This document shows positions 1 through 53,201 of a DNA stretch of 53,201 nt, piece after piece. The position numbers and the translations under genes were made by a program. The first letter of the stretch is position 1. Each line of letters begins with the position of its first letter. The notes under the pieces are model-generated. The model saw nothing but the letters and a program-made list of their open reading frames with translations, searched no databases and was not told the DNA's origin. Source of the stretch: an uncultured Bacteroidota bacterium (GTDB taxonomy: Bacteria; Bacteroidota; Bacteroidia; Bacteroidales; P3); NCBI GenBank assembly GCA_902791695.1, contig CADAWR010000016.1, forward strand, positions 1 to 53,201, written 5' to 3'.

Positions 1-100
1 GCATTTTTTTGCGCTTCTCCTTTGAAGTTTTTAAGGCTTACTCGCTCCCTTTTCTGTTTTTTACCAAAAGTGTTGCATTTATTAGTTGAACCTAAGAAAC

Positions 101-156
101 GTTAAAGTTTAGTTAAATAATGGCCTGTCGCATCGGCAGGCCTTATATTATATATG
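101..156 (+). repeat. Terminator-like cassette, copy 1 of 2
   Basis: A block of about 56 bases recurs in inverse orientation at 13267-13322. Both copies have the motif GTTAAAGTTTAGTTAA, then a GGCC(C)TG hairpin, then TTATATTATATATGCG. Similarity extends outside the hairpin, so this is a duplicated cassette and not two independent terminators. In copy 2 it lies directly behind a T9SS gene. Confidence 0.7.
122..142. terminator. Hairpin with 9-bp stem, probably bidirectional terminator
   Basis: GGCCTGTCG at 122-130 pairs with CGGCAGGCC at 134-142 (one G-T pair) around the loop CAT. It is followed on the plus strand by TTATATTATA and on the minus strand by ATTATTTAACT. It lies downstream of the minus-strand operon that ends at 219. 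The U tracts are weak, so efficiency is uncertain. Confidence 0.55.
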
Positions 157-189
157 CGCCGCTTTTCTTGTGGGGAGGAGAAGCGGCGC
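156..189. terminator. GC-rich hairpin downstream of yciH
   Basis: GCGCCGCTTTTC (156-167) pairs with GAGAAGCGGCGC (178-189) across a ten-base loop, with one G-T pair. It sits 30 bases beyond the stop codon of the minus-strand operon. No U run follows on the minus strand, so it may be a 3' stabilising structure that works with the hairpin at 122-142. Confidence 0.5.
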
Positions 190-218
190 GAAGGTTCTTT
201 GACGTATTGGGATGTTGG

Positions 219-545
219 TCAGCGGACGTTGTAGCCGTCGGCGGCAAGGAGCTGGCGCACTTTGTCGAGGTGTTCGCCCTGGATGATTATCTCGCCGTCC
301 TTGGCGGCTCCACCGACGCCGCAGCGGCTCTTAAGAGTCTTGCCGAGGGCCTGGAGGTCGTCGTCGGTGCCTACGAAGCCTGTGACGAGGGTGACGGTCT
401 TGCCGCCACGGTGGTGGCGGTCGAGGCTGACGCGCAGACGCTGCTTAGCAGGCGGCAGGGTCTCGGCCTCGGGTTCGTCGTCGTACTGGTACTGGTAATC
501 GGGGTTGGTAGAGTAGACCACCCCTATGGCTTTGTTCTTGCTCAT
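219..545 (-). CDS. yciH: SUI1/eIF1-like translation factor (YciH family)
   Basis: A 108-residue protein with a SUI1 domain over about residues 33-106, recognisable from LDRHHRGGKTVTLVTGF and from CGVGGAAKDGEIIIQG followed by a C-terminal helix. Bacterial YciH proteins resemble eukaryotic eIF1 and are thought to act on translation initiation fidelity; the exact role is unsettled. The 5' region encodes a short acidic, tyrosine-rich tail (YQYQYDDEPEAE). The ATG at 543-545 overlaps the TGA of the lipid kinase by four bases, so translation is probably coupled, and this is the last gene of the run. The length is normal for the family. Confidence 0.9.
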   Translation of the reverse strand: MSKNKAIGVVYSTNPDYQYQYDDEPEAETLPPAKQRLRVSLDRHHRGGKTVTLVTGFVGTDDDLQALGKTLKSRCGVGGAAKDGEIIIQGEHLDKVRQLLAADGYNVR

Positions 546-1474
546 CGTATGCGTGGAAGGAGTAGTTGTTTCATGTCGCGGGCGTAGATTTTCACCGACT
601 TGGGGTGCACCACGAAGTGGACACTCTTGCCGATGTTCTCGCCCTCGCCGTCGAGGTTGACCCAGCGGTCGGCGTTGCCCTCGATGAGGACGTCCTTGGC
701 CTTGAACATCTCGACATGCTGCGAGAGGTCGAGGTGGTTGGTGAATGCCAAGGGGGCTGTGATGCCGAGGTGGTCGACGGGCACCTTGTCGAGGATGGAG
801 ATGTCCATGAGGCCGTCGTCGAGCTTGGCCTTGGGTGCCACGGCGAGGTTGTAGCCGAACTGGCGGCTGTTGGCGACGGCTATGAACCAGGCGTTGCGGT
901 AGTACTCGCGGCCGTCGACAGTGATGTGGTAGTCGGAGTTCTTGTAGCGCGCGTATTCGCGGAGCACGAGGTTGGTGTAGGCTGCCATGCCGCGAGTTTT
1001 GGCCGAGCGCATGAGGCGTGCTATGTAGGCATCGAAGCCGCAGCCGGCAGCATTGACGACAATCCAGCTGTCGTTGTCGGCTTTGTCGCCACGTGTGACG
1101 ACTATGGAGTCGATGGTCTGCTCGCACTGCTGGTTGAGGACGCGTATGGCGAGCCATGGCTGCAATGGGAGCTTGAGTGTGCGCGCCAAACCGTTGCCGG
1201 AGCCGCAGGGGATGATGCCGAGGCGTGTGTCGGTGTCTTTGATGCCTTGGACGACGTCGTTGACGGAGCCGTCGCCGCCCACGGCGATGACGCAATGGTA
1301 GCCTTTGTCGGCGGCCTCGCGGGCTATTTCGGTGCCGTGGTGTATGTGTTCGGTGTAGCGCACTGTGTAGTCGAAGAGGTCATGGTTGATGTTCTGCTTG
1401 AGCAGGGTCTCTATGCGGCGCTGTCGGCCGACGCCTGAGATGGGGTTGACGATTATGAGGGTCTTGGTTTTCAT
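542..1474 (-). CDS. Diacylglycerol/lipid kinase family protein (YegS/BmrU type)
   Basis: A 310-residue cytosolic lipid kinase. The catalytic DAGK domain is shown by GGDGSVND at residues 66-73 (nucleotide binding) and GSGNGLAR at 91-98; the C-terminal half is the all-beta domain of the YegS fold. It would transfer phosphate from ATP to a lipid hydroxyl. Diacylglycerol is plausible because the preceding gene is an LtaS-type phosphoglycerol transferase, whose reaction on phosphatidylglycerol releases diacylglycerol; that pairing would recycle the lipid (inference). The ATG shares one base with the TAA of that gene (TAATG), and the 3' end overlaps yciH by four bases. The true substrate is not readable from sequence. 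Confidence 0.88.
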   Translation of the reverse strand: MKTKTLIIVNPISGVGRQRRIETLLKQNINHDLFDYTVRYTEHIHHGTEIAREAADKGYHCVIAVGGDGSVNDVVQGIKDTDTRLGIIPCGSGNGLARTLKLPLQPWLAIRVLNQQCEQTIDSIVVTRGDKADNDSWIVVNAAGCGFDAYIARLMRSAKTRGMAAYTNLVLREYARYKNSDYHITVDGREYYRNAWFIAVANSRQFGYNLAVAPKAKLDDGLMDISILDKVPVDHLGITAPLAFTNHLDLSQHVEMFKAKDVLIEGNADRWVNLDGEGENIGKSVHFVVHPKSVKIYARDMKQLLLPRIR

Positions 1475-3327
1475 TAAGGAAGAAGGTTATCGTTTATTAT
1501 ATTGTGGTTGTACTGCTGTACGATGGCTTTCAGCAGGTTTAGGTTCTCGGGGGTGCCGCTCTCGTAGTCGCCCATGATGACTGTGATGTCGTGTTGTGCG
1601 GGGTCCTGCGGGTTGTTGCTGACGAGGCAGTGATAGCCGTTGGCGTAGTAGACGTAATGGCCTTGCGGCTGGCGCAGTGCGGAATTGCCGAAAGCGACGA
1701 TGGTGTCGGACAGGCCGAGCATGTCCACGAGGGTGGGGTAGAGGTCGGTCTGCTGCATGATGCGGCTGCTGCGCACGGCAGTGTCGGCGGCGGGGTCGAA
1801 GAATATCATGGGTATGCGGTACCAGCCGTCGTAGTCGTTGTATTCGCGCGTGAGGCCGTGGCCGCTATGGTCGCCGCAGATAACGAAGAGTGTGTTGTTG
1901 TACCACGGCTGCTGCTTGGCGTAGGCGAAGAAGGTGCGCAAAGCGTTGTCGGTGTATTCTACGCATTTCAGTATCGGGTGGCGGCCTTCGGTGAAGGTGT
2001 CCTTGTATTGGTCGGGAACAGGGAAGGGGTGGTGCGAGGTGACGGTGAAGACGGTGGCGAGGAAAGGCTCGCGGTAGGAGCCAATGCGTTCGGCAGTGAA
2101 CTGCAGGAATGGCTCGTCGAAGATGCCCCAGACGCCGTCGTAGTCGCTGTTGCCGGGCTTCCAGGCATTGTATTCATTCATGCCGAGGTAATCATCATAG
2201 CCCAGTTTGCTGCAGGTGACGTCGAAGTCCATGACGCCGTTGTAGGAGCCGTGTAAGAAGGCAGTGTGGTAGCCGTTGCGGCGTAGGGTCTCGGGTAGGC
2301 CTATATAGGTATTGTGCTGGCCGTAGGTCGAGCTGGCGAAAGGATGGCTCATGAGATTGGGAATACCGGCGTTGATGGCCATGATACCCTCGATGCTCTT
2401 CTTGCCGTTTGCGCGACCGTCGTAAAGGGTGCTGTGGTTGGCGAGGGAGTCGAGGAATGGCGTGCGCGTGTCGGCATCGGCATTGGTGTTGTAGCAGCTC
2501 ATGAACTCTTGCCCGAAGCTTTCGAGAATGATGAGTACGACGTTCTTGCGGGTTGCAGAGTCGGTAGATGCAATGGGGTATTGCACTGTGGGGCAGATTG
2601 TCTGTGCCTCGTTTATCGGCATGTAGTTCTTCTCTTCAAGGTCGGGAGTGAAAAGGGTACGGAGAATGTTGTAGGCATCGTTGCTGACAAGGGCGGTGTT
2701 CTTGGGTTGCACGTAACGTGCGGCATCGACGGGTTGCAGAAAGTGTGTTACACCTCCGCGCAAGCAGAGGATGAAGAGCAGCACCGAAAGTGCCAGTCGC
2801 CAGTCGGCCTGAACCTTGGCCGGAGCTTCGTAGCGGCGTACACGGCTGTTGGCGAAAAGGAAGAGTAGCGCTATGGCCAGTGGGCAGGCCCATGCGAACC
2901 AGTAGTCGACAGCGAAGTGGGGCACCAGTGCTCCCATCTGGCCACTGATGCCAAGGTAGGAGAATATTTCATCGGAGAGCAGACGGTAGGTGTACTGGTA
3001 GTAGGCACTGTTGCATCCGCGTGGGATAATTATAAGTAGTACGGCTGCAACATAGAACACTTCGGAAAGTATGCGGTACCATCGGCGGTTGCGTGCCGGC
3101 AGTGGCAGGAGCAAAAGAATGATGAAGGGTAGGAGGAATGCTGCTATGGTGGCGAGGCCGAAATGCAAGTTGCCAAGCAGCAGACCTGCCCATTCGTGAG
3201 CGCCGTCGAGGTGGAAGATGCGCAGGTTGCAGACGTGGAATGCCACCTGTGAGGCGGCAAGGGCGCCGAAAGCCAGCATGACTTTCAGCAGCAGGTATGA
3301 GTATATGTTGGTTGTTTTGTTCTTCAT
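1474..3327 (-). CDS. LTA synthase / phosphoglycerol transferase family sulfatase
   Basis: A 617-residue membrane enzyme. The first 200 or so residues contain about five hydrophobic segments; the rest is an extracytoplasmic alkaline-phosphatase/sulfatase-type domain. Visible metal and catalytic motifs are NVVLIILESFG (Glu269), the nucleophile region NGKKSIEG (Ser311) and CGDHSGHG (Asp486, His487). Family members move phosphoglycerol or phosphoethanolamine groups from phospholipid onto a cell-surface acceptor. Bacteroidales carry such genes although they make no classical lipoteichoic acid, so the acceptor here is unknown; periplasmic glycan or LPS is possible. The nucleophile is Ser rather than the Thr of LtaS. 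It starts 10 bases after the GldB-like gene. Confidence 0.87.
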   Translation of the reverse strand: MKNKTTNIYSYLLLKVMLAFGALAASQVAFHVCNLRIFHLDGAHEWAGLLLGNLHFGLATIAAFLLPFIILLLLPLPARNRRWYRILSEVFYVAAVLLIIIPRGCNSAYYQYTYRLLSDEIFSYLGISGQMGALVPHFAVDYWFAWACPLAIALLFLFANSRVRRYEAPAKVQADWRLALSVLLFILCLRGGVTHFLQPVDAARYVQPKNTALVSNDAYNILRTLFTPDLEEKNYMPINEAQTICPTVQYPIASTDSATRKNVVLIILESFGQEFMSCYNTNADADTRTPFLDSLANHSTLYDGRANGKKSIEGIMAINAGIPNLMSHPFASSTYGQHNTYIGLPETLRRNGYHTAFLHGSYNGVMDFDVTCSKLGYDDYLGMNEYNAWKPGNSDYDGVWGIFDEPFLQFTAERIGSYREPFLATVFTVTSHHPFPVPDQYKDTFTEGRHPILKCVEYTDNALRTFFAYAKQQPWYNNTLFVICGDHSGHGLTREYNDYDGWYRIPMIFFDPAADTAVRSSRIMQQTDLYPTLVDMLGLSDTIVAFGNSALRQPQGHYVYYANGYHCLVSNNPQDPAQHDITVIMGDYESGTPENLNLLKAIVQQYNHNIINDNLLP

Positions 3328-3337
3328 TGGTCGTTAA

Positions 3338-4297
3338 TCATGGGCGCCAACCGGAGGCGGTGAGTATGGCGCGGCTGTCAGTGTTGTCAAAGAGTTGCTG
3401 CATGGTAGCACCGCTTTTCTTCATGTATCGGTTCACTATCTGCAGGCCTATGTAGGCTGTGGTGCGCGGAGCCGACGCCTGTCCGAAGGCGTTGGTGTGT
3501 GGGGCGTCGTCGATGATGTTGTGGAACTGCCCGATGTCGGTGGAGTAGAGCAGTTTGTTTTGAATGAGCCATCCCCAGACTGGAGCCACGTTGTCCTTCA
3601 TCCACGCCAGCTGGTCGGCGGTGTAGCGTAGGAGTATGGTATCAGCAATGCCTGGCATGGTTTGTTTCATAAAATAGAGTTTCTTGCCCTCGATGATGGC
3701 GTAATCAAGGAGGGAAAGCTCACCGTCATTGGTTTTGCATTGAAGGCCTCCAAGCACATACATGCAGTCGGGAACAATGTATTCATGTGAGAGGGAGCGA
3801 ACAATGTATTGGGGCATGCCGAAATAATGATATTTTTCCATCGCTTCTAAAGCGTAGTTGTCCAGCCCAACGCATAAATCGCTACAGTTGCTGTATATGC
3901 GGAATTTGTAGTTGAAATCACCAGTAACCATGGTGTAGAATCGTTCAATGTGAGGCATATCAGGGCAGAGCTTGTATGCACGTGCAAGTGCACGTCCCAA
4001 TTGGCGCTCTATATCGGAGATGTCATGGTAGAGGCTGTCGGTAATGTGGAAGATGTCGCGCGTAACAGGGTCAGATACAAACTCCTGTGTCATCTGCACA
4101 AACTCGGGCTCGTCGGGATAAAAGCTAATCAACTCGGTGTTATATTCTTCTTGGTGAGTCTTCATCACATCCGGCAATTGATTGGTTGGTGTGGTGAACA
4201 GTAGTTGCTCGAGGCGGTGGAACTTCACCGTTTCATCGCTGTTGCAGGAGGTGAGCAGCAGTACGGCGGTCAGCAATATGTACAGTTTGTTTCTCAT
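3338..4297 (-). CDS. GldB-like gliding-motility lipoprotein
   Basis: A 319-residue lipoprotein: the leader MRNKLYILLTAVLLLTSC has a lipobox ending at Cys18. The body resembles the GldB family: an early RLEQLLF segment, the region YNTELISFYPDEPEFVQM, a central domain with SHEYIVPDCMYVLGG, and a C-terminal GASAPR-like stretch (GQASAPRTTAYIGLQIVNRYM) typical of the group. GldB is required for gliding in Flavobacterium, but homologues occur widely in non-gliding Bacteroidales, where the role is unknown. The gene overlaps the downstream end of the GT90-like gene by four bases (ATGA). Family assignment is by motif recall and not by alignment. Confidence 0.75.
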   Translation of the reverse strand: MRNKLYILLTAVLLLTSCNSDETVKFHRLEQLLFTTPTNQLPDVMKTHQEEYNTELISFYPDEPEFVQMTQEFVSDPVTRDIFHITDSLYHDISDIERQLGRALARAYKLCPDMPHIERFYTMVTGDFNYKFRIYSNCSDLCVGLDNYALEAMEKYHYFGMPQYIVRSLSHEYIVPDCMYVLGGLQCKTNDGELSLLDYAIIEGKKLYFMKQTMPGIADTILLRYTADQLAWMKDNVAPVWGWLIQNKLLYSTDIGQFHNIIDDAPHTNAFGQASAPRTTAYIGLQIVNRYMKKSGATMQQLFDNTDSRAILTASGWRP

Positions 4298-5274
4298 TGT
4301 CCTGTCATTTTAAAGTATTTCTGCATCACCAGCAATGCTATGTATCGCTCGCGGCGACTGTCGCGGAACTGCTCCACGTAGCGGTTTGCGTTGGCTACAA
4401 TGGTCTTCAGCTCGTCCAGGTGACTGCTGTAGTAGTCCATTTTCTCCTCGAGGTCGGCGAAGTCTGGCCTAATCTCTACATAGTGCACATTGGGTTGCAG
4501 GCGTCCCTCCATAAACCATGTCTCGCAGGTGGGTTTGGGCATCACTGCTGCCGAGTGCGACGACATTATCCACTTGAGGTTCGAGGCTACGTCGTTGCCC
4601 TCGAGGGCCATGATGTAGCGGTAGCGCAAGTGTTCATAGAAGGAGAGCATTGGTTTCATCTGGTTGGTATGCTTGTGTCCCTCTGTGGCGCCAGGGATAG
4701 TGTCGGCGGCGTCAACACGTGGGTTGTCGGCATACATACGGCAGAAGAGGGCGCGGTTCTCGCGGGTACCTATATGGCCACGGAATATGGCGCGATTGTC
4801 TTTCTGCTCTAGTTGTAGGTGGTCGTGGATGTAAACGAAGTGACGGCAGCGGTCGAGCTTAAGTATTACACTGTTGGTGTTGTCCACGCCTATGGCTCGG
4901 CTTTTCACCACGGTGGGTTCCTCAGGTATGTCGCGCACGTCGCCAAAGAGGTAGTGCCAGCGTAGCGCGGGGTTGAACCACTGCAGTGCCTCGCGGCTGT
5001 CGTAGTAATAGGTACTGGGGTTGCCTTTGCGTTGTAGCCTGCCTATTGGTTCGGCGTTGGCACCGAGAGTGACATGTTCGCGCAATTGGCAGTAGTAGTC
5101 GACGCGGTCGGCTATGTAGTCGGCGTCGTAAATGGCGGCGCAGCGGCGCAACTCGTCCTCCAGCCTGCCGCGAAAATAGCTGTCGGGCAACAAGTCCCTA
5201 AGGCCGACCACCATATAGTAGCCGGCCTTAGAGTTCTTGCCGCTGTGCAGCTTGTATTGCAGTGTTGTGTTCAA
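4294..5274 (-). CDS. GT90 / CAP10-like glycosyltransferase
   Basis: A 326-residue protein that I assign to the glycosyl transferase family 90 (CAP10, lipopolysaccharide-modifying) fold. The signature is in the C-terminal half: RYIMALEGNDVASNLKWIMSS, then PKPTCETWFMEGRLQPNVHYVEI, then DLEEKMDYY, matching the donor-binding half of these enzymes. Bacterial members add sugars to LPS or surface glycans. The start chosen is a TTG at 5272-5274, three bases after the stop of the DUF349 gene; the next in-frame Met is residue 21, so a shorter product is possible. The 3' end overlaps the GldB-like gene. Confidence 0.78.
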   Translation of the reverse strand: MNTTLQYKLHSGKNSKAGYYMVVGLRDLLPDSYFRGRLEDELRRCAAIYDADYIADRVDYYCQLREHVTLGANAEPIGRLQRKGNPSTYYYDSREALQWFNPALRWHYLFGDVRDIPEEPTVVKSRAIGVDNTNSVILKLDRCRHFVYIHDHLQLEQKDNRAIFRGHIGTRENRALFCRMYADNPRVDAADTIPGATEGHKHTNQMKPMLSFYEHLRYRYIMALEGNDVASNLKWIMSSHSAAVMPKPTCETWFMEGRLQPNVHYVEIRPDFADLEEKMDYYSSHLDELKTIVANANRYVEQFRDSRRERYIALLVMQKYFKMTGQ

Positions 5275-5277
5275 TAC

Positions 5278-7239
5278 TTACTGTTGTTCTTCTTTCTTTC
5301 CGGCGTCTTTATCTTTCTCGGCTTCGTTGAGGATACGAAGTTTGGCCTGCAGCAATGCAATCTGCTGACGGGCACCTTGCATTTTCTTTTCAAACTCTGC
5401 TTTCAGCAGGTCTGCTTGCTTGCTCGAGGCGAGGAAGCCAAGGTTGTTCTCCCACAACGATAGGTCGCTGCGAAGTTTCTCTATGCGCTCGGTTAGTTCC
5501 TGACGCTCGTTGCTGACAAACTTTTTGGCATCTCCACCGATGTTGTGCAGGCGCTCGCGGTAGGCTGTTTCCTCGGCCTCACGAGCTGAAATCTTGAGGC
5601 GCTCGAAGATGGCGTCAATCTCGCCGCGGAAAGCTTTGTGCAAACGCTCTTTGTCGGCCATAGGCACGTATCCGGCTTCGGCCCAACGACGCTGGAAGTC
5701 CTTGATAACCTCGATGTTCTCCTCACGGTTGTCGCCGAAAGTGTGGGCCTTAAGCTCAGCAAGGATGGCCTCTTTCTTGGCCAAGTTCTCGGCCTCAGAA
5801 GTGCGGCGCTCCTTGAAGAACTCGCCCTTCTTGGCGAAAAATTCGTCGCAGGCAGCGCGGAAACGCTGCCATATCTTGTCGCTCACCTTGCGGCTGGTGG
5901 CACCGGTCTCTTTCCATTCTTTCTGCAGTTCCAGTAATTCTTCGGTGGCTTTTTTCCAGTCTTCGCGCTTGGCGATGGCTTCGGCCTTTAGGCAGAGTTC
6001 AACCTTCTTCTGATAGTTGGCGCTCTGTTCGTCGCGTATTGCTCCAAAGTGTTCTTTCTTGGTGTCGTAGTGACGGTCGATGATGCCCTTGAATTTGGTC
6101 CATATTTCTTCGTTCACTTCGCGTGGTACGGGTCCAATGGTCTTCCATACCTTCAGTAGTTCGTCGAGGGCTGCGGTGAGGTCGTTCCACTCCTTGGTGG
6201 TCTGTGGCTGATTGGCAGTGAGTTCCTCAGCCTTGTCTATTAGGGCCTGCTTGGCCAGCAGGTTGTTGTCCATCTCTTCCTTGCGTTGGTCGTAGTATTC
6301 GCGTCGACGCTGGTCAATCTGGTTTGCGGCGGAGCTAAAGCGTTGCCATATCTCTTCGTTCTGCTCTGCAGGCACGGGCCCGATTTCTTTCCAGCGTGCG
6401 CGGAGGTCTTGCAGGGCTTTGAAAGCTTTGGTGACAGATGGCTCAACGATGAGTTCCTCGGCTTTCTCGCAGAGCTCTATTTTCTGCTCAAGGTTTTTCT
6501 TCTGGTCTAGGGCGCGGAGTTCGCGGTTTATCTTTAGTTTGTTGAAGAACTGTTCTATTTGGAAATGGTAACTCTGCCACAGATTATTCATCTCTTCACG
6601 AGGTACTTCGCCTATGGCTTTCCAGCGTTCCTGGATGTCGTTGAAGCGATCCATGGCCTGTTTTACCTGTTCCTCACCACTGTCGGCCAAAATGCGCATT
6701 TCCTCAATGAGGGCTTTCTTACCCTCGAGGTTCTTTTTCTTTTGAGCCTCCATGGCGTCGTGGTGTTCCTGACGGAGCGTGCGGTAGCGCGCATAGAGTT
6801 TGCGGAACTCCTCATACACCTCATCTACTTCTGCAGGCTGTTCGGCGGGCGGCTCCGAGGCTGGCTGTTCTTCACCTTCGGCAGCAGGTTGTTCTGCAGG
6901 CTGTTCCATTTCTTTGGTTGATTGTTCTGCGGTCTGTTTTTGCATGGCTGCGGTCAGTTCACTGAAGTGATTGCGGATGTCGGCCACGCGGCTGCGTATA
7001 GCAGTGATGTCCTCGTCAAGGAGGGCACGCATAGCATCAACAAGCTGCTCACGAGTGTAATTGCTGTAGTCTGCTTCAGGCTCTGCGATTGGTTCGCTTT
7101 GATGAGCTTCTGGCTCGGCATCTGCCACTACGGGGGCTACTTCGTTGTTTTTGTTTTCGGCCACGGCTATGGGCTCGGTGGCGGCGGTGTTTTCGAGATT
7201 CTGCTCAAGAGTCTCGTTGTTGTGGGTCATTTCTTCCAT
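5278..7239 (-). CDS. DUF349 domain protein with multiple repeats
   Basis: A 653-residue, highly charged, helical protein. After an acidic low-complexity N-terminus (about residues 1-145, rich in EQPAEQPA-type repeats) come at least five DUF349 units of about 70 residues, each with a W-K-x-I/T-G-x-V/T-P core (WKAIGEVP, WKEIGPVP, WKTIGPVP, WKETGATS, WAEAGYVP). The last 90 residues form a coiled coil (ENNLGFLASSKQADLLK). The function is unknown; no enzyme motif is seen and it is probably cytoplasmic. I start at the ATG at 7239; an upstream GTG at 7326 would add 29 implausible residues right beside a promoter-like box at 7340-7347. Confidence 0.85.
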   Translation of the reverse strand: MEEMTHNNETLEQNLENTAATEPIAVAENKNNEVAPVVADAEPEAHQSEPIAEPEADYSNYTREQLVDAMRALLDEDITAIRSRVADIRNHFSELTAAMQKQTAEQSTKEMEQPAEQPAAEGEEQPASEPPAEQPAEVDEVYEEFRKLYARYRTLRQEHHDAMEAQKKKNLEGKKALIEEMRILADSGEEQVKQAMDRFNDIQERWKAIGEVPREEMNNLWQSYHFQIEQFFNKLKINRELRALDQKKNLEQKIELCEKAEELIVEPSVTKAFKALQDLRARWKEIGPVPAEQNEEIWQRFSSAANQIDQRRREYYDQRKEEMDNNLLAKQALIDKAEELTANQPQTTKEWNDLTAALDELLKVWKTIGPVPREVNEEIWTKFKGIIDRHYDTKKEHFGAIRDEQSANYQKKVELCLKAEAIAKREDWKKATEELLELQKEWKETGATSRKVSDKIWQRFRAACDEFFAKKGEFFKERRTSEAENLAKKEAILAELKAHTFGDNREENIEVIKDFQRRWAEAGYVPMADKERLHKAFRGEIDAIFERLKISAREAEETAYRERLHNIGGDAKKFVSNERQELTERIEKLRSDLSLWENNLGFLASSKQADLLKAEFEKKMQGARQQIALLQAKLRILNEAEKDKDAGKKEEQQ

Positions 7240-7339
7240 TTCAGAAGTGTTTTTTGTTTGAGTATTACTGTCGCGACATCCTATCAATTGTATGTGCGAC
7301 AGGTTGTTATTATAATCTCTCTGCACATTGTGCAGATTG

Positions 7340-7347
7340 CAAATATA
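7340..7347 (-). promoter_or_regulatory. -7 box (TATATTTG) upstream of the DUF349 gene
   Basis: The minus strand reads TATATTTG, a match to the Bacteroidetes -7 consensus TAnnTTTG. No good TTTG is seen 19-20 bases upstream. Initiation near 7334 would give a leader of about 95 bases to the ATG at 7239. It separates DUF349 from the Usp-like gene, whose stop lies at 7392. Confidence 0.5.
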
Positions 7348-7391
7348 GTATTTTTATTTTAATACCCATAAAAAAAACGAGTAAACGACGG

Positions 7392-8195
7392 TTAATCGCA
7401 GAGGATGTATAGGTCGTCGCGTGGGTTTAGGAATAGGATAGGGGTGTGCGACGGATGACTGAGGAGTTTCCGGTCGGGGGTGCCGAATATCCAGTCGAGC
7501 GGGTCGGTGGCACGTGGATCAGTGGCACGTGCAACAAGGATATCAGGATGTAGGATATCCAATGCATGCCAATCGGGATTGGTCCTGAATCTTTCTCCTG
7601 TCGTATCTAATCTTTCACTATTGTAAGTAATGCCGAGGGGTGGAAAAACTTTGTCGATGTAGCGAAGGTTGTTGTCTTGTAGTTCACGAAGTCCGGAGTC
7701 ACGGTACTGTGGTGTTGCTATCGTGAGTTTTGTGCCAAGGAAGCGGGCTAAATATGATGCCCAGATGAGTTTTTCTTTGCTCTCGCGTTGGTAGTCAACG
7801 GTTAGCGCGGTATTCTGGTATTTGGGTGCTTCTGTGTCTTTCGGAACTGCTAAATATGCTATTTTGCATCTGCGGAAGGCTCTTAGTAGTGTGTTTGGGT
7901 TGGTGATAGATGAGCGTGGGGCTGATGCATCAACGGCGGTGACGGCAAGGACGGCGTTGAAGGCTGTGGGTAGACCCTCTATGGCTGTGACCCAGTCGCC
8001 TTGCATGGCGACATACGGTATGCCGTAATCTTTTATCCACTCGGCTTTTTCTTTCGGGCTTACGTTCATCAGCATCAACTGTTTGTCTCGTAACCGCTCT
8101 GCGAAATGGCGCGCAGCAGCGATGACTGCGTTGGCCGATGTTGGGCTATCTATGCAAGCCACTACAAACTGGTCTCCCTTTTTCAAGTGTTTCAT
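7392..8195 (-). CDS. Universal stress protein-like hypothetical protein
   Basis: A 267-residue soluble protein, apparently two alpha/beta units. The first unit starts KKGDQFVVACIDSPTSANAVIAAARHFAERL and runs to YLAVPK; the second starts near TALTVDYQRESKEKLIWASYLARFLG. This strand-then-helix pattern (start-of-domain DSPTSANAV, later SKEKLIWASYLARFL) resembles tandem UspA domains, but the ATP-binding G-2x-G-9x-G(S/T) motif is not evident, so it may be a non-nucleotide-binding variant. The ATG at 8193-8195 is chosen because it lies five bases after the stop of the T9SS gene; the frame upstream of it is the shadow of that gene. The assignment is tentative. Confidence 0.65.
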   Translation of the reverse strand: MKHLKKGDQFVVACIDSPTSANAVIAAARHFAERLRDKQLMLMNVSPKEKAEWIKDYGIPYVAMQGDWVTAIEGLPTAFNAVLAVTAVDASAPRSSITNPNTLLRAFRRCKIAYLAVPKDTEAPKYQNTALTVDYQRESKEKLIWASYLARFLGTKLTIATPQYRDSGLRELQDNNLRYIDKVFPPLGITYNSERLDTTGERFRTNPDWHALDILHPDILVARATDPRATDPLDWIFGTPDRKLLSHPSHTPILFLNPRDDLYILCD

Positions 8196-8200
8196 AGTGG

Positions 8201-11200
8201 CTATCGTATTAGTGTTATGTCGCCTTTGAGGTCGTTGGTTTGGCCACCAGGGCATGCTATGTGGCAAGTGTAGGTGTATACGCCGGCCGGACACGAGGTG
8301 CCGCGGTAGGTGCCGTCCCAGCACATTGACGCGTCGTCACTACGGTAGACGGCTTCACCCCAGCGGTTGAAGATGGTGATGCTGAACTCGACGATTTGCT
8401 CTGTATTGAAGCACACAGCATCGTTGATGCCGTCGGCGTTGGGTGTGAATGCGTTGGGTATGGTAAAGAGGGGGGCTCCACATATTACGGGAATGCTCCT
8501 CACTTTGACTGTGGCTGTCTCGGTGCAGCCGCCGGATGAGGCGGTGACTGTATATACGGTGATGCTGTCGACGGGCGTCACCACAGGGTCTGCCACATCG
8601 GGCTGTTCTATTGTGGTGATGGGGGTCCATGAGTAGGATGCGGAGTAGCCGTTGGCGACGGCTGCGTGCAGTGTGGTACTTTCGCCCTCCCATACAATGG
8701 TGTCGTCGGCCCATGCACGTAGGCTGTCGAGGGCATGGTTGCGGGTGATTACACTGGTGTCGGTCAACGGACAGCCGTCAGGGGCTGTCATAGTGGTTAT
8801 GTATGTCCCTGGGCATAGGCCTGTGCGCAGTGTATCGGCTGGTTGCGTCTCGGGGATGTCGTAGCCGATGCATCGTATATAGATTGTGCCCAGGCAGCTG
8901 TCGTTGCATAGTGGCGCCGACACTTGCTTTGTGTGAGGCGGAACACCTTTGTTGCTGAGCTGTATCGTTTTGCTGTATTCACATCCATAGCCAATGACGT
9001 CTAGGGTGTAGGCCACCTTCGGCGCGAGGCTGTCAAAGGTGATAGATGTGTCGGTGGTGATAATTGGCACAGGGGGGACCGATGAGATTACGAGCGAGTC
9101 GATGCATACGCCTGTGTCTAGTATCATTACGACCTGTCCGTCAATGCTGTCGTGGCATGATACGCCAGTGATAAGCTCGCTTGCTATCAGGTTGATTACG
9201 TTGACATGGAATGTGTCTGTCTGTGCACAGCCGTCGGCCTCGGTACGCAGGACGTAGATGCCTGCTTCTCCGACGGTAGGGTTTGAAATACCGGGGTTGT
9301 CTACGCCAGTGGTGAGCCACGAGTAGCTGGCACCAGGAGTCGGCGTCAGACCAATTGTCACATGGTCACCGTTGCATGCAATGAGTACCGGGTGCGATAC
9401 TCCGGCATTGGGAGCCAGGACGACAAGTGAGCTCCGCTGTGTATCGGCCTCGGAGCAGCCGCCTGGGAGGGTGGCAATGAGTGTGACGGTATATGTGCCA
9501 GGTGTGGTGTAGGTGTGCGTGGGGTTGGTGGCAGTTGAGGTGGATCCGTCGCCGAAGTCCCATTGCAAGGTGCCGCGACCGGTGGAGTGGAAGGTGAGGG
9601 TATAGGGGGCGCAGCCGGCCTGCGGTGGTATGAATTCTGCCACTGGGAAGTCGTCGGTGACGTTGAAGCGGAAGATGGCGTTGTTGCAGTTGTTGGAGCG
9701 GTTGGTGTCGCTCCAGGCACCTGCAGTGGTAGGGAATCCTTGTGATCCAGCACACGAGGCGCATACCGACTGATAGAGGGTGGCTAACCGGTCGAAGCGC
9801 GATGTGCCGCCGTCTACATGGTCTGAACCGTGGAAGTTGTTGTCGCCATGCTGGTGGTATTCGCCGAAGAAGGTGGCGTACTCAAGGTTGTTGGCGTCGG
9901 CGTCGAGGGAGATGATGTAGAAGTCCTGCCCGTCCGTGCTGTCAATATAGGCGTCTGCGGTGGTTTCCATCCACATGGTGCCTTCGGTGTACCACTGCAC
10001 GCCGTTGTATCCAACAAAGTCGCGTCCCCATCCGGCGGCGTATACTCGGTTGCAGATGTCGGCGGCGAATGCGGTGGGGGAGAGGTTTATGCGCCCCGGG
10101 GTACCAAAGACGGTGCTCCAGCGTTGCTGGTTGAGGTCGGGCGATAGGCGCATCATGAGCATTCCCGAACCGGGGACGCCGTAGCCGGCGTTGTTTATCA
10201 TGGTCGAGCCCGAGGCTTTTGTCTGACCAAATATGAATGTCTCGTTGTGGTTGCCAATGCGTACGAAGTACGCCTGGTCATATTCCGATGAGCCAATGTA
10301 GGTCGATGCCAAAAGGCTGCCGTTGTCTGTAGATAGCTTGGAGACGAAGCCGTCGGCGCTGCCGCCGCCGTATGTCGGCTGCAGGACGCCTGTGGTGGTG
10401 GGGAACACCAGGCTGTTGGTTCCGCCGCATACCACTGGGTTCAACGCCGTGTCAAGGTCTATGGAATAGGCTGCGTCGTCACCCATGCCGCCCAGATAGG
10501 TGCTCCACAACAGGGTGTGCAGGTTGTGGTCCATCTTGAATACTACTGCGTCCTGCTTGAAGGCGTACACGGTCTGTGCGGCCCCTGCGGTGACGGGGAA
10601 GTTGTAGCTCACCGTGGTGGTGGCGACATATACGTTGCCGAAGGGGTCTGTAATAATCTCGCCGCGGGCACCGTCGCCGTAGTTGTGGTAGAGCGAGTCG
10701 TTGCCCTGCATGATGATGCCGTAGTTTGCATTGTAGTGTTTCTTGTAGTTGAGGCCGTCGTTGCCGCTGCCGCCAATCAGTGTGGATGCCACAAGGCGTG
10801 AGCCGTCGGTGCTGAAGCATGAGATAAAGATGTCGCTGCCGTTGGGGAACGGTATTGACGGTGCTTTCTCATAGTTTACGTCGGTGCCACCGGCGAAGGT
10901 GCTGCTGTAGGCATCGGCGGTGGTGGGGAAGTCGCCGCTGCCGGTGGTGCCGAGCACAAGGAGCTCGTCGAGGGCGTTGACATAGAGGCTGTGTGGCATG
11001 TCGGCCTGTGCACCGCCCAGATAGGTGGCGTAGAGGCGCTGGCTGCCTGTCGAGTCGAACTTGAAGATACCGATGTCCGCAATGTCGCCCGCTCCGTTAT
11101 AACTTTCGTCGTAGGCGCCTGTCGATACAGGATAGCCTATGTCGAACACCAGCCCCGCAGTGTATGTGTTCTTGTGCGAGTCGTATGTGCCTGTGGTGCC

Positions 11201-11968
11201 CCAGTTGTCGGCCGTGGAGCCTGTGTAGGTGGAGAAGCGCAGGCGCACCAAGGGGTCAATCACAAGGTCGCGCGTGTGGTCATAGTCGCCAAGCTCTATG
11301 CTGACGCTGTAGGTGTCCTCTTTCCGGCTTACTCGCCAGCGGCTCTTGATCTCGTTATTGCCTTGGTATACATATGGCTGCAGCTCTATGATGTCGCGCA
11401 CCGATGTGCTTATCAGCAGGTTGCCCTCTTTGGTCACCTTCACACCGTCGGTGCCTGTATATTCTATGGCTATTGCCGACGGGTCGGCGCCGGGGTGCAC
11501 TATAAGATTGTACTTCAGCGCGTCGCTGGCGGTATATAGTTCAAGGTCTATGCCGTTGTAGATGTCGGTGTAGCGCGCCACCGCGAACGATGGCACCCTT
11601 GAACGCCACTTGGCGGGGTTGTCGCCGAGGTAGTAGTTGCTGTAGCCCGGCTGCATGGCTTCGCCCGTGGGTACGGCACCGCCGCCGACGAAGCGCATCT
11701 TGTAGGCGTGCATCTTCGCAGGCTTGCCGCTGCCGGGTGCAGGATGCGCCACAGGCTGTCGAAGGGCCACCGTCAGGCCGTCATCTTCGAGGAATAGTGC
11801 CGCATCGTGCAGCTGCGCCTCGTAGCGCACGCGGGCGTCCCATTGGCCGTCGTTGCGCACAAACAGCACCTGCGTGCCCACACCCAGCGTGTCTCGCTCG
11901 TTGCGCGCATTGGCCTGCAGGCAAGCCACAAGCAGCAACAGCATCATTATAATCCTCTTGGCAGCCAT
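8201..11968 (-). CDS. T9SS type-B surface protein with SBBP-like repeats and PKD domain
   Basis: A 1255-residue secreted protein with a signal peptide (MAAKRIIMMLLLLVACLQANA). Residues from about 30 to 240 look like the N-terminal domain often found before beta-propeller repeats (FVRNDGQWDARVRYEAQ). Residues of about 250-780 carry SBBP-like repeats (YLGGAQADMPHSLYVNA, GDFPTTADAYSSTFAGGTD, STLIGGSGNDG, STYLGGMGDDAAYSIDLD). A PKD domain follows (LQWDFGDGSTST, PTHTYTTPGTYTVTL), then Cys-containing Ig-like modules. The last 85 residues are a type-B sorting domain: IPNAFTPNADGINDAVCF, ITIFNRWGEAVYRSDD, CWDGTYRG, CPAGVYTYTCHI. It is exported by T9SS and probably surface-anchored or shed. It lies 15 bases after the alcohol dehydrogenase gene. 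Confidence 0.9.
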   Translation of the reverse strand: MAAKRIIMMLLLLVACLQANARNERDTLGVGTQVLFVRNDGQWDARVRYEAQLHDAALFLEDDGLTVALRQPVAHPAPGSGKPAKMHAYKMRFVGGGAVPTGEAMQPGYSNYYLGDNPAKWRSRVPSFAVARYTDIYNGIDLELYTASDALKYNLIVHPGADPSAIAIEYTGTDGVKVTKEGNLLISTSVRDIIELQPYVYQGNNEIKSRWRVSRKEDTYSVSIELGDYDHTRDLVIDPLVRLRFSTYTGSTADNWGTTGTYDSHKNTYTAGLVFDIGYPVSTGAYDESYNGAGDIADIGIFKFDSTGSQRLYATYLGGAQADMPHSLYVNALDELLVLGTTGSGDFPTTADAYSSTFAGGTDVNYEKAPSIPFPNGSDIFISCFSTDGSRLVASTLIGGSGNDGLNYKKHYNANYGIIMQGNDSLYHNYGDGARGEIITDPFGNVYVATTTVSYNFPVTAGAAQTVYAFKQDAVVFKMDHNLHTLLWSTYLGGMGDDAAYSIDLDTALNPVVCGGTNSLVFPTTTGVLQPTYGGGSADGFVSKLSTDNGSLLASTYIGSSEYDQAYFVRIGNHNETFIFGQTKASGSTMINNAGYGVPGSGMLMMRLSPDLNQQRWSTVFGTPGRINLSPTAFAADICNRVYAAGWGRDFVGYNGVQWYTEGTMWMETTADAYIDSTDGQDFYIISLDADANNLEYATFFGEYHQHGDNNFHGSDHVDGGTSRFDRLATLYQSVCASCAGSQGFPTTAGAWSDTNRSNNCNNAIFRFNVTDDFPVAEFIPPQAGCAPYTLTFHSTGRGTLQWDFGDGSTSTATNPTHTYTTPGTYTVTLIATLPGGCSEADTQRSSLVVLAPNAGVSHPVLIACNGDHVTIGLTPTPGASYSWLTTGVDNPGISNPTVGEAGIYVLRTEADGCAQTDTFHVNVINLIASELITGVSCHDSIDGQVVMILDTGVCIDSLVISSVPPVPIITTDTSITFDSLAPKVAYTLDVIGYGCEYSKTIQLSNKGVPPHTKQVSAPLCNDSCLGTIYIRCIGYDIPETQPADTLRTGLCPGTYITTMTAPDGCPLTDTSVITRNHALDSLRAWADDTIVWEGESTTLHAAVANGYSASYSWTPITTIEQPDVADPVVTPVDSITVYTVTASSGGCTETATVKVRSIPVICGAPLFTIPNAFTPNADGINDAVCFNTEQIVEFSITIFNRWGEAVYRSDDASMCWDGTYRGTSCPAGVYTYTCHIACPGGQTNDLKGDITLIR

Positions 11969-11983
11969 CTTTTGCTTATCTCG

Positions 11984-13150
11984 TCACATGCTTTCTCTCA
12001 GTATCTGCACCACCTCGTCGCGCGTCAGTGTGCGGTAGCCCACCGGCAGTATCAGCACTGCGTCGGCCACCTGCTCAAGGTTCTCTTCCGTTACGCCCAA
12101 CTCCTTCGAATGCAGCACCACACCTATCTCTTTCATCCAGCTTTCGAGGCAGGCTAATCCTTCCATGGCCACCTGCTCGTCGCTCTTGCCCTCGGGGCGC
12201 ACGCCCCACACGTTCACCGCGAAGCGCACAAACTGGTGCAGCCCGTCGTGCATCACGTGGCGGTAGTAGGGGAGCGACACGCTTGCCAGCGTCATGCCGT
12301 GCGTGGCGTCGGTCACCAGGCCTATGGCGTGGCCTATCTGGTGCACCTCCCAGTCGCCGCCCTTGCCGCACTTCAGCAGCGTGTTCAGCGCCCAGGTGGC
12401 CGTCCACATGATGTTGGCCCTGGCCTCGTAGTTCTGCGGGTCCTTGGCGGCTATGCGCGACGCGTGTATCAGCGATCGCATCAGCCCCTCGTTTATGTAG
12501 TCGGTGGTGCAGTCGGCCGTGCCGGCGAAGTACTGCTCCATCAGGTGGCTCATGATGTCGAAGAAGCCCGCCACCATCTGGTACTGCGGCACCGTCATCG
12601 TAAACCTCGGGTTAAGTATGGCGAACTTCGGGAACAGCGCCGTGCCGAACACCTTGCCCCTCTTGAAGCCTTCTTTGCGGTTGGTAATCACGCTGCCGCC
12701 GTTCATCTCGCTGCCCGTGCCCACCATGGTGAGCACAGCGCCCACCGCCACCGTCGGGCATTCGGGTTTCTCCTGCCGCACCCAGTATTTCTGCCAGGCA
12801 TCCTCTGTGCAGTAGGCGCTGGCGCTTACCGCCTTGGCGTAGTCTATGGTGCTGCCGCCGCCAACGGCAAGTATCAGGTCCACCTTGTTGTCGCGCACCA
12901 GCTGGCAGCCGTGCATCACCTTCTCGTAGGTCGGGTTGGGCATCACGCCGCCGTCCTCGACCACCGTCTTGCCGGCCTCCTTGAGGGCCGCCGTCACGGC
13001 CTCGTAGATGCCGTTGCGCTTTATCGAGCCGCCGCCGTAGCTGAGCATCACCGTGGTGCCGTAGTTCTTCAGTTCGCCCGTCAGGTGCCCCATGGCGTCC
13101 TCGCCGAAATGCAGGCGCGTGGGGTTGTGGAATGTGAAATTGCCGTTCAT
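11984..13150 (-). CDS. Iron-containing alcohol dehydrogenase (YqhD/BdhA type)
   Basis: A 388-residue NAD(P)H-dependent alcohol/aldehyde reductase of the group III metal-dependent family. The nucleotide-binding motif is GGGS at 97-100, and the metal ligands are visible with YqhD spacing: Asp198 and His202 (FFDIMSHLMEQ), His270 and His284 (VHQIGHAIGLVTDATHG). It reduces short aldehydes such as butanal in fermentation or detoxification; the exact substrate cannot be read. The ATG at 13148-13150 lies about 55 bases from a likely start site. The large T9SS gene begins only 15 bases downstream, so the two are probably co-transcribed despite having no evident functional link. Confidence 0.92.
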   Translation of the reverse strand: MNGNFTFHNPTRLHFGEDAMGHLTGELKNYGTTVMLSYGGGSIKRNGIYEAVTAALKEAGKTVVEDGGVMPNPTYEKVMHGCQLVRDNKVDLILAVGGGSTIDYAKAVSASAYCTEDAWQKYWVRQEKPECPTVAVGAVLTMVGTGSEMNGGSVITNRKEGFKRGKVFGTALFPKFAILNPRFTMTVPQYQMVAGFFDIMSHLMEQYFAGTADCTTDYINEGLMRSLIHASRIAAKDPQNYEARANIMWTATWALNTLLKCGKGGDWEVHQIGHAIGLVTDATHGMTLASVSLPYYRHVMHDGLHQFVRFAVNVWGVRPEGKSDEQVAMEGLACLESWMKEIGVVLHSKELGVTEENLEQVADAVLILPVGYRTLTRDEVVQILRESM

Positions 13151-13306
13151 ATCGTGTCTTGTGTTTGATTTACAAATTCTTGTATGCTATTATATATTAT
13201 TTACACACCTGCAAAGATAGGAATATTTTTCCAACCCTGCAAGCCTCCGCCAACAAAAAATGCCGCATATATAATATAAGGCCCTGCCGAGCGGACAGGG
13301 CCTTTT
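13151..13306. other. Intergenic region between the ADH gene and the T9SS type-A gene
   Basis: No gene is seen. It holds the -7 box of the alcohol dehydrogenase gene (13212-13219) and the second copy of the terminator cassette (13267-13322). Confidence 0.6.
13212..13219 (-). promoter_or_regulatory. -7 box (TATCTTTG) of the alcohol dehydrogenase gene
   Basis: The minus strand reads TATCTTTG, a full TAnnTTTG match, with TTGC at the -33 position after 19 bases. It would start transcription near 13206, giving a leader of about 55 bases. Confidence 0.6.
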
Positions 13307-13322
13307 TTAACTAAACTTTAAC
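13267..13322 (-). terminator. Terminator cassette, copy 2, behind the T9SS type-A gene
   Basis: On the minus strand the motif GTTAAAGTTTAGTTAA is followed by a hairpin (GGCCCTG 13280-13286 with CAGGGCC 13296-13302, extended inward by CCG/CGG) and TTATATTATAT. On the plus strand the hairpin is followed by six Ts, so it may work both ways. The sequence continues the homology to 101-156. The reading frame of the upstream gene runs into it only because of a frameshift. Confidence 0.75.
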
Positions 13323-15217
13323 ACTCGGGCATCACTGCTTGATGAACTTGGAGTAGTACTTGGCCTTGCCGTTGCTGATTTCCAGTATGTAGGTGCCGGG
13401 CGCCAGAGCTGAGACGTCGGCGCTGTCATATCCGTCGCCGGCACCGGATACACCTTGGGCTGCACCGCCTGTGCTGCCCCTATCCCCGCGGGGTTCCACA
13501 CATACGGGTGCATCAGCGCCGTGTCCACATACTTCGCTATGCAGTTGGTGAAACCAGTAACATAGAAATCAATGTCCCCAAATCTGGCGTTGGACCTTAA
13601 CAAGCTGCATAGGTACAATATGCTGTCGTGCTGTATTATCGGACCGGCATAATTGCTTAGAATAGTTTCTATCCCATAATCAACCCCATCAATCACTCTG
13701 CCCGAATAGTCGAAAACTGTCATTGCAAAACCGTTATTATATATGCTGTTCAGGTTGATGCTCCGTGATGGGAAATTTATACCGCCACCATATTGATTAT
13801 GCAATATTATCCTGTTGTTCCCGGACTTCCCCATGACATTGGGACTAGCCAAATATTTTTCGGGCACTCTGTTATATGAATGTATTGTAGGATTCGTATC
13901 ATTGTTGTCAAATGCGCAGAAGAAAGTATTGTTTTTTAAATCAAGTGGAGTGCCCTGATATGTCAATATAGAACAAAAATTTACAGTATCTCTATTAAAA
14001 CCGCGCCCTGTTTCTGCATACAAAAACAACAAGTTGCTGTCTAAATCGAAATCAAAATCATAGAAACATGTACGTGAAGAAAATGCCGTTGGAGAGACAT
14101 TGTCATCTTCAAATGCAATAATCCATTTTGCATTAAAATCTGTGTCATATTTTACAAGAAAAGAAACCATACCGTTTATATCAAGATATGAGAATGAAAT
14201 ATCGGATATCGAATCTATAACTATAGTATTTCTTGTAAGAGTATCATATGGTTGCATTTGGACCATATAATAAATATTGCCTCTATGGTCCAATTTTAAC
14301 TTGGAATGTGCTTCAGAATAAGAGCAACTTGTTTCTCCAACACTCTTTTGTACCACATATTTGCAAGCAAGTAGGGTGTCGAAATGTGGTGAGAATTTCA
14401 ACAGCTGCGGATACCATATTTTTGGAGAGCCTTCTATCCTGTACTCACCCGCGAGCCTTCGGTCAACCCAAAATTTCAGTCCTCCTATTGCTCCATTCTC
14501 TATATTACATAAATTATGTTCGGAATCATAATATTGATCTGAAGCTCTACGGCTGATGTAAATATTCCCTTCTCCATCTAAATCAAAAGACGCAAATTCA
14601 TAACAAGCACATTCAAGCCATGGTATAGAGTCCATATAATATCTACAAGCATCGTTTCCGTCCGCATCGGTGTAGGTAATATCCAGGAAATGCTGCTCTA
14701 AAACATTTCCATCGAAATCAAACACCAAATACAGTGTTTCCGTCCCTGTTCGAAAATAATGTTGATCAATAGGGTAATCGGATGCACCGACAATAAATGT
14801 ATCAAGGTAATAAGTATATCCAGATTTTGGTATCATAAACGTTATCAGGCAAGCGAATGCAGAATCTCCCACCTTCTTAATGTCATTGGCGACATTGGAG
14901 CCGTCTGGATTTGAGACAATGATCTTTCTCCACACCATCTCGCCCTCCGGCGAAATCTTTGCAATAAGCACTTGTGGAGTTAAATATTTGGAAATTCCTT
15001 TGACAGGTGGCGGTATCAGCGCTTCGCCATCCCATGACGAAACAGCATCCATATTACTAAGAATATATAGGTTTCCAAGGCTGTCAGTGATGCCGCCAAC
15101 AAGTCGTCTACCTTCATTTGCCACCTCAAACCCCTTGGCCCATTCAAACCGCTGGGCTTGTGTTATTGTTGCCACAAGCGCCAGTAATGCAATGATAATT
15201 GTCTTTTTCATATTCAT
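13307..15217 (-). CDS. T9SS-exported protein with a frameshifted type-A sorting domain
   Basis: A 636-residue open frame with a signal peptide (MNMKKTIIIALLALVATITQAQ). The body (about residues 25-560) has blade-like segments (LVGGITDSLGNLYILSNMD, LKLDHRGNIYYMVQMQP, FDLDSNLLFLYAETGRG), suggesting a beta-propeller. Near the C-terminus KVYPVPATD opens a type-A sorting domain, but the frame then goes out of register. The -1/+2 frame continues SADVSALAPGTYILEISNG and KAKYYSKFIKQ, ending at the TGA at 13332-13334. About 30 residues of the domain middle are also missing, so there is a deletion plus frameshift, or an assembly error. The centre of the gene is AT-rich compared with its ends and neighbours. 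The start overlaps the PKD gene by four bases. Confidence 0.8.
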   Translation of the reverse strand: MNMKKTIIIALLALVATITQAQRFEWAKGFEVANEGRRLVGGITDSLGNLYILSNMDAVSSWDGEALIPPPVKGISKYLTPQVLIAKISPEGEMVWRKIIVSNPDGSNVANDIKKVGDSAFACLITFMIPKSGYTYYLDTFIVGASDYPIDQHYFRTGTETLYLVFDFDGNVLEQHFLDITYTDADGNDACRYYMDSIPWLECACYEFASFDLDGEGNIYISRRASDQYYDSEHNLCNIENGAIGGLKFWVDRRLAGEYRIEGSPKIWYPQLLKFSPHFDTLLACKYVVQKSVGETSCSYSEAHSKLKLDHRGNIYYMVQMQPYDTLTRNTIVIDSISDISFSYLDINGMVSFLVKYDTDFNAKWIIAFEDDNVSPTAFSSRTCFYDFDFDLDSNLLFLYAETGRGFNRDTVNFCSILTYQGTPLDLKNNTFFCAFDNNDTNPTIHSYNRVPEKYLASPNVMGKSGNNRIILHNQYGGGINFPSRSINLNSIYNNGFAMTVFDYSGRVIDGVDYGIETILSNYAGPIIQHDSILYLCSLLRSNARFGDIDFYVTGFTNCIAKYVDTALMHPYVWNPAGIGAAQAVQPKVYPVPATDMTAPTSQLWRPAPTYWKSATARPSTTPSSSSSDARVLKFS

Positions 15218-16752
15218 TTGTTTTTTGTTGTTTCGTTTGTTGTGTTCTCTGTATTCTCTCTCTTTATCACGTTAAGGAAAGGCACAAAGACTGATGCCTG
15301 CACTTGGCAGCCGTTCATATCAACGACATGGACGAAATAGTCGTCGGGCTGGGTGACACCATAGTAGTTGGTTGCGCTGACGCGCGACGTGTCCTTCAGC
15401 CGCCACCACGTGTATCGGCTATCTATGGCAGGGGCGAACATGATGACCTTGGTGTCCACAAATGGTCTCGCTTCGGGCCCGAGCGTGACTATGGAGGCAT
15501 ACTCGTAGTGATTTTCGTGTGACGAAACGTGAAACTCTTTCTTGTTTGTGGTTGTGCATCCACGGCTGTCCGTGACAGTGACATTGACTTTGTATGTCAT
15601 CATTGCGGCGAAGGTGTGGTACACCGTGTCGCCGGCGGCATGCAGTTTGCTGCCGTCACCGAAGTCCCAGTAGGCAGACTCTATCTCCCCTGGGTAGTTG
15701 AGCGTGGCGGTGAATTTGACGGGGGTGTTGTCGCATGCCATGTGCTTCCTGTTGAGCTCTGCCGTGATGGTCACGTCGCGGCTGCCGGCTGTGGCCTCAC
15801 AGTTAACCCGGCGTCTCTTGCGCTTGCCTTTATCCTTCTGCGGCGTGACTTTCTGTCCCTCCTGTGCCAGGCTGTCGGTTCTTATGACTACATAGTCGTT
15901 GGTGTGCATTCCGCAGAATTTACGCTCCAGCTTCACGTAGAACGGCTCCGACCATTCAAGTTCGTTGACCGCCAGGGTTATGCCGTTCTTGAAATGCGAC
16001 CCCTGCACCGAGGCGCACAGCTGCCGCATCGGCTGGATGCTCCACTCGTAGAGCATCCCCTCGCGGCTCTGGTCAGGCACGGCGGTGCTGTCGAACACCA
16101 GCAGCGTGCCGGGACGCACGGTGGTGTCGTGCGCTATCTTCAGCTCCTCCGGCTCCAGCACCTCGACGCTGTGTACATAGTGGTCCGCTGAGCGGCACCG
16201 CAGTGTGCGGTTGTAGTTGTACACCTCGACGTCGCTCACCTCGCGCTGGTAGTATATCACGACGCTGTTGCCTGTGTACCACTGCGGCGTCGCCGTCTCG
16301 CTGACGGGGTGCCACACGAGGTCGTAGCCAGGCTGCGACGACTTGCCGTCGAGGGCTATGCCGCCGTAGTAGCACGCTGTGTGGCGGTTGCGCGGGTCAA
16401 GGTCCGCCACCGTGGGCGCCGGGGGTGTATCATTGACTTCCAACAGAAAGGTTGCGCCATTGGGATAGTCGGGATGCGAGGCCGTGATACGGTAGCGCCC
16501 GGCATGATCGAAGCGGTGCGCGAAGGCTGTGCCCGTATCTGAGGTCACCACGGTGTCGCCGCCTGCGAGGTCGTAGGCCGCCCATAAGGCGCTCACGGCG
16601 GGCGCCGTGCTCAGCGCACAGGCGTTGCTGATGCATATCACGCTGTCGCCCGAAATGTTCAGCACAGGCACCTGCGCCCTGACGCCAGTGGCGCCGAGCA
16701 GCAGCGCAGCCAGTATTGCCATCTTCTTGCTCATCGTCTTTTTTGCCCTCAT
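15214..16752 (-). CDS. Secreted PKD-domain protein
   Basis: A 512-residue exported protein with a signal peptide near residues 7-26 (KKMAILAALLLGATGVRAQ). Modules visible: an N-terminal Ig-like domain (LNISGDSVICISNACALS), a second with repeated Tyr/Asn motifs (SDVEVYNYNRTLRCRS), a basic linker (DKGKRKRRR, about residue 315), and a PKD domain (YWDFGDGSKLHAAGDTVYHTFAAMMTY). A final Ig-like region follows (TWWRLKDTSRVSATNYYGVTQ) and the protein ends in a polar tail without a clear T9SS sorting domain. It is probably a partner of the T9SS protein that follows with a 4-base overlap. The ATG at 16752 is used; Met7 at 16734 is an equally good start. Confidence 0.8.
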   Translation of the reverse strand: MRAKKTMSKKMAILAALLLGATGVRAQVPVLNISGDSVICISNACALSTAPAVSALWAAYDLAGGDTVVTSDTGTAFAHRFDHAGRYRITASHPDYPNGATFLLEVNDTPPAPTVADLDPRNRHTACYYGGIALDGKSSQPGYDLVWHPVSETATPQWYTGNSVVIYYQREVSDVEVYNYNRTLRCRSADHYVHSVEVLEPEELKIAHDTTVRPGTLLVFDSTAVPDQSREGMLYEWSIQPMRQLCASVQGSHFKNGITLAVNELEWSEPFYVKLERKFCGMHTNDYVVIRTDSLAQEGQKVTPQKDKGKRKRRRVNCEATAGSRDVTITAELNRKHMACDNTPVKFTATLNYPGEIESAYWDFGDGSKLHAAGDTVYHTFAAMMTYKVNVTVTDSRGCTTTNKKEFHVSSHENHYEYASIVTLGPEARPFVDTKVIMFAPAIDSRYTWWRLKDTSRVSATNYYGVTQPDDYFVHVVDMNGCQVQASVFVPFLNVIKRENTENTTNETTKNK

Positions 16753-17232
16753 ATATATATGACGGAGAAAGTGTCAAAAACGATCAAAATTTAACTCTTT
16801 TTAATAAATTTCTTCTACACCTTCCTCTTTATTACTTCCAGTCCGACCTTCGCAAAAAATTCACTGCACACTATATATAAACCCCAAAAATCGAAAAAAA
16901 GGCTCACGGAGGGTGTGTTATTAACAAACCTTAACATTCCGGCCGGATTACTCGAGGATATAGGTGCGCCGGTGGCGCTATGCCGCCCCTCCGTACCCGC
17001 TCCGTACCCGCTCCGACTGTTCACCGGTTGTTTAACGGTTTTGGGACGGAGGTAAGACGGAGGTAAGACGGAGGGAGGACGGAGGTGAGGCGGAGGTGGG
17101 ACGGAGGTGAGACGGAGGTGAGACGGAGGTGAGACGGAGGTGGGACGGAGGTGAGACGGAGGTACTACGGACCCAGGACGGAGGTAGGACGGAGCGGATG
17201 GGGTGTGGCCGTGTGGTCGGGGGAATAAAAAA
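16753..17232. other. Intergenic region containing an 11-bp repeat array
   Basis: No gene is seen. From 16753 to 16980 the DNA is AT-rich with TTAACAAACCTTAAC at 16921-16935, a near match to the motif in the terminator cassettes. From 16982 to 17200 it is the phased array described separately. Open frames crossing the array on the minus strand encode only PPSHLRPTSV-type repeats and are not considered genes. Confidence 0.7.
16982..17200. repeat. 11-bp-period repeat element A (asymmetric, expanded)
   Basis: The left arm has units TCCGTACCCGC (twice), TCCGACTGTTC and ACCGGTTGTTT. The centre is AACGGTTTTGGG, without the TTTAAA core of the other copies. The right arm is an expanded run of about 14 units of 11 bases (ACGGAGGTAAG, ACGGAGGTGAG, ACGGAGGTGGG and variants). 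The unit and period match elements B-E. Confidence 0.9.
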
Positions 17233-17256
17233 AGAGACGTTCTTGGAAACGTCTCT
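17233..17256 (-). terminator. Rho-independent terminator of tRNA-Arg
   Basis: AGAGACGTT at 17233-17241 pairs with AACGTCTCT at 17248-17256, a 9-bp stem with loop CTTGGA. On the minus strand it is followed by a run of six or seven Us. It lies ten bases beyond the tRNA 3' end. Related palindromes occur inside two genes (37141-37162 and 49277-49300). Confidence 0.85.
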
Positions 17257-17266
17257 GTCGTTTTTG

Positions 17267-17340
17267 TGACTCCTGCAGGATTCAAACCTGCAACCTTCTG
17301 ATCCGTAGTCAGATGCTCTATTCAGTTGAGCTAAGGAGCC
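17267..17340 (-). tRNA. tRNA-Arg (anticodon ACG)
   Basis: A 74-base cloverleaf. The acceptor arm is GGCTCCT with AGGAGTC (one G-T pair) and discriminator A; the D arm contains TTAGCTCA. The anticodon stem TCTGA/TCAGA encloses the loop CTACGGA (anticodon ACG, whose A34 is normally deaminated to inosine by TadA). The T arm is GCAGG-TTTGAAT-CCTGC. No CCA is encoded. A promoter lies at 17380-17411 and a terminator directly follows, so it is a single-gene unit. Confidence 0.95.
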
Positions 17341-17379
17341 ATCTGGTTTTTCAAGGTCTCTCTTTCTTGAAAGCGGGTG

Positions 17380-17411
17380 CAAAAGTACTAACTTTTTAGA
17401 TACTGACCAAA
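17380..17411 (-). promoter_or_regulatory. Promoter of tRNA-Arg
   Basis: The minus strand reads TTTG at 17408-17411, a 20-base spacer, then TACTTTTG (17380-17387), matching the Bacteroidetes consensus. The predicted start, near 17374, is about 34 bases ahead of the mature tRNA 5' end. Confidence 0.75.
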
Positions 17412-17420
17412 CTTTTTTTT

Positions 17421-17455
17421 AGTTTTTAGTTCGGAGTTAGGGGTTATGAGTTGTA
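17421..17455. repeat. 7-bp tandem array (five units)
   Basis: Consecutive heptamers AGTTTTT, AGTTCGG, AGTTAGG, GGTTATG, AGTTGTA share the frame RGTTNNN. It lies between the GNAT gene end and the tRNA promoter. It is degenerate but in phase throughout; three other 7-bp arrays occur in the window. Confidence 0.55.
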
Positions 17456-17504
17456 TGTCAGTTTGTTGGAGTGGTAAAAAATTTCACCTTGCACCGTCCA
17501 ATTA

Positions 17505-18056
17505 TCACTTTACACCGTATACTTCGTGGTATAAGAGGTCGCGAATTTCGCAAAATTCGTCGTCGTCGAGTTCGTATTTCGACATCAAAATCATGGGCAC
17601 TGTGCGGCCGTCGTTGTGGTAGGAGGGCTGCTCGTAGGGTTGGGGGTTCTGGAAGAAGCCCATGGAGGCGTAGAACTCGAGCCGGTGGTCGGCTTCCTCG
17701 GTGTTGGGCAGTTCTATCTCTAGCACTACCTGTTCCTGCTGCTGCGAGAGGAAGTTGAGGAAGACGGCTTTGCCGAGTCCCTGGTTGCGGAGCTCTTCGT
17801 CGATGGCGAAATGCTCGACGTAGACGAGGTCTTCGAAGGTCCAGTAGGTGAGTATGCCTACCGGTTCGTCGCCGTTGGTGGCCACAAGGAAATGGAATTT
17901 GCCGGCATTTTTGTGGGTGGTTGTCGACTCAGTCGCCGCCATCCGCTGCCGGATGGTAGAGAAGGGGGGGCGTTCCTGCTCGGGGAACGCCTCTTCGAAG
18001 AGGTTTTGTGCAAAGTGCGGATGGTCGCTTTCTGCAAGGTTTGTGAGTGTAATCAT
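17505..18056 (-). CDS. GNAT-family N-acetyltransferase
   Basis: A 183-residue protein of the GNAT fold. The acetyl-CoA pyrophosphate loop is RNQGLGKAVFLNFL (about residues 90-103), preceded by the strand VYVEHFAIDEEL, and followed by the typical YASMGFFQNPQPYEQPSY segment of motif B. It transfers an acetyl group from acetyl-CoA to an unknown amine. It is the last gene of the run sigma factor, beta-barrel protein, acetyltransferase, two bases after the barrel gene, so it is likely co-transcribed. Confidence 0.87.
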   Translation of the reverse strand: MITLTNLAESDHPHFAQNLFEEAFPEQERPPFSTIRQRMAATESTTTHKNAGKFHFLVATNGDEPVGILTYWTFEDLVYVEHFAIDEELRNQGLGKAVFLNFLSQQQEQVVLEIELPNTEEADHRLEFYASMGFFQNPQPYEQPSYHNDGRTVPMILMSKYELDDDEFCEIRDLLYHEVYGVK

Positions 18057-18058
18057 CG

Positions 18059-18958
18059 CTATTGTATGAAACTGAAATTGTTAATCTCTATGCGGACGCC
18101 CAGGCTGTGGTGCCAGCCCCAGGCGGTGTAGTGCTGGAGGACAATGCGGTTCTGGGCGCAGGTGTAGCCGATTTTGAGGGCGCCGAGGCCCGGCACCTGG
18201 TAGCCGACGAGGAGGCTGGCGAAGAAGCCGTAGCCGATGCCGCCCTGGTTGATGTATTCGTAGCTGCCCACTCCGACGTCGGGGCTGTTGCCGTTCCAGC
18301 GGTCGAGGATGGAGTAGGAGTGGCCGTTTACTATTATTAAATTGTCTTTGACTTTGGTGTTGATGAGGCTTGCGCCGAGGTCGAGCTCAAGGTCGAGGGA
18401 GCGGGTGAGCGCCACGCTGCGTGTGATGGCGAAGTCGATGTTGATGCGGTCCTCGATGCCGGTGATGCCGCAAGGCACGTAGCGGTCGTAGCCGAGCTGG
18501 CCTGTGCCGTTGGTGGCGTCGAGGTTCCACTGGCCCTGGGCGCGTAGCTTGGCGAGGTCGAAGCGCAGGAGCCAGCCGAAGCCGCTGGCGTAGTCGTAGC
18601 GTATGCCGATGCCTATCTGGTAGGAGAGGCGGTAGTACATCTGCGGGTATTCGGCAATGATGAAGTCGCGCTCGGAGCCTACGGCGTCGCTGATGCGGCG
18701 GTTGGTGCGCAGATCCTGCCAGATCTCGTGGCCGTAGGTGTTGCTTTTGAGAATACGGTAGATGCCGCCAGCCTTGTCGGTGGCAGTGGGTCTGCCGGAA
18801 TAGAAGTTGGCGGTATTGTCTGATGACCAGTAGCCGTTGGCGTTTACGAAGACGCCGAGGCCGGTGTCGCGCTGACGGCTACTGGGGGGCTTGCCGTCGT
18901 CGGCGGTGGCCGATGCGGCAAGCATGGCGAGGGTGAGTATCAAGGCTATGTGCTTCAT
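18059..18958 (-). CDS. Outer-membrane beta-barrel protein (hypothetical)
   Basis: A 299-residue protein with a signal peptide (MKHIALILTLAMLAASATA) and alternating amphipathic strands rich in aromatic residues (MYYRLSYQIGIGIRYDYASGFGWLLRFDLAKL, YGFFASLLVGYQVPGLGALKIGYTCAQ, HHSLGVRIEINNFSFIQ). This pattern fits an outer-membrane barrel. No named family is recognised. The ATG overlaps the stop of the ECF sigma gene by four bases, in the place where an anti-sigma factor would usually be, so barrel and sigma factor may form a regulatory pair (inference). Confidence 0.75.
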   Translation of the reverse strand: MKHIALILTLAMLAASATADDGKPPSSRQRDTGLGVFVNANGYWSSDNTANFYSGRPTATDKAGGIYRILKSNTYGHEIWQDLRTNRRISDAVGSERDFIIAEYPQMYYRLSYQIGIGIRYDYASGFGWLLRFDLAKLRAQGQWNLDATNGTGQLGYDRYVPCGITGIEDRINIDFAITRSVALTRSLDLELDLGASLINTKVKDNLIIVNGHSYSILDRWNGNSPDVGVGSYEYINQGGIGYGFFASLLVGYQVPGLGALKIGYTCAQNRIVLQHYTAWGWHHSLGVRIEINNFSFIQ

Positions 18959-19560
18959 ACGATGCCTCCTTTCTCGCGGACGGTGACGGCGAGGAGCTCT
19001 TTGGCGCGCAGCAGGCGTATCTTTACGGTGCCCATGGGTATCTGCAGCGCGTTGGCTATTTCCTCGTAAGTCATGTCCTCGTAGTAGCGCATCTGGACGA
19101 TGGCACGGTAGGGCTCCTTGAGTTGGTCAACGATAGCCTTGAGGGCTTCGTCGCGCTCCATGCGGATGAGGGCCTCCTCGGGGTTGGGCTGGTTGGAGGG
19201 TATCTGTAGCTCCACGGTCTCGCCGTCGGCGTCGCGTGCGGCGCTGCTGAGGGGTACCGTCTGCAGGCGCTGGCGGCGCAGGTGGTCGATGTAGGTGTTG
19301 ACGCCTATGGTGTAGAGCCACGAACTGAAGGTGCCGGTGGGGGAGTAGCGGTGGAGCTGCATGAAGGCTTTGACAAAGGTCTCCATTGTGAGGTCGTCGG
19401 CAGTGACGGTGTTGCGCGTCATGCGCAGCAGCAGGGTGTACAGAGGCTCACGGTACGCCGACATAAGGTCGGCGTAGGCCTTGCGGTTGCCCTTGTCGCG
19501 TGCGGCGCATACGAGCTCGTAGTCGCGCTGCATACGGTCTGATGTCGCTGTGTTCTCCAC
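18955..19560 (-). CDS. ECF RNA polymerase sigma factor
   Basis: A 201-residue sigma-70 family protein with only regions 2 and 4. Region 2 is DDLTMETFVKAFMQLHRY, then FSSWLYTIGVNTYIDHLRRQR (about residues 55-97). Region 4 is LKEPYRAIVQMRYYEDMTYEEIANAL with the helix-turn-helix QIPMGTVKIRLLRAKELL (about 147-190). The linker of about 50 residues between them is acidic. No anti-sigma gene lies next to it; the downstream gene is a beta-barrel protein. The preceding GT2 gene ends 27 bases upstream across a 7-bp repeat array, so it may be read from the GT2 promoter. Confidence 0.93.
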   Translation of the reverse strand: MENTATSDRMQRDYELVCAARDKGNRKAYADLMSAYREPLYTLLLRMTRNTVTADDLTMETFVKAFMQLHRYSPTGTFSSWLYTIGVNTYIDHLRRQRLQTVPLSSAARDADGETVELQIPSNQPNPEEALIRMERDEALKAIVDQLKEPYRAIVQMRYYEDMTYEEIANALQIPMGTVKIRLLRAKELLAVTVREKGGIV

Positions 19561-19565
19561 CTGTC

Positions 19566-19593
19566 TGTAACCGGTAACCTTTATCCTTTACTT
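19566..19593. repeat. 7-bp tandem array (four units)
   Basis: Heptamers TGTAACC, GGTAACC, TTTATCC, TTTACTT span the gap between the GT2 gene and the ECF sigma gene and run into the last codons of GT2. The first units match those of the array at 50204-50231 (CGTAACC). Confidence 0.5.
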
Positions 19594-20757
19594 TTTGAAC
19601 TTTCTGTTGTTATGTAACGGCAAAAGTATCAAAATAGTATTTGCTATAATAAAATATATTTCCAGCAGTGGTGCGGCGAGGTGCACATAGCCGCCGTCGA
19701 AACGCTTGGTGAGCATGGAGAAGCTGATAATCTGCCAGGCCCATTTCAGCACCAGTGCGGCGGCCACGATGGGCCACGTGTATAGGCGGAAGACGAGCAG
19801 CAGTGCGGCAGCGGCATAGAAGGCCAGGTTGGCAGCAGGGAGCATCTCCTCGCCGATGCGGCTGGCGAGGCTGTGGCGGTTGCGTGTGGCCACGCGGTGG
19901 CGGCGGTCGTCATGCCACTGTGCGAAGCTCTTCTTGGGTTCGGCGTTGAGGCATGCATCGGGGGTGATGCACACGGCGGTATTGTGCTTGTCGGCGTTTT
20001 GGTAGACGAAGAGGTCGTCGCTGCCGTCGGCCACGTCGTAGTGGCGTATGAAGGCGCCCTGCTTGAAGAAGAAGGAGCGGCGGTAGCTGAGGTTGCGGCC
20101 CGAGCCGGTGTAAGGATGGCCGATGAGGGCGCTGCCGAGGTACTGGGCGCCATAGGCGAGGGCGTCATACTGCTGCAGTGCGCCAAGGAGGGTCTTGGTG
20201 CGTTTCACGCCGCAGTAGCCGAGCACTATCTGTGTCTCCTTGTCGCGGTAACCTTTCACCATGCCGCGTAGCCAGTTGAGGTTCTTGGGAGTGCAGTCGG
20301 GGTCGGCGAGCATGAGGATGTCGTTGGCAGCCGATTTGATGCCGATGCTGAGGGGATATTTTTTGCCCTGGAATAGGTTGACGTCCTCCTTGAAAGGTAC
20401 TATCTTGAGGTGCTTGTAGTAGTCATGGAGGAGCTTGAGCACGAACTGCGTGTCGTCCTGACTGAGGTAGTCCACCACCACGACCTCGAAGTTGGGGTAG
20501 TCCTGCTCCAGCAGGTATACGAGGTTTTCGCGCAACCATCCGGCGTCGTTGCGGGCGGTGAGCACCACGGACACTGGTGGAGTGTCGTCGTTGACCAGCG
20601 AACCGGTTGTTTTCACGACAGGCTTGTTGAGGCCGTAGCGTCCCACACGGAAGTGGTATAAGCCGTAGTAAATGCACAGATATATGAAAGCGGCTATAAG
20701 TGCCGCCGTCAGCACAATGGCATGAATGTCAGATAATAAGTGGCTAAAGGTTAGCAT
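19588..20757 (-). CDS. Membrane-bound family 2 glycosyltransferase
   Basis: A 389-residue protein. A hydrophobic N-terminal segment (HAIVLTAALIAAFIYLCIYYGLY) precedes a GT-A domain: PPVSVVLTARNDAGWLRENLVYLLEQDYPNFEVVVVDYLSQDDT, the D-x-D-like motif MLADPDCTPKN, GSGRNLSYRRSFFFK and WHDDRRHR. Two or three membrane spans close the protein (AAALLLVFRLYTWPIVAAALVLKWAW, YFIIANTILILLPL). It would use a nucleotide sugar on the cytoplasmic face to build a surface polysaccharide. I start at the ATG at 20755-20757; an upstream start at 20793 would include the -7 box at 20781-20788. Confidence 0.85.
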   Translation of the reverse strand: MLTFSHLLSDIHAIVLTAALIAAFIYLCIYYGLYHFRVGRYGLNKPVVKTTGSLVNDDTPPVSVVLTARNDAGWLRENLVYLLEQDYPNFEVVVVDYLSQDDTQFVLKLLHDYYKHLKIVPFKEDVNLFQGKKYPLSIGIKSAANDILMLADPDCTPKNLNWLRGMVKGYRDKETQIVLGYCGVKRTKTLLGALQQYDALAYGAQYLGSALIGHPYTGSGRNLSYRRSFFFKQGAFIRHYDVADGSDDLFVYQNADKHNTAVCITPDACLNAEPKKSFAQWHDDRRHRVATRNRHSLASRIGEEMLPAANLAFYAAAALLLVFRLYTWPIVAAALVLKWAWQIISFSMLTKRFDGGYVHLAAPLLEIYFIIANTILILLPLHNNRKFKK

Positions 20758-20780
20758 GCTTGCACTTTGTTTTGAAAGTA

Positions 20781-20788
20781 CAAAAGTA
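20781..20788 (-). promoter_or_regulatory. -7 box (TACTTTTG) of the GT2 gene
   Basis: The minus strand reads TACTTTTG, identical to the -7 box of tRNA-Arg and tgt. The start would be near 20775, some 18 bases before the ATG at 20757. No clear -33 TTTG is seen. Confidence 0.55.
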
Positions 20789-20850
20789 CGCAATAATACA
20801 TTGTTCGCGTGTGCTGGCGCGGAATAGATTTCAACAATTATTCAACAAGC

Positions 20851-21954
20851 CTACAGGCGGCGCCCCAGATTGGGCAGCATGGAGGCCTTCCATGCGGCGT
20901 AGTCGCCGGCAATGATATGGCGGCGCGCTTCTCCTACGAGCCACAGGTAGAACTTCAGGTTGACGATGGAGCATATTTGGAGCCCCAGTATCTCTTCGGC
21001 GCGGATGAGGTGGTGGAGATAGGCGAGGGTGTAATCTTTGTAGATGGGCTCGAAGCATGTCTCCCACTTCTTGTTCTTGATGTTGATGGTGCCTTCGGCG
21101 GTGAAAAGCAGTCCGTTGCGGCCGTTGCGGGTTGGCATCACGCAGTCGAACATATCCACGCCGCGCTCAATGGCTTCCAGCAGGTTCTGCGGTGTCCCCA
21201 CACCCATGAGGTAGCGTGGTCGATCCTTGGGCAGGATGGCGTTGACGACCTCTATCATCTTGTACATCACCTCAGTGGGTTCGCCCACGGCCAGACCGCC
21301 GATGGCGCATCCTTCGGGTTCCTTGGAGGCTATGTATTCGGCCGATATCTTGCGCAGGTCCTCGTACTGGCAGCCCTGCACGATGGGGAACAGCGCCTGG
21401 TGGTGGCCGTAGAGGGGTTCAGTCTCGTTGAAGCGCTTTATGCAACGGTCGAGCCAACGGTGCGTAAGTTCCATGGATTTCTGTGCGTAACGGTGGTCGC
21501 TGTCGCCCGGGGCGCACTCGTCGAAAGCCATCATGATGTCGGCACCGATGATGCGCTGTATATCCATCACGTTCTCCGGTGTGAAGAGGTGCTTGCTGCC
21601 GTCGATATGGCTGCGGAATGTGCAGCCCTCTTCCTTGATCTTGCGGTTGTCGGCCAGCGAGAAGACCTGGAAGCCGCCGCTGTCGGTCAGTATGGGGCGT
21701 TCCCACGCGTTGAACTTGTGCAGACCTCCCGCCTGCCGCAGGATGTCGCATCCGGGGCGCAAATACAGATGGTAGGTGTTGCCTAGAATAATCTGTGCGC
21801 CAATCTCTTCGCGCAGTTCGTGCTGGTGCACGGCCTTCACGGTGCCGGCGGTGCCGACGGGCATGAAGATGGGCGTCTGGATGTCGCCGTGGTCGGTATG
21901 TATCACACCTGCACGGGCATCGCCGCAGGTGGCGTTGAGGTCGAAAGTCAGCAT
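20851..21954 (-). CDS. tgt: tRNA-guanine transglycosylase
   Basis: A 367-residue enzyme that exchanges guanine 34 of GUN-anticodon tRNAs for a queuine precursor. Hallmarks are PVGTAGTVKAV, the general acid/base Asp91 in TDSGGFQVFSL, GGLAVGEP, and the nucleophile region GVDMFDCVMPTRNGRNG (Asp270). The usual CxCxxC...H zinc site that precedes AYLHHL is not present; the equivalent stretch is WETCFEPIYKDYTLAYLHHL with only one Cys, plus a Cys in LQICSI. Length is otherwise normal. It is divergent from truA, another tRNA modification gene, and shares the 105-base promoter region. Confidence 0.95.
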   Translation of the reverse strand: MLTFDLNATCGDARAGVIHTDHGDIQTPIFMPVGTAGTVKAVHQHELREEIGAQIILGNTYHLYLRPGCDILRQAGGLHKFNAWERPILTDSGGFQVFSLADNRKIKEEGCTFRSHIDGSKHLFTPENVMDIQRIIGADIMMAFDECAPGDSDHRYAQKSMELTHRWLDRCIKRFNETEPLYGHHQALFPIVQGCQYEDLRKISAEYIASKEPEGCAIGGLAVGEPTEVMYKMIEVVNAILPKDRPRYLMGVGTPQNLLEAIERGVDMFDCVMPTRNGRNGLLFTAEGTINIKNKKWETCFEPIYKDYTLAYLHHLIRAEEILGLQICSIVNLKFYLWLVGEARRHIIAGDYAAWKASMLPNLGRRL

Positions 21955-21980
21955 GTCTCCAAGGGGCTGTTTTGAGAGTG

Positions 21981-21988
21981 CAAAAGTA
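21981..21988 (-). promoter_or_regulatory. -7 box (TACTTTTG) of tgt
   Basis: The minus strand reads TACTTTTG 26 bases upstream of the tgt ATG (21952-21954). A weak TTAG lies near the -33 position. It is set back-to-back with the truA promoter. Confidence 0.6.
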
Positions 21989-22017
21989 CGAAATTAGTTC
22001 GGTATGCTAAAAAATAT

Positions 22018-22048
22018 TTTGTCACCTTGTTGATTTTATGTATCTTTG
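22018..22048 (+). promoter_or_regulatory. Promoter of the truA-prmA-topB operon
   Basis: TTTG at 22018-22021, a 19-base spacer, and TATCTTTG at 22041-22048 give a full consensus match. Transcription would begin about 22054-22056, only four to six bases before the truA ATG at 22060, so the message is close to leaderless. This box also decides the start: frames extended to 22027 would begin inside the promoter. Confidence 0.8.
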
Positions 22049-22059
22049 CATCCTGTTTT

Positions 22060-22794
22060 ATGGGACGCTATTTTATACATCTGGCCTATAATGGAGCCAA
22101 TTACAATGGCTGGCAGACGCAACCGGAACTGCCTACGGTGCAGGAGACGCTGGAAAAGGCTCTCACCACGCTGTTGCGTCAGCCCATAGCCGTTGTCGGC
22201 TGTGGTCGCACCGACACCGGCGTGCACGCCAGCGACTTCTACGCCCATATGGTTGTTGATGGGGAGTTGCCTGACAATTTGACCTTCAAGCTCAACAACC
22301 TGCTGCCGCCCGACATTGTTATTTATGATATCTTCCCCGTGGCCGACAACGCCCATGCACGCTTCGACGCCACTGCCCGCACCTATCAGTATCATGTCAG
22401 CGACCGCCGCCTGCCGTTCCGCCAGGGACAGTACTGCCGCATCTACTACAAGCCCGACCTTGAGCTGATGAACGAAGCCGCACGTATGCTTATGGAATAT
22501 GAGGATTTCACCTCCTTCGCCAAGTTGCACACGCAGGTGAAGACCAACATCTGTCACCTCACGCGTGCCGACTGGGCCGAAGAGGATGGCGGCTGGGTCT
22601 TCACCATCCGCAGCAACCGATTCCTGCGCAACATGGTGCGCTCGATGACCGGCACACTGCTCGACGTGGGGCGCGGCAAGCTCTCGCTCGATGGGCTACG
22701 GGAGATAATAGAGCGCAAAGACCGCTGTGCCGCAGGGGTGAGTATGCCTGCCTGCGGACTTTTCCTTACCAAAGTTGAATATCCATACCTATGA
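22060..22794 (+). CDS. truA: tRNA pseudouridine(38-40) synthase
   Basis: A 244-residue TruA. It isomerises uridines 38-40 in the anticodon arm. The catalytic Asp52 lies in GCGRTDTGVHASDF; other family features are the opening RYFIHLAYNGANYNGWQTQ, ARFDATARTYQYHV, and the closing RSNRFLRNMVRSMTGTLLDVGRG. The ATG at 22060 gives the normal N-terminus and lies just past the promoter. The stop overlaps the prmA ATG by four bases. Confidence 0.96.
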   Translation: MGRYFIHLAYNGANYNGWQTQPELPTVQETLEKALTTLLRQPIAVVGCGRTDTGVHASDFYAHMVVDGELPDNLTFKLNNLLPPDIVIYDIFPVADNAHARFDATARTYQYHVSDRRLPFRQGQYCRIYYKPDLELMNEAARMLMEYEDFTSFAKLHTQVKTNICHLTRADWAEEDGGWVFTIRSNRFLRNMVRSMTGTLLDVGRGKLSLDGLREIIERKDRCAAGVSMPACGLFLTKVEYPYL

Positions 22795-23621
22795 AATATA
22801 TTGAAGTAACCTTTTCGATGGACGACACCGGTGTGTTTCGCGACATGCTGGTGGACACCTTGGGCAACGAAGGCCCGTACGAGAGCTTCGTGGAGACCCC
22901 CGACGGTCTGAAAGCCTATGTGCAGAAGGAGAAGTACGACCCACACTATCTGGCCGTTGTGGCCGAGACTTTTCCCCTGCCGCTGAAGTACAAGGCCGAG
23001 GAAATGGAGGACAAGGACTGGAACGCAGAGTGGGAGAAAGAGCACAAGGCTGTCCTCGTGCAGTACGACGGCGGCAGCGTCTGGGTGCGTGCACCATTCC
23101 ACCCACACCGTACCGACGTTGACTATGAGCTCATCATTGAGCCCAAAATGAGCTTCGGCACCGCCCATCACCCCACCACCTACATGATGCTCAGCTATGT
23201 GGCCGAGCTCGACATGAAGGATAAACGGGTTCTCGATATGGGCTGCGGCACCGCCGTGCTGGGCATACTGGCCAAGATGCGCGGTGCGGCATACGTCGAG
23301 GGTATCGACATCGACGAGTGGGCCTTCAGCAATGCCCGCGAGAACGCTGCCTCCAACGGCGTTGAGCTTACATTCAAGCTCGGTGGTGCAACCGCCATAC
23401 AGGGCTCTTTCGACGTCATTCTGGCTAATATCAACCGTAACATACTCCTTGCCGACATGGGGCGCTACGCTGCCGCCCTCAACCCTGGCGGTACACTGCT
23501 GCTCAGTGGTTTCTACGAGGCCGACGAAGGGGCGCTCATAGCCAAGGCCAACGAACTGGGTATGGTGCTCAAGGACAAGAAAAACCGCGACGGCTGGTCG
23601 TCGCTCCGACTGGTGAAATGA
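22791..23621 (+). CDS. prmA: Ribosomal protein L11 methyltransferase
   Basis: A 276-residue class I SAM methyltransferase that methylates ribosomal protein L11. The N-terminal substrate-recognition domain (about residues 1-90) includes MEDKDWNAEWEKEHKAVLV. The SAM site is KRVLDMGCGTAVLGILAKMRGA followed by GIDIDEWAFSNARENAASNGV, and the catalytic-loop signature is FDVILANINRNILL. FGTAHHPTTYMML corresponds to the conserved FGTGxHxTT motif with Ala in place of Gly. It overlaps truA and topB by four bases at each end, so translation is probably coupled. Confidence 0.95.
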   Translation: MKYIEVTFSMDDTGVFRDMLVDTLGNEGPYESFVETPDGLKAYVQKEKYDPHYLAVVAETFPLPLKYKAEEMEDKDWNAEWEKEHKAVLVQYDGGSVWVRAPFHPHRTDVDYELIIEPKMSFGTAHHPTTYMMLSYVAELDMKDKRVLDMGCGTAVLGILAKMRGAAYVEGIDIDEWAFSNARENAASNGVELTFKLGGATAIQGSFDVILANINRNILLADMGRYAAALNPGGTLLLSGFYEADEGALIAKANELGMVLKDKKNRDGWSSLRLVK

Positions 23622-25423
23622 TAGTCTGTATCGCTGAGAAGCCAAGTGTGGCGCGCGAGATTGCCAAGGTGCTGGGTGCCAACACCTCGCACGAGGGCTA
23701 CATGGAGGGCAACGGCTACCAGGTGACGTGGACCTACGGTCACCTCTGCACCCTCAAGGAGCCGCAGGACTACTGTGACCAGTGGCGCCGCTGGTCGTTG
23801 TCGGCGCTACCCATGGTGCCGCCGCGTTTCGGCATCAAGCTCATCGAAAACGACGGCTACAAGAAGCAGTTTGCTGTCATCGAGCGCCTTATGCAGGCCG
23901 CCGACGGTATCGTCAACTGCGGCGATGCCGGCCAGGAGGGCGAGCTCATCCAGCGCTGGGTGATGCAGAAAGCCAAAGCCACCTGCCCCGTGCAGCGCCT
24001 GTGGGTCAGCAGCCTCACCGAGGAGGCTATCCGTGAGGCATTTGCCAACCTCAAGCCGCAGTCGGAATACCAGAGCCTCTACGAAGCGGGCCTCTGTCGC
24101 GCCATAGGCGACTGGCTGCTCGGCATGAACGCCACGCGTCTCTACACCCTCCGTTTTGCCACTGCCAAGGGGCAGGTGCTCAGCATCGGCCGCGTGCAGA
24201 CCCCGACGCTGGCCATGATTGTCAAGCGCCACTTCGAGATAACCAACTTCAAACCAGAGAAATACTGGGTGCTCACCACCCTCTACCGCGGTGCCACCTT
24301 CTCCTCCACCAAGGGCAAGATAAAGAAGCCCGATGAGGGTCAGGCGGCACTTGATGCCGTCAAGGGCAAGGACTTCACGGTCACCGACATACAGCAGAAA
24401 GCCGGCACCGAGGCGCCGCCGCGCCTGTTCGACCTCACCTCGCTGCAGGTGGAGTGCAACAAGAAGTACTCCTTCTCGGCCGACGACACGCTGAAGCACA
24501 TACAGAGCCTCTACGAGAAGAAGCTCACCACCTACCCCCGTGTTGACACCACCTTCCTCAGCGACGACGTCTATGCCAAGTGTCCGCAGATACTGCAGGG
24601 CATTGTGCCCTATGCGCCGCTCATACAGCCCCTTATGGGCAAGAAGCTAAAGAAGAGCAAGAAGGTCTTCGACACCTCGAAGGTCACCGACCACCACGCC
24701 ATCATACCCACCGGCATGAACCCCCAGAACGTCAGTCTGACGACCGACGAGAAGCGCGTCTACGACCTCGTGGCACGCCGTTTCATAGCCGTCTTCTACC
24801 CCGACTGCAAGTTCAGCACCACCACCGTGATGGGGGAAGTGGAGGCATTGGAATTCAAGGCTACCGGCAAGCAGATACTCGACCAGGGCTGGCGCGCCGT
24901 CTTCGGTGGTCAGGGCACCACCGCCGACGATGAGAGCAAGAAGGAAGACGACGAGCAGGTGCTGCCCAATTTCGAGAAAGGCGAGCACGGCCCCCACGAG
25001 CCGAGCCTCACGGAAAAGCAGACCACGCCCCCCAAGCCGTACACCGAGGCCACCCTCTTGCGCGCCATGGAGACCGCGGGCAAGACTGTCGACAACGAGG
25101 AGCTGCGCGACGCCCTCAAAGCCAACGGCATCGGCCGCCCGTCGACACGCGCCGCCATCATCGAGACCCTCTACAAGCGCCAGTATATCCGCAAGGTGCG
25201 CAAGAGCCTCGAACCCACGCCCACCGGCATAGCCCTCATCGGCGTCATCAACGAAGAGCTCCTCAAGAGCGCCGAGCTCACCGGCCAATGGGAGAAGAAG
25301 CTGCGCGACATAGAGGCGCACAAGTACTCCGCGGCGCAGTTCATCGACGAGCTCAAGCAGATGACCGCCCAGGTGGTGCAGGAGGTGATGAGCGACGGCT
25401 CGCGCCGCATGCAGCTGCAATAG
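23618..25423 (+). CDS. topB: DNA topoisomerase III (type IA)
   Basis: A 601-residue type IA topoisomerase that relaxes and decatenates DNA through a 5'-phosphotyrosine link. The Toprim domain opens MIVCIAEKPSVAREIAKVLG (Glu7) and contains NCGDAGQEGEL (Asp103, Glu107), where the usual DxDxE reads D-A-G-Q-E. The catalytic Tyr306 lies in TTYPRVDT; later motifs are KVTDHHAIIPTG, ATLLRAME and GIGRPSTRAAIIE. No C-terminal zinc fingers are present. Its position behind truA and prmA argues for a housekeeping gene and not a mobile-element topoisomerase. It is the last gene of the operon. Confidence 0.93.
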   Translation: MIVCIAEKPSVAREIAKVLGANTSHEGYMEGNGYQVTWTYGHLCTLKEPQDYCDQWRRWSLSALPMVPPRFGIKLIENDGYKKQFAVIERLMQAADGIVNCGDAGQEGELIQRWVMQKAKATCPVQRLWVSSLTEEAIREAFANLKPQSEYQSLYEAGLCRAIGDWLLGMNATRLYTLRFATAKGQVLSIGRVQTPTLAMIVKRHFEITNFKPEKYWVLTTLYRGATFSSTKGKIKKPDEGQAALDAVKGKDFTVTDIQQKAGTEAPPRLFDLTSLQVECNKKYSFSADDTLKHIQSLYEKKLTTYPRVDTTFLSDDVYAKCPQILQGIVPYAPLIQPLMGKKLKKSKKVFDTSKVTDHHAIIPTGMNPQNVSLTTDEKRVYDLVARRFIAVFYPDCKFSTTTVMGEVEALEFKATGKQILDQGWRAVFGGQGTTADDESKKEDDEQVLPNFEKGEHGPHEPSLTEKQTTPPKPYTEATLLRAMETAGKTVDNEELRDALKANGIGRPSTRAAIIETLYKRQYIRKVRKSLEPTPTGIALIGVINEELLKSAELTGQWEKKLRDIEAHKYSAAQFIDELKQMTAQVVQEVMSDGSRRMQLQ

Positions 25424-25444
25424 TTTTTTTCTTTGTCTTCATCA

Positions 25445-25471
25445 CGGCGGCACTCCGCCATAGTGCCGCCG
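25445..25471 (+). terminator. Hairpin downstream of topB
   Basis: CGGCGGCACT (25445-25454) pairs perfectly with AGTGCCGCCG (25462-25471) across a seven-base loop. No U run follows, so it may be a 3'-end stabilising hairpin or work together with the adjoining repeat element. Confidence 0.5.
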
Positions 25472-25474
25472 CAT

Positions 25475-25613
25475 CTCTGTATCCGCTCCGTATCCGCTCC
25501 GACTCTGCTCCGTCTGTTCTCCGGTTGTTCTACGACTGTTCTACGGTTTAAACCGTTAAACAACCGGTGAACAACCGTAGAACAGACGGAGCGGATACGG
25601 AGAGGGGGCGGGG
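25475..25613. repeat. 11-bp-period inverted repeat element B
   Basis: Left-arm 11-mers: TCCGTATCCGC (25487-25497), TCCGACTCTGC, TCCGTCTGTTC, TCCGGTTGTTC, TACGACTGTTC. The centre is ACGGTTTAAACCGT (25543-25556). The right arm mirrors it: GAACAACCGTA (25569-25579), GAACAGACGGA, GCGGATACGGA, then GAGGGGGCG. The whole could fold as one hairpin of more than 50 pairs with mismatches. Confidence 0.93.
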
Positions 25614-25713
25614 AGGAGAGGTTTTTTTATTAAAAAAATTTGTATCCAATATAATAAAAGGCGCGATGCGTCGTTATAAGGATATTTATTGTAATAATTA
25701 AATAACACAGAAT

Positions 25714-27786
25714 ATGATTGCAAAAGAACTACTCAATCCGCGCAGCATCGTTATCTGCGGTGCTTCAAGTGATGTGCACAAGCCCGGCGGCAAGTCGCTG
25801 AAGAACCTGTTGGAGAGCCCCTTCAAGGGCCAGGTGTATGCCGTGAACCCCAAGGAGACGGAGGTGCAGGGCGTGAAGTGCTACGCCAAAGTGGAGGACC
25901 TGCCGCAGGTGGACTGCGCCATATTGTGCATCGCCGCCAAGTTCTGCGCCCAGACGGTCGACGTGCTGGCTAAGGAGAAGGGCTGCAAGGGCTTCATCAT
26001 CGTGAGTGCCGGCTTCTCGGAGGAGAGCCACGAGGGTGCCGAGATTGAGAAACATATTGTGGATACCATCAACAGTGTTGGCGGTTCGCTCATAGGTCCC
26101 AACTGTACGGGCTTCCTCAACGTGAACTACGCCGGTTGCTTCGACACCCCCATTCCTCCGCTGGATCCGAAGGGTGTTGACTTCATCACCGGCTCGGGCG
26201 CCACGGCCGTGTTCATCAAGGAGTACGGCATGAGCAATGGCCTTAAGTTCAACAGTGTGTGGGCAGTGGGCAACAGCGCACAGCTTGGCATCGAGGATGT
26301 GCTGGAGCACCTTGACGAGACCTTCGACCCCGAGAAGTCGAGCCACGTCATCATGCTGTACATGGAGAAGATAGGTGACCCGCAGCGTCTGCTGAAGCAC
26401 AGCCGCTCGCTCATCAACAAGGGTTGCCACATTGCCGCCATCAAGAGCGGTGGTTCGGCCGCAGGCTCGCGTGCTGCCTCGTCGCATACTGGAGCATTGG
26501 CTACCAACGATGCCGCTGTGGACGCCCTGTTCCGCAAGGCCGGTATCGTGCGCTGCCAGAACCGTCAGGAGCTGACCACGGTGTGCGCCGTGTTCATGTA
26601 TCCCGAGCTGAAGGGCAAGCGCTGCGCCGTGGTTACCCACGCCGGCGGTCCTGCCGTGATGCTGACCGACGTGCTGAGCAACGGCGGTATGGATGTACCC
26701 TCGCTGAAGGACCATCCTGCCAGCCCCGCACTGCTGGAGAAGCTCTTCGGTGGCTCGTCGGTGGGTAACCCCATCGACTTCCTCGCCACCGGCACCGCCG
26801 AGCAGTTGGGCTATATCCTCGACACTGTGGAGAACGAGTATACCGATATCGACTTCTCCGTTGTCATCTTCGGCTCGCCGGGACTGTTCAGCAATAAGGA
26901 AGTCTACGACCTGCTCGACCAGAAGATGCGCACCTGCAAGAAGCCCATCTTCCCCGTGCTGCCGAGTATTATCAACGTCAAGAGCGAGATTGAGGACTTT
27001 ATTGCCAAGGGCAACATCAACTTCCCGGAAGAGTGCGTGCTCGGCAACGCGCTGGTGAAAGTGTACAACACGCCGAAACCGCAGCCTGAGAACGTGGAAC
27101 TGCCGAAGATCGACGTGGCGCGCATCCGCAAGACCGTGGAGCGTTGCAAGAACGGCTACATGGAGATTGCCGACTACAACGAGCTGCTCGACGCCGCCGG
27201 CATCAGCCGCAAGAAGAGCGTGGAGGTGAGCAAGAAGGAGGACGCCCTGGCCTTTGCCAAGGAGGTGGGCTGCTCGAAGGATGTGCCTCTGGTGATGAAG
27301 GTCGTCGGCCCGCTGCACAAGAGCGACGTGGGCGGTGTGACCCTCGGCGTGAAGGACCTCGACACCGTGGCCAAGGAGTTTGACCGTCTGATTGTCATCC
27401 CCGAGACCTACGCTGTGGAGATGTACCCGATGCTCGACGGTACGGACGTGTATATCGGCGCCATCCGCGACGAGAAGTTCGGCCACCAGATATTCTTTGG
27501 CTTGGGCGGCATCTTCATCGAGGTGCTGAAGGACGTGCAGAGCGCACTGGCACCCATCACCGCCGCTGAGGCCAAGGAGATGCTGAAGCAGCTGAAGGGC
27601 TACAAGATATTGGAAGGCGTGCGTGGCCAGGAGGGCGTGAATATCGACCTCTATGCCGACCAGGTGGCCCGCGTGAGCGCACTGGTGCAGGCTGCTCCCG
27701 AGATTGCGGAGATGGACCTGAACCCGCTGCTTGGCAACCCGCGCTACGTCACTGCCGTTGACGCCCGCATACGTTTGGAAAAATAA
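25714..27786 (+). CDS. ADP-forming acetate/acyl-CoA synthetase, fused alpha-beta
   Basis: A 690-residue NDP-forming acyl-CoA synthetase that makes ATP from ADP, phosphate and an acyl-CoA, giving an acid such as acetate. The CoA-binding Rossmann domain is residues 1-135 (RSIVICGASSDVHKPGG). The succinyl-CoA-ligase-like domains follow, with the phosphorylated His258 in AASSHTGALAT. The ATP-grasp beta part is C-terminal from about residue 460 (PLVMKVVGPLHKSDVGGV, FFGLGGIFIEVLKD, EMDLNPLL). It is probably an energy-conserving step of fermentation. The gene stands alone between repeat element B and the barrel genes, whose first ATG is five bases after its stop. Confidence 0.92.
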   Translation: MIAKELLNPRSIVICGASSDVHKPGGKSLKNLLESPFKGQVYAVNPKETEVQGVKCYAKVEDLPQVDCAILCIAAKFCAQTVDVLAKEKGCKGFIIVSAGFSEESHEGAEIEKHIVDTINSVGGSLIGPNCTGFLNVNYAGCFDTPIPPLDPKGVDFITGSGATAVFIKEYGMSNGLKFNSVWAVGNSAQLGIEDVLEHLDETFDPEKSSHVIMLYMEKIGDPQRLLKHSRSLINKGCHIAAIKSGGSAAGSRAASSHTGALATNDAAVDALFRKAGIVRCQNRQELTTVCAVFMYPELKGKRCAVVTHAGGPAVMLTDVLSNGGMDVPSLKDHPASPALLEKLFGGSSVGNPIDFLATGTAEQLGYILDTVENEYTDIDFSVVIFGSPGLFSNKEVYDLLDQKMRTCKKPIFPVLPSIINVKSEIEDFIAKGNINFPEECVLGNALVKVYNTPKPQPENVELPKIDVARIRKTVERCKNGYMEIADYNELLDAAGISRKKSVEVSKKEDALAFAKEVGCSKDVPLVMKVVGPLHKSDVGGVTLGVKDLDTVAKEFDRLIVIPETYAVEMYPMLDGTDVYIGAIRDEKFGHQIFFGLGGIFIEVLKDVQSALAPITAAEAKEMLKQLKGYKILEGVRGQEGVNIDLYADQVARVSALVQAAPEIAEMDLNPLLGNPRYVTAVDARIRLEK

Positions 27787-27791
27787 ACATT

Positions 27792-28559
27792 ATGAAGAAG
27801 ACTATAGCTTTGTCGGTACTCTGCGCAGCGATGCTGTGCTGCGCAGAGGCCGGCGCCCAGCTGGTGATTGGCGGCGGTTTCCTGAACCGTAACGCCAACG
27901 TGCATACCACAATGGCTTACAAGGACTCCTCGTCTGTTACCAAGATGGGGCTCGGACAGGGGTACTATGGAGGTGTTACCTTCAACTACGACATCTGGAA
28001 AGGTGTGGGAGTGGCCCTTGGTACCTACTACAGCTACAGTAAGCACGAGGAGAAATACACAGAGACCATCGGTGCATGGGAGTACAGATACAGTGCATGG
28101 TATGAGCAGAAAGAACTGGACATACCGTTGTTGGCTACATACCGGCACGAATTCTTCCCCGAATTCTTCACGACAGCCTACTTCGGTCCGGTGGCACGCA
28201 TCGGCCTGTCGGTGAAAGGCCACAAGCAACGTGTAGGCGTGGACGATGTGGTTGACTGGGAAGATGACATTGACTTCTATGCCAAGAATGACAACGGAGA
28301 GTCGAAGTGGAGAAAGTTCGACCTAGGCTTCATGATAGGCACCGGCGTGCAGTATTACGGGGCACGGTTCGACATAGGCTACAGTTTCGGCCTGATGGAG
28401 CGCTCGAACGAAGGCCTTGTGAAGTTGCCGGATCTCAACAATGCGCAGGCAATCGACAATGCGCAGATTATCAATCATGCGCGCTACGAGTCGATAATAG
28501 TGGGGCATTTTTTTGTGGGCCTCAGCTATAGCTTCTTGAATGACATTTATAATAAGTAA
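27792..28559 (+). CDS. Outer-membrane beta-barrel protein, first of three tandem paralogues
   Basis: A 255-residue protein with a signal peptide (KKTIALSVLCAAMLCCAEAGAQ) and a PorT/OmpA-type small barrel: LGQGYYGGVTFNYDIWKGVGVALGTYYSY, LDIPLLATYRHEF, YFGPVARIGLS, FDLGFMIGTGVQYYGARFDIGYSFGLMERS, and a C-terminal strand ending VGLSYSF near the end. The order of motifs is the same in the next two genes. It is the most divergent copy. It sits five bases after the acyl-CoA synthetase gene. The function of such small barrels is unknown. Confidence 0.85.
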   Translation: MKKTIALSVLCAAMLCCAEAGAQLVIGGGFLNRNANVHTTMAYKDSSSVTKMGLGQGYYGGVTFNYDIWKGVGVALGTYYSYSKHEEKYTETIGAWEYRYSAWYEQKELDIPLLATYRHEFFPEFFTTAYFGPVARIGLSVKGHKQRVGVDDVVDWEDDIDFYAKNDNGESKWRKFDLGFMIGTGVQYYGARFDIGYSFGLMERSNEGLVKLPDLNNAQAIDNAQIINHARYESIIVGHFFVGLSYSFLNDIYNK

Positions 28560-28592
28560 GGTAACCATTAACAGACAAAAACATTAAACAGA

Positions 28593-29246
28593 ATGAAGAA
28601 AGTATTCGCTTTTGTGGCAGTGGCAGCAGCCCTGATGGTTGCTGGCAAAGCCAATGCACAGTTGAGCGTCAATGGCGGTTTTATGACTAACTTTGACAAC
28701 CCAACGTACAAGTATACCGATCTTTCAGGCAAAGAAGTGAAGAACGACACTTTGTATAACAGTGGCTTTGGCGTATGGGCCGGAGTGTCCTACAATATCG
28801 ACTTCTCGGAGCATTGGGGTATTGCTCCCGGCGTGTATGTCAACTATGTAGGCGATGTCGACAAGACAAAGGCAGCCACTACCACTGTCGATATGGTAGA
28901 CCTGAACATACCTATCCTGTTCAACTACAAGAAGGAGTTCACCAGCAGCTTCGGCATCCGTGGTTTTGTGGGCCCGAATATCCGCTATGGCGTTATGGCA
29001 AAATCGCAGGTTGAGAGCACAGTGACCAATACAAATGTAAAAACTAATCTGTACAAGAAACCCTCTGGTGCAGATCATGCTCCTCTTACCCGTACCGACC
29101 TTGGCCTGACAATTGGTGTCGGTGTGCACTTCAATGCCTTCCAGATTCAGACAGGCTTCAATTTCGGCCTCCTCGACCGCAATCCCGGCAAGAACGTCAC
29201 ATTGAACATGCACCAGTATTTCGTGGGTGTCGGATATGTGTTCTAA
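28593..29246 (+). CDS. Outer-membrane beta-barrel protein, second tandem paralogue
   Basis: A 217-residue small barrel. The signal peptide MKKVFAFVAVAAALMVAGKANAQ and the first strand LSVNGGF nearly repeat those of the third copy. Shared motifs: SGFGVWAGVSYNIDF, VDLNIPILFNYKKEF, GFVGPNIRYGVMAKSQ, TDLGLTIGVGVHFNAFQIQTGFNFGLLDR, and the terminal strand YFVGVGYVF ending in Phe, as expected for insertion by the BAM machinery. It follows the first copy by 33 bases. Confidence 0.87.
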   Translation: MKKVFAFVAVAAALMVAGKANAQLSVNGGFMTNFDNPTYKYTDLSGKEVKNDTLYNSGFGVWAGVSYNIDFSEHWGIAPGVYVNYVGDVDKTKAATTTVDMVDLNIPILFNYKKEFTSSFGIRGFVGPNIRYGVMAKSQVESTVTNTNVKTNLYKKPSGADHAPLTRTDLGLTIGVGVHFNAFQIQTGFNFGLLDRNPGKNVTLNMHQYFVGVGYVF

Positions 29247-29297
29247 AATAGCGAGACATTAAAAACATCATTTTATTAACCAATAAAAACAAGTAAC

Positions 29298-29993
29298 ATG
29301 AAAAAAGTATTCTCATTTGTCGCCGTTGCAGCCGCTATGCTGGTTGCCGGCACCGCAAGCGCTCAGCTGAGCGTTAACGCTGGTTACCTCAGCAGCACCG
29401 CAAAGGTCCATACTGAGACCACCGCTCTCGGCGTGACCAAGACCAATGACACGTCTGCCGTTCTCGGTAGCGGCTTCTATGCCGGCGGTAGCTACAACGT
29501 AGAGCTTATTGGTGGTCTGGGTTTTGCCCCTGGCATCTACTTCGACATGATCACCAAGAAGGAAGAGTCCAATGTCGCTGGTGTTACCAGCACAACCAAC
29601 AGCACCCTGATGGATATCAATGTTCCTCTCCTGCTCAACTACAAACTCACCTTCGGTGATGACTTCGCCATCTTCGCATTCGCCGGTCCCGACGTGGTAT
29701 TTGGTCTCTCTGCAAAGTCCAAGACCGTCATCAAGAGCCCCCTTGGCGAGACCAAAACAGAGGCTGACGCTTACAAGAAAGAAGGTAATGCCAACAAGCC
29801 TGCCATGACTCGCTTCGACCTTGGCTTGATGTTTGGCGCTGGCGTGCAGTTCAGCAGCATGCGTTTTGAGATCGGTTATGAGCTCGGTCTCCTGAACCGC
29901 CTTGGCGAGAAAGAGACTTCCGCCGCTGGTGTCACCTGGAAGGGCACTGAGAAGTTCAACCGCTTCTTCGTCGGTGTGGGCTATACCTTCTAA
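29298..29993 (+). CDS. Outer-membrane beta-barrel protein, third tandem paralogue
   Basis: A 231-residue small barrel closely related to the second copy: MKKVFSFVAVAAAMLVAGTASAQLSVNAGY, SGFYAGGSYNVEL, MDINVPLLLNYKLTF, AFAGPDVVFGLSAKSK, FDLGLMFGAGVQFSSMRFEIGYELGLLNR, and terminal FFVGVGYTF. The codon choice is more GC-rich and biased than in copies one and two, suggesting that this copy may be the most highly expressed. A strong terminator follows at 30016-30042. Confidence 0.88.
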   Translation: MKKVFSFVAVAAAMLVAGTASAQLSVNAGYLSSTAKVHTETTALGVTKTNDTSAVLGSGFYAGGSYNVELIGGLGFAPGIYFDMITKKEESNVAGVTSTTNSTLMDINVPLLLNYKLTFGDDFAIFAFAGPDVVFGLSAKSKTVIKSPLGETKTEADAYKKEGNANKPAMTRFDLGLMFGAGVQFSSMRFEIGYELGLLNRLGEKETSAAGVTWKGTEKFNRFFVGVGYTF

Positions 29994-30015
29994 TAGAATA
30001 GCCTGAGAAAACATA

Positions 30016-30046
30016 GAGCCCCGTGCAATCTGCACGGGGCTCTTTC
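30016..30046. terminator. Bidirectional terminator between barrel genes and heptose operon
   Basis: GAGCCCCGTGCA (30016-30027) pairs perfectly with TGCACGGGGCTC (30031-30042) around a three-base loop, followed by TTTCG on the plus strand. The two flanking genes converge on it, so it probably serves both; the minus-strand side lacks a U run. Confidence 0.8.
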
Positions 30047-30050
30047 GTTG

Positions 30051-30566
30051 CTATAGCGACTCTGCGTAGTCGAGCAGGGTAGGGTAGCGCCGGTCTACAA
30101 GGTACGGCTGCAGCTGCCATACGTCGCTGTTGTCGCCAACGAGCACCGTCTGCATGCCTGCACGACGCCCGAAAAGCATGTCCGTCATAGAGTCGCCCAC
30201 CATGACGCTCTCCTTCAGCCGCAGGCCCGGGTAGTCGCGGCGTGCCTGCAGAGCCATACCGATATTGGGCTTACGGCGGAAGCTGTGTGCGCTCTCCAGT
30301 TCGGGGCAGTGATAAATGCGGTCGACGGTGTCGCCGAGAGCTTCCTGCAGCTTGGCGTGCACGGCGGTAAGGTCAGCCTCCGTCATCAGCCCCTTGCCGA
30401 TGCCCTGCTGGTTGGTGACTATCAGTATCAGGTCGTAATGTTTGCGTAGCAATGCCATTGCCTCTTTCACGCCTGGCAATATCACCAGCTCGTCGGGGCA
30501 CTTCACGTAGTCGTTGTGGCGCAGCACATTGAGCACGCCGTCGCGGTCGAGGAACAATGCTTTCAT
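30051..30566 (-). CDS. gmhB: D,D-heptose 1,7-bisphosphate 7-phosphatase
   Basis: A 171-residue HAD-IIIA phosphatase. Motif I is FLDRDGVLN (Asp7, Asp9), motif II is IVTNQQGIGKG, motif III falls at RRKPNIGMA, and motif IV is MVGDSMTDMLFG. The zinc-loop cysteines of E. coli GmhB are mostly absent; only YHCPE is seen. It removes the C7 phosphate of heptose bisphosphate, leaving heptose 1-phosphate for the nucleotidyltransferase encoded directly upstream, with which it overlaps by four bases. The operon context (hddA, hddC) points to the alpha-anomer, GDP-linked pathway. Confidence 0.9.
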   Translation of the reverse strand: MKALFLDRDGVLNVLRHNDYVKCPDELVILPGVKEAMALLRKHYDLILIVTNQQGIGKGLMTEADLTAVHAKLQEALGDTVDRIYHCPELESAHSFRRKPNIGMALQARRDYPGLRLKESVMVGDSMTDMLFGRRAGMQTVLVGDNSDVWQLQPYLVDRRYPTLLDYAESL

Positions 30567-31261
30567 AACCGAGGCAATTCTGTTTGTGCGCGCAGGTAAT
30601 CCTCCGGCACGCCGATGTCGATGAAGTAGGCGCCGTCGGCGTATGCGTAGAATGCTTCGCTGTTGTAGCGCTGCTGCATCACCTCCTTCTCGAATGAAAA
30701 CTGCTGCCCCACGGTGTAGCCGTCGAGCAGGTGGCGCTGCAGGCGGTAGATGCCGCCGTTGATGTTGCCGGCTCCTGCCGAGGGGTCTTTCTCACGGAAA
30801 GCCGTGATGCGCCCGTCGGCATCGGTCTCCACGGCGCCATAGCGTCCCGCGTCTGGTACAGCGCGCAGCACTATGGCCAGCTGTGTGCCCTTGCTGTCGG
30901 CGTAGTGCTCCAGCTGTCCGAGGTCGGCAAGGAAGAGCGTGTCGCCATTTAGCACAGTGACGCTGTCCGCGGTGCAGTGCTGCAGGGCGTTGACTATGGC
31001 GCCGCCGGTGCCCAGAGGCGTAAGCTCGCTGGCATAGTCCACCTTCATGCCAAGGTATTCGTTGTCGAAGCAAGCCTCCACCTTCTCGTGCATATAGCCT
31101 GTGGCGAGCACGGCGTGGCCGTAGCCCTGCCGCACCAGCGCGTCGAGCACATAGGCCAAGAATGGCCTTCCTGCCACGGGAGCCAGCGGTTTGGGCACGT
31201 CGCTCACCACGCTGCGCAGCCTTGTGCCGAAGCCTCCGGCCAGTATGACAGCCTCTTTCAT
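30563..31261 (-). CDS. hddC: D-glycero-alpha-D-manno-heptose 1-phosphate guanylyltransferase-like
   Basis: A 232-residue sugar-nucleotide transferase. The N-terminal signature is MKEAVILAGGFGTRLRSVVSDVPKPLAPV, with metal-binding NGDTLFLAD near residue 97 and GNINGGIYRLQR. It is most like HddC/RmlA-type enzymes; GDP rather than ADP specificity is inferred from the neighbouring hddA kinase. I begin at the ATG at 31259-31261, which overlaps the gmhA stop; an upstream extension to 31294 lies inside gmhA. Confidence 0.85.
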   Translation of the reverse strand: MKEAVILAGGFGTRLRSVVSDVPKPLAPVAGRPFLAYVLDALVRQGYGHAVLATGYMHEKVEACFDNEYLGMKVDYASELTPLGTGGAIVNALQHCTADSVTVLNGDTLFLADLGQLEHYADSKGTQLAIVLRAVPDAGRYGAVETDADGRITAFREKDPSAGAGNINGGIYRLQRHLLDGYTVGQQFSFEKEVMQQRYNSEAFYAYADGAYFIDIGVPEDYLRAQTELPRL

Positions 31262-31833
31262 TTCTTGAACATTGCTGACTCCACCAACTCGCAAATGATG
31301 TGGCCGAGCATGATGTGGCTCTCCTGAATGCGCGGAGTGTCGGTGCTGGGCACGTTGAGCAGCAGGCCGCCGCAGTCGCGCATCTTGCCGCCCGTGGCGC
31401 CGGTCATGGAGACGATGCTCACGCCCAGCTCCTGCGCCACCTTGTAGGCTTCCAGTATGTTCTTGCTGTTGCCGCTGGTGCTGATGCCCACCAGCACGTC
31501 GCCCTTCTTGGCGGTACCGCGCAGCAGGCGTGCGAAGATGTACTCATAGCCGTAGTCGTTGCCAACGGCGGTGAGGTAGCTTGTGTTGCAGTGCAACGCC
31601 TCGGCGTTGAGGGGCGGACGGTCGAAATAGAAGCGTCCGCTGAGCTCTGCTGCCAGGTGCTGGGCGTCGGCAGCGCTGCCGCCGTTGCCGCAGAAGTGTA
31701 TCTTGCCGCCGTTGCGGAGACTCTGCTCAATCAGTTTGGCGGCTTCCGCCACACGGTTCATCAGCTCGCCGTCGGCCAGAATGCCTTGCTTTACAGCAAT
31801 GCTTTGTTCAATGGATTCTTGTATTCGGTTCAT
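31258..31833 (-). CDS. gmhA: Sedoheptulose 7-phosphate isomerase
   Basis: A 191-residue SIS-domain isomerase converting sedoheptulose 7-phosphate into D-glycero-D-manno-heptose 7-phosphate. Key stretches are IHFCGNGGSAADAQHLAAELSGRF, SYLTAVGNDYGYEYIFARLL, VGISTSGNSKNIL and the C-terminal ESHIMLGHIICELVE, with the conserved Glu/His of the active site. It is six bases after hddA and overlaps hddC by four bases. First committed step of heptose synthesis for LPS or another surface glycan. Confidence 0.93.
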   Translation of the reverse strand: MNRIQESIEQSIAVKQGILADGELMNRVAEAAKLIEQSLRNGGKIHFCGNGGSAADAQHLAAELSGRFYFDRPPLNAEALHCNTSYLTAVGNDYGYEYIFARLLRGTAKKGDVLVGISTSGNSKNILEAYKVAQELGVSIVSMTGATGGKMRDCGGLLLNVPSTDTPRIQESHIMLGHIICELVESAMFKK

Positions 31834-31839
31834 AGTATA

Positions 31840-32862
31840 TTATTGTATTGTCCAGGTCTTGAGTCCCTCGGCGGTGAAGTCGTAGCGCTTGGTCTCGCCG
31901 CCGAACTGCGACAGGGCCTCGCGCACGGCGAAGCGTGTGAGGCCGGGGCAGTAGAAGAACATGAAGCCGCCGCCGCCGGCACCGCTGATCTTGCCGCCCG
32001 TTGCGCCTGCCTCCATGGCAGCCGTGTATATGGCGTCGATGCGCGCGTTGCTGATGCTCTTGGCCATCTGCTTCTTGTGCTGCCAGCCGAAGTTGAGTAT
32101 CTCGCCAATCTCGCCCACATGCCCCTTGAGCAGCGCCTCCTTCATCTGCTGCGCCTGCTCTTTGAGCTTGTGCATGCTCTCGATGCTCGACGTGTTCTTG
32201 GCCTTGACGTTCTGCTGCTGCTCCTTGATGATGTCGGCGCTCACGTGCGACGTGTCGGTCCAGTAGAGCAAAAGGTTGTGGTTCAGCTCGTCGATATACT
32301 GCTGGCGCACACGCAATGGGTTCACTATCACGTTGTCGCCGTTGAACTCCATGTAGTTGAAGCCGCCGAAGGTGGCCGCATACTGGTCCTGCTTGCCACC
32401 GGCGAGGCCGAGGTCCACGCGCTCTATCTCGTAGGCCAGGCGCGCAATGTCGTATTCTCCCAGCGGCAGCTTCAGCCACTCGACGTAGGCGCCGAGGATG
32501 CTCACCACCAGTGTCGAGGAGGTGCCGAGGCCGCTGCCCGCAGGTGCGTCGACGAACGAGGCTATGCGCAGCGACAGCGGACGGTGCGTGAACTGGCGCA
32601 CGATGCGGTTGTACACGCCCTTGTGAAGCACGAAATAGCCGTCGGTGTCCACTTCGGTGGCGTTCTCGTAGACCTCGTGCAAACCCTTGTCGGGGGCGAG
32701 GAACTCCACGCGGCCGTCGTCGGTGGGCTCTATGGTGGTGTAGGCCGCCATGCTGATGGTGGCGTTAAGGATGGCTCCGCCGTAGAGGTCGCTGTAGGGG
32801 CTCACGTCGGTGCCGCCGCCTGCCAGTCCCAGTCTCAATGGTGCTTTGCTTCTGATTGTCAT
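31840..32862 (-). CDS. hddA: D-glycero-alpha-D-manno-heptose 7-phosphate kinase
   Basis: A 340-residue GHMP kinase. The N-terminus RSKAPLRLGLAGGGTDVSPYSDLYGG, the ATP loop PAGSGLGTSSTLVVSILGA and the C-terminal GGKISGAGGGGFMFFY match the HddA/FGGY-like GHMP branch. It phosphorylates C1 of heptose 7-phosphate. In the alpha pathway it replaces the HldE kinase, which supports a GDP-linked product. It lies between the glycosyltransferase gene (four bases) and gmhA (six bases). Confidence 0.91.
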   Translation of the reverse strand: MTIRSKAPLRLGLAGGGTDVSPYSDLYGGAILNATISMAAYTTIEPTDDGRVEFLAPDKGLHEVYENATEVDTDGYFVLHKGVYNRIVRQFTHRPLSLRIASFVDAPAGSGLGTSSTLVVSILGAYVEWLKLPLGEYDIARLAYEIERVDLGLAGGKQDQYAATFGGFNYMEFNGDNVIVNPLRVRQQYIDELNHNLLLYWTDTSHVSADIIKEQQQNVKAKNTSSIESMHKLKEQAQQMKEALLKGHVGEIGEILNFGWQHKKQMAKSISNARIDAIYTAAMEAGATGGKISGAGGGGFMFFYCPGLTRFAVREALSQFGGETKRYDFTAEGLKTWTIQ

Positions 32863-32866
32863 AGTA

Positions 32867-33988
32867 CTATAGGTTATTTATAGCCTCGGTCATTTTGTCC
32901 CAGGCGTATTTCTTTTTCTCCTCGCGGCAACCCTCGGTGAGGCGTGCCGCCCAGTCCTCGGTGTAATAGCGCACCAGCGCGTCGGCAATCTGCTGTGCGT
33001 CGGGCTCCACCACGAAGCCCACCTTGCCTTCGGGAACAATCTCGGGCAGGCCGCCCACGTTGGTCACCAGCATCGGCTTCTCGAAGTGGAACGCAATCTG
33101 CGTCACACCGCTCTGTGTGGCGCTCTTGTAAGGCTGCGCCACCAGGTCGGCGGCACAGAAATAGCGGTTCACCTCGCTGTCAGGTATGAAGTCGGTGTGC
33201 AGCGCCACGCGGCTGCCAATGTCGAGCCGGCCTATGAGGTCGTGGTACGGCTTGGGGTCGCCGTAGAACTCGCCCGCCACCAGCAGCTTGACGCCCATCT
33301 TCTCCAGCCTCTCGTCGGCCATAGCCTTCAGCAGCAGGTCGAGCCCCTTGTATTCGCGTATGAAACCGAAGAACAGCACGTAGCGCCCCTCGGCGGGCAA
33401 CCCTATCGCCTTGCGCGCCTCGTCGGCAGGCATCATCTTGCCGTAGTGGTCGTATAGCGGATGCGGGCAGAAAGTGCGCGGCTTCAGGTGTCTGGGGTCG
33501 AACAAGTCGGCGTCGGCGAGCACCGAACGGCTCATGGCCACCATGCCGTCAATCGAGCGCACGAAATACTTGGCAAACAGCTTGTCGCCCGGGCGTTTCT
33601 CATGCGGCACCAGGTTGTCCAGTATGCTCACCCTCCGCAGCCCTTTGCGTTTGGCCACGCGGTTCACCGTGCCCAGTGCCGGAGCCATGAACGGCAGCCA
33701 GAACTTGGTCAGCAGCAGGTCGGGCCGCTGGCGCCTGATGTAGAGGCCGGTGCGTATCCAGCTGAAAGGGTTGACGGCGTTGAGCATGCGCGTAATCTTC
33801 AGCCCCTCCGGTGCGGGCTCGTCGCTGTACTGCGTCTTGCCGGGGAAGAGGAACGACGGGTACTGCAGCGTGAAGGTGACGATCTCCACCTCGTGTCCAT
33901 GCTGCTGGTATTCGCGGGCCAGGCGCTCGTTGAACGCCGCCAAGCCGCCGCGGTAAGGCCATGCCGTGCCAAGAATAACCACTTTCAT
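32867..33988 (-). CDS. Family 4-type glycosyltransferase
   Basis: A 373-residue GT-B enzyme, first gene of the heptose operon. The N-terminal acceptor half opens MKVVILGTAWPYRGGLAAFNERLAREYQQHGHEV. The C-terminal donor half contains VLFFGFIREYKGLDLLLKA, then YFCAADLVAQPYKSATQSGVTQIAFHFEKPMLVTNVGGLPEIV, the EX7E-type region. Because it is co-transcribed with heptose activation genes it may transfer heptose or an adjoining sugar; this is inference only. No transmembrane segment is seen. Confidence 0.86.
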   Translation of the reverse strand: MKVVILGTAWPYRGGLAAFNERLAREYQQHGHEVEIVTFTLQYPSFLFPGKTQYSDEPAPEGLKITRMLNAVNPFSWIRTGLYIRRQRPDLLLTKFWLPFMAPALGTVNRVAKRKGLRRVSILDNLVPHEKRPGDKLFAKYFVRSIDGMVAMSRSVLADADLFDPRHLKPRTFCPHPLYDHYGKMMPADEARKAIGLPAEGRYVLFFGFIREYKGLDLLLKAMADERLEKMGVKLLVAGEFYGDPKPYHDLIGRLDIGSRVALHTDFIPDSEVNRYFCAADLVAQPYKSATQSGVTQIAFHFEKPMLVTNVGGLPEIVPEGKVGFVVEPDAQQIADALVRYYTEDWAARLTEGCREEKKKYAWDKMTEAINNL

Positions 33989-34245
33989 CCCGATAGTCGT
34001 TTTAGTTGCTATTAGTTTTTATTATTGTGTATAATAACGCTTGTCGCCCATCTTTATTGTGCACCTCGCCAAAAAAAGCATCTTGCCCCGTCGCCCCTCC
34101 GTACCCGCTCCGTCTGTTCACCGGTTGTTCACCGGTTGTTCTACGATTTAAACCGTTAAACAACCGGTGAACAACCGTAGAACAGTTGGAGAAGAGACGG
34201 AGCGGGTGCGGAGTGGATATGTAGAGGCGATATGCAAATATTTTT
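33989..34245. other. Divergent intergenic region with repeat element C
   Basis: No gene is seen. It contains AT-rich sequence (33989-34080), where the promoter of the heptose operon should be although no consensus box is visible, and element C (34089-34216). The serC promoter follows at 34246. Confidence 0.6.
34089..34216. repeat. 11-bp-period inverted repeat element C
   Basis: Left arm: TCCGTACCCGC, TCCGTCTGTTC, ACCGGTTGTTC, ACCGGTTGTTC. Centre: ACGATTTAAACCGT with TTTAAA at 34147-34152. Right arm: GAACAACCGTA, GAACAGTTGGA, GAAGAGACGGA, GCGGGTGCGGA. It lies between divergent operons, upstream of the serC promoter. Confidence 0.93.
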
Positions 34246-34276
34246 TTTGCCATGTCATTTTTATTTGTTATCTTTG
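34246..34276 (+). promoter_or_regulatory. Promoter of the serC operon
   Basis: TTTG at 34246-34249, exactly 19 bases, and TATCTTTG at 34269-34276. Predicted start near 34283, leaving a leader of about 60 bases before the serC ATG at 34346. Confidence 0.82.
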
Positions 34277-34345
34277 CCTCTGTGCCTTTAGGGGTACAAA
34301 GATGTTAACAATTTATATATAAACAATTTAAATAAAAACAAAAAG

Positions 34346-35461
34346 ATGAAAACAGCCTATAACTTCAATGCAGGCCCCTGCGTCCTGCCCAAAGAGGCCA
34401 TCGAGTCCACCATCGCCGCCATCCGCGACTTTGACAACACCGGTATCGGCCTTCTCGAAATCTCTCACCGCACCCCGGGTTGGGAGCGCACCATGGAAGA
34501 AACCCGCCAGCTGTGGCGCGACCTGCTGAACATTCCCGCCGAGTACGAGATTCTGTTCCTCGGTGGCGGTGCCAGCACCGGCTTCATGGATGTCCCCGCC
34601 AACCTCCTGAACAAGAAGGCTGCCTACCTGCAGACCGGCGTGTGGGCCAAGAAGGCTGCCAAAGAGGCCAAGAACTTCGGCGAGACCGTGATCGTGGCCA
34701 GCAGCGAGGATAAGACCTACAGCTACATCCCGAAGGGTTGGACCGTCCCCGCCGACGCCGACTACTTCCACATCACCACCAACAACACCATCTACGGTAC
34801 CGAGATCCGCAAGGACTTCGCCGCCAACGAGATCAACAACGTGATGCTGGTCGCCGACATGAGCTCCGACATCATGAGCCGTCCCGTCGACGTGAAGAAG
34901 TACGGTCTCATCTACGGTGGTGCCCAGAAGAACGTCGGCCCTGCCGGTGTCACCTTCTACATTGTCCGCAAGGATATCCTCGGCAAGATCACCGACCGCC
35001 AGTACATGAACCCGCTGCCCACCATGGTGGACTTCCGCACCCACGCTGCCGAAGAGGCCAAGAACATCAGCATGTTCAACACTCCTCCGGTGAGCGCCAT
35101 CTTCGTGATGCACGAGACCCTGAAGTGGGTTAAGAACACCATCGGCGGTGTTGAGAACATGAACAAGATCAACCTCAAGAAGAGCGCCATGCTCTATGAG
35201 GAGATCGACCGTAACAGCATGTTCAAGGGTACTGCTGAGAAGGAAGACCGTTCGATCATGAACCACTGCTGGGTGATGGCCGATGGCCGCGAGAACCTGC
35301 AGGATGCCTTCATGGCCTTCGCCAAGGAGCGCGGCATGGTCGGCATCAAGGGTCACCGCAGTGTCGGTGGCTTCCGCGCCAGCCTCTACAATGCTTGCCC
35401 CATCGAGGCCGTCGAGGCTCTCGTCCAGTGCATGCAGGACTTCGAGAAAGCCAACAAATAA
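34346..35461 (+). CDS. serC: Phosphoserine aminotransferase
   Basis: A 371-residue class V PLP aminotransferase. It converts 3-phosphohydroxypyruvate and glutamate to phosphoserine and 2-oxoglutarate. The opening YNFNAGPCVLPKEAIE, EISHRTPGWERTMEET, FLGGGASTGF and the PLP lysine Lys195 in YGGAQKNVGPAG are diagnostic; GHRSVGGFRASLYNACPIEAVEAL closes the protein. Strongly biased codon use suggests high expression. It is followed by serA in the same operon, so serine synthesis is encoded here except for the phosphatase SerB. Confidence 0.97.
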   Translation: MKTAYNFNAGPCVLPKEAIESTIAAIRDFDNTGIGLLEISHRTPGWERTMEETRQLWRDLLNIPAEYEILFLGGGASTGFMDVPANLLNKKAAYLQTGVWAKKAAKEAKNFGETVIVASSEDKTYSYIPKGWTVPADADYFHITTNNTIYGTEIRKDFAANEINNVMLVADMSSDIMSRPVDVKKYGLIYGGAQKNVGPAGVTFYIVRKDILGKITDRQYMNPLPTMVDFRTHAAEEAKNISMFNTPPVSAIFVMHETLKWVKNTIGGVENMNKINLKKSAMLYEEIDRNSMFKGTAEKEDRSIMNHCWVMADGRENLQDAFMAFAKERGMVGIKGHRSVGGFRASLYNACPIEAVEALVQCMQDFEKANK

Positions 35462-35564
35462 TTAAGAAATGGAAATCAGAGACGACGTCAGGCACGGCTA
35501 CGAGAAGAAGCTTCGCAAGGAGCCTACCTGCGTCTTCTCTGATGTAATAAAGATTTATCCGAAA

Positions 35565-36485
35565 ATGAAAGTATTAGTTGCTACCGAGAAACCGTTTGCC
35601 AAAGTGGCTGTTGACGGTATCAAGAAGATTGTCGAGGAGAACGGCTACCAGTTTGCCCTCCTTGAGAAATATACCGACGTGAACGACCTGTACAAGGCCG
35701 TCGAGGATGCCGACGCTCTTATCGTGCGCAGCGACAAGGTGACCAAAGAGGTCATCGACCACGCCAAGAACCTGAAGATTGTTGTGCGTGCCGGCGCCGG
35801 TTACGACAACCTCGACCTCGAGGCTTGCACCGCCCGCAAGATTGTTGCCATGAACACCCCCGGCCAGAACAGCAACGCCGTTGCCGAGCTGGTGATGGGT
35901 CTGCTTGTCTATGCCGTCCGTAACTTCTACAACGGCAAGAGCGGCAGCGAGCTCATGGGCAAGAAGCTTGGTATCCTCGCCTTCGGTAACGTGGGACGCA
36001 ATGTGGCCCGCATCGCCAAGGGCTTCGGCATGGAAGTGTACGCCTACGACGCCTTCCTGAGCGCCGAGCAAATCAACGCCAGCGGCATGGCTACCGCCGT
36101 TGCCAGCCAGGACGCCCTGTTCGAGACCTGCGACGTGGTGAGCCTCCACATCCCCGCCACTGCGGAGACCAAGCTGAGCATCAACTACAACCTCGTTGGC
36201 AAGATGCACAAGGGCGGTATCCTCGTGAACAGCGCCCGCAAGGAAGTCATCGACGAGGCTGGTCTGCTCAAGCTGATGGCTGAGCGCACCGACCTGAAGT
36301 ACATCACCGACATCATGCCTGATGCCGATGCCGACTTCAAGGCTTTCGAGGGTCGCTACTTCGCCACCCCCAAGAAGATGGGTGCCCAGACGGAAGAGGC
36401 CAACATCAACGCCGGTCTCGCCGCTGCCAACCAGATTGCCGACTTCTTCAAGACCGGTAACAAGAAGTTCCAGGTCAACAAATAA
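35565..36485 (+). CDS. serA: D-3-phosphoglycerate dehydrogenase (short form)
   Basis: A 306-residue NAD-dependent D-2-hydroxyacid dehydrogenase. It oxidises 3-phosphoglycerate to phosphohydroxypyruvate, the substrate of the neighbouring SerC. The nucleotide site is KKLGILAFGNVGRNVARIAKGFGM; the substrate stretch is VVRAGAGYDNLDLEAC; VNSARKEVIDE is also conserved. There is no C-terminal ACT domain, so classical serine feedback is unlikely. The chosen ATG at 35565 gives the family N-terminus MKVLVATEKPFAKVAVDG. The frame is open back to an ATG at 35469, eight bases after serC, adding 32 charged residues that look coding; see the findings. Confidence 0.9.
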   Translation: MKVLVATEKPFAKVAVDGIKKIVEENGYQFALLEKYTDVNDLYKAVEDADALIVRSDKVTKEVIDHAKNLKIVVRAGAGYDNLDLEACTARKIVAMNTPGQNSNAVAELVMGLLVYAVRNFYNGKSGSELMGKKLGILAFGNVGRNVARIAKGFGMEVYAYDAFLSAEQINASGMATAVASQDALFETCDVVSLHIPATAETKLSINYNLVGKMHKGGILVNSARKEVIDEAGLLKLMAERTDLKYITDIMPDADADFKAFEGRYFATPKKMGAQTEEANINAGLAAANQIADFFKTGNKKFQVNK

Positions 36486-36494
36486 GAAGAAAGG

Positions 36495-37337
36495 ATGCAA
36501 CTCTGCATCTTCAACCCCGAGCACGACCTTTGCTTAGCCAAAGGTCGTGCTCATTATGTACCGCCACGCTCGGCCGTGGAGTTTGCACGGCGTGACGCCG
36601 GAATTATGTCGGTGCTCTATCCGGAGGCGGAATGCTGTTCTGTATACGAGTTGTCTGGTGGGCAGGCTTTGCAGGCCACCGAGGTGGTGGCATGGGGCTG
36701 GGATGCTGTCGTCAGGTATGAGCTGCAGAAGAGGGGTGTTGATGTGGCGTTGCTGCCTACGGATGAAGCGATTGTCACAATACGTGAGTTGCAGCATCGC
36801 AGCACTGTGTTGCCGTTGCAGCCAGATTGCCACGAGGTGCACTCGGTGGCGGAGATGGAGGCGCTGCTGTGTGAGCGTGAGCATTGGGTGATGAAAGCCC
36901 CATGGAGTGGGGCAGGGCGGGGACTGCGTTGGGTGCACGGAAGCCTGACGGCGATAGACCGCGACTGGCTGCTGAAGACGGTGGCGGCGCAGCGATGCGT
37001 GATTGCAGAGCCTCGCCGCGATGTTGTCGCCGATGTGGCGCTGGAGTATATGAGTGGAAATTTCATGGGCTACTCCTACTTCAAGACCGGCAGCGGCGTG
37101 TACAAAGAGAATGTCATGTGGACTGACGCCCGTATTGTCGAGGCGTTTCAAGAAACGTCTCTGCGGCAGACAACGGCACATATAGAAGAGTGGCTTGCCG
37201 CCAACGTGTGGCCGCGCTACCGTGGGCCGCTTGGCGTTGACCTGATGGTTTGCGCCGACGGCAGCGTGCATGTGGCGGAGATGAACTTCCGCCACACCAT
37301 GGGCATGGTTGCCCATGCTAAAATAAATGGACTATGA
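36495..37337 (+). CDS. ATP-grasp-like protein of unknown function
   Basis: A 280-residue protein with no named family that I recognise. The N-terminus is LCIFNPEHDLCLAKG, followed by a Rossmann-like half (residues 1-120). The C-terminal half has ATP-grasp hallmarks: a lysine strand and glycine loop WVMKAPWSGAGRGLRWV (about 131-147), and the metal-binding end GPLGVDLMVCADGSVHVAEMNFR (about 243-265, with Asp, Glu and Asn). An ATP-dependent carboxylate-amine or similar ligase is therefore likely; the substrate is unknown. It starts ten bases after serA and overlaps mntP by four bases. A GCGTTTC palindrome at 37141-37162 lies within it, encoding AFQETSL. Confidence 0.75.
   Translation: MQLCIFNPEHDLCLAKGRAHYVPPRSAVEFARRDAGIMSVLYPEAECCSVYELSGGQALQATEVVAWGWDAVVRYELQKRGVDVALLPTDEAIVTIRELQHRSTVLPLQPDCHEVHSVAEMEALLCEREHWVMKAPWSGAGRGLRWVHGSLTAIDRDWLLKTVAAQRCVIAEPRRDVVADVALEYMSGNFMGYSYFKTGSGVYKENVMWTDARIVEAFQETSLRQTTAHIEEWLAANVWPRYRGPLGVDLMVCADGSVHVAEMNFRHTMGMVAHAKINGL
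37141..37162. repeat. GAGACGTTTC-type palindrome inside a gene
   Basis: AGGCGTTTC and GAAACGTCT flank AA, an inverted repeat with one imperfect pair. It matches the perfect palindrome at 49277-49300 and the tRNA terminator stem at 17233-17256. In frame it encodes AFQETSL, compared with TFHETSL at 49277-49300. Confidence 0.65.
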
Positions 37338-37912
37338 GTTTTGTAGAAGCGTTGTTATTGGCTTTGGCCTTGTGTGTCGACACCCTGGTGGTATCGTCGG
37401 CCACCGCATTGCGTAGCAAGATGAGCTACCGACGTGGACTGCTGCTGGCTTTGATACTTGGCTTTTGCCAGTTTGTGTTCCCTTTGGTGGGTGCGTTGAT
37501 AGGCGATGTGGCCCGCGCCTTTATAGAGGCTGTGGATCACTGGATAGCCTTTGGTCTGTTGGCCTTTATCGGTGGAAGGATGATATGGGAAGGTACCAAA
37601 GTTGAAGGTGAGGGTGATGTTAAAGCAGTTGAAGGCCGCCGTTCGCTGGTTTATGGCTATTTCCTGCTAGGTGTCGCCACCAGCATCGATGGCCTTGCTG
37701 TGGGTATCGGCCTTGGATTAGACAATCCACTGAGGGATGTGTTGTGGATAGTGACCACGATAGGTGTGGTGACATTTCTTGTTGCCTGTTTGGGCGTCTA
37801 CCTTGGCAAGCGCAATATCCCTGTGCCGGAGCGCACAGCCAACATAATCGCAGGTGTGGTGCTGATTGGCTTAGGCGCAAAGATACTGATAGAACATCTT
37901 TATTTCACATAG
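37334..37912 (+). CDS. mntP: Manganese efflux pump MntP
   Basis: A 192-residue inner-membrane protein with six predicted spans in two homologous halves. Each half has the family's acidic metal site: LALALCVDTLVVSSATA in the first and GVATSIDGLAVGIGLGL in the second. It exports Mn2+ from the cytoplasm. In other bacteria it is often controlled by the yybP-ykoY riboswitch, but here the ATG overlaps the upstream gene by four bases, leaving no room for a leader, so it should be controlled with serC-serA. Confidence 0.94.
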   Translation: MSFVEALLLALALCVDTLVVSSATALRSKMSYRRGLLLALILGFCQFVFPLVGALIGDVARAFIEAVDHWIAFGLLAFIGGRMIWEGTKVEGEGDVKAVEGRRSLVYGYFLLGVATSIDGLAVGIGLGLDNPLRDVLWIVTTIGVVTFLVACLGVYLGKRNIPVPERTANIIAGVVLIGLGAKILIEHLYFT

Positions 37913-37951
37913 ACTGTAGTATTATGTGGCCGTCGTGCGACTATTATACAG

Positions 37952-38446
37952 ATGACGGCAAAAGAGTATAACAGGTGTGTGGACCAATGCGCCGACGACG
38001 TGATGCGCTTCGCGGTGCGTTGCGGCTGCCGACGCGAGGATTGTGAGGATGCTGTGCAGGAGGCACTGGCTTCGTTGTGGAAGCACCGGGAGAGTGTCGA
38101 TGTCGCTAAAGGCAAGAGTTATTTGCTGAGTGCCGCTTACCGTCGCCTGATGTCGCATTTCCGTCATGATGCAGTGGTGCATGAATATGCCGAGAAAATG
38201 GTGACGCAGGTGACACAGATGCCTGATGAAAGCTTTGATTTGAATGATGCCATTGAGCGAAGCATGCAGACGCTGCCCGAGGTGCAGCGCGCCATACTGC
38301 AACTGCGCGACGTGGAGGGCTACAGCTACGCCGAGATAGGGGAGACCCTGTCGCTGAGCGACAAGCAGGTGCAGGTATACCTGTTCCGTGCCAGGGTGGC
38401 AATGCGTAAACAATTGAAAACAATGGGTTATGGTAATGATAGATGA
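37952..38446 (+). CDS. ECF RNA polymerase sigma factor
   Basis: A 164-residue sigma factor. Region 2 is CEDAVQEALASLWKHRE, then SYLLSAAYRRLMSHFRHD (about residues 31-73). Region 4 is LPEVQRAILQLRDVEGYSYAEIGETLSLSDKQVQVYLFRARVAMRKQL (about 107-155). The next gene, overlapping it by 17 bases, is a single-pass membrane protein in the position of an anti-sigma factor, followed by an outer-membrane protein, so this is a probable envelope-signalling cassette. Gap to mntP is 39 bases with no clear promoter box. Confidence 0.92.
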   Translation: MTAKEYNRCVDQCADDVMRFAVRCGCRREDCEDAVQEALASLWKHRESVDVAKGKSYLLSAAYRRLMSHFRHDAVVHEYAEKMVTQVTQMPDESFDLNDAIERSMQTLPEVQRAILQLRDVEGYSYAEIGETLSLSDKQVQVYLFRARVAMRKQLKTMGYGNDR

Positions 38447-39149
38447 CAGTAACTATGAACTTTGGCTTCTGCGATATGCTGAGCAGGAACTGACGGCTGA
38501 GGAGCGTAAGACCGTGGAGGCTTGGCTCGCGGAGCACTCCGAAGCCGTTATGGAGTTGACGCTCTATAACGAGGCCCCGCGGCTGCAACGCGATGAGAGT
38601 ATAAAGTATCATTCACACACAAAACCACTGTGGCCGGTGTTGCTGCACTGGAGTGCTGCAGCTGCAGTGGTGGCGGCGCTGATTATACCTGTTGCGCTGA
38701 TTAAGCAAGAGACTGGGGTAATGGTACCGCTTGTACCGCATGTATCGCAGGTGGCGCAGGTGCGGCGGACAGAGACTTTTGTGCCGGTGGCTGATACCGC
38801 TATAGTTATTTCGAATAATGTGAAGCCGATTAAGAGCAGGGAAACCATACATAAAGATGTACAGTTGACGGCAGATTTGGTAGAGGATAATGCTGAAGCT
38901 GTTGAGCATACAGATAAGATTGAGATACAGGAATCTGTTGTTGCACCTGAGGTGATATACACAGACAACCTGATAGTATACGAATCGGCACCGGACACGG
39001 TGTACACCAACAACTTGATAGTATATGACGACAGCCGCCGCTCATGGACGGAGGATGTGAAGGCGTGGGCCGCAGAGACGAACTTTGCACAGTGGGTGCG
39101 CCGCCGTTTTATGGCTCGTGAGGCGGAACTGGTAGCTGTGAATGAATAA
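38430..39149 (+). CDS. Single-pass membrane protein, probable anti-sigma factor
   Basis: A 239-residue protein. The N-terminal 65 residues are cytoplasmic (YELWLLRYAEQELTAEERKTVEAWLAEHSEA), a layout common in anti-sigma domains, without an obvious zinc-finger HxxxCxxC. One hydrophobic span follows (LHWSAAAAVVAALIIPVALI, about 71-90). The rest is periplasmic, with two near-identical strands, VIYTDNLIVYES and TVYTNNLIVYDD, and a C-terminal helix (WVRRRFMAREAELV). No family is recognised; the role is inferred from the overlap with the ECF sigma gene and the topology. Met at 38436 is an alternative start. Confidence 0.7.
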   Translation: MVMIDDSNYELWLLRYAEQELTAEERKTVEAWLAEHSEAVMELTLYNEAPRLQRDESIKYHSHTKPLWPVLLHWSAAAAVVAALIIPVALIKQETGVMVPLVPHVSQVAQVRRTETFVPVADTAIVISNNVKPIKSRETIHKDVQLTADLVEDNAEAVEHTDKIEIQESVVAPEVIYTDNLIVYESAPDTVYTNNLIVYDDSRRSWTEDVKAWAAETNFAQWVRRRFMAREAELVAVNE

Positions 39150-39171
39150 TAACAATAATAATTATACTGCT

Positions 39172-40467
39172 ATGAAAAACAAAGGATTCTTGCCGCTGAT
39201 GGCGGCTCTGGCATTCAGCAGCGCCTTGGTGGCGCAGGTAAGGGTGCAGCCTGTCAAGGATGTGCATACTGTAGAGATTGAAGGCTCCGTAAAGCTGAAG
39301 GTCTATATTGACTCAGCCAAAGGCACTGAGCTCGAAGTCAATTCAAGCGCCCCTGTGGCTATGGTGGCGAATGGTGTGATGCGTATGGATGGAGCCACCA
39401 AGGCGGTGCTGCGTCTGTCCCCAAGCGCGCCGATAACGCACTTCACCGTTGAGGATGCCGCCTCGTTGGAATTTGTAGGCCCGATGGACCTCGGTAACAA
39501 ACTGTTTACCGTCAGTGCAGAAGATGCCGGCAGGGTGAAGGTTACGAAGATCAACGGAGAAGATACCTTGAAGGCTGGATATGTGCTTCTTCATGCGTCG
39601 GACAACGGACGTATCGTCAGCGAGATACCGCTGTTGCTGACTGCCTATGATTTCAAGGCCGAAGACCACGGATATATTTCGCTACCCAGTGCCGACATGA
39701 AGCCCGGTGTTGCTATGACGGATTTAAATAATAAAATTACTGTCCAAGACAACGGCAAGGTGGTGCTGAAAGACCGCGGAGAAGACAGTGTGCTGTCACG
39801 CCATATTGAATATCGTGAAAGCAACAGGTCGGAAGCAGCCCGTGATTTGGAACTCAACTATTTCTGGGGCTTCAACAACTGGGGCAGCCACCCCTTTGGC
39901 CATGCGAGCGGCGACGCAGAGCTGAATTACTACTTTATGAATTATGGTTTTTCTATAGACATGCCGGTGATTGATAGAAGCAAATTCGGCATGTATGTCG
40001 GTCTCGGCATTGACGGCAACTATTACCATTTCGACTCACCGCTGGTGACGTTTTCCGGCACCGGCTTTGCTGCCACAACCACACCTAATGTTACAATGAC
40101 CAATGGCACAATGGATCCCGACAACTGGAACACCTATTTCAGTACGCTGGCCATCACGGTGCCTGTGACGTTCAGCTTCGAACCGTGGAAATACGACGGC
40201 GTGTGCATCCGCCTGTCGGCCATTCCGGGAGTCAATGTCGTAGGGTTCTTGAGTCAGCAGTATAAGACCAAGGCTGTGGATATTACGTCCAACGACCATC
40301 AGATGCGCAAGCAGATGAACCCCTTTATGCTCGACACACGCCTGTCGGTGCAGTACAGCGACTTCGGCTTCTATGTACAAACGGCCACACTGTCGCTCTT
40401 CAAGAGCGGAGTGGAGCCGTTGTACCCTGTGAAGTTCGGTATCTATTGGACGATGAGCGGCCGGTAG
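39172..40467 (+). CDS. Outer-membrane protein: adhesin-head-like domain plus beta-barrel
   Basis: A 431-residue protein with a signal peptide (MKNKGFLPLMAALAFSSALVAQ). Residues of about 25-220 are a right-handed beta-solenoid-like region resembling DUF2807/GIN domains (VEIEGSVKLKVYIDSAKGTELEV, AEDAGRVKVTKINGEDTLKAGYV, VQDNGKVVLKDRG). The rest is a barrel (LNYYFMNYGFSIDMPV, GMYVGLGIDGNYYHF, FSTLAITVPVTFSFEPWKYDGVCIRLSAIPG, terminal KFGIYWTMSGR). It completes a three-gene cassette with the sigma factor and membrane protein. The ATG at 39172 is preferred; an ATG at 39142 would add only asparagines from an AAT-rich stretch. Confidence 0.8.
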   Translation: MKNKGFLPLMAALAFSSALVAQVRVQPVKDVHTVEIEGSVKLKVYIDSAKGTELEVNSSAPVAMVANGVMRMDGATKAVLRLSPSAPITHFTVEDAASLEFVGPMDLGNKLFTVSAEDAGRVKVTKINGEDTLKAGYVLLHASDNGRIVSEIPLLLTAYDFKAEDHGYISLPSADMKPGVAMTDLNNKITVQDNGKVVLKDRGEDSVLSRHIEYRESNRSEAARDLELNYFWGFNNWGSHPFGHASGDAELNYYFMNYGFSIDMPVIDRSKFGMYVGLGIDGNYYHFDSPLVTFSGTGFAATTTPNVTMTNGTMDPDNWNTYFSTLAITVPVTFSFEPWKYDGVCIRLSAIPGVNVVGFLSQQYKTKAVDITSNDHQMRKQMNPFMLDTRLSVQYSDFGFYVQTATLSLFKSGVEPLYPVKFGIYWTMSGR

Positions 40468-40468
40468 G

Positions 40469-41815
40469 TTATTCGCCCAGCAGCTGGCTGATGAAGATGA
40501 CCAGGATTGCAACGGGGGCCATGTAGCGTATCAGGTAGTAGATGACCTTGCGTATGCCGACGCGGAGCGTGCCGCCATTGGTGAGCTCGTCGATAGCGTC
40601 GGCTTTCTTCATGCGCCAGCCAACAAATAGCACTATCAGCAAACCTCCGATGGGCATGAGGTAGAGGGCTGTGGCGCTGTCGAGTATGTCGAAGAATATC
40701 TTGCCGTTGATGTGCAGCGGACTGCCGGTGCGGAAACTCAGCGTGGCGAGCAGGCCGATGACGGCTGTCACCAGCGAGCCGAGCACAGCGGCCTTGGTAC
40801 GCGAGAGCTTCAGCTCTTCGGTGGCGGTGGCCACGATGACCTCGAGCAGCGAGATGGTCGAGGTGAGGGTGGCTATGACCAGCAGCACGAAGAATATCAG
40901 GCAGAAGAAGTAGCCGCCCGTCATCTGCTGGAAGACCATGGGCAGCGTGGTGAAGACCAGCGAAGCTCCGGCTTCGGGCTTGATGCCGAAGGAGAAGGCG
41001 GCGGGGAAGATGATGATGCCGGCGAGGATAGCCACCAGCGTGTCGGCAAGCACCACGCTCACCGAGCTGCTCACCATGTTGTCCTTGGCGCCGATGTATG
41101 AGCCGTAGGTGATCAGCGCGCCCATGCCTATGGAGAGCGAGAAGAAGCTCTGGCCCATAGCGCTGATGAGCACCTTCCCGTCAATCTTCGAGAAGTCGGG
41201 CTTGAAGAAAAAGCGCATACCCTCGGCAGCGCCGGGCATCGTCAGCGACTTGACGCAGAGCACCACCATGATGACCAGCAGCAGCGGCATCAATATCTTG
41301 GACCATTTCTCGATGCCCTCCTTCACGCCGCGGGCCACGACGATGGCCGTCAGCGCGAGGAATGCCAGCTGGCACACCACGGGCAGCCAGGGGTGGGTGG
41401 TGAAGGCGGCAAACTGCTCCTGTATCTGCGCGAGGTCGTTGCCAGCGAAGTGGTTGGCCGCAGCTTTGCCGAGGTAGCCCAGCGTCCAGCCCGCCACGGT
41501 GGTGTAGAAGGCCAGGATGAGGAATGCGCAGACTACGCCGAGCCAGCCTATCGACATCCAGCCGTTCTTTTTACCCTCGAGTGTGCGGAACGCTCCGATG
41601 GGGTTGCTGCGCGAGCGGCGCCCGATGATGAACTCGGAGAGCATCAGTGTGGTGCCCACCAGCAGAGCCACAGCAAGATAGACTATCAGGAATGCACCGC
41701 CGCCGTTGGCGCCAGCCTCGCAGGGAAAGCGGTAGATGTTGCCCAAGCCCAGTGCCGAGCCTGCAGTGGCCATGATGATGCCCAGTTTCGAGCCGAAGTT
41801 TTCGCGTTGTTTCAT
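40469..41815 (-). CDS. Sodium-dependent transporter (NSS/SNF family)
   Basis: A 448-residue inner-membrane symporter with about 11-12 spans. The first helix carries the family signature GIIMATAGSALGLGNIYRFPCEAGANGGGAFLIVYL, the Na+ and substrate site of LeuT-like proteins; later QSFFSLSIGMGALITYGSYI is the unwound TM6. It moves an amino acid or related amine with Na+. The substrate cannot be told. Its 3' end meets the barrel gene head-on, with a single base between stop codons, and its ATG overlaps the small upstream gene by four bases. Confidence 0.93.
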   Translation of the reverse strand: MKQRENFGSKLGIIMATAGSALGLGNIYRFPCEAGANGGGAFLIVYLAVALLVGTTLMLSEFIIGRRSRSNPIGAFRTLEGKKNGWMSIGWLGVVCAFLILAFYTTVAGWTLGYLGKAAANHFAGNDLAQIQEQFAAFTTHPWLPVVCQLAFLALTAIVVARGVKEGIEKWSKILMPLLLVIMVVLCVKSLTMPGAAEGMRFFFKPDFSKIDGKVLISAMGQSFFSLSIGMGALITYGSYIGAKDNMVSSSVSVVLADTLVAILAGIIIFPAAFSFGIKPEAGASLVFTTLPMVFQQMTGGYFFCLIFFVLLVIATLTSTISLLEVIVATATEELKLSRTKAAVLGSLVTAVIGLLATLSFRTGSPLHINGKIFFDILDSATALYLMPIGGLLIVLFVGWRMKKADAIDELTNGGTLRVGIRKVIYYLIRYMAPVAILVIFISQLLGE

Positions 41816-42039
41816 AATTGTATATTGTTATCGTGTATCCTCTTTTTCAGGTCTGCCACGCGGGCGGTTATCTGCGCCACCTGCATCTCTATGAAATCCT
41901 CGCTGTATTTGCGGTCGCAGAAACCGTTGCCGCGTGCCACGAAGGCGTCGTCCTCCTCCTGCTCCACAGCCAGGTCCTGATAGCTCTGCAGCAGCTTCTG
42001 TGCGGCTTCGAGCTCTTCTGCAAGTGTCATTGTCTTCAT
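41812..42039 (-). CDS. Small hypothetical protein
   Basis: A 75-residue, mostly helical, soluble protein (LAEELEAAQKLLQSYQDLAVEQEEDDAFVARG, then SEDFIEMQVAQITARVADLKKRIHDNN). No family is recognised. It overlaps the HAD gene upstream and the symporter gene downstream by four bases each, which strongly supports it being translated. A helical-hairpin or coiled-coil fold is probable. Confidence 0.75.
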   Translation of the reverse strand: MKTMTLAEELEAAQKLLQSYQDLAVEQEEDDAFVARGNGFCDRKYSEDFIEMQVAQITARVADLKKRIHDNNIQL

Positions 42040-42803
42040 GCAAACAGTTTGTTTATAGCGTTTTCAATCCCCTCGTTGTCGACATCCGTAGTCACCATGT
42101 CGGCCGCTGCCTTTACCTCGTCGGCTGCGTTGCCCATGGCCACGCCGGTGCCTGCCCACTGCAGCATCTCGATGTCGTTGCCGCCGTCGCCAAAAGCCAG
42201 CGTCTCCTCCTGGCGAAAGCCGTAGTGGCGGCAAATGGCCTCCATGCCGGCGGCCTTGCTGTTGCCCTGTGCCACGATGTCCGTAAAGGCCGGATGCCAG
42301 CGCGGCAGGCGGCAGTGCGACAGCGTGGCGCCCACCTGCCCGTCGAGCTCGGGGGGCATGATGGCTATGAGCTGGTAGGCCTCGTGGCCTCGCATCTCGT
42401 CGATGTCGACCACCGGAGGCATCTGGAACTCCAGCTGCTCGCGGATCTTGAGGCCTATGGGGTTGACTTGTGCCACCATCATCGATGTGGCGGTGAACAC
42501 CATGGTGCAGAGTCGGTGCTCCTTGGCGAAGTCGAGCCAGCGCTCGCTGTCCTCGCGCGGGATGGGGTTGCTGAGCAACACCTCGTTCTCCGCTGTGAAG
42601 ACGAGGCCGCCGTTCATGGTGATATACGCGTCGAAACTGACGGGCATCTCGGGTATGAGTATCATGGGGCGGCCGCTTGAGATGAAGGTGCGGACACCGT
42701 GTGCGTGCAGTGTGCTGAAGGCGCGGACGGTTCCCTCCGAGACGCGGTGCGTCTTGAAGCTGAGCAGTGTGCCGTCTATGTCGAAGAATGCCGCTTTTAT
42801 CAT
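42036..42803 (-). CDS. Cof-type HAD-IIB phosphatase
   Basis: A 255-residue HAD hydrolase with motif I FFDIDGTLLSF (Asp8, Asp10), motif II ISSGRP, the type IIB cap in the middle (about residues 80-180), the motif III lysine in NSKAAGMEAICRHYGF and motif IV FGDGGNDIEMLQWAG. Such enzymes hydrolyse sugar phosphates or pyridoxal/flavin phosphates; the substrate is unknown. It is first in a three-gene operon with the small protein and the symporter. Confidence 0.9.
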   Translation of the reverse strand: MIKAAFFDIDGTLLSFKTHRVSEGTVRAFSTLHAHGVRTFISSGRPMILIPEMPVSFDAYITMNGGLVFTAENEVLLSNPIPREDSERWLDFAKEHRLCTMVFTATSMMVAQVNPIGLKIREQLEFQMPPVVDIDEMRGHEAYQLIAIMPPELDGQVGATLSHCRLPRWHPAFTDIVAQGNSKAAGMEAICRHYGFRQEETLAFGDGGNDIEMLQWAGTGVAMGNAADEVKAAADMVTTDVDNEGIENAINKLFA

Positions 42804-42852
42804 TGTTCTTTTATATCTATTCGCTATCTAGTCGCTTCGCCGGTGAGCCGAT

Positions 42853-42968
42853 GCCGCTCCGTACCCGCTCCGTCTGTTCTACGGTTGTTCACCGGTTGTT
42901 CGACGGTTTAAACCGGTAAACAACCGGTGAACAGACGGTGAACAGACGGAGAGAGTACGGAGAAGGGT
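42853..42968. repeat. 11-bp-period inverted repeat element D
   Basis: Left arm: TCCGTACCCGC, TCCGTCTGTTC, TACGGTTGTTC, ACCGGTTGTTC. Centre: ACGGTTTAAACCGG (TTTAAA 42907-42912). Right arm: GAACAGACGGT, GAACAGACGGA, GAGAGTACGGA, GAAGGG. It ends three bases from the stop codon of the purine nucleoside phosphorylase gene and so lies directly at the 3' end of that operon. Confidence 0.93.
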
Positions 42969-42971
42969 CGG

Positions 42972-43793
42972 TCATATTGCTTTTATCATTTGTTCTATGA
43001 GTGCTGTCATGCGGGCGGCGGCGTTGTCGGCCTGACGGACTACGTCGTCGGCGTCGTTGACGGTTCCGTCTTTGAGGTCATTGCTTTGGTTGGTAATGAC
43101 GCTGATGCCGAAGACTTCGAGGCCTGAGTGGCGGGCGACGATGACTTCGGGGACTGTGGACATGCCGCATGCGTCGCCACCGATGGTGCGGTAGAAGCGA
43201 TACTCGGCCGGCGTTTCGTAGGAGGGGCCTGTGCCTGCCACATAGACGCCGGGTTGCAGGGCGATGCCGAGGTTGGCGGCACAGCTGTCGGCGAGTGCGC
43301 GGAGGCGTGGGCTGTAGGTGTCGGTCATGTCGGGGAAGCGGGGGCCGAAGTCGTCGAGGTTGGGTCCGACGAGCGGGTTGGGCATGAAGTTGATGTGGTC
43401 GGTGATGACCATGAGGTCGCCGACGCGGTAGTCGGGGTTTACGGCGCCGGCGGCGTTGCTGACGATGAGGGTGCGGATGCCGAGGGTGGCGAAGACGCGT
43501 ACGGGGAAGGTTACTTCCTGCATGGTGTAGCCTTCGTAGTAGTGGAAGCGGCCCTGCATGGCGAGTATGGGTTTGCCGCCGAGGGTGCCGACGATGAGGT
43601 TGCCCTTGTGGCCCACGGCGGTGGAGGTCTTGAAGTGTGGTATGTCGGAGTAAGGGATTACGAGCGGGTTGGCGATGAGGTCGCCGAGCTTGCCGAGTCC
43701 GCTGCCGAGGATGACGGCGGTGGTGGGCGTTGCCATTGCGGCGTCGGCGATGCGACGCGCGATGTATTGTGCTGTTTCGGTGTAGCTATTCAT
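42972..43793 (-). CDS. Purine nucleoside phosphorylase
   Basis: A 273-residue trimeric-type PNP (class II). It splits inosine or guanosine with phosphate into base and ribose 1-phosphate. Motifs: VILGSGLGKLGDLI, the phosphate and base site stretches QGRFHYYEGYTMQEVTFPVRV, VSNAAGAVNPDYRVGDLMVITDHINFM, GPSYETPAEYRFYRTIGGDACGMSTVPEVIVARH, and FGISVITNQSNDL. The Glu and Asn of the purine site are at YETPAE and TNQSND. It is last in a ten-gene run and starts eight bases inside the preceding gene. Confidence 0.93.
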   Translation of the reverse strand: MNSYTETAQYIARRIADAAMATPTTAVILGSGLGKLGDLIANPLVIPYSDIPHFKTSTAVGHKGNLIVGTLGGKPILAMQGRFHYYEGYTMQEVTFPVRVFATLGIRTLIVSNAAGAVNPDYRVGDLMVITDHINFMPNPLVGPNLDDFGPRFPDMTDTYSPRLRALADSCAANLGIALQPGVYVAGTGPSYETPAEYRFYRTIGGDACGMSTVPEVIVARHSGLEVFGISVITNQSNDLKDGTVNDADDVVRQADNAAARMTALIEQMIKAI

Positions 43794-44319
43794 GTCTCAG
43801 TTTTTCTATCTGTTGCTGTATCTCGGCGGCGCGCTCATATTCTTCGTTCTCCTCGCAGCGAAGCAGTTCGCGCTCGAGGCTCTCGATGGTTGGTGTCTCG
43901 GGCACTTTCTGTGCGGGAGTGGCGGCGGTGCCGCATTCGTCGAGGACGCTGTCGGCCACAAAGAGGGGTGCGTTGCAGAGGAGTGCAAGGGTGACGGCGT
44001 CGGTGGTGCGGCTGTCGATGTCCTTGGGGTTGAAGCCGTCGGTGGTGTGGAGTGTGGCGTAGAAGATGCCGTCGGCCACGCGGTCGATGGTGGCGCTGAC
44101 AAGTGAGATGCCGTAGTTGGCCATGAGGTCGGCCATGAGGCGGTGGGTCATAGGTCTGCCGGTGGGCACCATGCCTTTGGCTATCAGGATGCCGTGGGCC
44201 TCGTGCTCACCAATTACTATAGGTATCCGGCGGCCGCTGAGGGGCTCTTCGAGCATGAGGATGTAGCTGCCGGTGCGCGAGGGACCGCCCTCGATGGATA
44301 TGGGGTAGACCTGCTTCAT
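43786..44319 (-). CDS. Bifunctional-nuclease (DUF151) domain protein with UVR motif
   Basis: A 177-residue protein. Residues of about 8-125 are a BFN/DUF151 domain (LEEPLSGRRIPIVIGEHEAHGILIA, RPMTHRLMADLMANYGISL, DSRTTDAVTLALLCNAPLFV). Residues of about 145-175 form a UvrB/UvrC-type helical hairpin (LERELLRCEENEEYERAAEIQQQIEKL). This two-domain form is common in Bacteroidota; nuclease activity has been reported for some plant homologues but the bacterial role is unclear. It overlaps rdgB by four bases and PNP by eight. Confidence 0.88.
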   Translation of the reverse strand: MKQVYPISIEGGPSRTGSYILMLEEPLSGRRIPIVIGEHEAHGILIAKGMVPTGRPMTHRLMADLMANYGISLVSATIDRVADGIFYATLHTTDGFNPKDIDSRTTDAVTLALLCNAPLFVADSVLDECGTAATPAQKVPETPTIESLERELLRCEENEEYERAAEIQQQIEKLRHE

Positions 44320-44891
44320 TTAAGGTGGGCTGCGAGTTTGGCGACGGCGAGGCCGCGGTGGCTTATGGTGTTCTTGACGTCGAGCGGCATTTCGGCGAAG
44401 CTGAGGGCGAAGCGGTCGGGCATGAAGACGGGGTCGTAGCCGAAGCCCTCACCGTTGCTGTGCCTCTCCGTGAGTATTTGTCCGTCGACGCGGCCCTCGA
44501 AATACTTGGGTTCACCGCCCTCGATAAGGCAGATGACGGTGCGGAAGTCTGCGCTACGGTTGCTTTTACCCTCAAGTGCTGCGAGAAGCTTGTCGATGTT
44601 GTCGTCGAAGGAGCAGTGCTCGCCGGCATAGCGGGCGGAGTAGACGCCTGGTGCGCCGCCGAGGGCGTCGACCTCGAGGCCTGTGTCGTCGGCGAAGCAG
44701 TCGGTGTGGGTTCTGTCCCAGACCCACTGTGCTTTCTGGAGGGCGTTGCCCTGCAGTGTGTCGGCCGTCTCCGGGATTTCGCCAGAGAGACCGGCTTCGG
44801 CGAGGGTGACAATCTCAACGATGCCGTCGAGGGCGGCTCGCACCTCCTCCACTTTGTGCTTGTTGTTGGTTGCGAATATTAGTCTTTTCAT
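44316..44891 (-). CDS. rdgB: XTP/dITP diphosphatase (RdgB/HAM1)
   Basis: A 191-residue house-cleaning pyrophosphatase that hydrolyses dITP and XTP to the monophosphate. The opening FATNNKHKVEEVRAAL, then GNALQKAQ, FADDTGLEVDALGGAPGVYSARYAG (catalytic Asp), GEGFGYDPVFMPD, and SHRGLAVAKL are diagnostic. It lies three bases after the porin gene. With PNP two genes on, it links this part of the operon to purine handling. Confidence 0.95.
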   Translation of the reverse strand: MKRLIFATNNKHKVEEVRAALDGIVEIVTLAEAGLSGEIPETADTLQGNALQKAQWVWDRTHTDCFADDTGLEVDALGGAPGVYSARYAGEHCSFDDNIDKLLAALEGKSNRSADFRTVICLIEGGEPKYFEGRVDGQILTERHSNGEGFGYDPVFMPDRFALSFAEMPLDVKNTISHRGLAVAKLAAHLK

Positions 44892-44894
44892 ATG

Positions 44895-46823
44895 TTAGTC
44901 AAAGAAATTCCATGTTAAACCATAGAAGATGCCAAAGCCCTGTCCGGGGTAGTGGGGGAGGGAGAAGTACTTGCGCTCCTCCTCCCAGAGGGCGTTGATG
45001 TGACCAGCTTTGACGTAGAACTCGGCGCGCTTGAGCTGGAAGTTGAGGAATACATCGCCCCAGAGATAGCCGCCCACCTTAGCGTCGCGCTGGTGATAGA
45101 AGAGTCCGGTGTAAGGGTCGTAGTTGGGGGAGAAGAACAGTGAGTGGTAGCGGATATCAACACCTATCTGAGCCCGTAGTACGCCTTTGATGAGCACTAT
45201 GTCGGTGTAGATAGAGTTCTTGGTGGCCAGCTGTGGTACCGGCATTTGTGTGGTGTCGGTGCTGTGCTGGATAAGGTGCTGCATGTCGATGTGGAACCAG
45301 CCCCACTGCAGATGGGTGGTGAGGCGGGCCTGGTAGAGCCAGAAGGGGGTAGTGCCCTCGACGGCCTTGAGGGTGGTGTCGAACCAGGTGTTGTGGTTGT
45401 AGTGTGTGGCCTGAACGGCGATGTCCACAACATCTTTGTAGTGGAAGCGAGTGCCGACGAATGAGGTGACCACAGGGGAGAGGTCCTGATTGTAATGCAG
45501 CAGGCGCAAGTCGGGGGTGCGGGCGGTGCGGACAGCCTTGATTTCGGCAACGGCGTTGCGGGCGCTATCGAAGGGATAGGCGAGTGTTGCAGTGAAGCGT
45601 GAGTCGGGCGTACCGTGGCTGTTGAACGACTTGCGTGATTCGGCTTCGCCGATGATGCTACCCCTGCCTAGTGCCACTTCGACGCGGGCGAAGGGGTCGA
45701 GCCACGAGCGTAGGCTGTTGCTGTCGCCCTCGATGTCGACGAATATGTAGCGCGGCTGAAGGCCGAGAGTGAGCTTGATGGGGTTGCGCCAACGGTGGTC
45801 AGGATACACGTCGTTGGTCCAGAAGAGACGTGCGCTGTATTCGCGCCACATGGTGGAGTCGACGGCCACACGTTTGCGGCGGTCGTACATGAGCTCCAAG
45901 CCGAAAGTGCCGGCGTTGAGGGAGTGCGGTTTGTGTGCCGGTATGGTGTCGGTGACAATGATGGTGTCGTAGGTTACGGTGCTGTCGGCGTTCACAATGA
46001 CTGCAATGCTGTCGCGGTCGCGGTAGCGCTCGAACTGCGGTACGAGGCTGTAGCTGACGCTGCCCATAAGGGCGAGGTCGTTGTGGCGGGTCTGCAGGTC
46101 GTAGATATACACCGGCATACCGGCGTAATTGGTGCTGTAGTTACCGGTGAAGTAGCCGTCGTCGGTGATGCCGCCGGTCTCGTTGTTGCGGATGGAGTTC
46201 CAGATGACGGCACCCTTTGCCTGCAGGCGTGAGTCGCGCGAGAAGTAGTTGGTGGTGGCGTCGAGGAAATGGTCTTTGGCATAGAGCGACGAGTTGTCGC
46301 CTTCGGGGCGCACCAGCTTGTAGTCGAACGACACATTCCAACCCGGCATGATGTTCTGCGTATGTGCGGCGCGTAGTACGTAGTCTTTTTTGAGAGTGTT
46401 GTTGTAAGAGAGCACGGAGTAGGGTGTGCGTGTCTGGTAGAAGCGCACGTTGTGCAGGCGTTTGGCGTAGCAAGGGAAGCGGTCGGTGATGAGCCGCAGT
46501 CCGAGGGGCTCCGTGGCATCGCTGAAGAGAGCCAGATGCGGGTGTCCCATGGTGCCTACACTGAGGTAGTAGTTGCCGTTGAGCTCGTCTTGCGAGTCAT
46601 AGAATTGTACGCCTGTAGGCGAAAGCTGCGGCAGGTACATCTCGAATATTTTCGTCTGCGCCGGACTGTAATAGAAGTAGCGTACTTTGCTCTGCTTCAC
46701 GCTGTCGGGCTCCTCCTTGTGGTACTCCAGGCCGCGCACCGGGTTGCTACCGGCGGTGTCGGCCTGAGCCGATACATACTGCAGGGTGGCAAAAGCAAGT
46801 ATTATGAGCAGCAGGCGCCTCAA
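44895..46823 (-). CDS. Putative porin (Porin_10 family)
   Basis: A 642-residue outer-membrane protein. The signal peptide (RRLLLIILAFATLQYVSAQA) is followed by a long barrel with many aromatic strands (MYLPQLSPTGVQFYDSQDELNGNYYLSVG, WRNPIKLTLGLQPRYIFVDIEG, YLWGDVFLNFQLKRAEFYVKAGHI) and a terminal GIFYGLTWNFFD. This agrees with Bacteroidota putative porins of about 650 residues. I start at a TTG (46821-46823), four bases after the trxB stop and exactly at the signal peptide; a GTG at 46877 would prepend 18 residues from within trxB. The transported solute is unknown. Confidence 0.8.
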   Translation of the reverse strand: MRRLLLIILAFATLQYVSAQADTAGSNPVRGLEYHKEEPDSVKQSKVRYFYYSPAQTKIFEMYLPQLSPTGVQFYDSQDELNGNYYLSVGTMGHPHLALFSDATEPLGLRLITDRFPCYAKRLHNVRFYQTRTPYSVLSYNNTLKKDYVLRAAHTQNIMPGWNVSFDYKLVRPEGDNSSLYAKDHFLDATTNYFSRDSRLQAKGAVIWNSIRNNETGGITDDGYFTGNYSTNYAGMPVYIYDLQTRHNDLALMGSVSYSLVPQFERYRDRDSIAVIVNADSTVTYDTIIVTDTIPAHKPHSLNAGTFGLELMYDRRKRVAVDSTMWREYSARLFWTNDVYPDHRWRNPIKLTLGLQPRYIFVDIEGDSNSLRSWLDPFARVEVALGRGSIIGEAESRKSFNSHGTPDSRFTATLAYPFDSARNAVAEIKAVRTARTPDLRLLHYNQDLSPVVTSFVGTRFHYKDVVDIAVQATHYNHNTWFDTTLKAVEGTTPFWLYQARLTTHLQWGWFHIDMQHLIQHSTDTTQMPVPQLATKNSIYTDIVLIKGVLRAQIGVDIRYHSLFFSPNYDPYTGLFYHQRDAKVGGYLWGDVFLNFQLKRAEFYVKAGHINALWEEERKYFSLPHYPGQGFGIFYGLTWNFFD

Positions 46824-46827
46824 AGTA

Positions 46828-47757
46828 TCAGTTCTCCTGGAGGAAACGTTCAACGTCCATGGCTGCGCGGCATCCACCGGCGGCGGCCATCACGGCTTGG
46901 CGGTAGTTGGGGTCGCACACGTCGCCGGCGGCGAAGACTCCAGCCACGCTGGTGGCCGAAGTGGGGTGCTGTATCTCTATGTAGCCCTGCTCGTTGAGCT
47001 TGAGCTGTCCGCGCAGGAAGTCGGTGGCGGGCTTGTGACCTATGGCCACAAAGACGCCGGTGACCTCTTTTTGGCACTTCTCGCCGGTTTTGGTGTCGGT
47101 GAGCTCCACGCCAGTAACGCCGTCGAGCGGCGTGCCCAGTATCTCGCTCACGCGGCTGTTCCAGCACATCTCAATCTTGGGGTTGGTGAGCACGCGGTGC
47201 TGCATGGCCTTCGAGGCGCGTAGCTCGTCGCGGCGGTGCACCAGATACACTTTGGCGCAGAGGGTGCTGAGGTAGTTGGCCTCTTCGCAGGCGGTATCGC
47301 CGCCGCCCACCACCGCCACGGTCTGTCCCTTGTAGAAGGGGCCGTCGCAGGTGGCGCAGGCCGACACGCCCTCGCCATAGTATTTCTGCTCGCTCTCCAA
47401 GCCTATCCAGCGTGCTGTGGCGCCGGTGGCCACTATCACCGTCTCGGCCTCCACCTCGTTGCCGTGGTCGTCCTTGGCCACGAAGGGGCGCTTGCTGAGG
47501 TCTATGTCACGTATGTAGCCCGTGCGCACGTCGCAGCCGAAGCGCATGGCCTGACGGCGCAGGTCATCCATCATCTCGGTGCCGCCGATGCCCTCGGGGT
47601 AGCCGGGGAAGTTCTCAATCTCGGTGGTGATGGTCAGCTGTCCGCCCGGCTGCTCGCCCTCAAAGAGTATGGGCTTCAGGTCGGCGCGGCCTGTGTATAT
47701 GCCGGCGGTGTAGCCCGCCGGACCGGAACCAATTATCAAACAACGTGTCTTTTCCAT
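46828..47757 (-). CDS. trxB: Thioredoxin-disulfide reductase
   Basis: A 309-residue FAD/NADPH enzyme that reduces thioredoxin. The FAD site is LIIGSGPAGYTAGIYTGRA, the redox pair is Cys134-Ala-Thr-Cys137 in VSACATCDGP, the NADPH motif is VVGGGDTACEEANYL, and the second FAD segment is VFAAGDVCDPNYRQAVMAAAGGCRAA. Length is normal. It starts one base after the flippase-like gene. Confidence 0.97.
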   Translation of the reverse strand: MEKTRCLIIGSGPAGYTAGIYTGRADLKPILFEGEQPGGQLTITTEIENFPGYPEGIGGTEMMDDLRRQAMRFGCDVRTGYIRDIDLSKRPFVAKDDHGNEVEAETVIVATGATARWIGLESEQKYYGEGVSACATCDGPFYKGQTVAVVGGGDTACEEANYLSTLCAKVYLVHRRDELRASKAMQHRVLTNPKIEMCWNSRVSEILGTPLDGVTGVELTDTKTGEKCQKEVTGVFVAIGHKPATDFLRGQLKLNEQGYIEIQHPTSATSVAGVFAAGDVCDPNYRQAVMAAAGGCRAAMDVERFLQEN

Positions 47758-47758
47758 A

Positions 47759-48772
47759 TTATTTTCTTTTTTTCATTATGCTAAAGTAAATCAAATATGC
47801 GGCGCCTACGGCAATAACCACGGCCTGCTGTGAGCCCCACAGGAGCCATCCGCAAGCGGTGCCCACCTCCATCGAGATGCCGTATATGTCCAGTGCCAGC
47901 TGCACCAGCACGGGGTACACCCCTATGCCGCCCTGTGAGAAGGTCATTCCCACACTGCCGAACAGGTAGACCACGAAGGCCGCTCTCATGCCGAGCCATC
48001 CCGTTTCAGGGAATGCCTGGAAGATTATCAGCCCACCTAGGATATATAGCGTATAGATGGCCACACTGTAGGCCACAAACAGCGCTGTGTCGCGCCAGCC
48101 GAGGTGCAGTATGCTCTTCACACCGTCCACCATGCCGCGCACCAGGTCGTCGATCTTCTTGAACAGGGCTATGTGCAGCAGCTTCTTCCAGAAGAACTTG
48201 TAGAACAGCAACGCCAGTATGGCCAGCATTGCCAACGCGCCGACAATCATGGCCATATTGGGCAGATTGTCGAAGCGGGTCGAGAGGGTGTCGTAGAGCC
48301 AGTCCTTGGCCTTGCCGAACATGACCACCATGCCCAGCAGCACCACCAGCGCGAAGGCCAGCATGTCTATCAGGCGCTCCGTGACCACGGTGCCCAGCGA
48401 CTTCTCCATCGGTATGCCTTCGCTGGTGCGCAACGTGGCGCAGCGCATCACCTCGCCCGCCCGCGGGAAAGCCAGGTTGCCCAGGTAGGCCACCATCACC
48501 GAGCCGAAGGTGTGGTTCAGCGTCGGCACATGCCCCATGGGCTTGAACAGCAGGCGCCAGCGCAGTGCACGCACTATGTGGCTCAGCAGGCTGCAGGCCA
48601 TCGCCGCCGCCACCCACCAGTAGTTGGCTCCGGTGAACGACTCCCAGATGGCCGCCTTCTGGCTCGCGTCAAGCTTCAGCAAGAACCAGTAGATGAAGAA
48701 GAAGCCTATGCCGAGGAACACTACTAGCCTAAGCACACCGCCCATCGTCACCCCTTTGCGCTCCTCGCTCAT
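47759..48772 (-). CDS. Flippase-like / lysylphosphatidylglycerol synthase TM-region family protein
   Basis: A 337-residue polytopic inner-membrane protein of the UPF0104/AglD group (LPG synthase TM region). Seven to eight spans are visible. Family motifs include [53 protein letters not shown] and the glycine-rich [17 protein letters not shown]. Members are thought to move lipids or glycolipids across the membrane; the substrate is unknown. The ATG at 48770-48772 overlaps panD by four bases. Confidence 0.87.
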
Positions 48773-49110
48773 ACACGGTTGTTTTTCGGGAATATCACTG
48801 TCGGGTGCCATTTGGCAGCCTCCTCGGGCGTCATCTGTGCGTAGGCGGCAATGATTATCAGGTCGCCCACGCGGGCCTTGTGGGCCGCAGCACCGTTGAT
48901 GCCAATCACGCCCGTGCCGCGCTCGCCGCGGATGGCGTAGGTCGCAAAGCGCTCGCCGTTAGTGATGTTGTATATTTCCACCTTCTGGTTCTCAATGATG
49001 CCTGAGGCCTCAAGCAACTCCTCGTCGATGGTGATGGAGCCTATGTAGTCCAGGTCGGCTTCCGTCACCGTCACGCGGTGGATCTTCGATTTCAGTACTT
49101 CTATAAACAT
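48769..49110 (-). CDS. panD: Aspartate 1-decarboxylase
   Basis: A 113-residue pyruvoyl enzyme making beta-alanine for pantothenate and CoA. The self-cleavage site is Gly24-Ser25 in [10 protein letters not shown]; Tyr58-type and Thr57-type residues are in [29 protein letters not shown]. The position of the cleavage site matches the canonical numbering, so the start is secure. No panB or panC lies nearby. Confidence 0.95.
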
Positions 49111-49113
49111 CTT

Positions 49114-49641
49114 TCAAAATAATATCCAATACAATAGCATGCACACCAGCAGCGCATACAGCATGATGCGGCCTGCCGGTATGGGTTTCATGTAGTCGGG
49201 GTCCGTCACGTCGAAGCGCCGCTTTATTTTAACGCCGCGCTTCTTGAACTCCGCAATGTGCTCGCCGGTGCCCTGTAGAGACGTTTCATGAAACGTCTCT
49301 TCCGAATTTGTCTCTGCGGCGGAGAAGCGCGGCTGGTAGTTGAACTTGGGCATCTCCCTCTTGCGGAACATGTCCTTCCACGTCAACCCCTTGTGCTTCT
49401 CCTTGCGGTCCAGTTCGCGCACACGCCGCTGGAAATAGGCCAGATCTTTGTCGTCGCTCTCTTCCGCTCTTCTACTTTTCCACTCTTCCACTTTTCCACT
49501 CTCCGACTCTGCCCGCAGTTCTTCCAGCGCCTTCTCGTCGGCATACTTCTGCTTCAGCGCCTCCCAGCGCTCCTTCTCGGGGTCGTAGAAGCGCGGCTGG
49601 TAGTGGAACTGGCGCGGCTTGGGTGTATAAAACATCGGCAT
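49114..49641 (-). CDS. Hypothetical tail-anchored membrane protein carrying repeat insertions
   Basis: A 175-residue charged protein with a C-terminal membrane span (PAGRIMLYALLVCMLLYWILF). It has two copies of an F-x-Y-Q-P-R-F motif: FHYQPRFYDPEKERWEALKQ near residue 12 and FNYQPRF near residue 100. I recall proteins with this motif as a common Bacteroidales hypothetical family without known function. Two stretches look inserted: residues near 45-60 come from a 48-base run of 8-bp repeats (49461-49508), and TFHETSL near 115-122 from a perfect 24-base palindrome (49277-49300). It lies between panD and the folate gene with gaps of three and six bases. Confidence 0.75.
   Translation of the reverse strand: MPMFYTPKPRQFHYQPRFYDPEKERWEALKQKYADEKALEELRAESESGKVEEWKSRRAEESDDKDLAYFQRRVRELDRKEKHKGLTWKDMFRKREMPKFNYQPRFSAAETNSEETFHETSLQGTGEHIAEFKKRGVKIKRRFDVTDPDYMKPIPAGRIMLYALLVCMLLYWILF
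49277..49300. repeat. Perfect 24-bp palindrome inside a gene
   Basis: AGAGACGTTTCA is followed by its exact reverse complement TGAAACGTCTCT. It lies in frame in the hypothetical gene at 49114-49641. Related copies: 17233-17256 (tRNA terminator) and 37141-37162 (inside the ATP-grasp-like gene). Confidence 0.85.
49461..49508. repeat. 8-bp tandem array (six units) inside a gene
   Basis: Units on the plus strand are CTTCCGCT, CTTCTACT, TTTCCACT, CTTCCACT, TTTCCACT, CTCCGACT. Forty-eight bases equals 16 codons, so the frame is kept. Minus-strand translation gives SGKVEEWKSRRAEE-type residues. Confidence 0.85.
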
Positions 49642-49647
49642 CTCTGG

Positions 49648-50187
49648 TCAGTTTTCGGTTATTACGCGGTTCATTTTTACGTCATGCGGCTCAACGGGTA
49701 TGGTGTCCAGCATCTGGAAGTCGTAGGCCACGCCCACCTTCACGGCATTCGGCGTGCTCTTCAGCAGGCGGTCGTAGAAGCCGCGCCCGCGGCCCATACG
49801 GTTGTTCTGCTTGTCGAAAGCCACGCCCGGCACCACGATGAGCTCCACTGCGCCGAGGTCTTTCCACTCCTCGCCCGTCGGTTCACCGATGCCGAACTGC
49901 TCGCCGGCCACCATGCACTCTGGCCCTGTGTACTGGCGCAGCACCAGGTCGTCGCCGTCGACGCAGGGCAGCAGCAGGGTCTTCGCCCTGTACCACCGCT
50001 CCACGAAGGCGTGTGTCTGCACCTCGTCGGCCATCGACCAGTAGAGCAGCACCACACGGGCGCGCTGGAACTCCGGCAGATGCTCTACGCTGCGCATCAC
50101 GGTCTCGCTCCTGCGAAGCTTCTCCTCCGCAGTCACCGCACGCTTCAGCTCGCGCATCCGCCGCCTTATTTCCGTCTTGTCCACCAT
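49648..50187 (-). CDS. 5-formyltetrahydrofolate cyclo-ligase
   Basis: A 179-residue enzyme that uses ATP to turn 5-formyl-THF into 5,10-methenyl-THF. The N-terminal basic helix KTEIRRRMRELKRAVTAEEKLRRSE, the central VVLLYWSMADEVQTHAFVERW, VVPGVAFDKQNNRMGRGRGFYDRLL (nucleotide/folate loop) and VGVAYDFQM identify the family. Size is typical. The genes to either side are separated by six and 45 bases. Confidence 0.93.
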   Translation of the reverse strand: MVDKTEIRRRMRELKRAVTAEEKLRRSETVMRSVEHLPEFQRARVVLLYWSMADEVQTHAFVERWYRAKTLLLPCVDGDDLVLRQYTGPECMVAGEQFGIGEPTGEEWKDLGAVELIVVPGVAFDKQNNRMGRGRGFYDRLLKSTPNAVKVGVAYDFQMLDTIPVEPHDVKMNRVITEN

Positions 50188-50203
50188 GTCTTGTCTCTAA
50201 GAA

Positions 50204-50231
50204 CGTAACCCGTAACCAGTAATCCGTAACC
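50204..50231. repeat. 7-bp tandem array (four units)
   Basis: CGTAACC, CGTAACC, AGTAATC, CGTAACC fill most of the 45-base gap between the DUF3127 gene and the folate gene. The same heptamer type occurs at 19566. Confidence 0.8.
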
Positions 50232-50232
50232 T

Positions 50233-50670
50233 TTAGAAGGGCAGGTCGTCCTCGCCGTTCTGCGGCATCGCCGGGGGCTGTGCGAAAGCCTGGGCAGGCT
50301 GGGCTGCTGCCGGAGCTGCCTGTGCGGGCTGCGCGGGAGCGGTGCCAGTGGCGGGGTTCCAGTTGTAGTTGCCGGTGGCGGCAGCGGGCATCTGGCCCGG
50401 CACGAAAGGCTGTACGCGCGAGCAGCGAAGGTCCGTGTACCACTTCTCGTTGAACTCGCGGCTCTCAGGGGTGAAGGTCACCTGCACCATCGTGCCCATC
50501 GGCACATTCTTAACCATAGCCACGCGCTCCTCGCCGAAAGCCGTGAAAGCCACCTTGCGCGGATAGTCCTCGCCGGTCTCAATAACAAAGCCGCCGCGCA
50601 CCCACGGGCCGCGGGCCGATTCGCCCTGCACTTCGGGCAAAAGTTGGATTAACTTACCTGTGATTTCCAT
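50233..50670 (-). CDS. DUF3127 domain protein with SSB-like acidic tail
   Basis: A 145-residue protein. Residues 1-95 are a DUF3127 domain, an OB-fold-like small barrel (MEITGKLIQLLPEVQGESARGPWVRGGFVIETGEDYPRKVAFTAFGEER). An Ala/Pro/Gln-rich linker (about 97-135) leads to an acidic tail ending EDDLPF. This is the plan of a single-stranded DNA-binding protein, whose DDIPF-type tail recruits repair and replication proteins. DNA binding is inferred, not shown. It is first in the ten-gene run, has its own promoter, and is divergent from dnaB. Confidence 0.85.
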   Translation of the reverse strand: MEITGKLIQLLPEVQGESARGPWVRGGFVIETGEDYPRKVAFTAFGEERVAMVKNVPMGTMVQVTFTPESREFNEKWYTDLRCSRVQPFVPGQMPAAATGNYNWNPATGTAPAQPAQAAPAAAQPAQAFAQPPAMPQNGEDDLPF

Positions 50671-50736
50671 TTTATTATATTATTTTAGTTAACAATCAAT
50701 AAATTATCGCATGTGATGCCACATGTTTCAAACATA

Positions 50737-50767
50737 CAAAAATAGCACTTTTTCCCAATACGGCAAA
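50737..50767 (-). promoter_or_regulatory. Promoter of the DUF3127-to-PNP operon
   Basis: The minus strand reads TTTG (50764-50767), a 19-base spacer, and TATTTTTG (50737-50744), a full consensus match. Predicted start near 50731, with a leader of about 60 bases. Confidence 0.78.
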
Positions 50768-50793
50768 ATAATTTTATTAACAAGGTATATAAC

Positions 50794-50932
50794 CTCTCCG
50801 TCGCCCCTCCGTACCCCCTCCGTACCCGCTCCGACTGTTCTACGGTTGTTCACCGGTTGTTTACCGGTTTAAACCGTCGAACAATCGGTGAACAACCGGT
50901 TAACAGTCGGAGAAGATACGGAGAGGGGTCGC
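50794..50932. repeat. 11-bp-period inverted repeat element E
   Basis: Left arm: TCCGTCGCCCC, TCCGTACCCCC, TCCGTACCCGC, TCCGACTGTTC, TACGGTTGTTC, ACCGGTTGTTT. Centre: ACCGGTTTAAACCG (TTTAAA 50868-50873). Right arm: GAACAATCGGT, GAACAACCGGT, TAACAGTCGGA, GAAGATACGGA, GAGGGGTCG. The outer ends CGCCCCTCC and GGAGAGGGG are also inverted. Confidence 0.93.
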
Positions 50933-50971
50933 ATTGTTGATATTTTTTTTCCCTATGTCAGCTTTTTTGTG

Positions 50972-50979
50972 TAATTTTG
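50972..50979 (+). promoter_or_regulatory. -7 box (TAATTTTG) of dnaB
   Basis: TAATTTTG matches TAnnTTTG. The -33 position holds a T run rather than TTTG. Start near 50986, with a leader of about 18 bases to the ATG at 51004. Confidence 0.65.
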
Positions 50980-51003
50980 TAGTCCAAAAATTGAATTGTA
51001 AAA

Positions 51004-52530
51004 ATGCCTGTAACTGACGCAAGACGCAATAACCGAATGACATACGAGCAGGCGTTCGCTCTCAACAGCAACACTCCCCCGCAGGCTGTGGCCCTGGAGG
51101 AGAGCGTGCTCGGGGCCCTCATGCTCGACCAGGCGGCGCTTATCAACGCCATCGAGACCCTGCATGTGGAGTATTTCTACACCCCTGAGCATCAGGCTGT
51201 TTTCCGCGCCATACGCAAGCTCTTCGAGCAGAGCCAGCCGGTCGACCTGCTGACGGTGGTGGAGCGTCTGCGCCTCGACGGCGAGCTGGAACTGGCCGGC
51301 GGTGCCTACGCCGTCAGCAAACTGACGGAGAATGTGGTCAGTGCGGCGCATATCGAGTACCACATACGTGTGCTCAGCGAGAAGTTCATCCAGCGCGAGA
51401 TGATACGCATCAGCACCGAGACCATCAAGAAGGCCTACGACGAGACCACCGATGTGGTCAACCTGCTGGACCAGACCGAGCAGCATCTGATGGACATCAA
51501 CGACAAGAACTTCCGCTCCGACTACAAGCCGCTGGGCGATTTCGTCGGCATGGCCATGGACCAGATTACAGAGGCTGGGCAGAAGGAGGACGGCCTTAGC
51601 GGACTGGAGAGCGGCTTCATGGGGCTCGACCGCATGACGGCAGGCTTCCAGCCCGGCACCTTGATTATCCTTGCCGCGCGCCCGGCCATGGGTAAGACAG
51701 CCTGCGCCTTGAGCATGGCGCGCAACATGGCCGTAGACTTCAAGAAGCCGGTGGCGTTCTTCTCGCTCGAGATGAGCGGCCAGGAGCTGGCCATGCGCCT
51801 GCTCTCGAGCGAGGCGCGCCTGACGGGCGATAAGCTGAAGAAGGGCCGCCTGGAGCCCTACGAGAAGGAACAGCTCAAGAGCGGTGCCCAACGCCTCCAC
51901 GAGGCCTCGAACCGCATACTCATCGACGACACTCCAGCGCTGACAATCTTCGAGTTGCGTGCGAAGGCACGCCGACTGAAGCAGCGCTACGACATACAGA
52001 TGATCTTCATCGACTACCTGCAGCTGATGCAGAGCGGCTCGGCCGAAAACCGCAACGGCAACCGCGAGCAGGAGATAAGCATGATTTCGCGCCAGCTCAA
52101 GGCCCTCTCGAAGGAGCTCAACATACCGGTGCTGGCTATGTCGCAGCTTAGCCGTCAGGTGGAGAACCGCGTGGGCAACAAGCCGCAGCTGAGCGACTTG
52201 CGCGAGTCCGGCGCCATCGAGCAGGACGCCGACATAGTGATGTTCATCTACCGTCCGGAGTACTATAATATAATGGAAGACGATCACGGCTCGACCATAG
52301 GCATGGCCGACCTGCTCATTGCCAAGCACCGTAGCGGTGGAATAGGGGAGGTGCGCCTGCGCTTCGTCAAGGAATTCGCCCGCTTCGAGAACCCGCCGCA
52401 GGACAGCGACTTCGGCGGCGCAATGGCAGGCATGGGCCCCAACACCGGCTTCGACGGCGGCAGCATGATAATTGACAGCAAGATGAACGAAGACCTGCCG
52501 CCAGACGGCGACGGCGACGTGCCGTTTTAA
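51004..52530 (+). CDS. dnaB: Replicative DNA helicase
   Basis: A 508-residue hexameric helicase that unwinds DNA at the replication fork. The N-terminal primase-interacting domain (about residues 20-125: PPQAVALEESVLGALMLDQ) precedes the RecA-like ATPase: Walker A ARPAMGKTACALSMA, SLEMSGQELAMRLLSS, Walker B QMIFIDYLQLMQS, and the arginine-finger segment LSDLRESGAIEQDADIVMFIYRPEYY. The C-terminus is Gly-rich and ends in an acidic DGDGDVPF, an SSB-like tail. No intein is present. An ATG at 51037 is a possible internal start. Confidence 0.96.
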   Translation: MPVTDARRNNRMTYEQAFALNSNTPPQAVALEESVLGALMLDQAALINAIETLHVEYFYTPEHQAVFRAIRKLFEQSQPVDLLTVVERLRLDGELELAGGAYAVSKLTENVVSAAHIEYHIRVLSEKFIQREMIRISTETIKKAYDETTDVVNLLDQTEQHLMDINDKNFRSDYKPLGDFVGMAMDQITEAGQKEDGLSGLESGFMGLDRMTAGFQPGTLIILAARPAMGKTACALSMARNMAVDFKKPVAFFSLEMSGQELAMRLLSSEARLTGDKLKKGRLEPYEKEQLKSGAQRLHEASNRILIDDTPALTIFELRAKARRLKQRYDIQMIFIDYLQLMQSGSAENRNGNREQEISMISRQLKALSKELNIPVLAMSQLSRQVENRVGNKPQLSDLRESGAIEQDADIVMFIYRPEYYNIMEDDHGSTIGMADLLIAKHRSGGIGEVRLRFVKEFARFENPPQDSDFGGAMAGMGPNTGFDGGSMIIDSKMNEDLPPDGDGDVPF

Positions 52531-52586
52531 AGGTGAAAGGTGAGAGGTGAAAGGTGAGAATTGATAGTTGAAAATTGAGAATTGAA
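52531..52586. repeat. 7-bp tandem array (eight units)
   Basis: Directly after the dnaB stop come AGGTGAA, AGGTGAG, AGGTGAA, AGGTGAG, AATTGAT, AGTTGAA, AATTGAG, AATTGAA: 56 bases in strict 7-bp phase with consensus ARKTGAN. It fills most of the gap before the next gene. Confidence 0.88.
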
Positions 52587-52604
52587 ATAAAAAACAATAA
52601 TACA

Positions 52605-53201
52605 ATGGAAAAGAAAGACCTCCTGAAAGAAACTGTCAAGCACATTGACATCAAGAAGTACGACAGCACCGAGCTTATCGACGCCATGCGCCACATGAGC
52701 TTCACCAGCCGCGACACCGCCCGCGCCGCCGACATCCTCTGCCAGATGCTGGCCGAGAAGGACTGCACCAACATCCTCACCATCGCCGGTTCCACCAGCG
52801 CCGCCGGATGCATGCAGGTGTACGTTGACATGGTGCGCAACAAGATGATCGACGCCGTCGTCAGCACCGGCGCCTCCATCATCGACATGGATCTCTTCGA
52901 GGCCCTCGGCTACAAGCACTACATCGGCACCAAGGAGAACGTCATTCCCGACACCAAGCTGCGCGAGCTCTACATCGACCGCATCTACGACACCTTCATC
53001 GACGAGGAAGAGCTGCAGGCATGCGACCAGGCCACCTGCGACGTCGCCGACCTCCTCGAGCCGCGTCCCTACAGCAGCCGCGAGTTCCTCTACAACGTGG
53101 GCAAATGGCTCGCCGAGGGTCACGGTGTGAAGAAGGACAGCCTCATCCAGACCTGCTACGAGTGCGGCGTGCCCATCTTCTGCCCCGCCTTCAGCGACAG
53201 C
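52605..53201 (+). CDS. Deoxyhypusine synthase-like protein (3' end outside window)
   Basis: The first 199 residues of a protein whose frame is open to the window edge. The segments LTIAGSTSAAGCMQVYVDMVRNKMIDAVVSTGASIIDMDLFEALG and EFLYNVGKWLAEGHGVKKDSLIQTCYECGVPIFCPAFSDS match the deoxyhypusine synthase fold (NAD-binding SxAG and TGA motifs). Bacteria lack eIF5A, so bacterial members probably act in polyamine chemistry such as homospermidine formation, or are uncharacterised. The catalytic lysine would lie beyond the end. The ATG at 52605 follows a 7-bp repeat array; co-transcription with dnaB is likely. Confidence 0.88.
   Translation, partial: MEKKDLLKETVKHIDIKKYDSTELIDAMRHMSFTSRDTARAADILCQMLAEKDCTNILTIAGSTSAAGCMQVYVDMVRNKMIDAVVSTGASIIDMDLFEALGYKHYIGTKENVIPDTKLRELYIDRIYDTFIDEEELQACDQATCDVADLLEPRPYSSREFLYNVGKWLAEGHGVKKDSLIQTCYECGVPIFCPAFSDS

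Follow-up and report, generated by a model that had tools for sequence, protein, structure and literature searches.

Arrays of 11-bp units upstream of promoters in a genus of uncultured Bacteroidales keep their step and promoter register and differ in their words

Results

Five arrays in the window

The window, by which we mean the whole analysed stretch of 53,201 bp, contains five intergenic arrays built from 11-bp units. An earlier sequence-only reading had located them, and all five were found where it had placed them. The unit core CGnnTGTT occurs 36 times in the window when both strands are counted, and 25 of these occurrences fall within the five elements, which together make up 741 of the 53,201 bp. 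Four copies are palindromic around TTTAAA, the mirrored build that had been described for them.

The first copy (16982-17200) belongs to a one-sided subtype. It has CGnnTGTT forward units at 17014 and 17025 and, on its right side, a long run of 11-bp units resembling ACGGAGGTGAG. It adjoins a tRNA-Arg gene on the minus strand (17266-17340). The second array (25475-25613) is mirrored, with unit cores at 25511, 25522 and 25533 on the plus strand and at 25559, 25570 and 25581 on the minus strand, and is flanked by two plus-strand genes (23618-25423 and 25714-27786). The third (34089-34216) lies in a divergent gap and has its unit cores at 34111, 34122 and 34133 (plus) and at 34159 and 34170 (minus). 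Downstream of it, the -7 box TATCTTTG (34269-34276, plus strand) belongs to the gene at 34346-35461. The fourth array (42853-42968), also mirrored, is flanked by the minus-strand genes 42036-42803 and 42972-43793 and lies directly past the upstream gene's stop codon. The fifth (50794-50932) is mirrored and lies between a DUF3127 gene and dnaB, which point away from each other. A -7 box, TAATTTTG (50972-50979, plus strand), follows downstream of this array and upstream of dnaB, and on the opposite side of the array the DUF3127 gene has two candidate -7 boxes that overlap each other (50729-50744, minus strand; TATTTTTG at 50737-50744 and TATGTTTG at 50729-50736). The relative G106 has an orthologous copy with the same word at this site, and other relatives have arrays with other words there.

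The arrays form a large family in the genome

Full palindromic copies were found at no fewer than 77 distinct places in the window's own genome (G000; the other G numbers denote relatives of the genus) with a 124-column sequence model that gave at least 150 matches on both strands. The possibility raised beforehand, that the genome has only few copies and no conserved phase, was not borne out, as a two-unit pattern matched the genome exactly 144 times and its reversed control never did. The element family is real and larger than first stated. An alignment of 23 full copies needed no internal gaps and only end gaps of 11, in agreement with the strict 11-bp step that had been claimed; as an exception to full arms, the copy C2:11279 is without one whole unit on one arm. 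The intergenic placement likewise held. Genes, here and in the relatives, were called with our own simple gene caller rather than a standard program; of 48 elements placed between genes in this way, one had no flanking gene pair. The orientation of the one-sided copies relative to the genes, judged by eye, showed no clear preference.

The sequence-only reading knew of no described family of this kind. A search of titles and abstract openings in the open-access literature found no description of such arrays, and Rfam 15 gave no family above the gathering threshold in the window except tRNA.

The arrays lie upstream of promoters and in register with the -7 box

In the gap survey of G000 and G106, arrays were present in 26 of 56 and 28 of 56 divergent gaps and in 16 of 166 and 14 of 166 co-directional gaps, respectively. 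The same was seen in twelve other genomes of the genus, where 15 of 57 divergent gaps held an array versus 13 of 196 co-directional ones. Among the shortest gaps (60-150 bp) there was no divergent bias. Convergent gaps of G000 and G106 also held arrays (4 of 25 and 3 of 23), and these copies were as well conserved as the rest, with 0 of 136 core sites deviating. Co-directional copies often lay just past the upstream stop codon, and any better conservation of their promoter-near arm over the far one was not significant (2 versus 7 of 238). The placement at the edges of transcription units that had been proposed can therefore be refined to mostly divergent gaps or sites shortly past an upstream stop codon, both upstream of promoters. 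An ordinary sigma-ABfr -7 box followed the array in 95 of 130 flanks, where 9.3 were expected from shuffles, in a count that pools G000 and G106 and includes shared loci twice; the other 35 flanks had no recognisable box. The elements are promoter-upstream arrays.

The distance between the -7 box and the array was quantised in 11-bp steps, with the same phase in three species. Because the distances cluster, plain Rayleigh tests are inflated, and a jitter null was used instead. Several periods were examined, with period 11 fixed beforehand by the array itself. The phase at period 11 had the same angle in G000 (P = 0.004), in G106 at only the loci not shared with G000 (P = 0.03) and in G029, where 7 of 55 elements were unplaced (P = 0.01), giving a pooled P of 1e-5. 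As a control, the start codons in the same flanks showed no phase (P = 0.92, 0.45 and 0.69). A T6 decoy was also phased in the same test, which counts against a coupling to the promoter. The earlier proposal that one unit per helical turn puts all units on the same face of the DNA thus extends to the promoter, with which the array is also in 11-bp register.

Six of the eleven unit positions are constrained

G000 and G106 have 14 array gaps in common, one is found in G106 only and none in G000 only. Ten of the 14 shared pairs were compared, and four were skipped as one-sided or weak in one species. The core CGnnTGTT differed at 25 of 400 sites (6%) and the remaining five unit positions at 125 of 380 (33%). 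Fourfold sites in the same comparison differed at 6,918 of 20,591 (33.6%), so that the non-core positions diverge like these and constraint rests on six of the eleven positions per unit. At the variable positions, orthologous copies were only slightly closer than non-orthologous ones (0.329 versus 0.366, P = 0.025), and copying between loci may therefore contribute to the uniformity of the units.

Related species carry arrays with other words

At these sites related species also have arrays of period 11, most of them mirrored, that are built from other 11-bp words. Across species the arrays are thus not a single sequence family. When dnaB loci were scanned whole, period-11 arrays were found at 11 of 29 loci in the genus, at 0 of 27 in other genera and at 0 of 29 in other families; in the sampled dnaB loci, period 11 is restricted to the genus. 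The words differ even between G000 and G023, whose 21 orthologous proteins from the stretches read have a median identity of 87%. Several words occur per genome, and some arrays mix words in phase. Near-identical cores were seen at three gaps of G107, the units of G029 are nearly uniform, and G118 has an array of direct repeats only. In G008, G016, G124 and G111, of which 15, 40, 79 and 40 kb were read, no gap reached the period-11 threshold; G124 had one at a looser threshold. Two of the six period-11 rows of G047 are runs of N.

Discussion

The sequence-only reading had expected each copy to form one very long hairpin as RNA, and on each of the two strands the four palindromic copies do fold, with -75 to -84 kcal/mol (z -9.2 to -12.2). 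Such hairpins might terminate transcription in both directions or serve as processing sites, and thereby insulate neighbouring transcription units from each other, a function that would suit the co-directional copies just past a stop codon and that we regard as improbable. Covariation between the arms gave no significant positive signal, which led us to reject compensatory pairing, and at positions 8-9, counted from the centre, the arms avoid pairing. The region 34000-51100 has 12 terminator-like sites, a number equal to that in shuffles (13.1), and none of them falls on the three copies there. Intrinsic terminators, with a GC-rich hairpin and a T run following at once, were accordingly rejected for these three, the third to fifth copies of the window. 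The arrays moreover favour divergent gaps, through which no transcript of an upstream gene runs, and tRNA was the only Rfam match in the window. With no significant positive covariation, pairing avoided at one place near the centre and no terminator-like site on the three copies scanned, the RNA hairpin is probably a by-product. DNA cruciforms absorbing the negative supercoiling expected between divergent promoters would account for the divergent bias and for palindromes with an AT-rich centre, but near the centre the arms avoid pairing instead of preserving it, the constraint falls on particular bases, and one-sided copies as well as the direct-repeat-only array of G118 exist. This makes cruciforms very unlikely.

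A mobile origin is doubtful. The 11-bp units would then be transposase binding sites of MITE-like families that rise, fall and replace each other at favoured promoter-upstream sites, where they survive because they do little harm. The near-identical cores of G107, the several words per genome and their in-phase mixing, the nearly uniform G029 units, the weak ancestry signal at the variable positions and the single G106-only copy all fit this. A passenger, however, is not expected to show base-specific constraint at resident orthologous copies, nor positions that stay stable over 33.6% fourfold divergence, nor a promoter phase. A clean empty site was not seen by eye at the G106-only gap, which at 93 and 572 bp in the two species is too unequal in length for one to show. 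REP, ERIC and similar families also place many short imperfect palindromes between the genes of one genome, and we know of none with an array of 11-bp units or with promoter phasing. The Y1 transposase (PF01797) had 0 matches in G000 and G029, and 7 of the 14 genus genomes searched have one; REP/RAYT was rejected as the main explanation because the transposase is absent from G000 and G029. The parallel to BrickBuilt of Porphyromonas gingivalis that had been drawn proved weak. BrickBuilt is likewise an intergenic tandem-unit repeat of Bacteroidales with predicted long stem-loops and positions largely kept between strains, but the available part of its description gives 23-nt repeats, IS5-like terminal inverted repeats and 19 copies, and mentions neither a step of 11 bp nor a phase to promoters nor a word that can be exchanged (PMC4596501). 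The unit here is 11 bp.

An array spacing kept in step with the promoter, together with a word that differs between species, suggests a regulatory factor with a quickly changing recognition sequence. We favour, with a probability of about one half, that the arrays are binding sites for a fast-evolving, promoter-coupled factor. A sequence-specific factor would occupy one site per 11 bp, in G000 by reading CGnnTGTT in each unit, and would act at the neighbouring promoter in concert with RNA polymerase. The mirrored arms would be two arrays back to back, so that two divergent promoters would face identical arrangements, each in the same 11-bp register. The action on transcription may be activation or the insulation of divergent promoters. 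The words would change since the specificity of the factor changes while arrays are rewritten or copied. Against this reading stand the well-conserved copies in convergent gaps, the lack of a divergent bias in the shortest gaps, the similar upkeep of both arms in co-directional gaps, the 35 flanks that have no recognisable -7 box, the small difference between orthologous and non-orthologous copies at the variable positions, the phased T6 decoy, and the poor fit of the single OmpR-type regulator of G000.

Direct-repeat units are also found in the operators of Streptomyces PhoP, which are of the OmpR/PhoB kind. As far as the available part of the source shows, operators of this type such as the SARP sites resemble the arrays in having direct repeats that stand 11 bp, or one helical turn, apart and precede promoters; each repeat combines a conserved core with a spacer that varies (PMC4393881). 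The unit period and the -7 phase observed here agree with this arrangement. In contrast, OmpR/PhoB-type operators have two or few repeats and a limited regulon, whereas the arrays have six or more mirrored units and occupy about half of the divergent gaps. The word also changes between species and the OmpR-type recognition helix does not. G000 has one match to PF00486, the OmpR-type regulators, and the helix SMDVYITKLRKYLK of this protein is identical in G106, G012, G110, G124 and G111; two of these, G012 and G110, have arrays of other words. With the same helix and a different word, this single protein and its counterparts were rejected as the reader. Among the least similar orthologous proteins of G000 and G106, compared over about one third of each genome, no fast-evolving binder was found, and the lowest pairs look like paralogues. 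The reader of such an exchangeable word, if the word is exchangeable, could be a fast-evolving protein family, a guided factor with a mutating nucleic-acid guide, or a recognition of homology between duplexes. For the last, homology units with an 11- or 12-bp periodicity are described for duplex-duplex recognition in Neurospora, in a source whose available part also gives contexts without a preference for 11 or 12 bp (PMC4858203).

In a wider form, which we offer tentatively, the arrays would be a cis-regulatory system of the whole genus. Its grammar of 11-bp step, mirrored arms and fixed promoter register would be conserved, whereas its word would be exchangeable and rewritten by related species at many promoters. 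Within one genus, bacterial regulators in wide use usually keep the same operator sequences. Here close species share the step, the symmetry and the promoter register and differ in the letters. If its reader were found, the system would serve as a natural experiment in rewriting a recognition code genome-wide without breaking regulation. The arrays would then be a new promoter control element for uncultured rumen Bacteroidales and would explain long intergenic hairpins that are otherwise filed as repeats. Their carriers form a genus of uncultured gut Bacteroidales.

Results

The sequence-only reading had placed five intergenic arrays of 11-bp units at 16982-17200, 25475-25613, 34089-34216, 42853-42968 and 50794-50932, and all five were confirmed on the sequence. 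The mirror-image layout was found in four of them, as that reading had said; the first (16982-17200), adjoining a tRNA-Arg gene, belongs to a one-sided subtype. In the mirrored arrays the order runs from TCCGTACCCGC-like outer units through units such as TCCGTCTGTTC, TACGGTTGTTC and ACCGGTTGTTC to a GGTTTAAACC-like centre and then through the reversed series. Ten flanking genes were searched with Pfam and were ordinary, including a topoisomerase, a CoA-ligase/ATP-grasp protein, a glycosyltransferase, a class V aminotransferase, a nucleoside phosphorylase and DnaB. Short tandem repeats lie at 49459-49510 (8-bp unit, CTCTTCCA) and at 52529-52585 (7-bp unit, AAAGGTG).

The host genome assembly (G000; 2.17 Mb in 37 contigs) contained 144 exact matches to a two-unit pattern and 0 to the reversed control. 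With a 124-column sequence model at least 150 matches were obtained on both strands, comprising at least 77 distinct places; this number of full palindromes is a lower bound. Two contigs start about 160 bp ahead of an element (C3:159-280 and C9:159-280), so the elements may interrupt the assembly and their number may be underestimated. A profile search of 758 kb of G000 gave 48 copies, 47 of which could be placed between genes: 33 full palindromes and 14 lower-scoring copies, mostly one-sided and one with another word, as we call the sequence of the 11-bp unit. The congeneric genome G106 had 49 copies in 764 kb. By eye, a lone foreign-word array was seen in each genome, with a TAGTTCTTCAG core as in the congener G023 within G000-type outer units (G000, C2:145372-145538) and with a resemblance to the word of the congener G008 (G106, contig C5 near 69338-69684).

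The placement of the arrays was analysed with our own gene caller, not a standard program, and on these gap classes arrays occupied 26/56 divergent, 16/166 co-directional and 4/25 convergent gaps in G000 and 28/56, 14/166 and 3/23 in G106. At an equal array-free length of 150-300 bp the divergent bias was 17/22 versus 5/38 (G000) and 19/26 versus 5/45 (G106). It was weaker in gaps of 300-1000 bp (P 0.006 and 0.09) and was not observed at 60-150 bp in either genome. In the congener G029, whose loci were chosen for holding the word, period-11 gaps were 20/36 of the divergent versus 25/85 of the co-directional ones. Twelve other genus genomes, pooled, had such gaps in 15/57 divergent, 13/196 co-directional and 4/36 convergent cases.

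The -7 consensus of sigma-ABfr is given as TAnnTTTG in an excerpt of PMC7366714. This box occurred between array edge and start codon in 95/130 flanks of G000 and G106, versus 9.3 expected in shuffles, and in 156/357 array-free upstream regions. The median distance from the array edge to the start of the box was 57 bp (quartiles 41 and 77), and from its end to the start codon 43 bp. The promoter consensus was nearly identical beside arrays and elsewhere; the arrays were therefore not duplicated together with their flanks.

For the phase, the nearest array unit was taken, and the distance between its conserved C and the -7 box was compared with a null that randomly jittered each distance by as much as 8 bp. 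Phasing at period 11 was found in G000 (R=0.381, n=44, P=0.004), in G106 after removal of the loci in common with G000 (R=0.333, n=34, P=0.03) and in G029 (R=0.365, n=39, P=0.01), and the phase was the same in these three species (10.4, 10.1 and 0.0 of 11). Taken together they gave R=0.353 (n=117, P=1e-5), with the peak at 11.0 among periods 8-15. On the same flanks the start codon was not phased to the array (P 0.92, 0.45 and 0.69 for G000, G106 and G029). Eight decoy motifs were tried and six were frequent enough to test, of which five were not significant; the sixth, a T6 tract, was phased too (R=0.377), and we ascribe this to the promoter being T-rich on its -33 side. Since the phase period is the 11 bp of the array and not the 10.5 bp of free B-DNA, the register may partly be kept by gain or loss of whole units.

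Within the unit, CG and TGTT were kept in the 33 full copies and the other five positions varied. In 10 orthologous G000-G106 pairs, 25/400 core sites differed versus 125/380 at the other positions and 6,918/20,591 at fourfold sites between the two genomes; thus six positions per unit are held and five drift like neutral sites. The positions of the arrays are stable: among the conserved gaps that were compared, 14 had an array in G000 and G106 alike and 66 had none in either genome, with 1 gap occupied in G106 alone and 0 in G000 alone. At least three shared gaps had a copy that was one-sided in both genomes, or that scored as full in G000 and as weak or one-sided in G106. At the variable positions orthologous copies differed only a little less than non-orthologous ones (0.329 versus 0.366, P=0.025), so copying between loci is a possible contributor.

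Either strand of the array would fold into a long hairpin. When arm pairing was compared with shuffled arms, no distance from 1 to 59 from the centre was above expectation at P<0.01, and this lack of covariation speaks against an RNA hairpin and against a cruciform. Distances 8 and 9 were paired in 3/33 and 2/33 copies versus 13.2 and 16.6 expected, because the innermost units end in GTTT on one arm and GTTC on the other in 31/33 full G000 copies (window 25475-50932 included). Base pairing does not seem to be what is preserved, and the fixed mismatch could serve to mark polarity or to keep the palindrome from being perfect.

For the fifth window copy, the dnaB region was compared across 29 further genus genomes. 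A period-11 array was present at 11/29 loci (124 kb), and at 0/27 in other genera of the family (117 kb) and 0/29 in other families (126 kb). In G106 the array at this site was built of the G000 word; arrays of other words were seen by eye directly upstream of dnaB in G008, G107, G118, G047 and G089, that of G118 with direct repeats only. Stretches of 15 genus genomes were scanned for periods 5-20; period 11 was the commonest in nine (for example 6/17 gaps in G107 and 7/35 in G012), and four had no period-11 gap at the threshold used. Periods 7 and 14 were raised too in several; such intergenic tandem repeats were seen in G106 (12 gaps), G056 (7), G000, G098 and G012.

Arrays of G107, G012, G110, G009, G023 and G047, read whole, were mostly mirrored and had words other than that of G000. 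Some genomes had two or more words, and some arrays mixed words with the 11-bp step intact. By eye many of the words, read towards the AT centre, look related by a few substitutions. By gene-pair orthology, three gaps held an array in G000 or G106 and also in other-word species (G023, G009). Among seven closer species no array of G000 or G106 was missing from the species compared, with one reverse case (G047); in the distant G110 and G029 array presence mostly differed. Among the matches listed for the G000/G029 word were ruminant Bacteroidales bins such as RGIG5008 and RUG12227, and single ones in unrelated genomes.

Discussion

Judged from sequence, the array is probably a binding array for a putative promoter-coupled factor that may activate, insulate or silence, because the fixed bases per unit are constrained, the places are stable and the promoter register is kept in three species. 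The mirrored form would present two divergent promoters with the same geometry. The few, well conserved convergent copies are left unexplained by this model. Mobile-element families would account for mixed arrays, for recent copying and for the presence of several words in a genome, and may be the way in which words spread, but would leave the base-specific constraint, the stable positions and the phase unexplained. A combined history is possible, in which arrays used by the host had their words spread by copying.

The conserved 11-bp grammar with promoter register and exchangeable word matches no family tested, and no description of such arrays was found in the open-access literature searched. 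According to an excerpt of PMC4393881, SARPs, which belong to the OmpR family, bind to direct repeats with an 11-bp spacing, and the putative binding array would resemble their sites in repeat spacing and mode of working. Membership of the factor in the OmpR family was not supported: the sole PF00486 protein of G000 has a recognition helix identical to that of its counterparts in five relatives, among them two with other words.

Similar arrays were seen in IMG/VR viral contigs. In L345:430-580, 11-bp direct units (GTTGTTCGCCG) have no mirrored arm in the part seen. The phage contig L400 (terminase, portal and major head protein by PHROGs) carries at 12830-13080 two arrays upstream of minus-strand structural genes, one with the TAGTATTACGG word as in G012 and one of CATTCACTGAA-like units, and a stretch in L399:1240-1470 resembles them.
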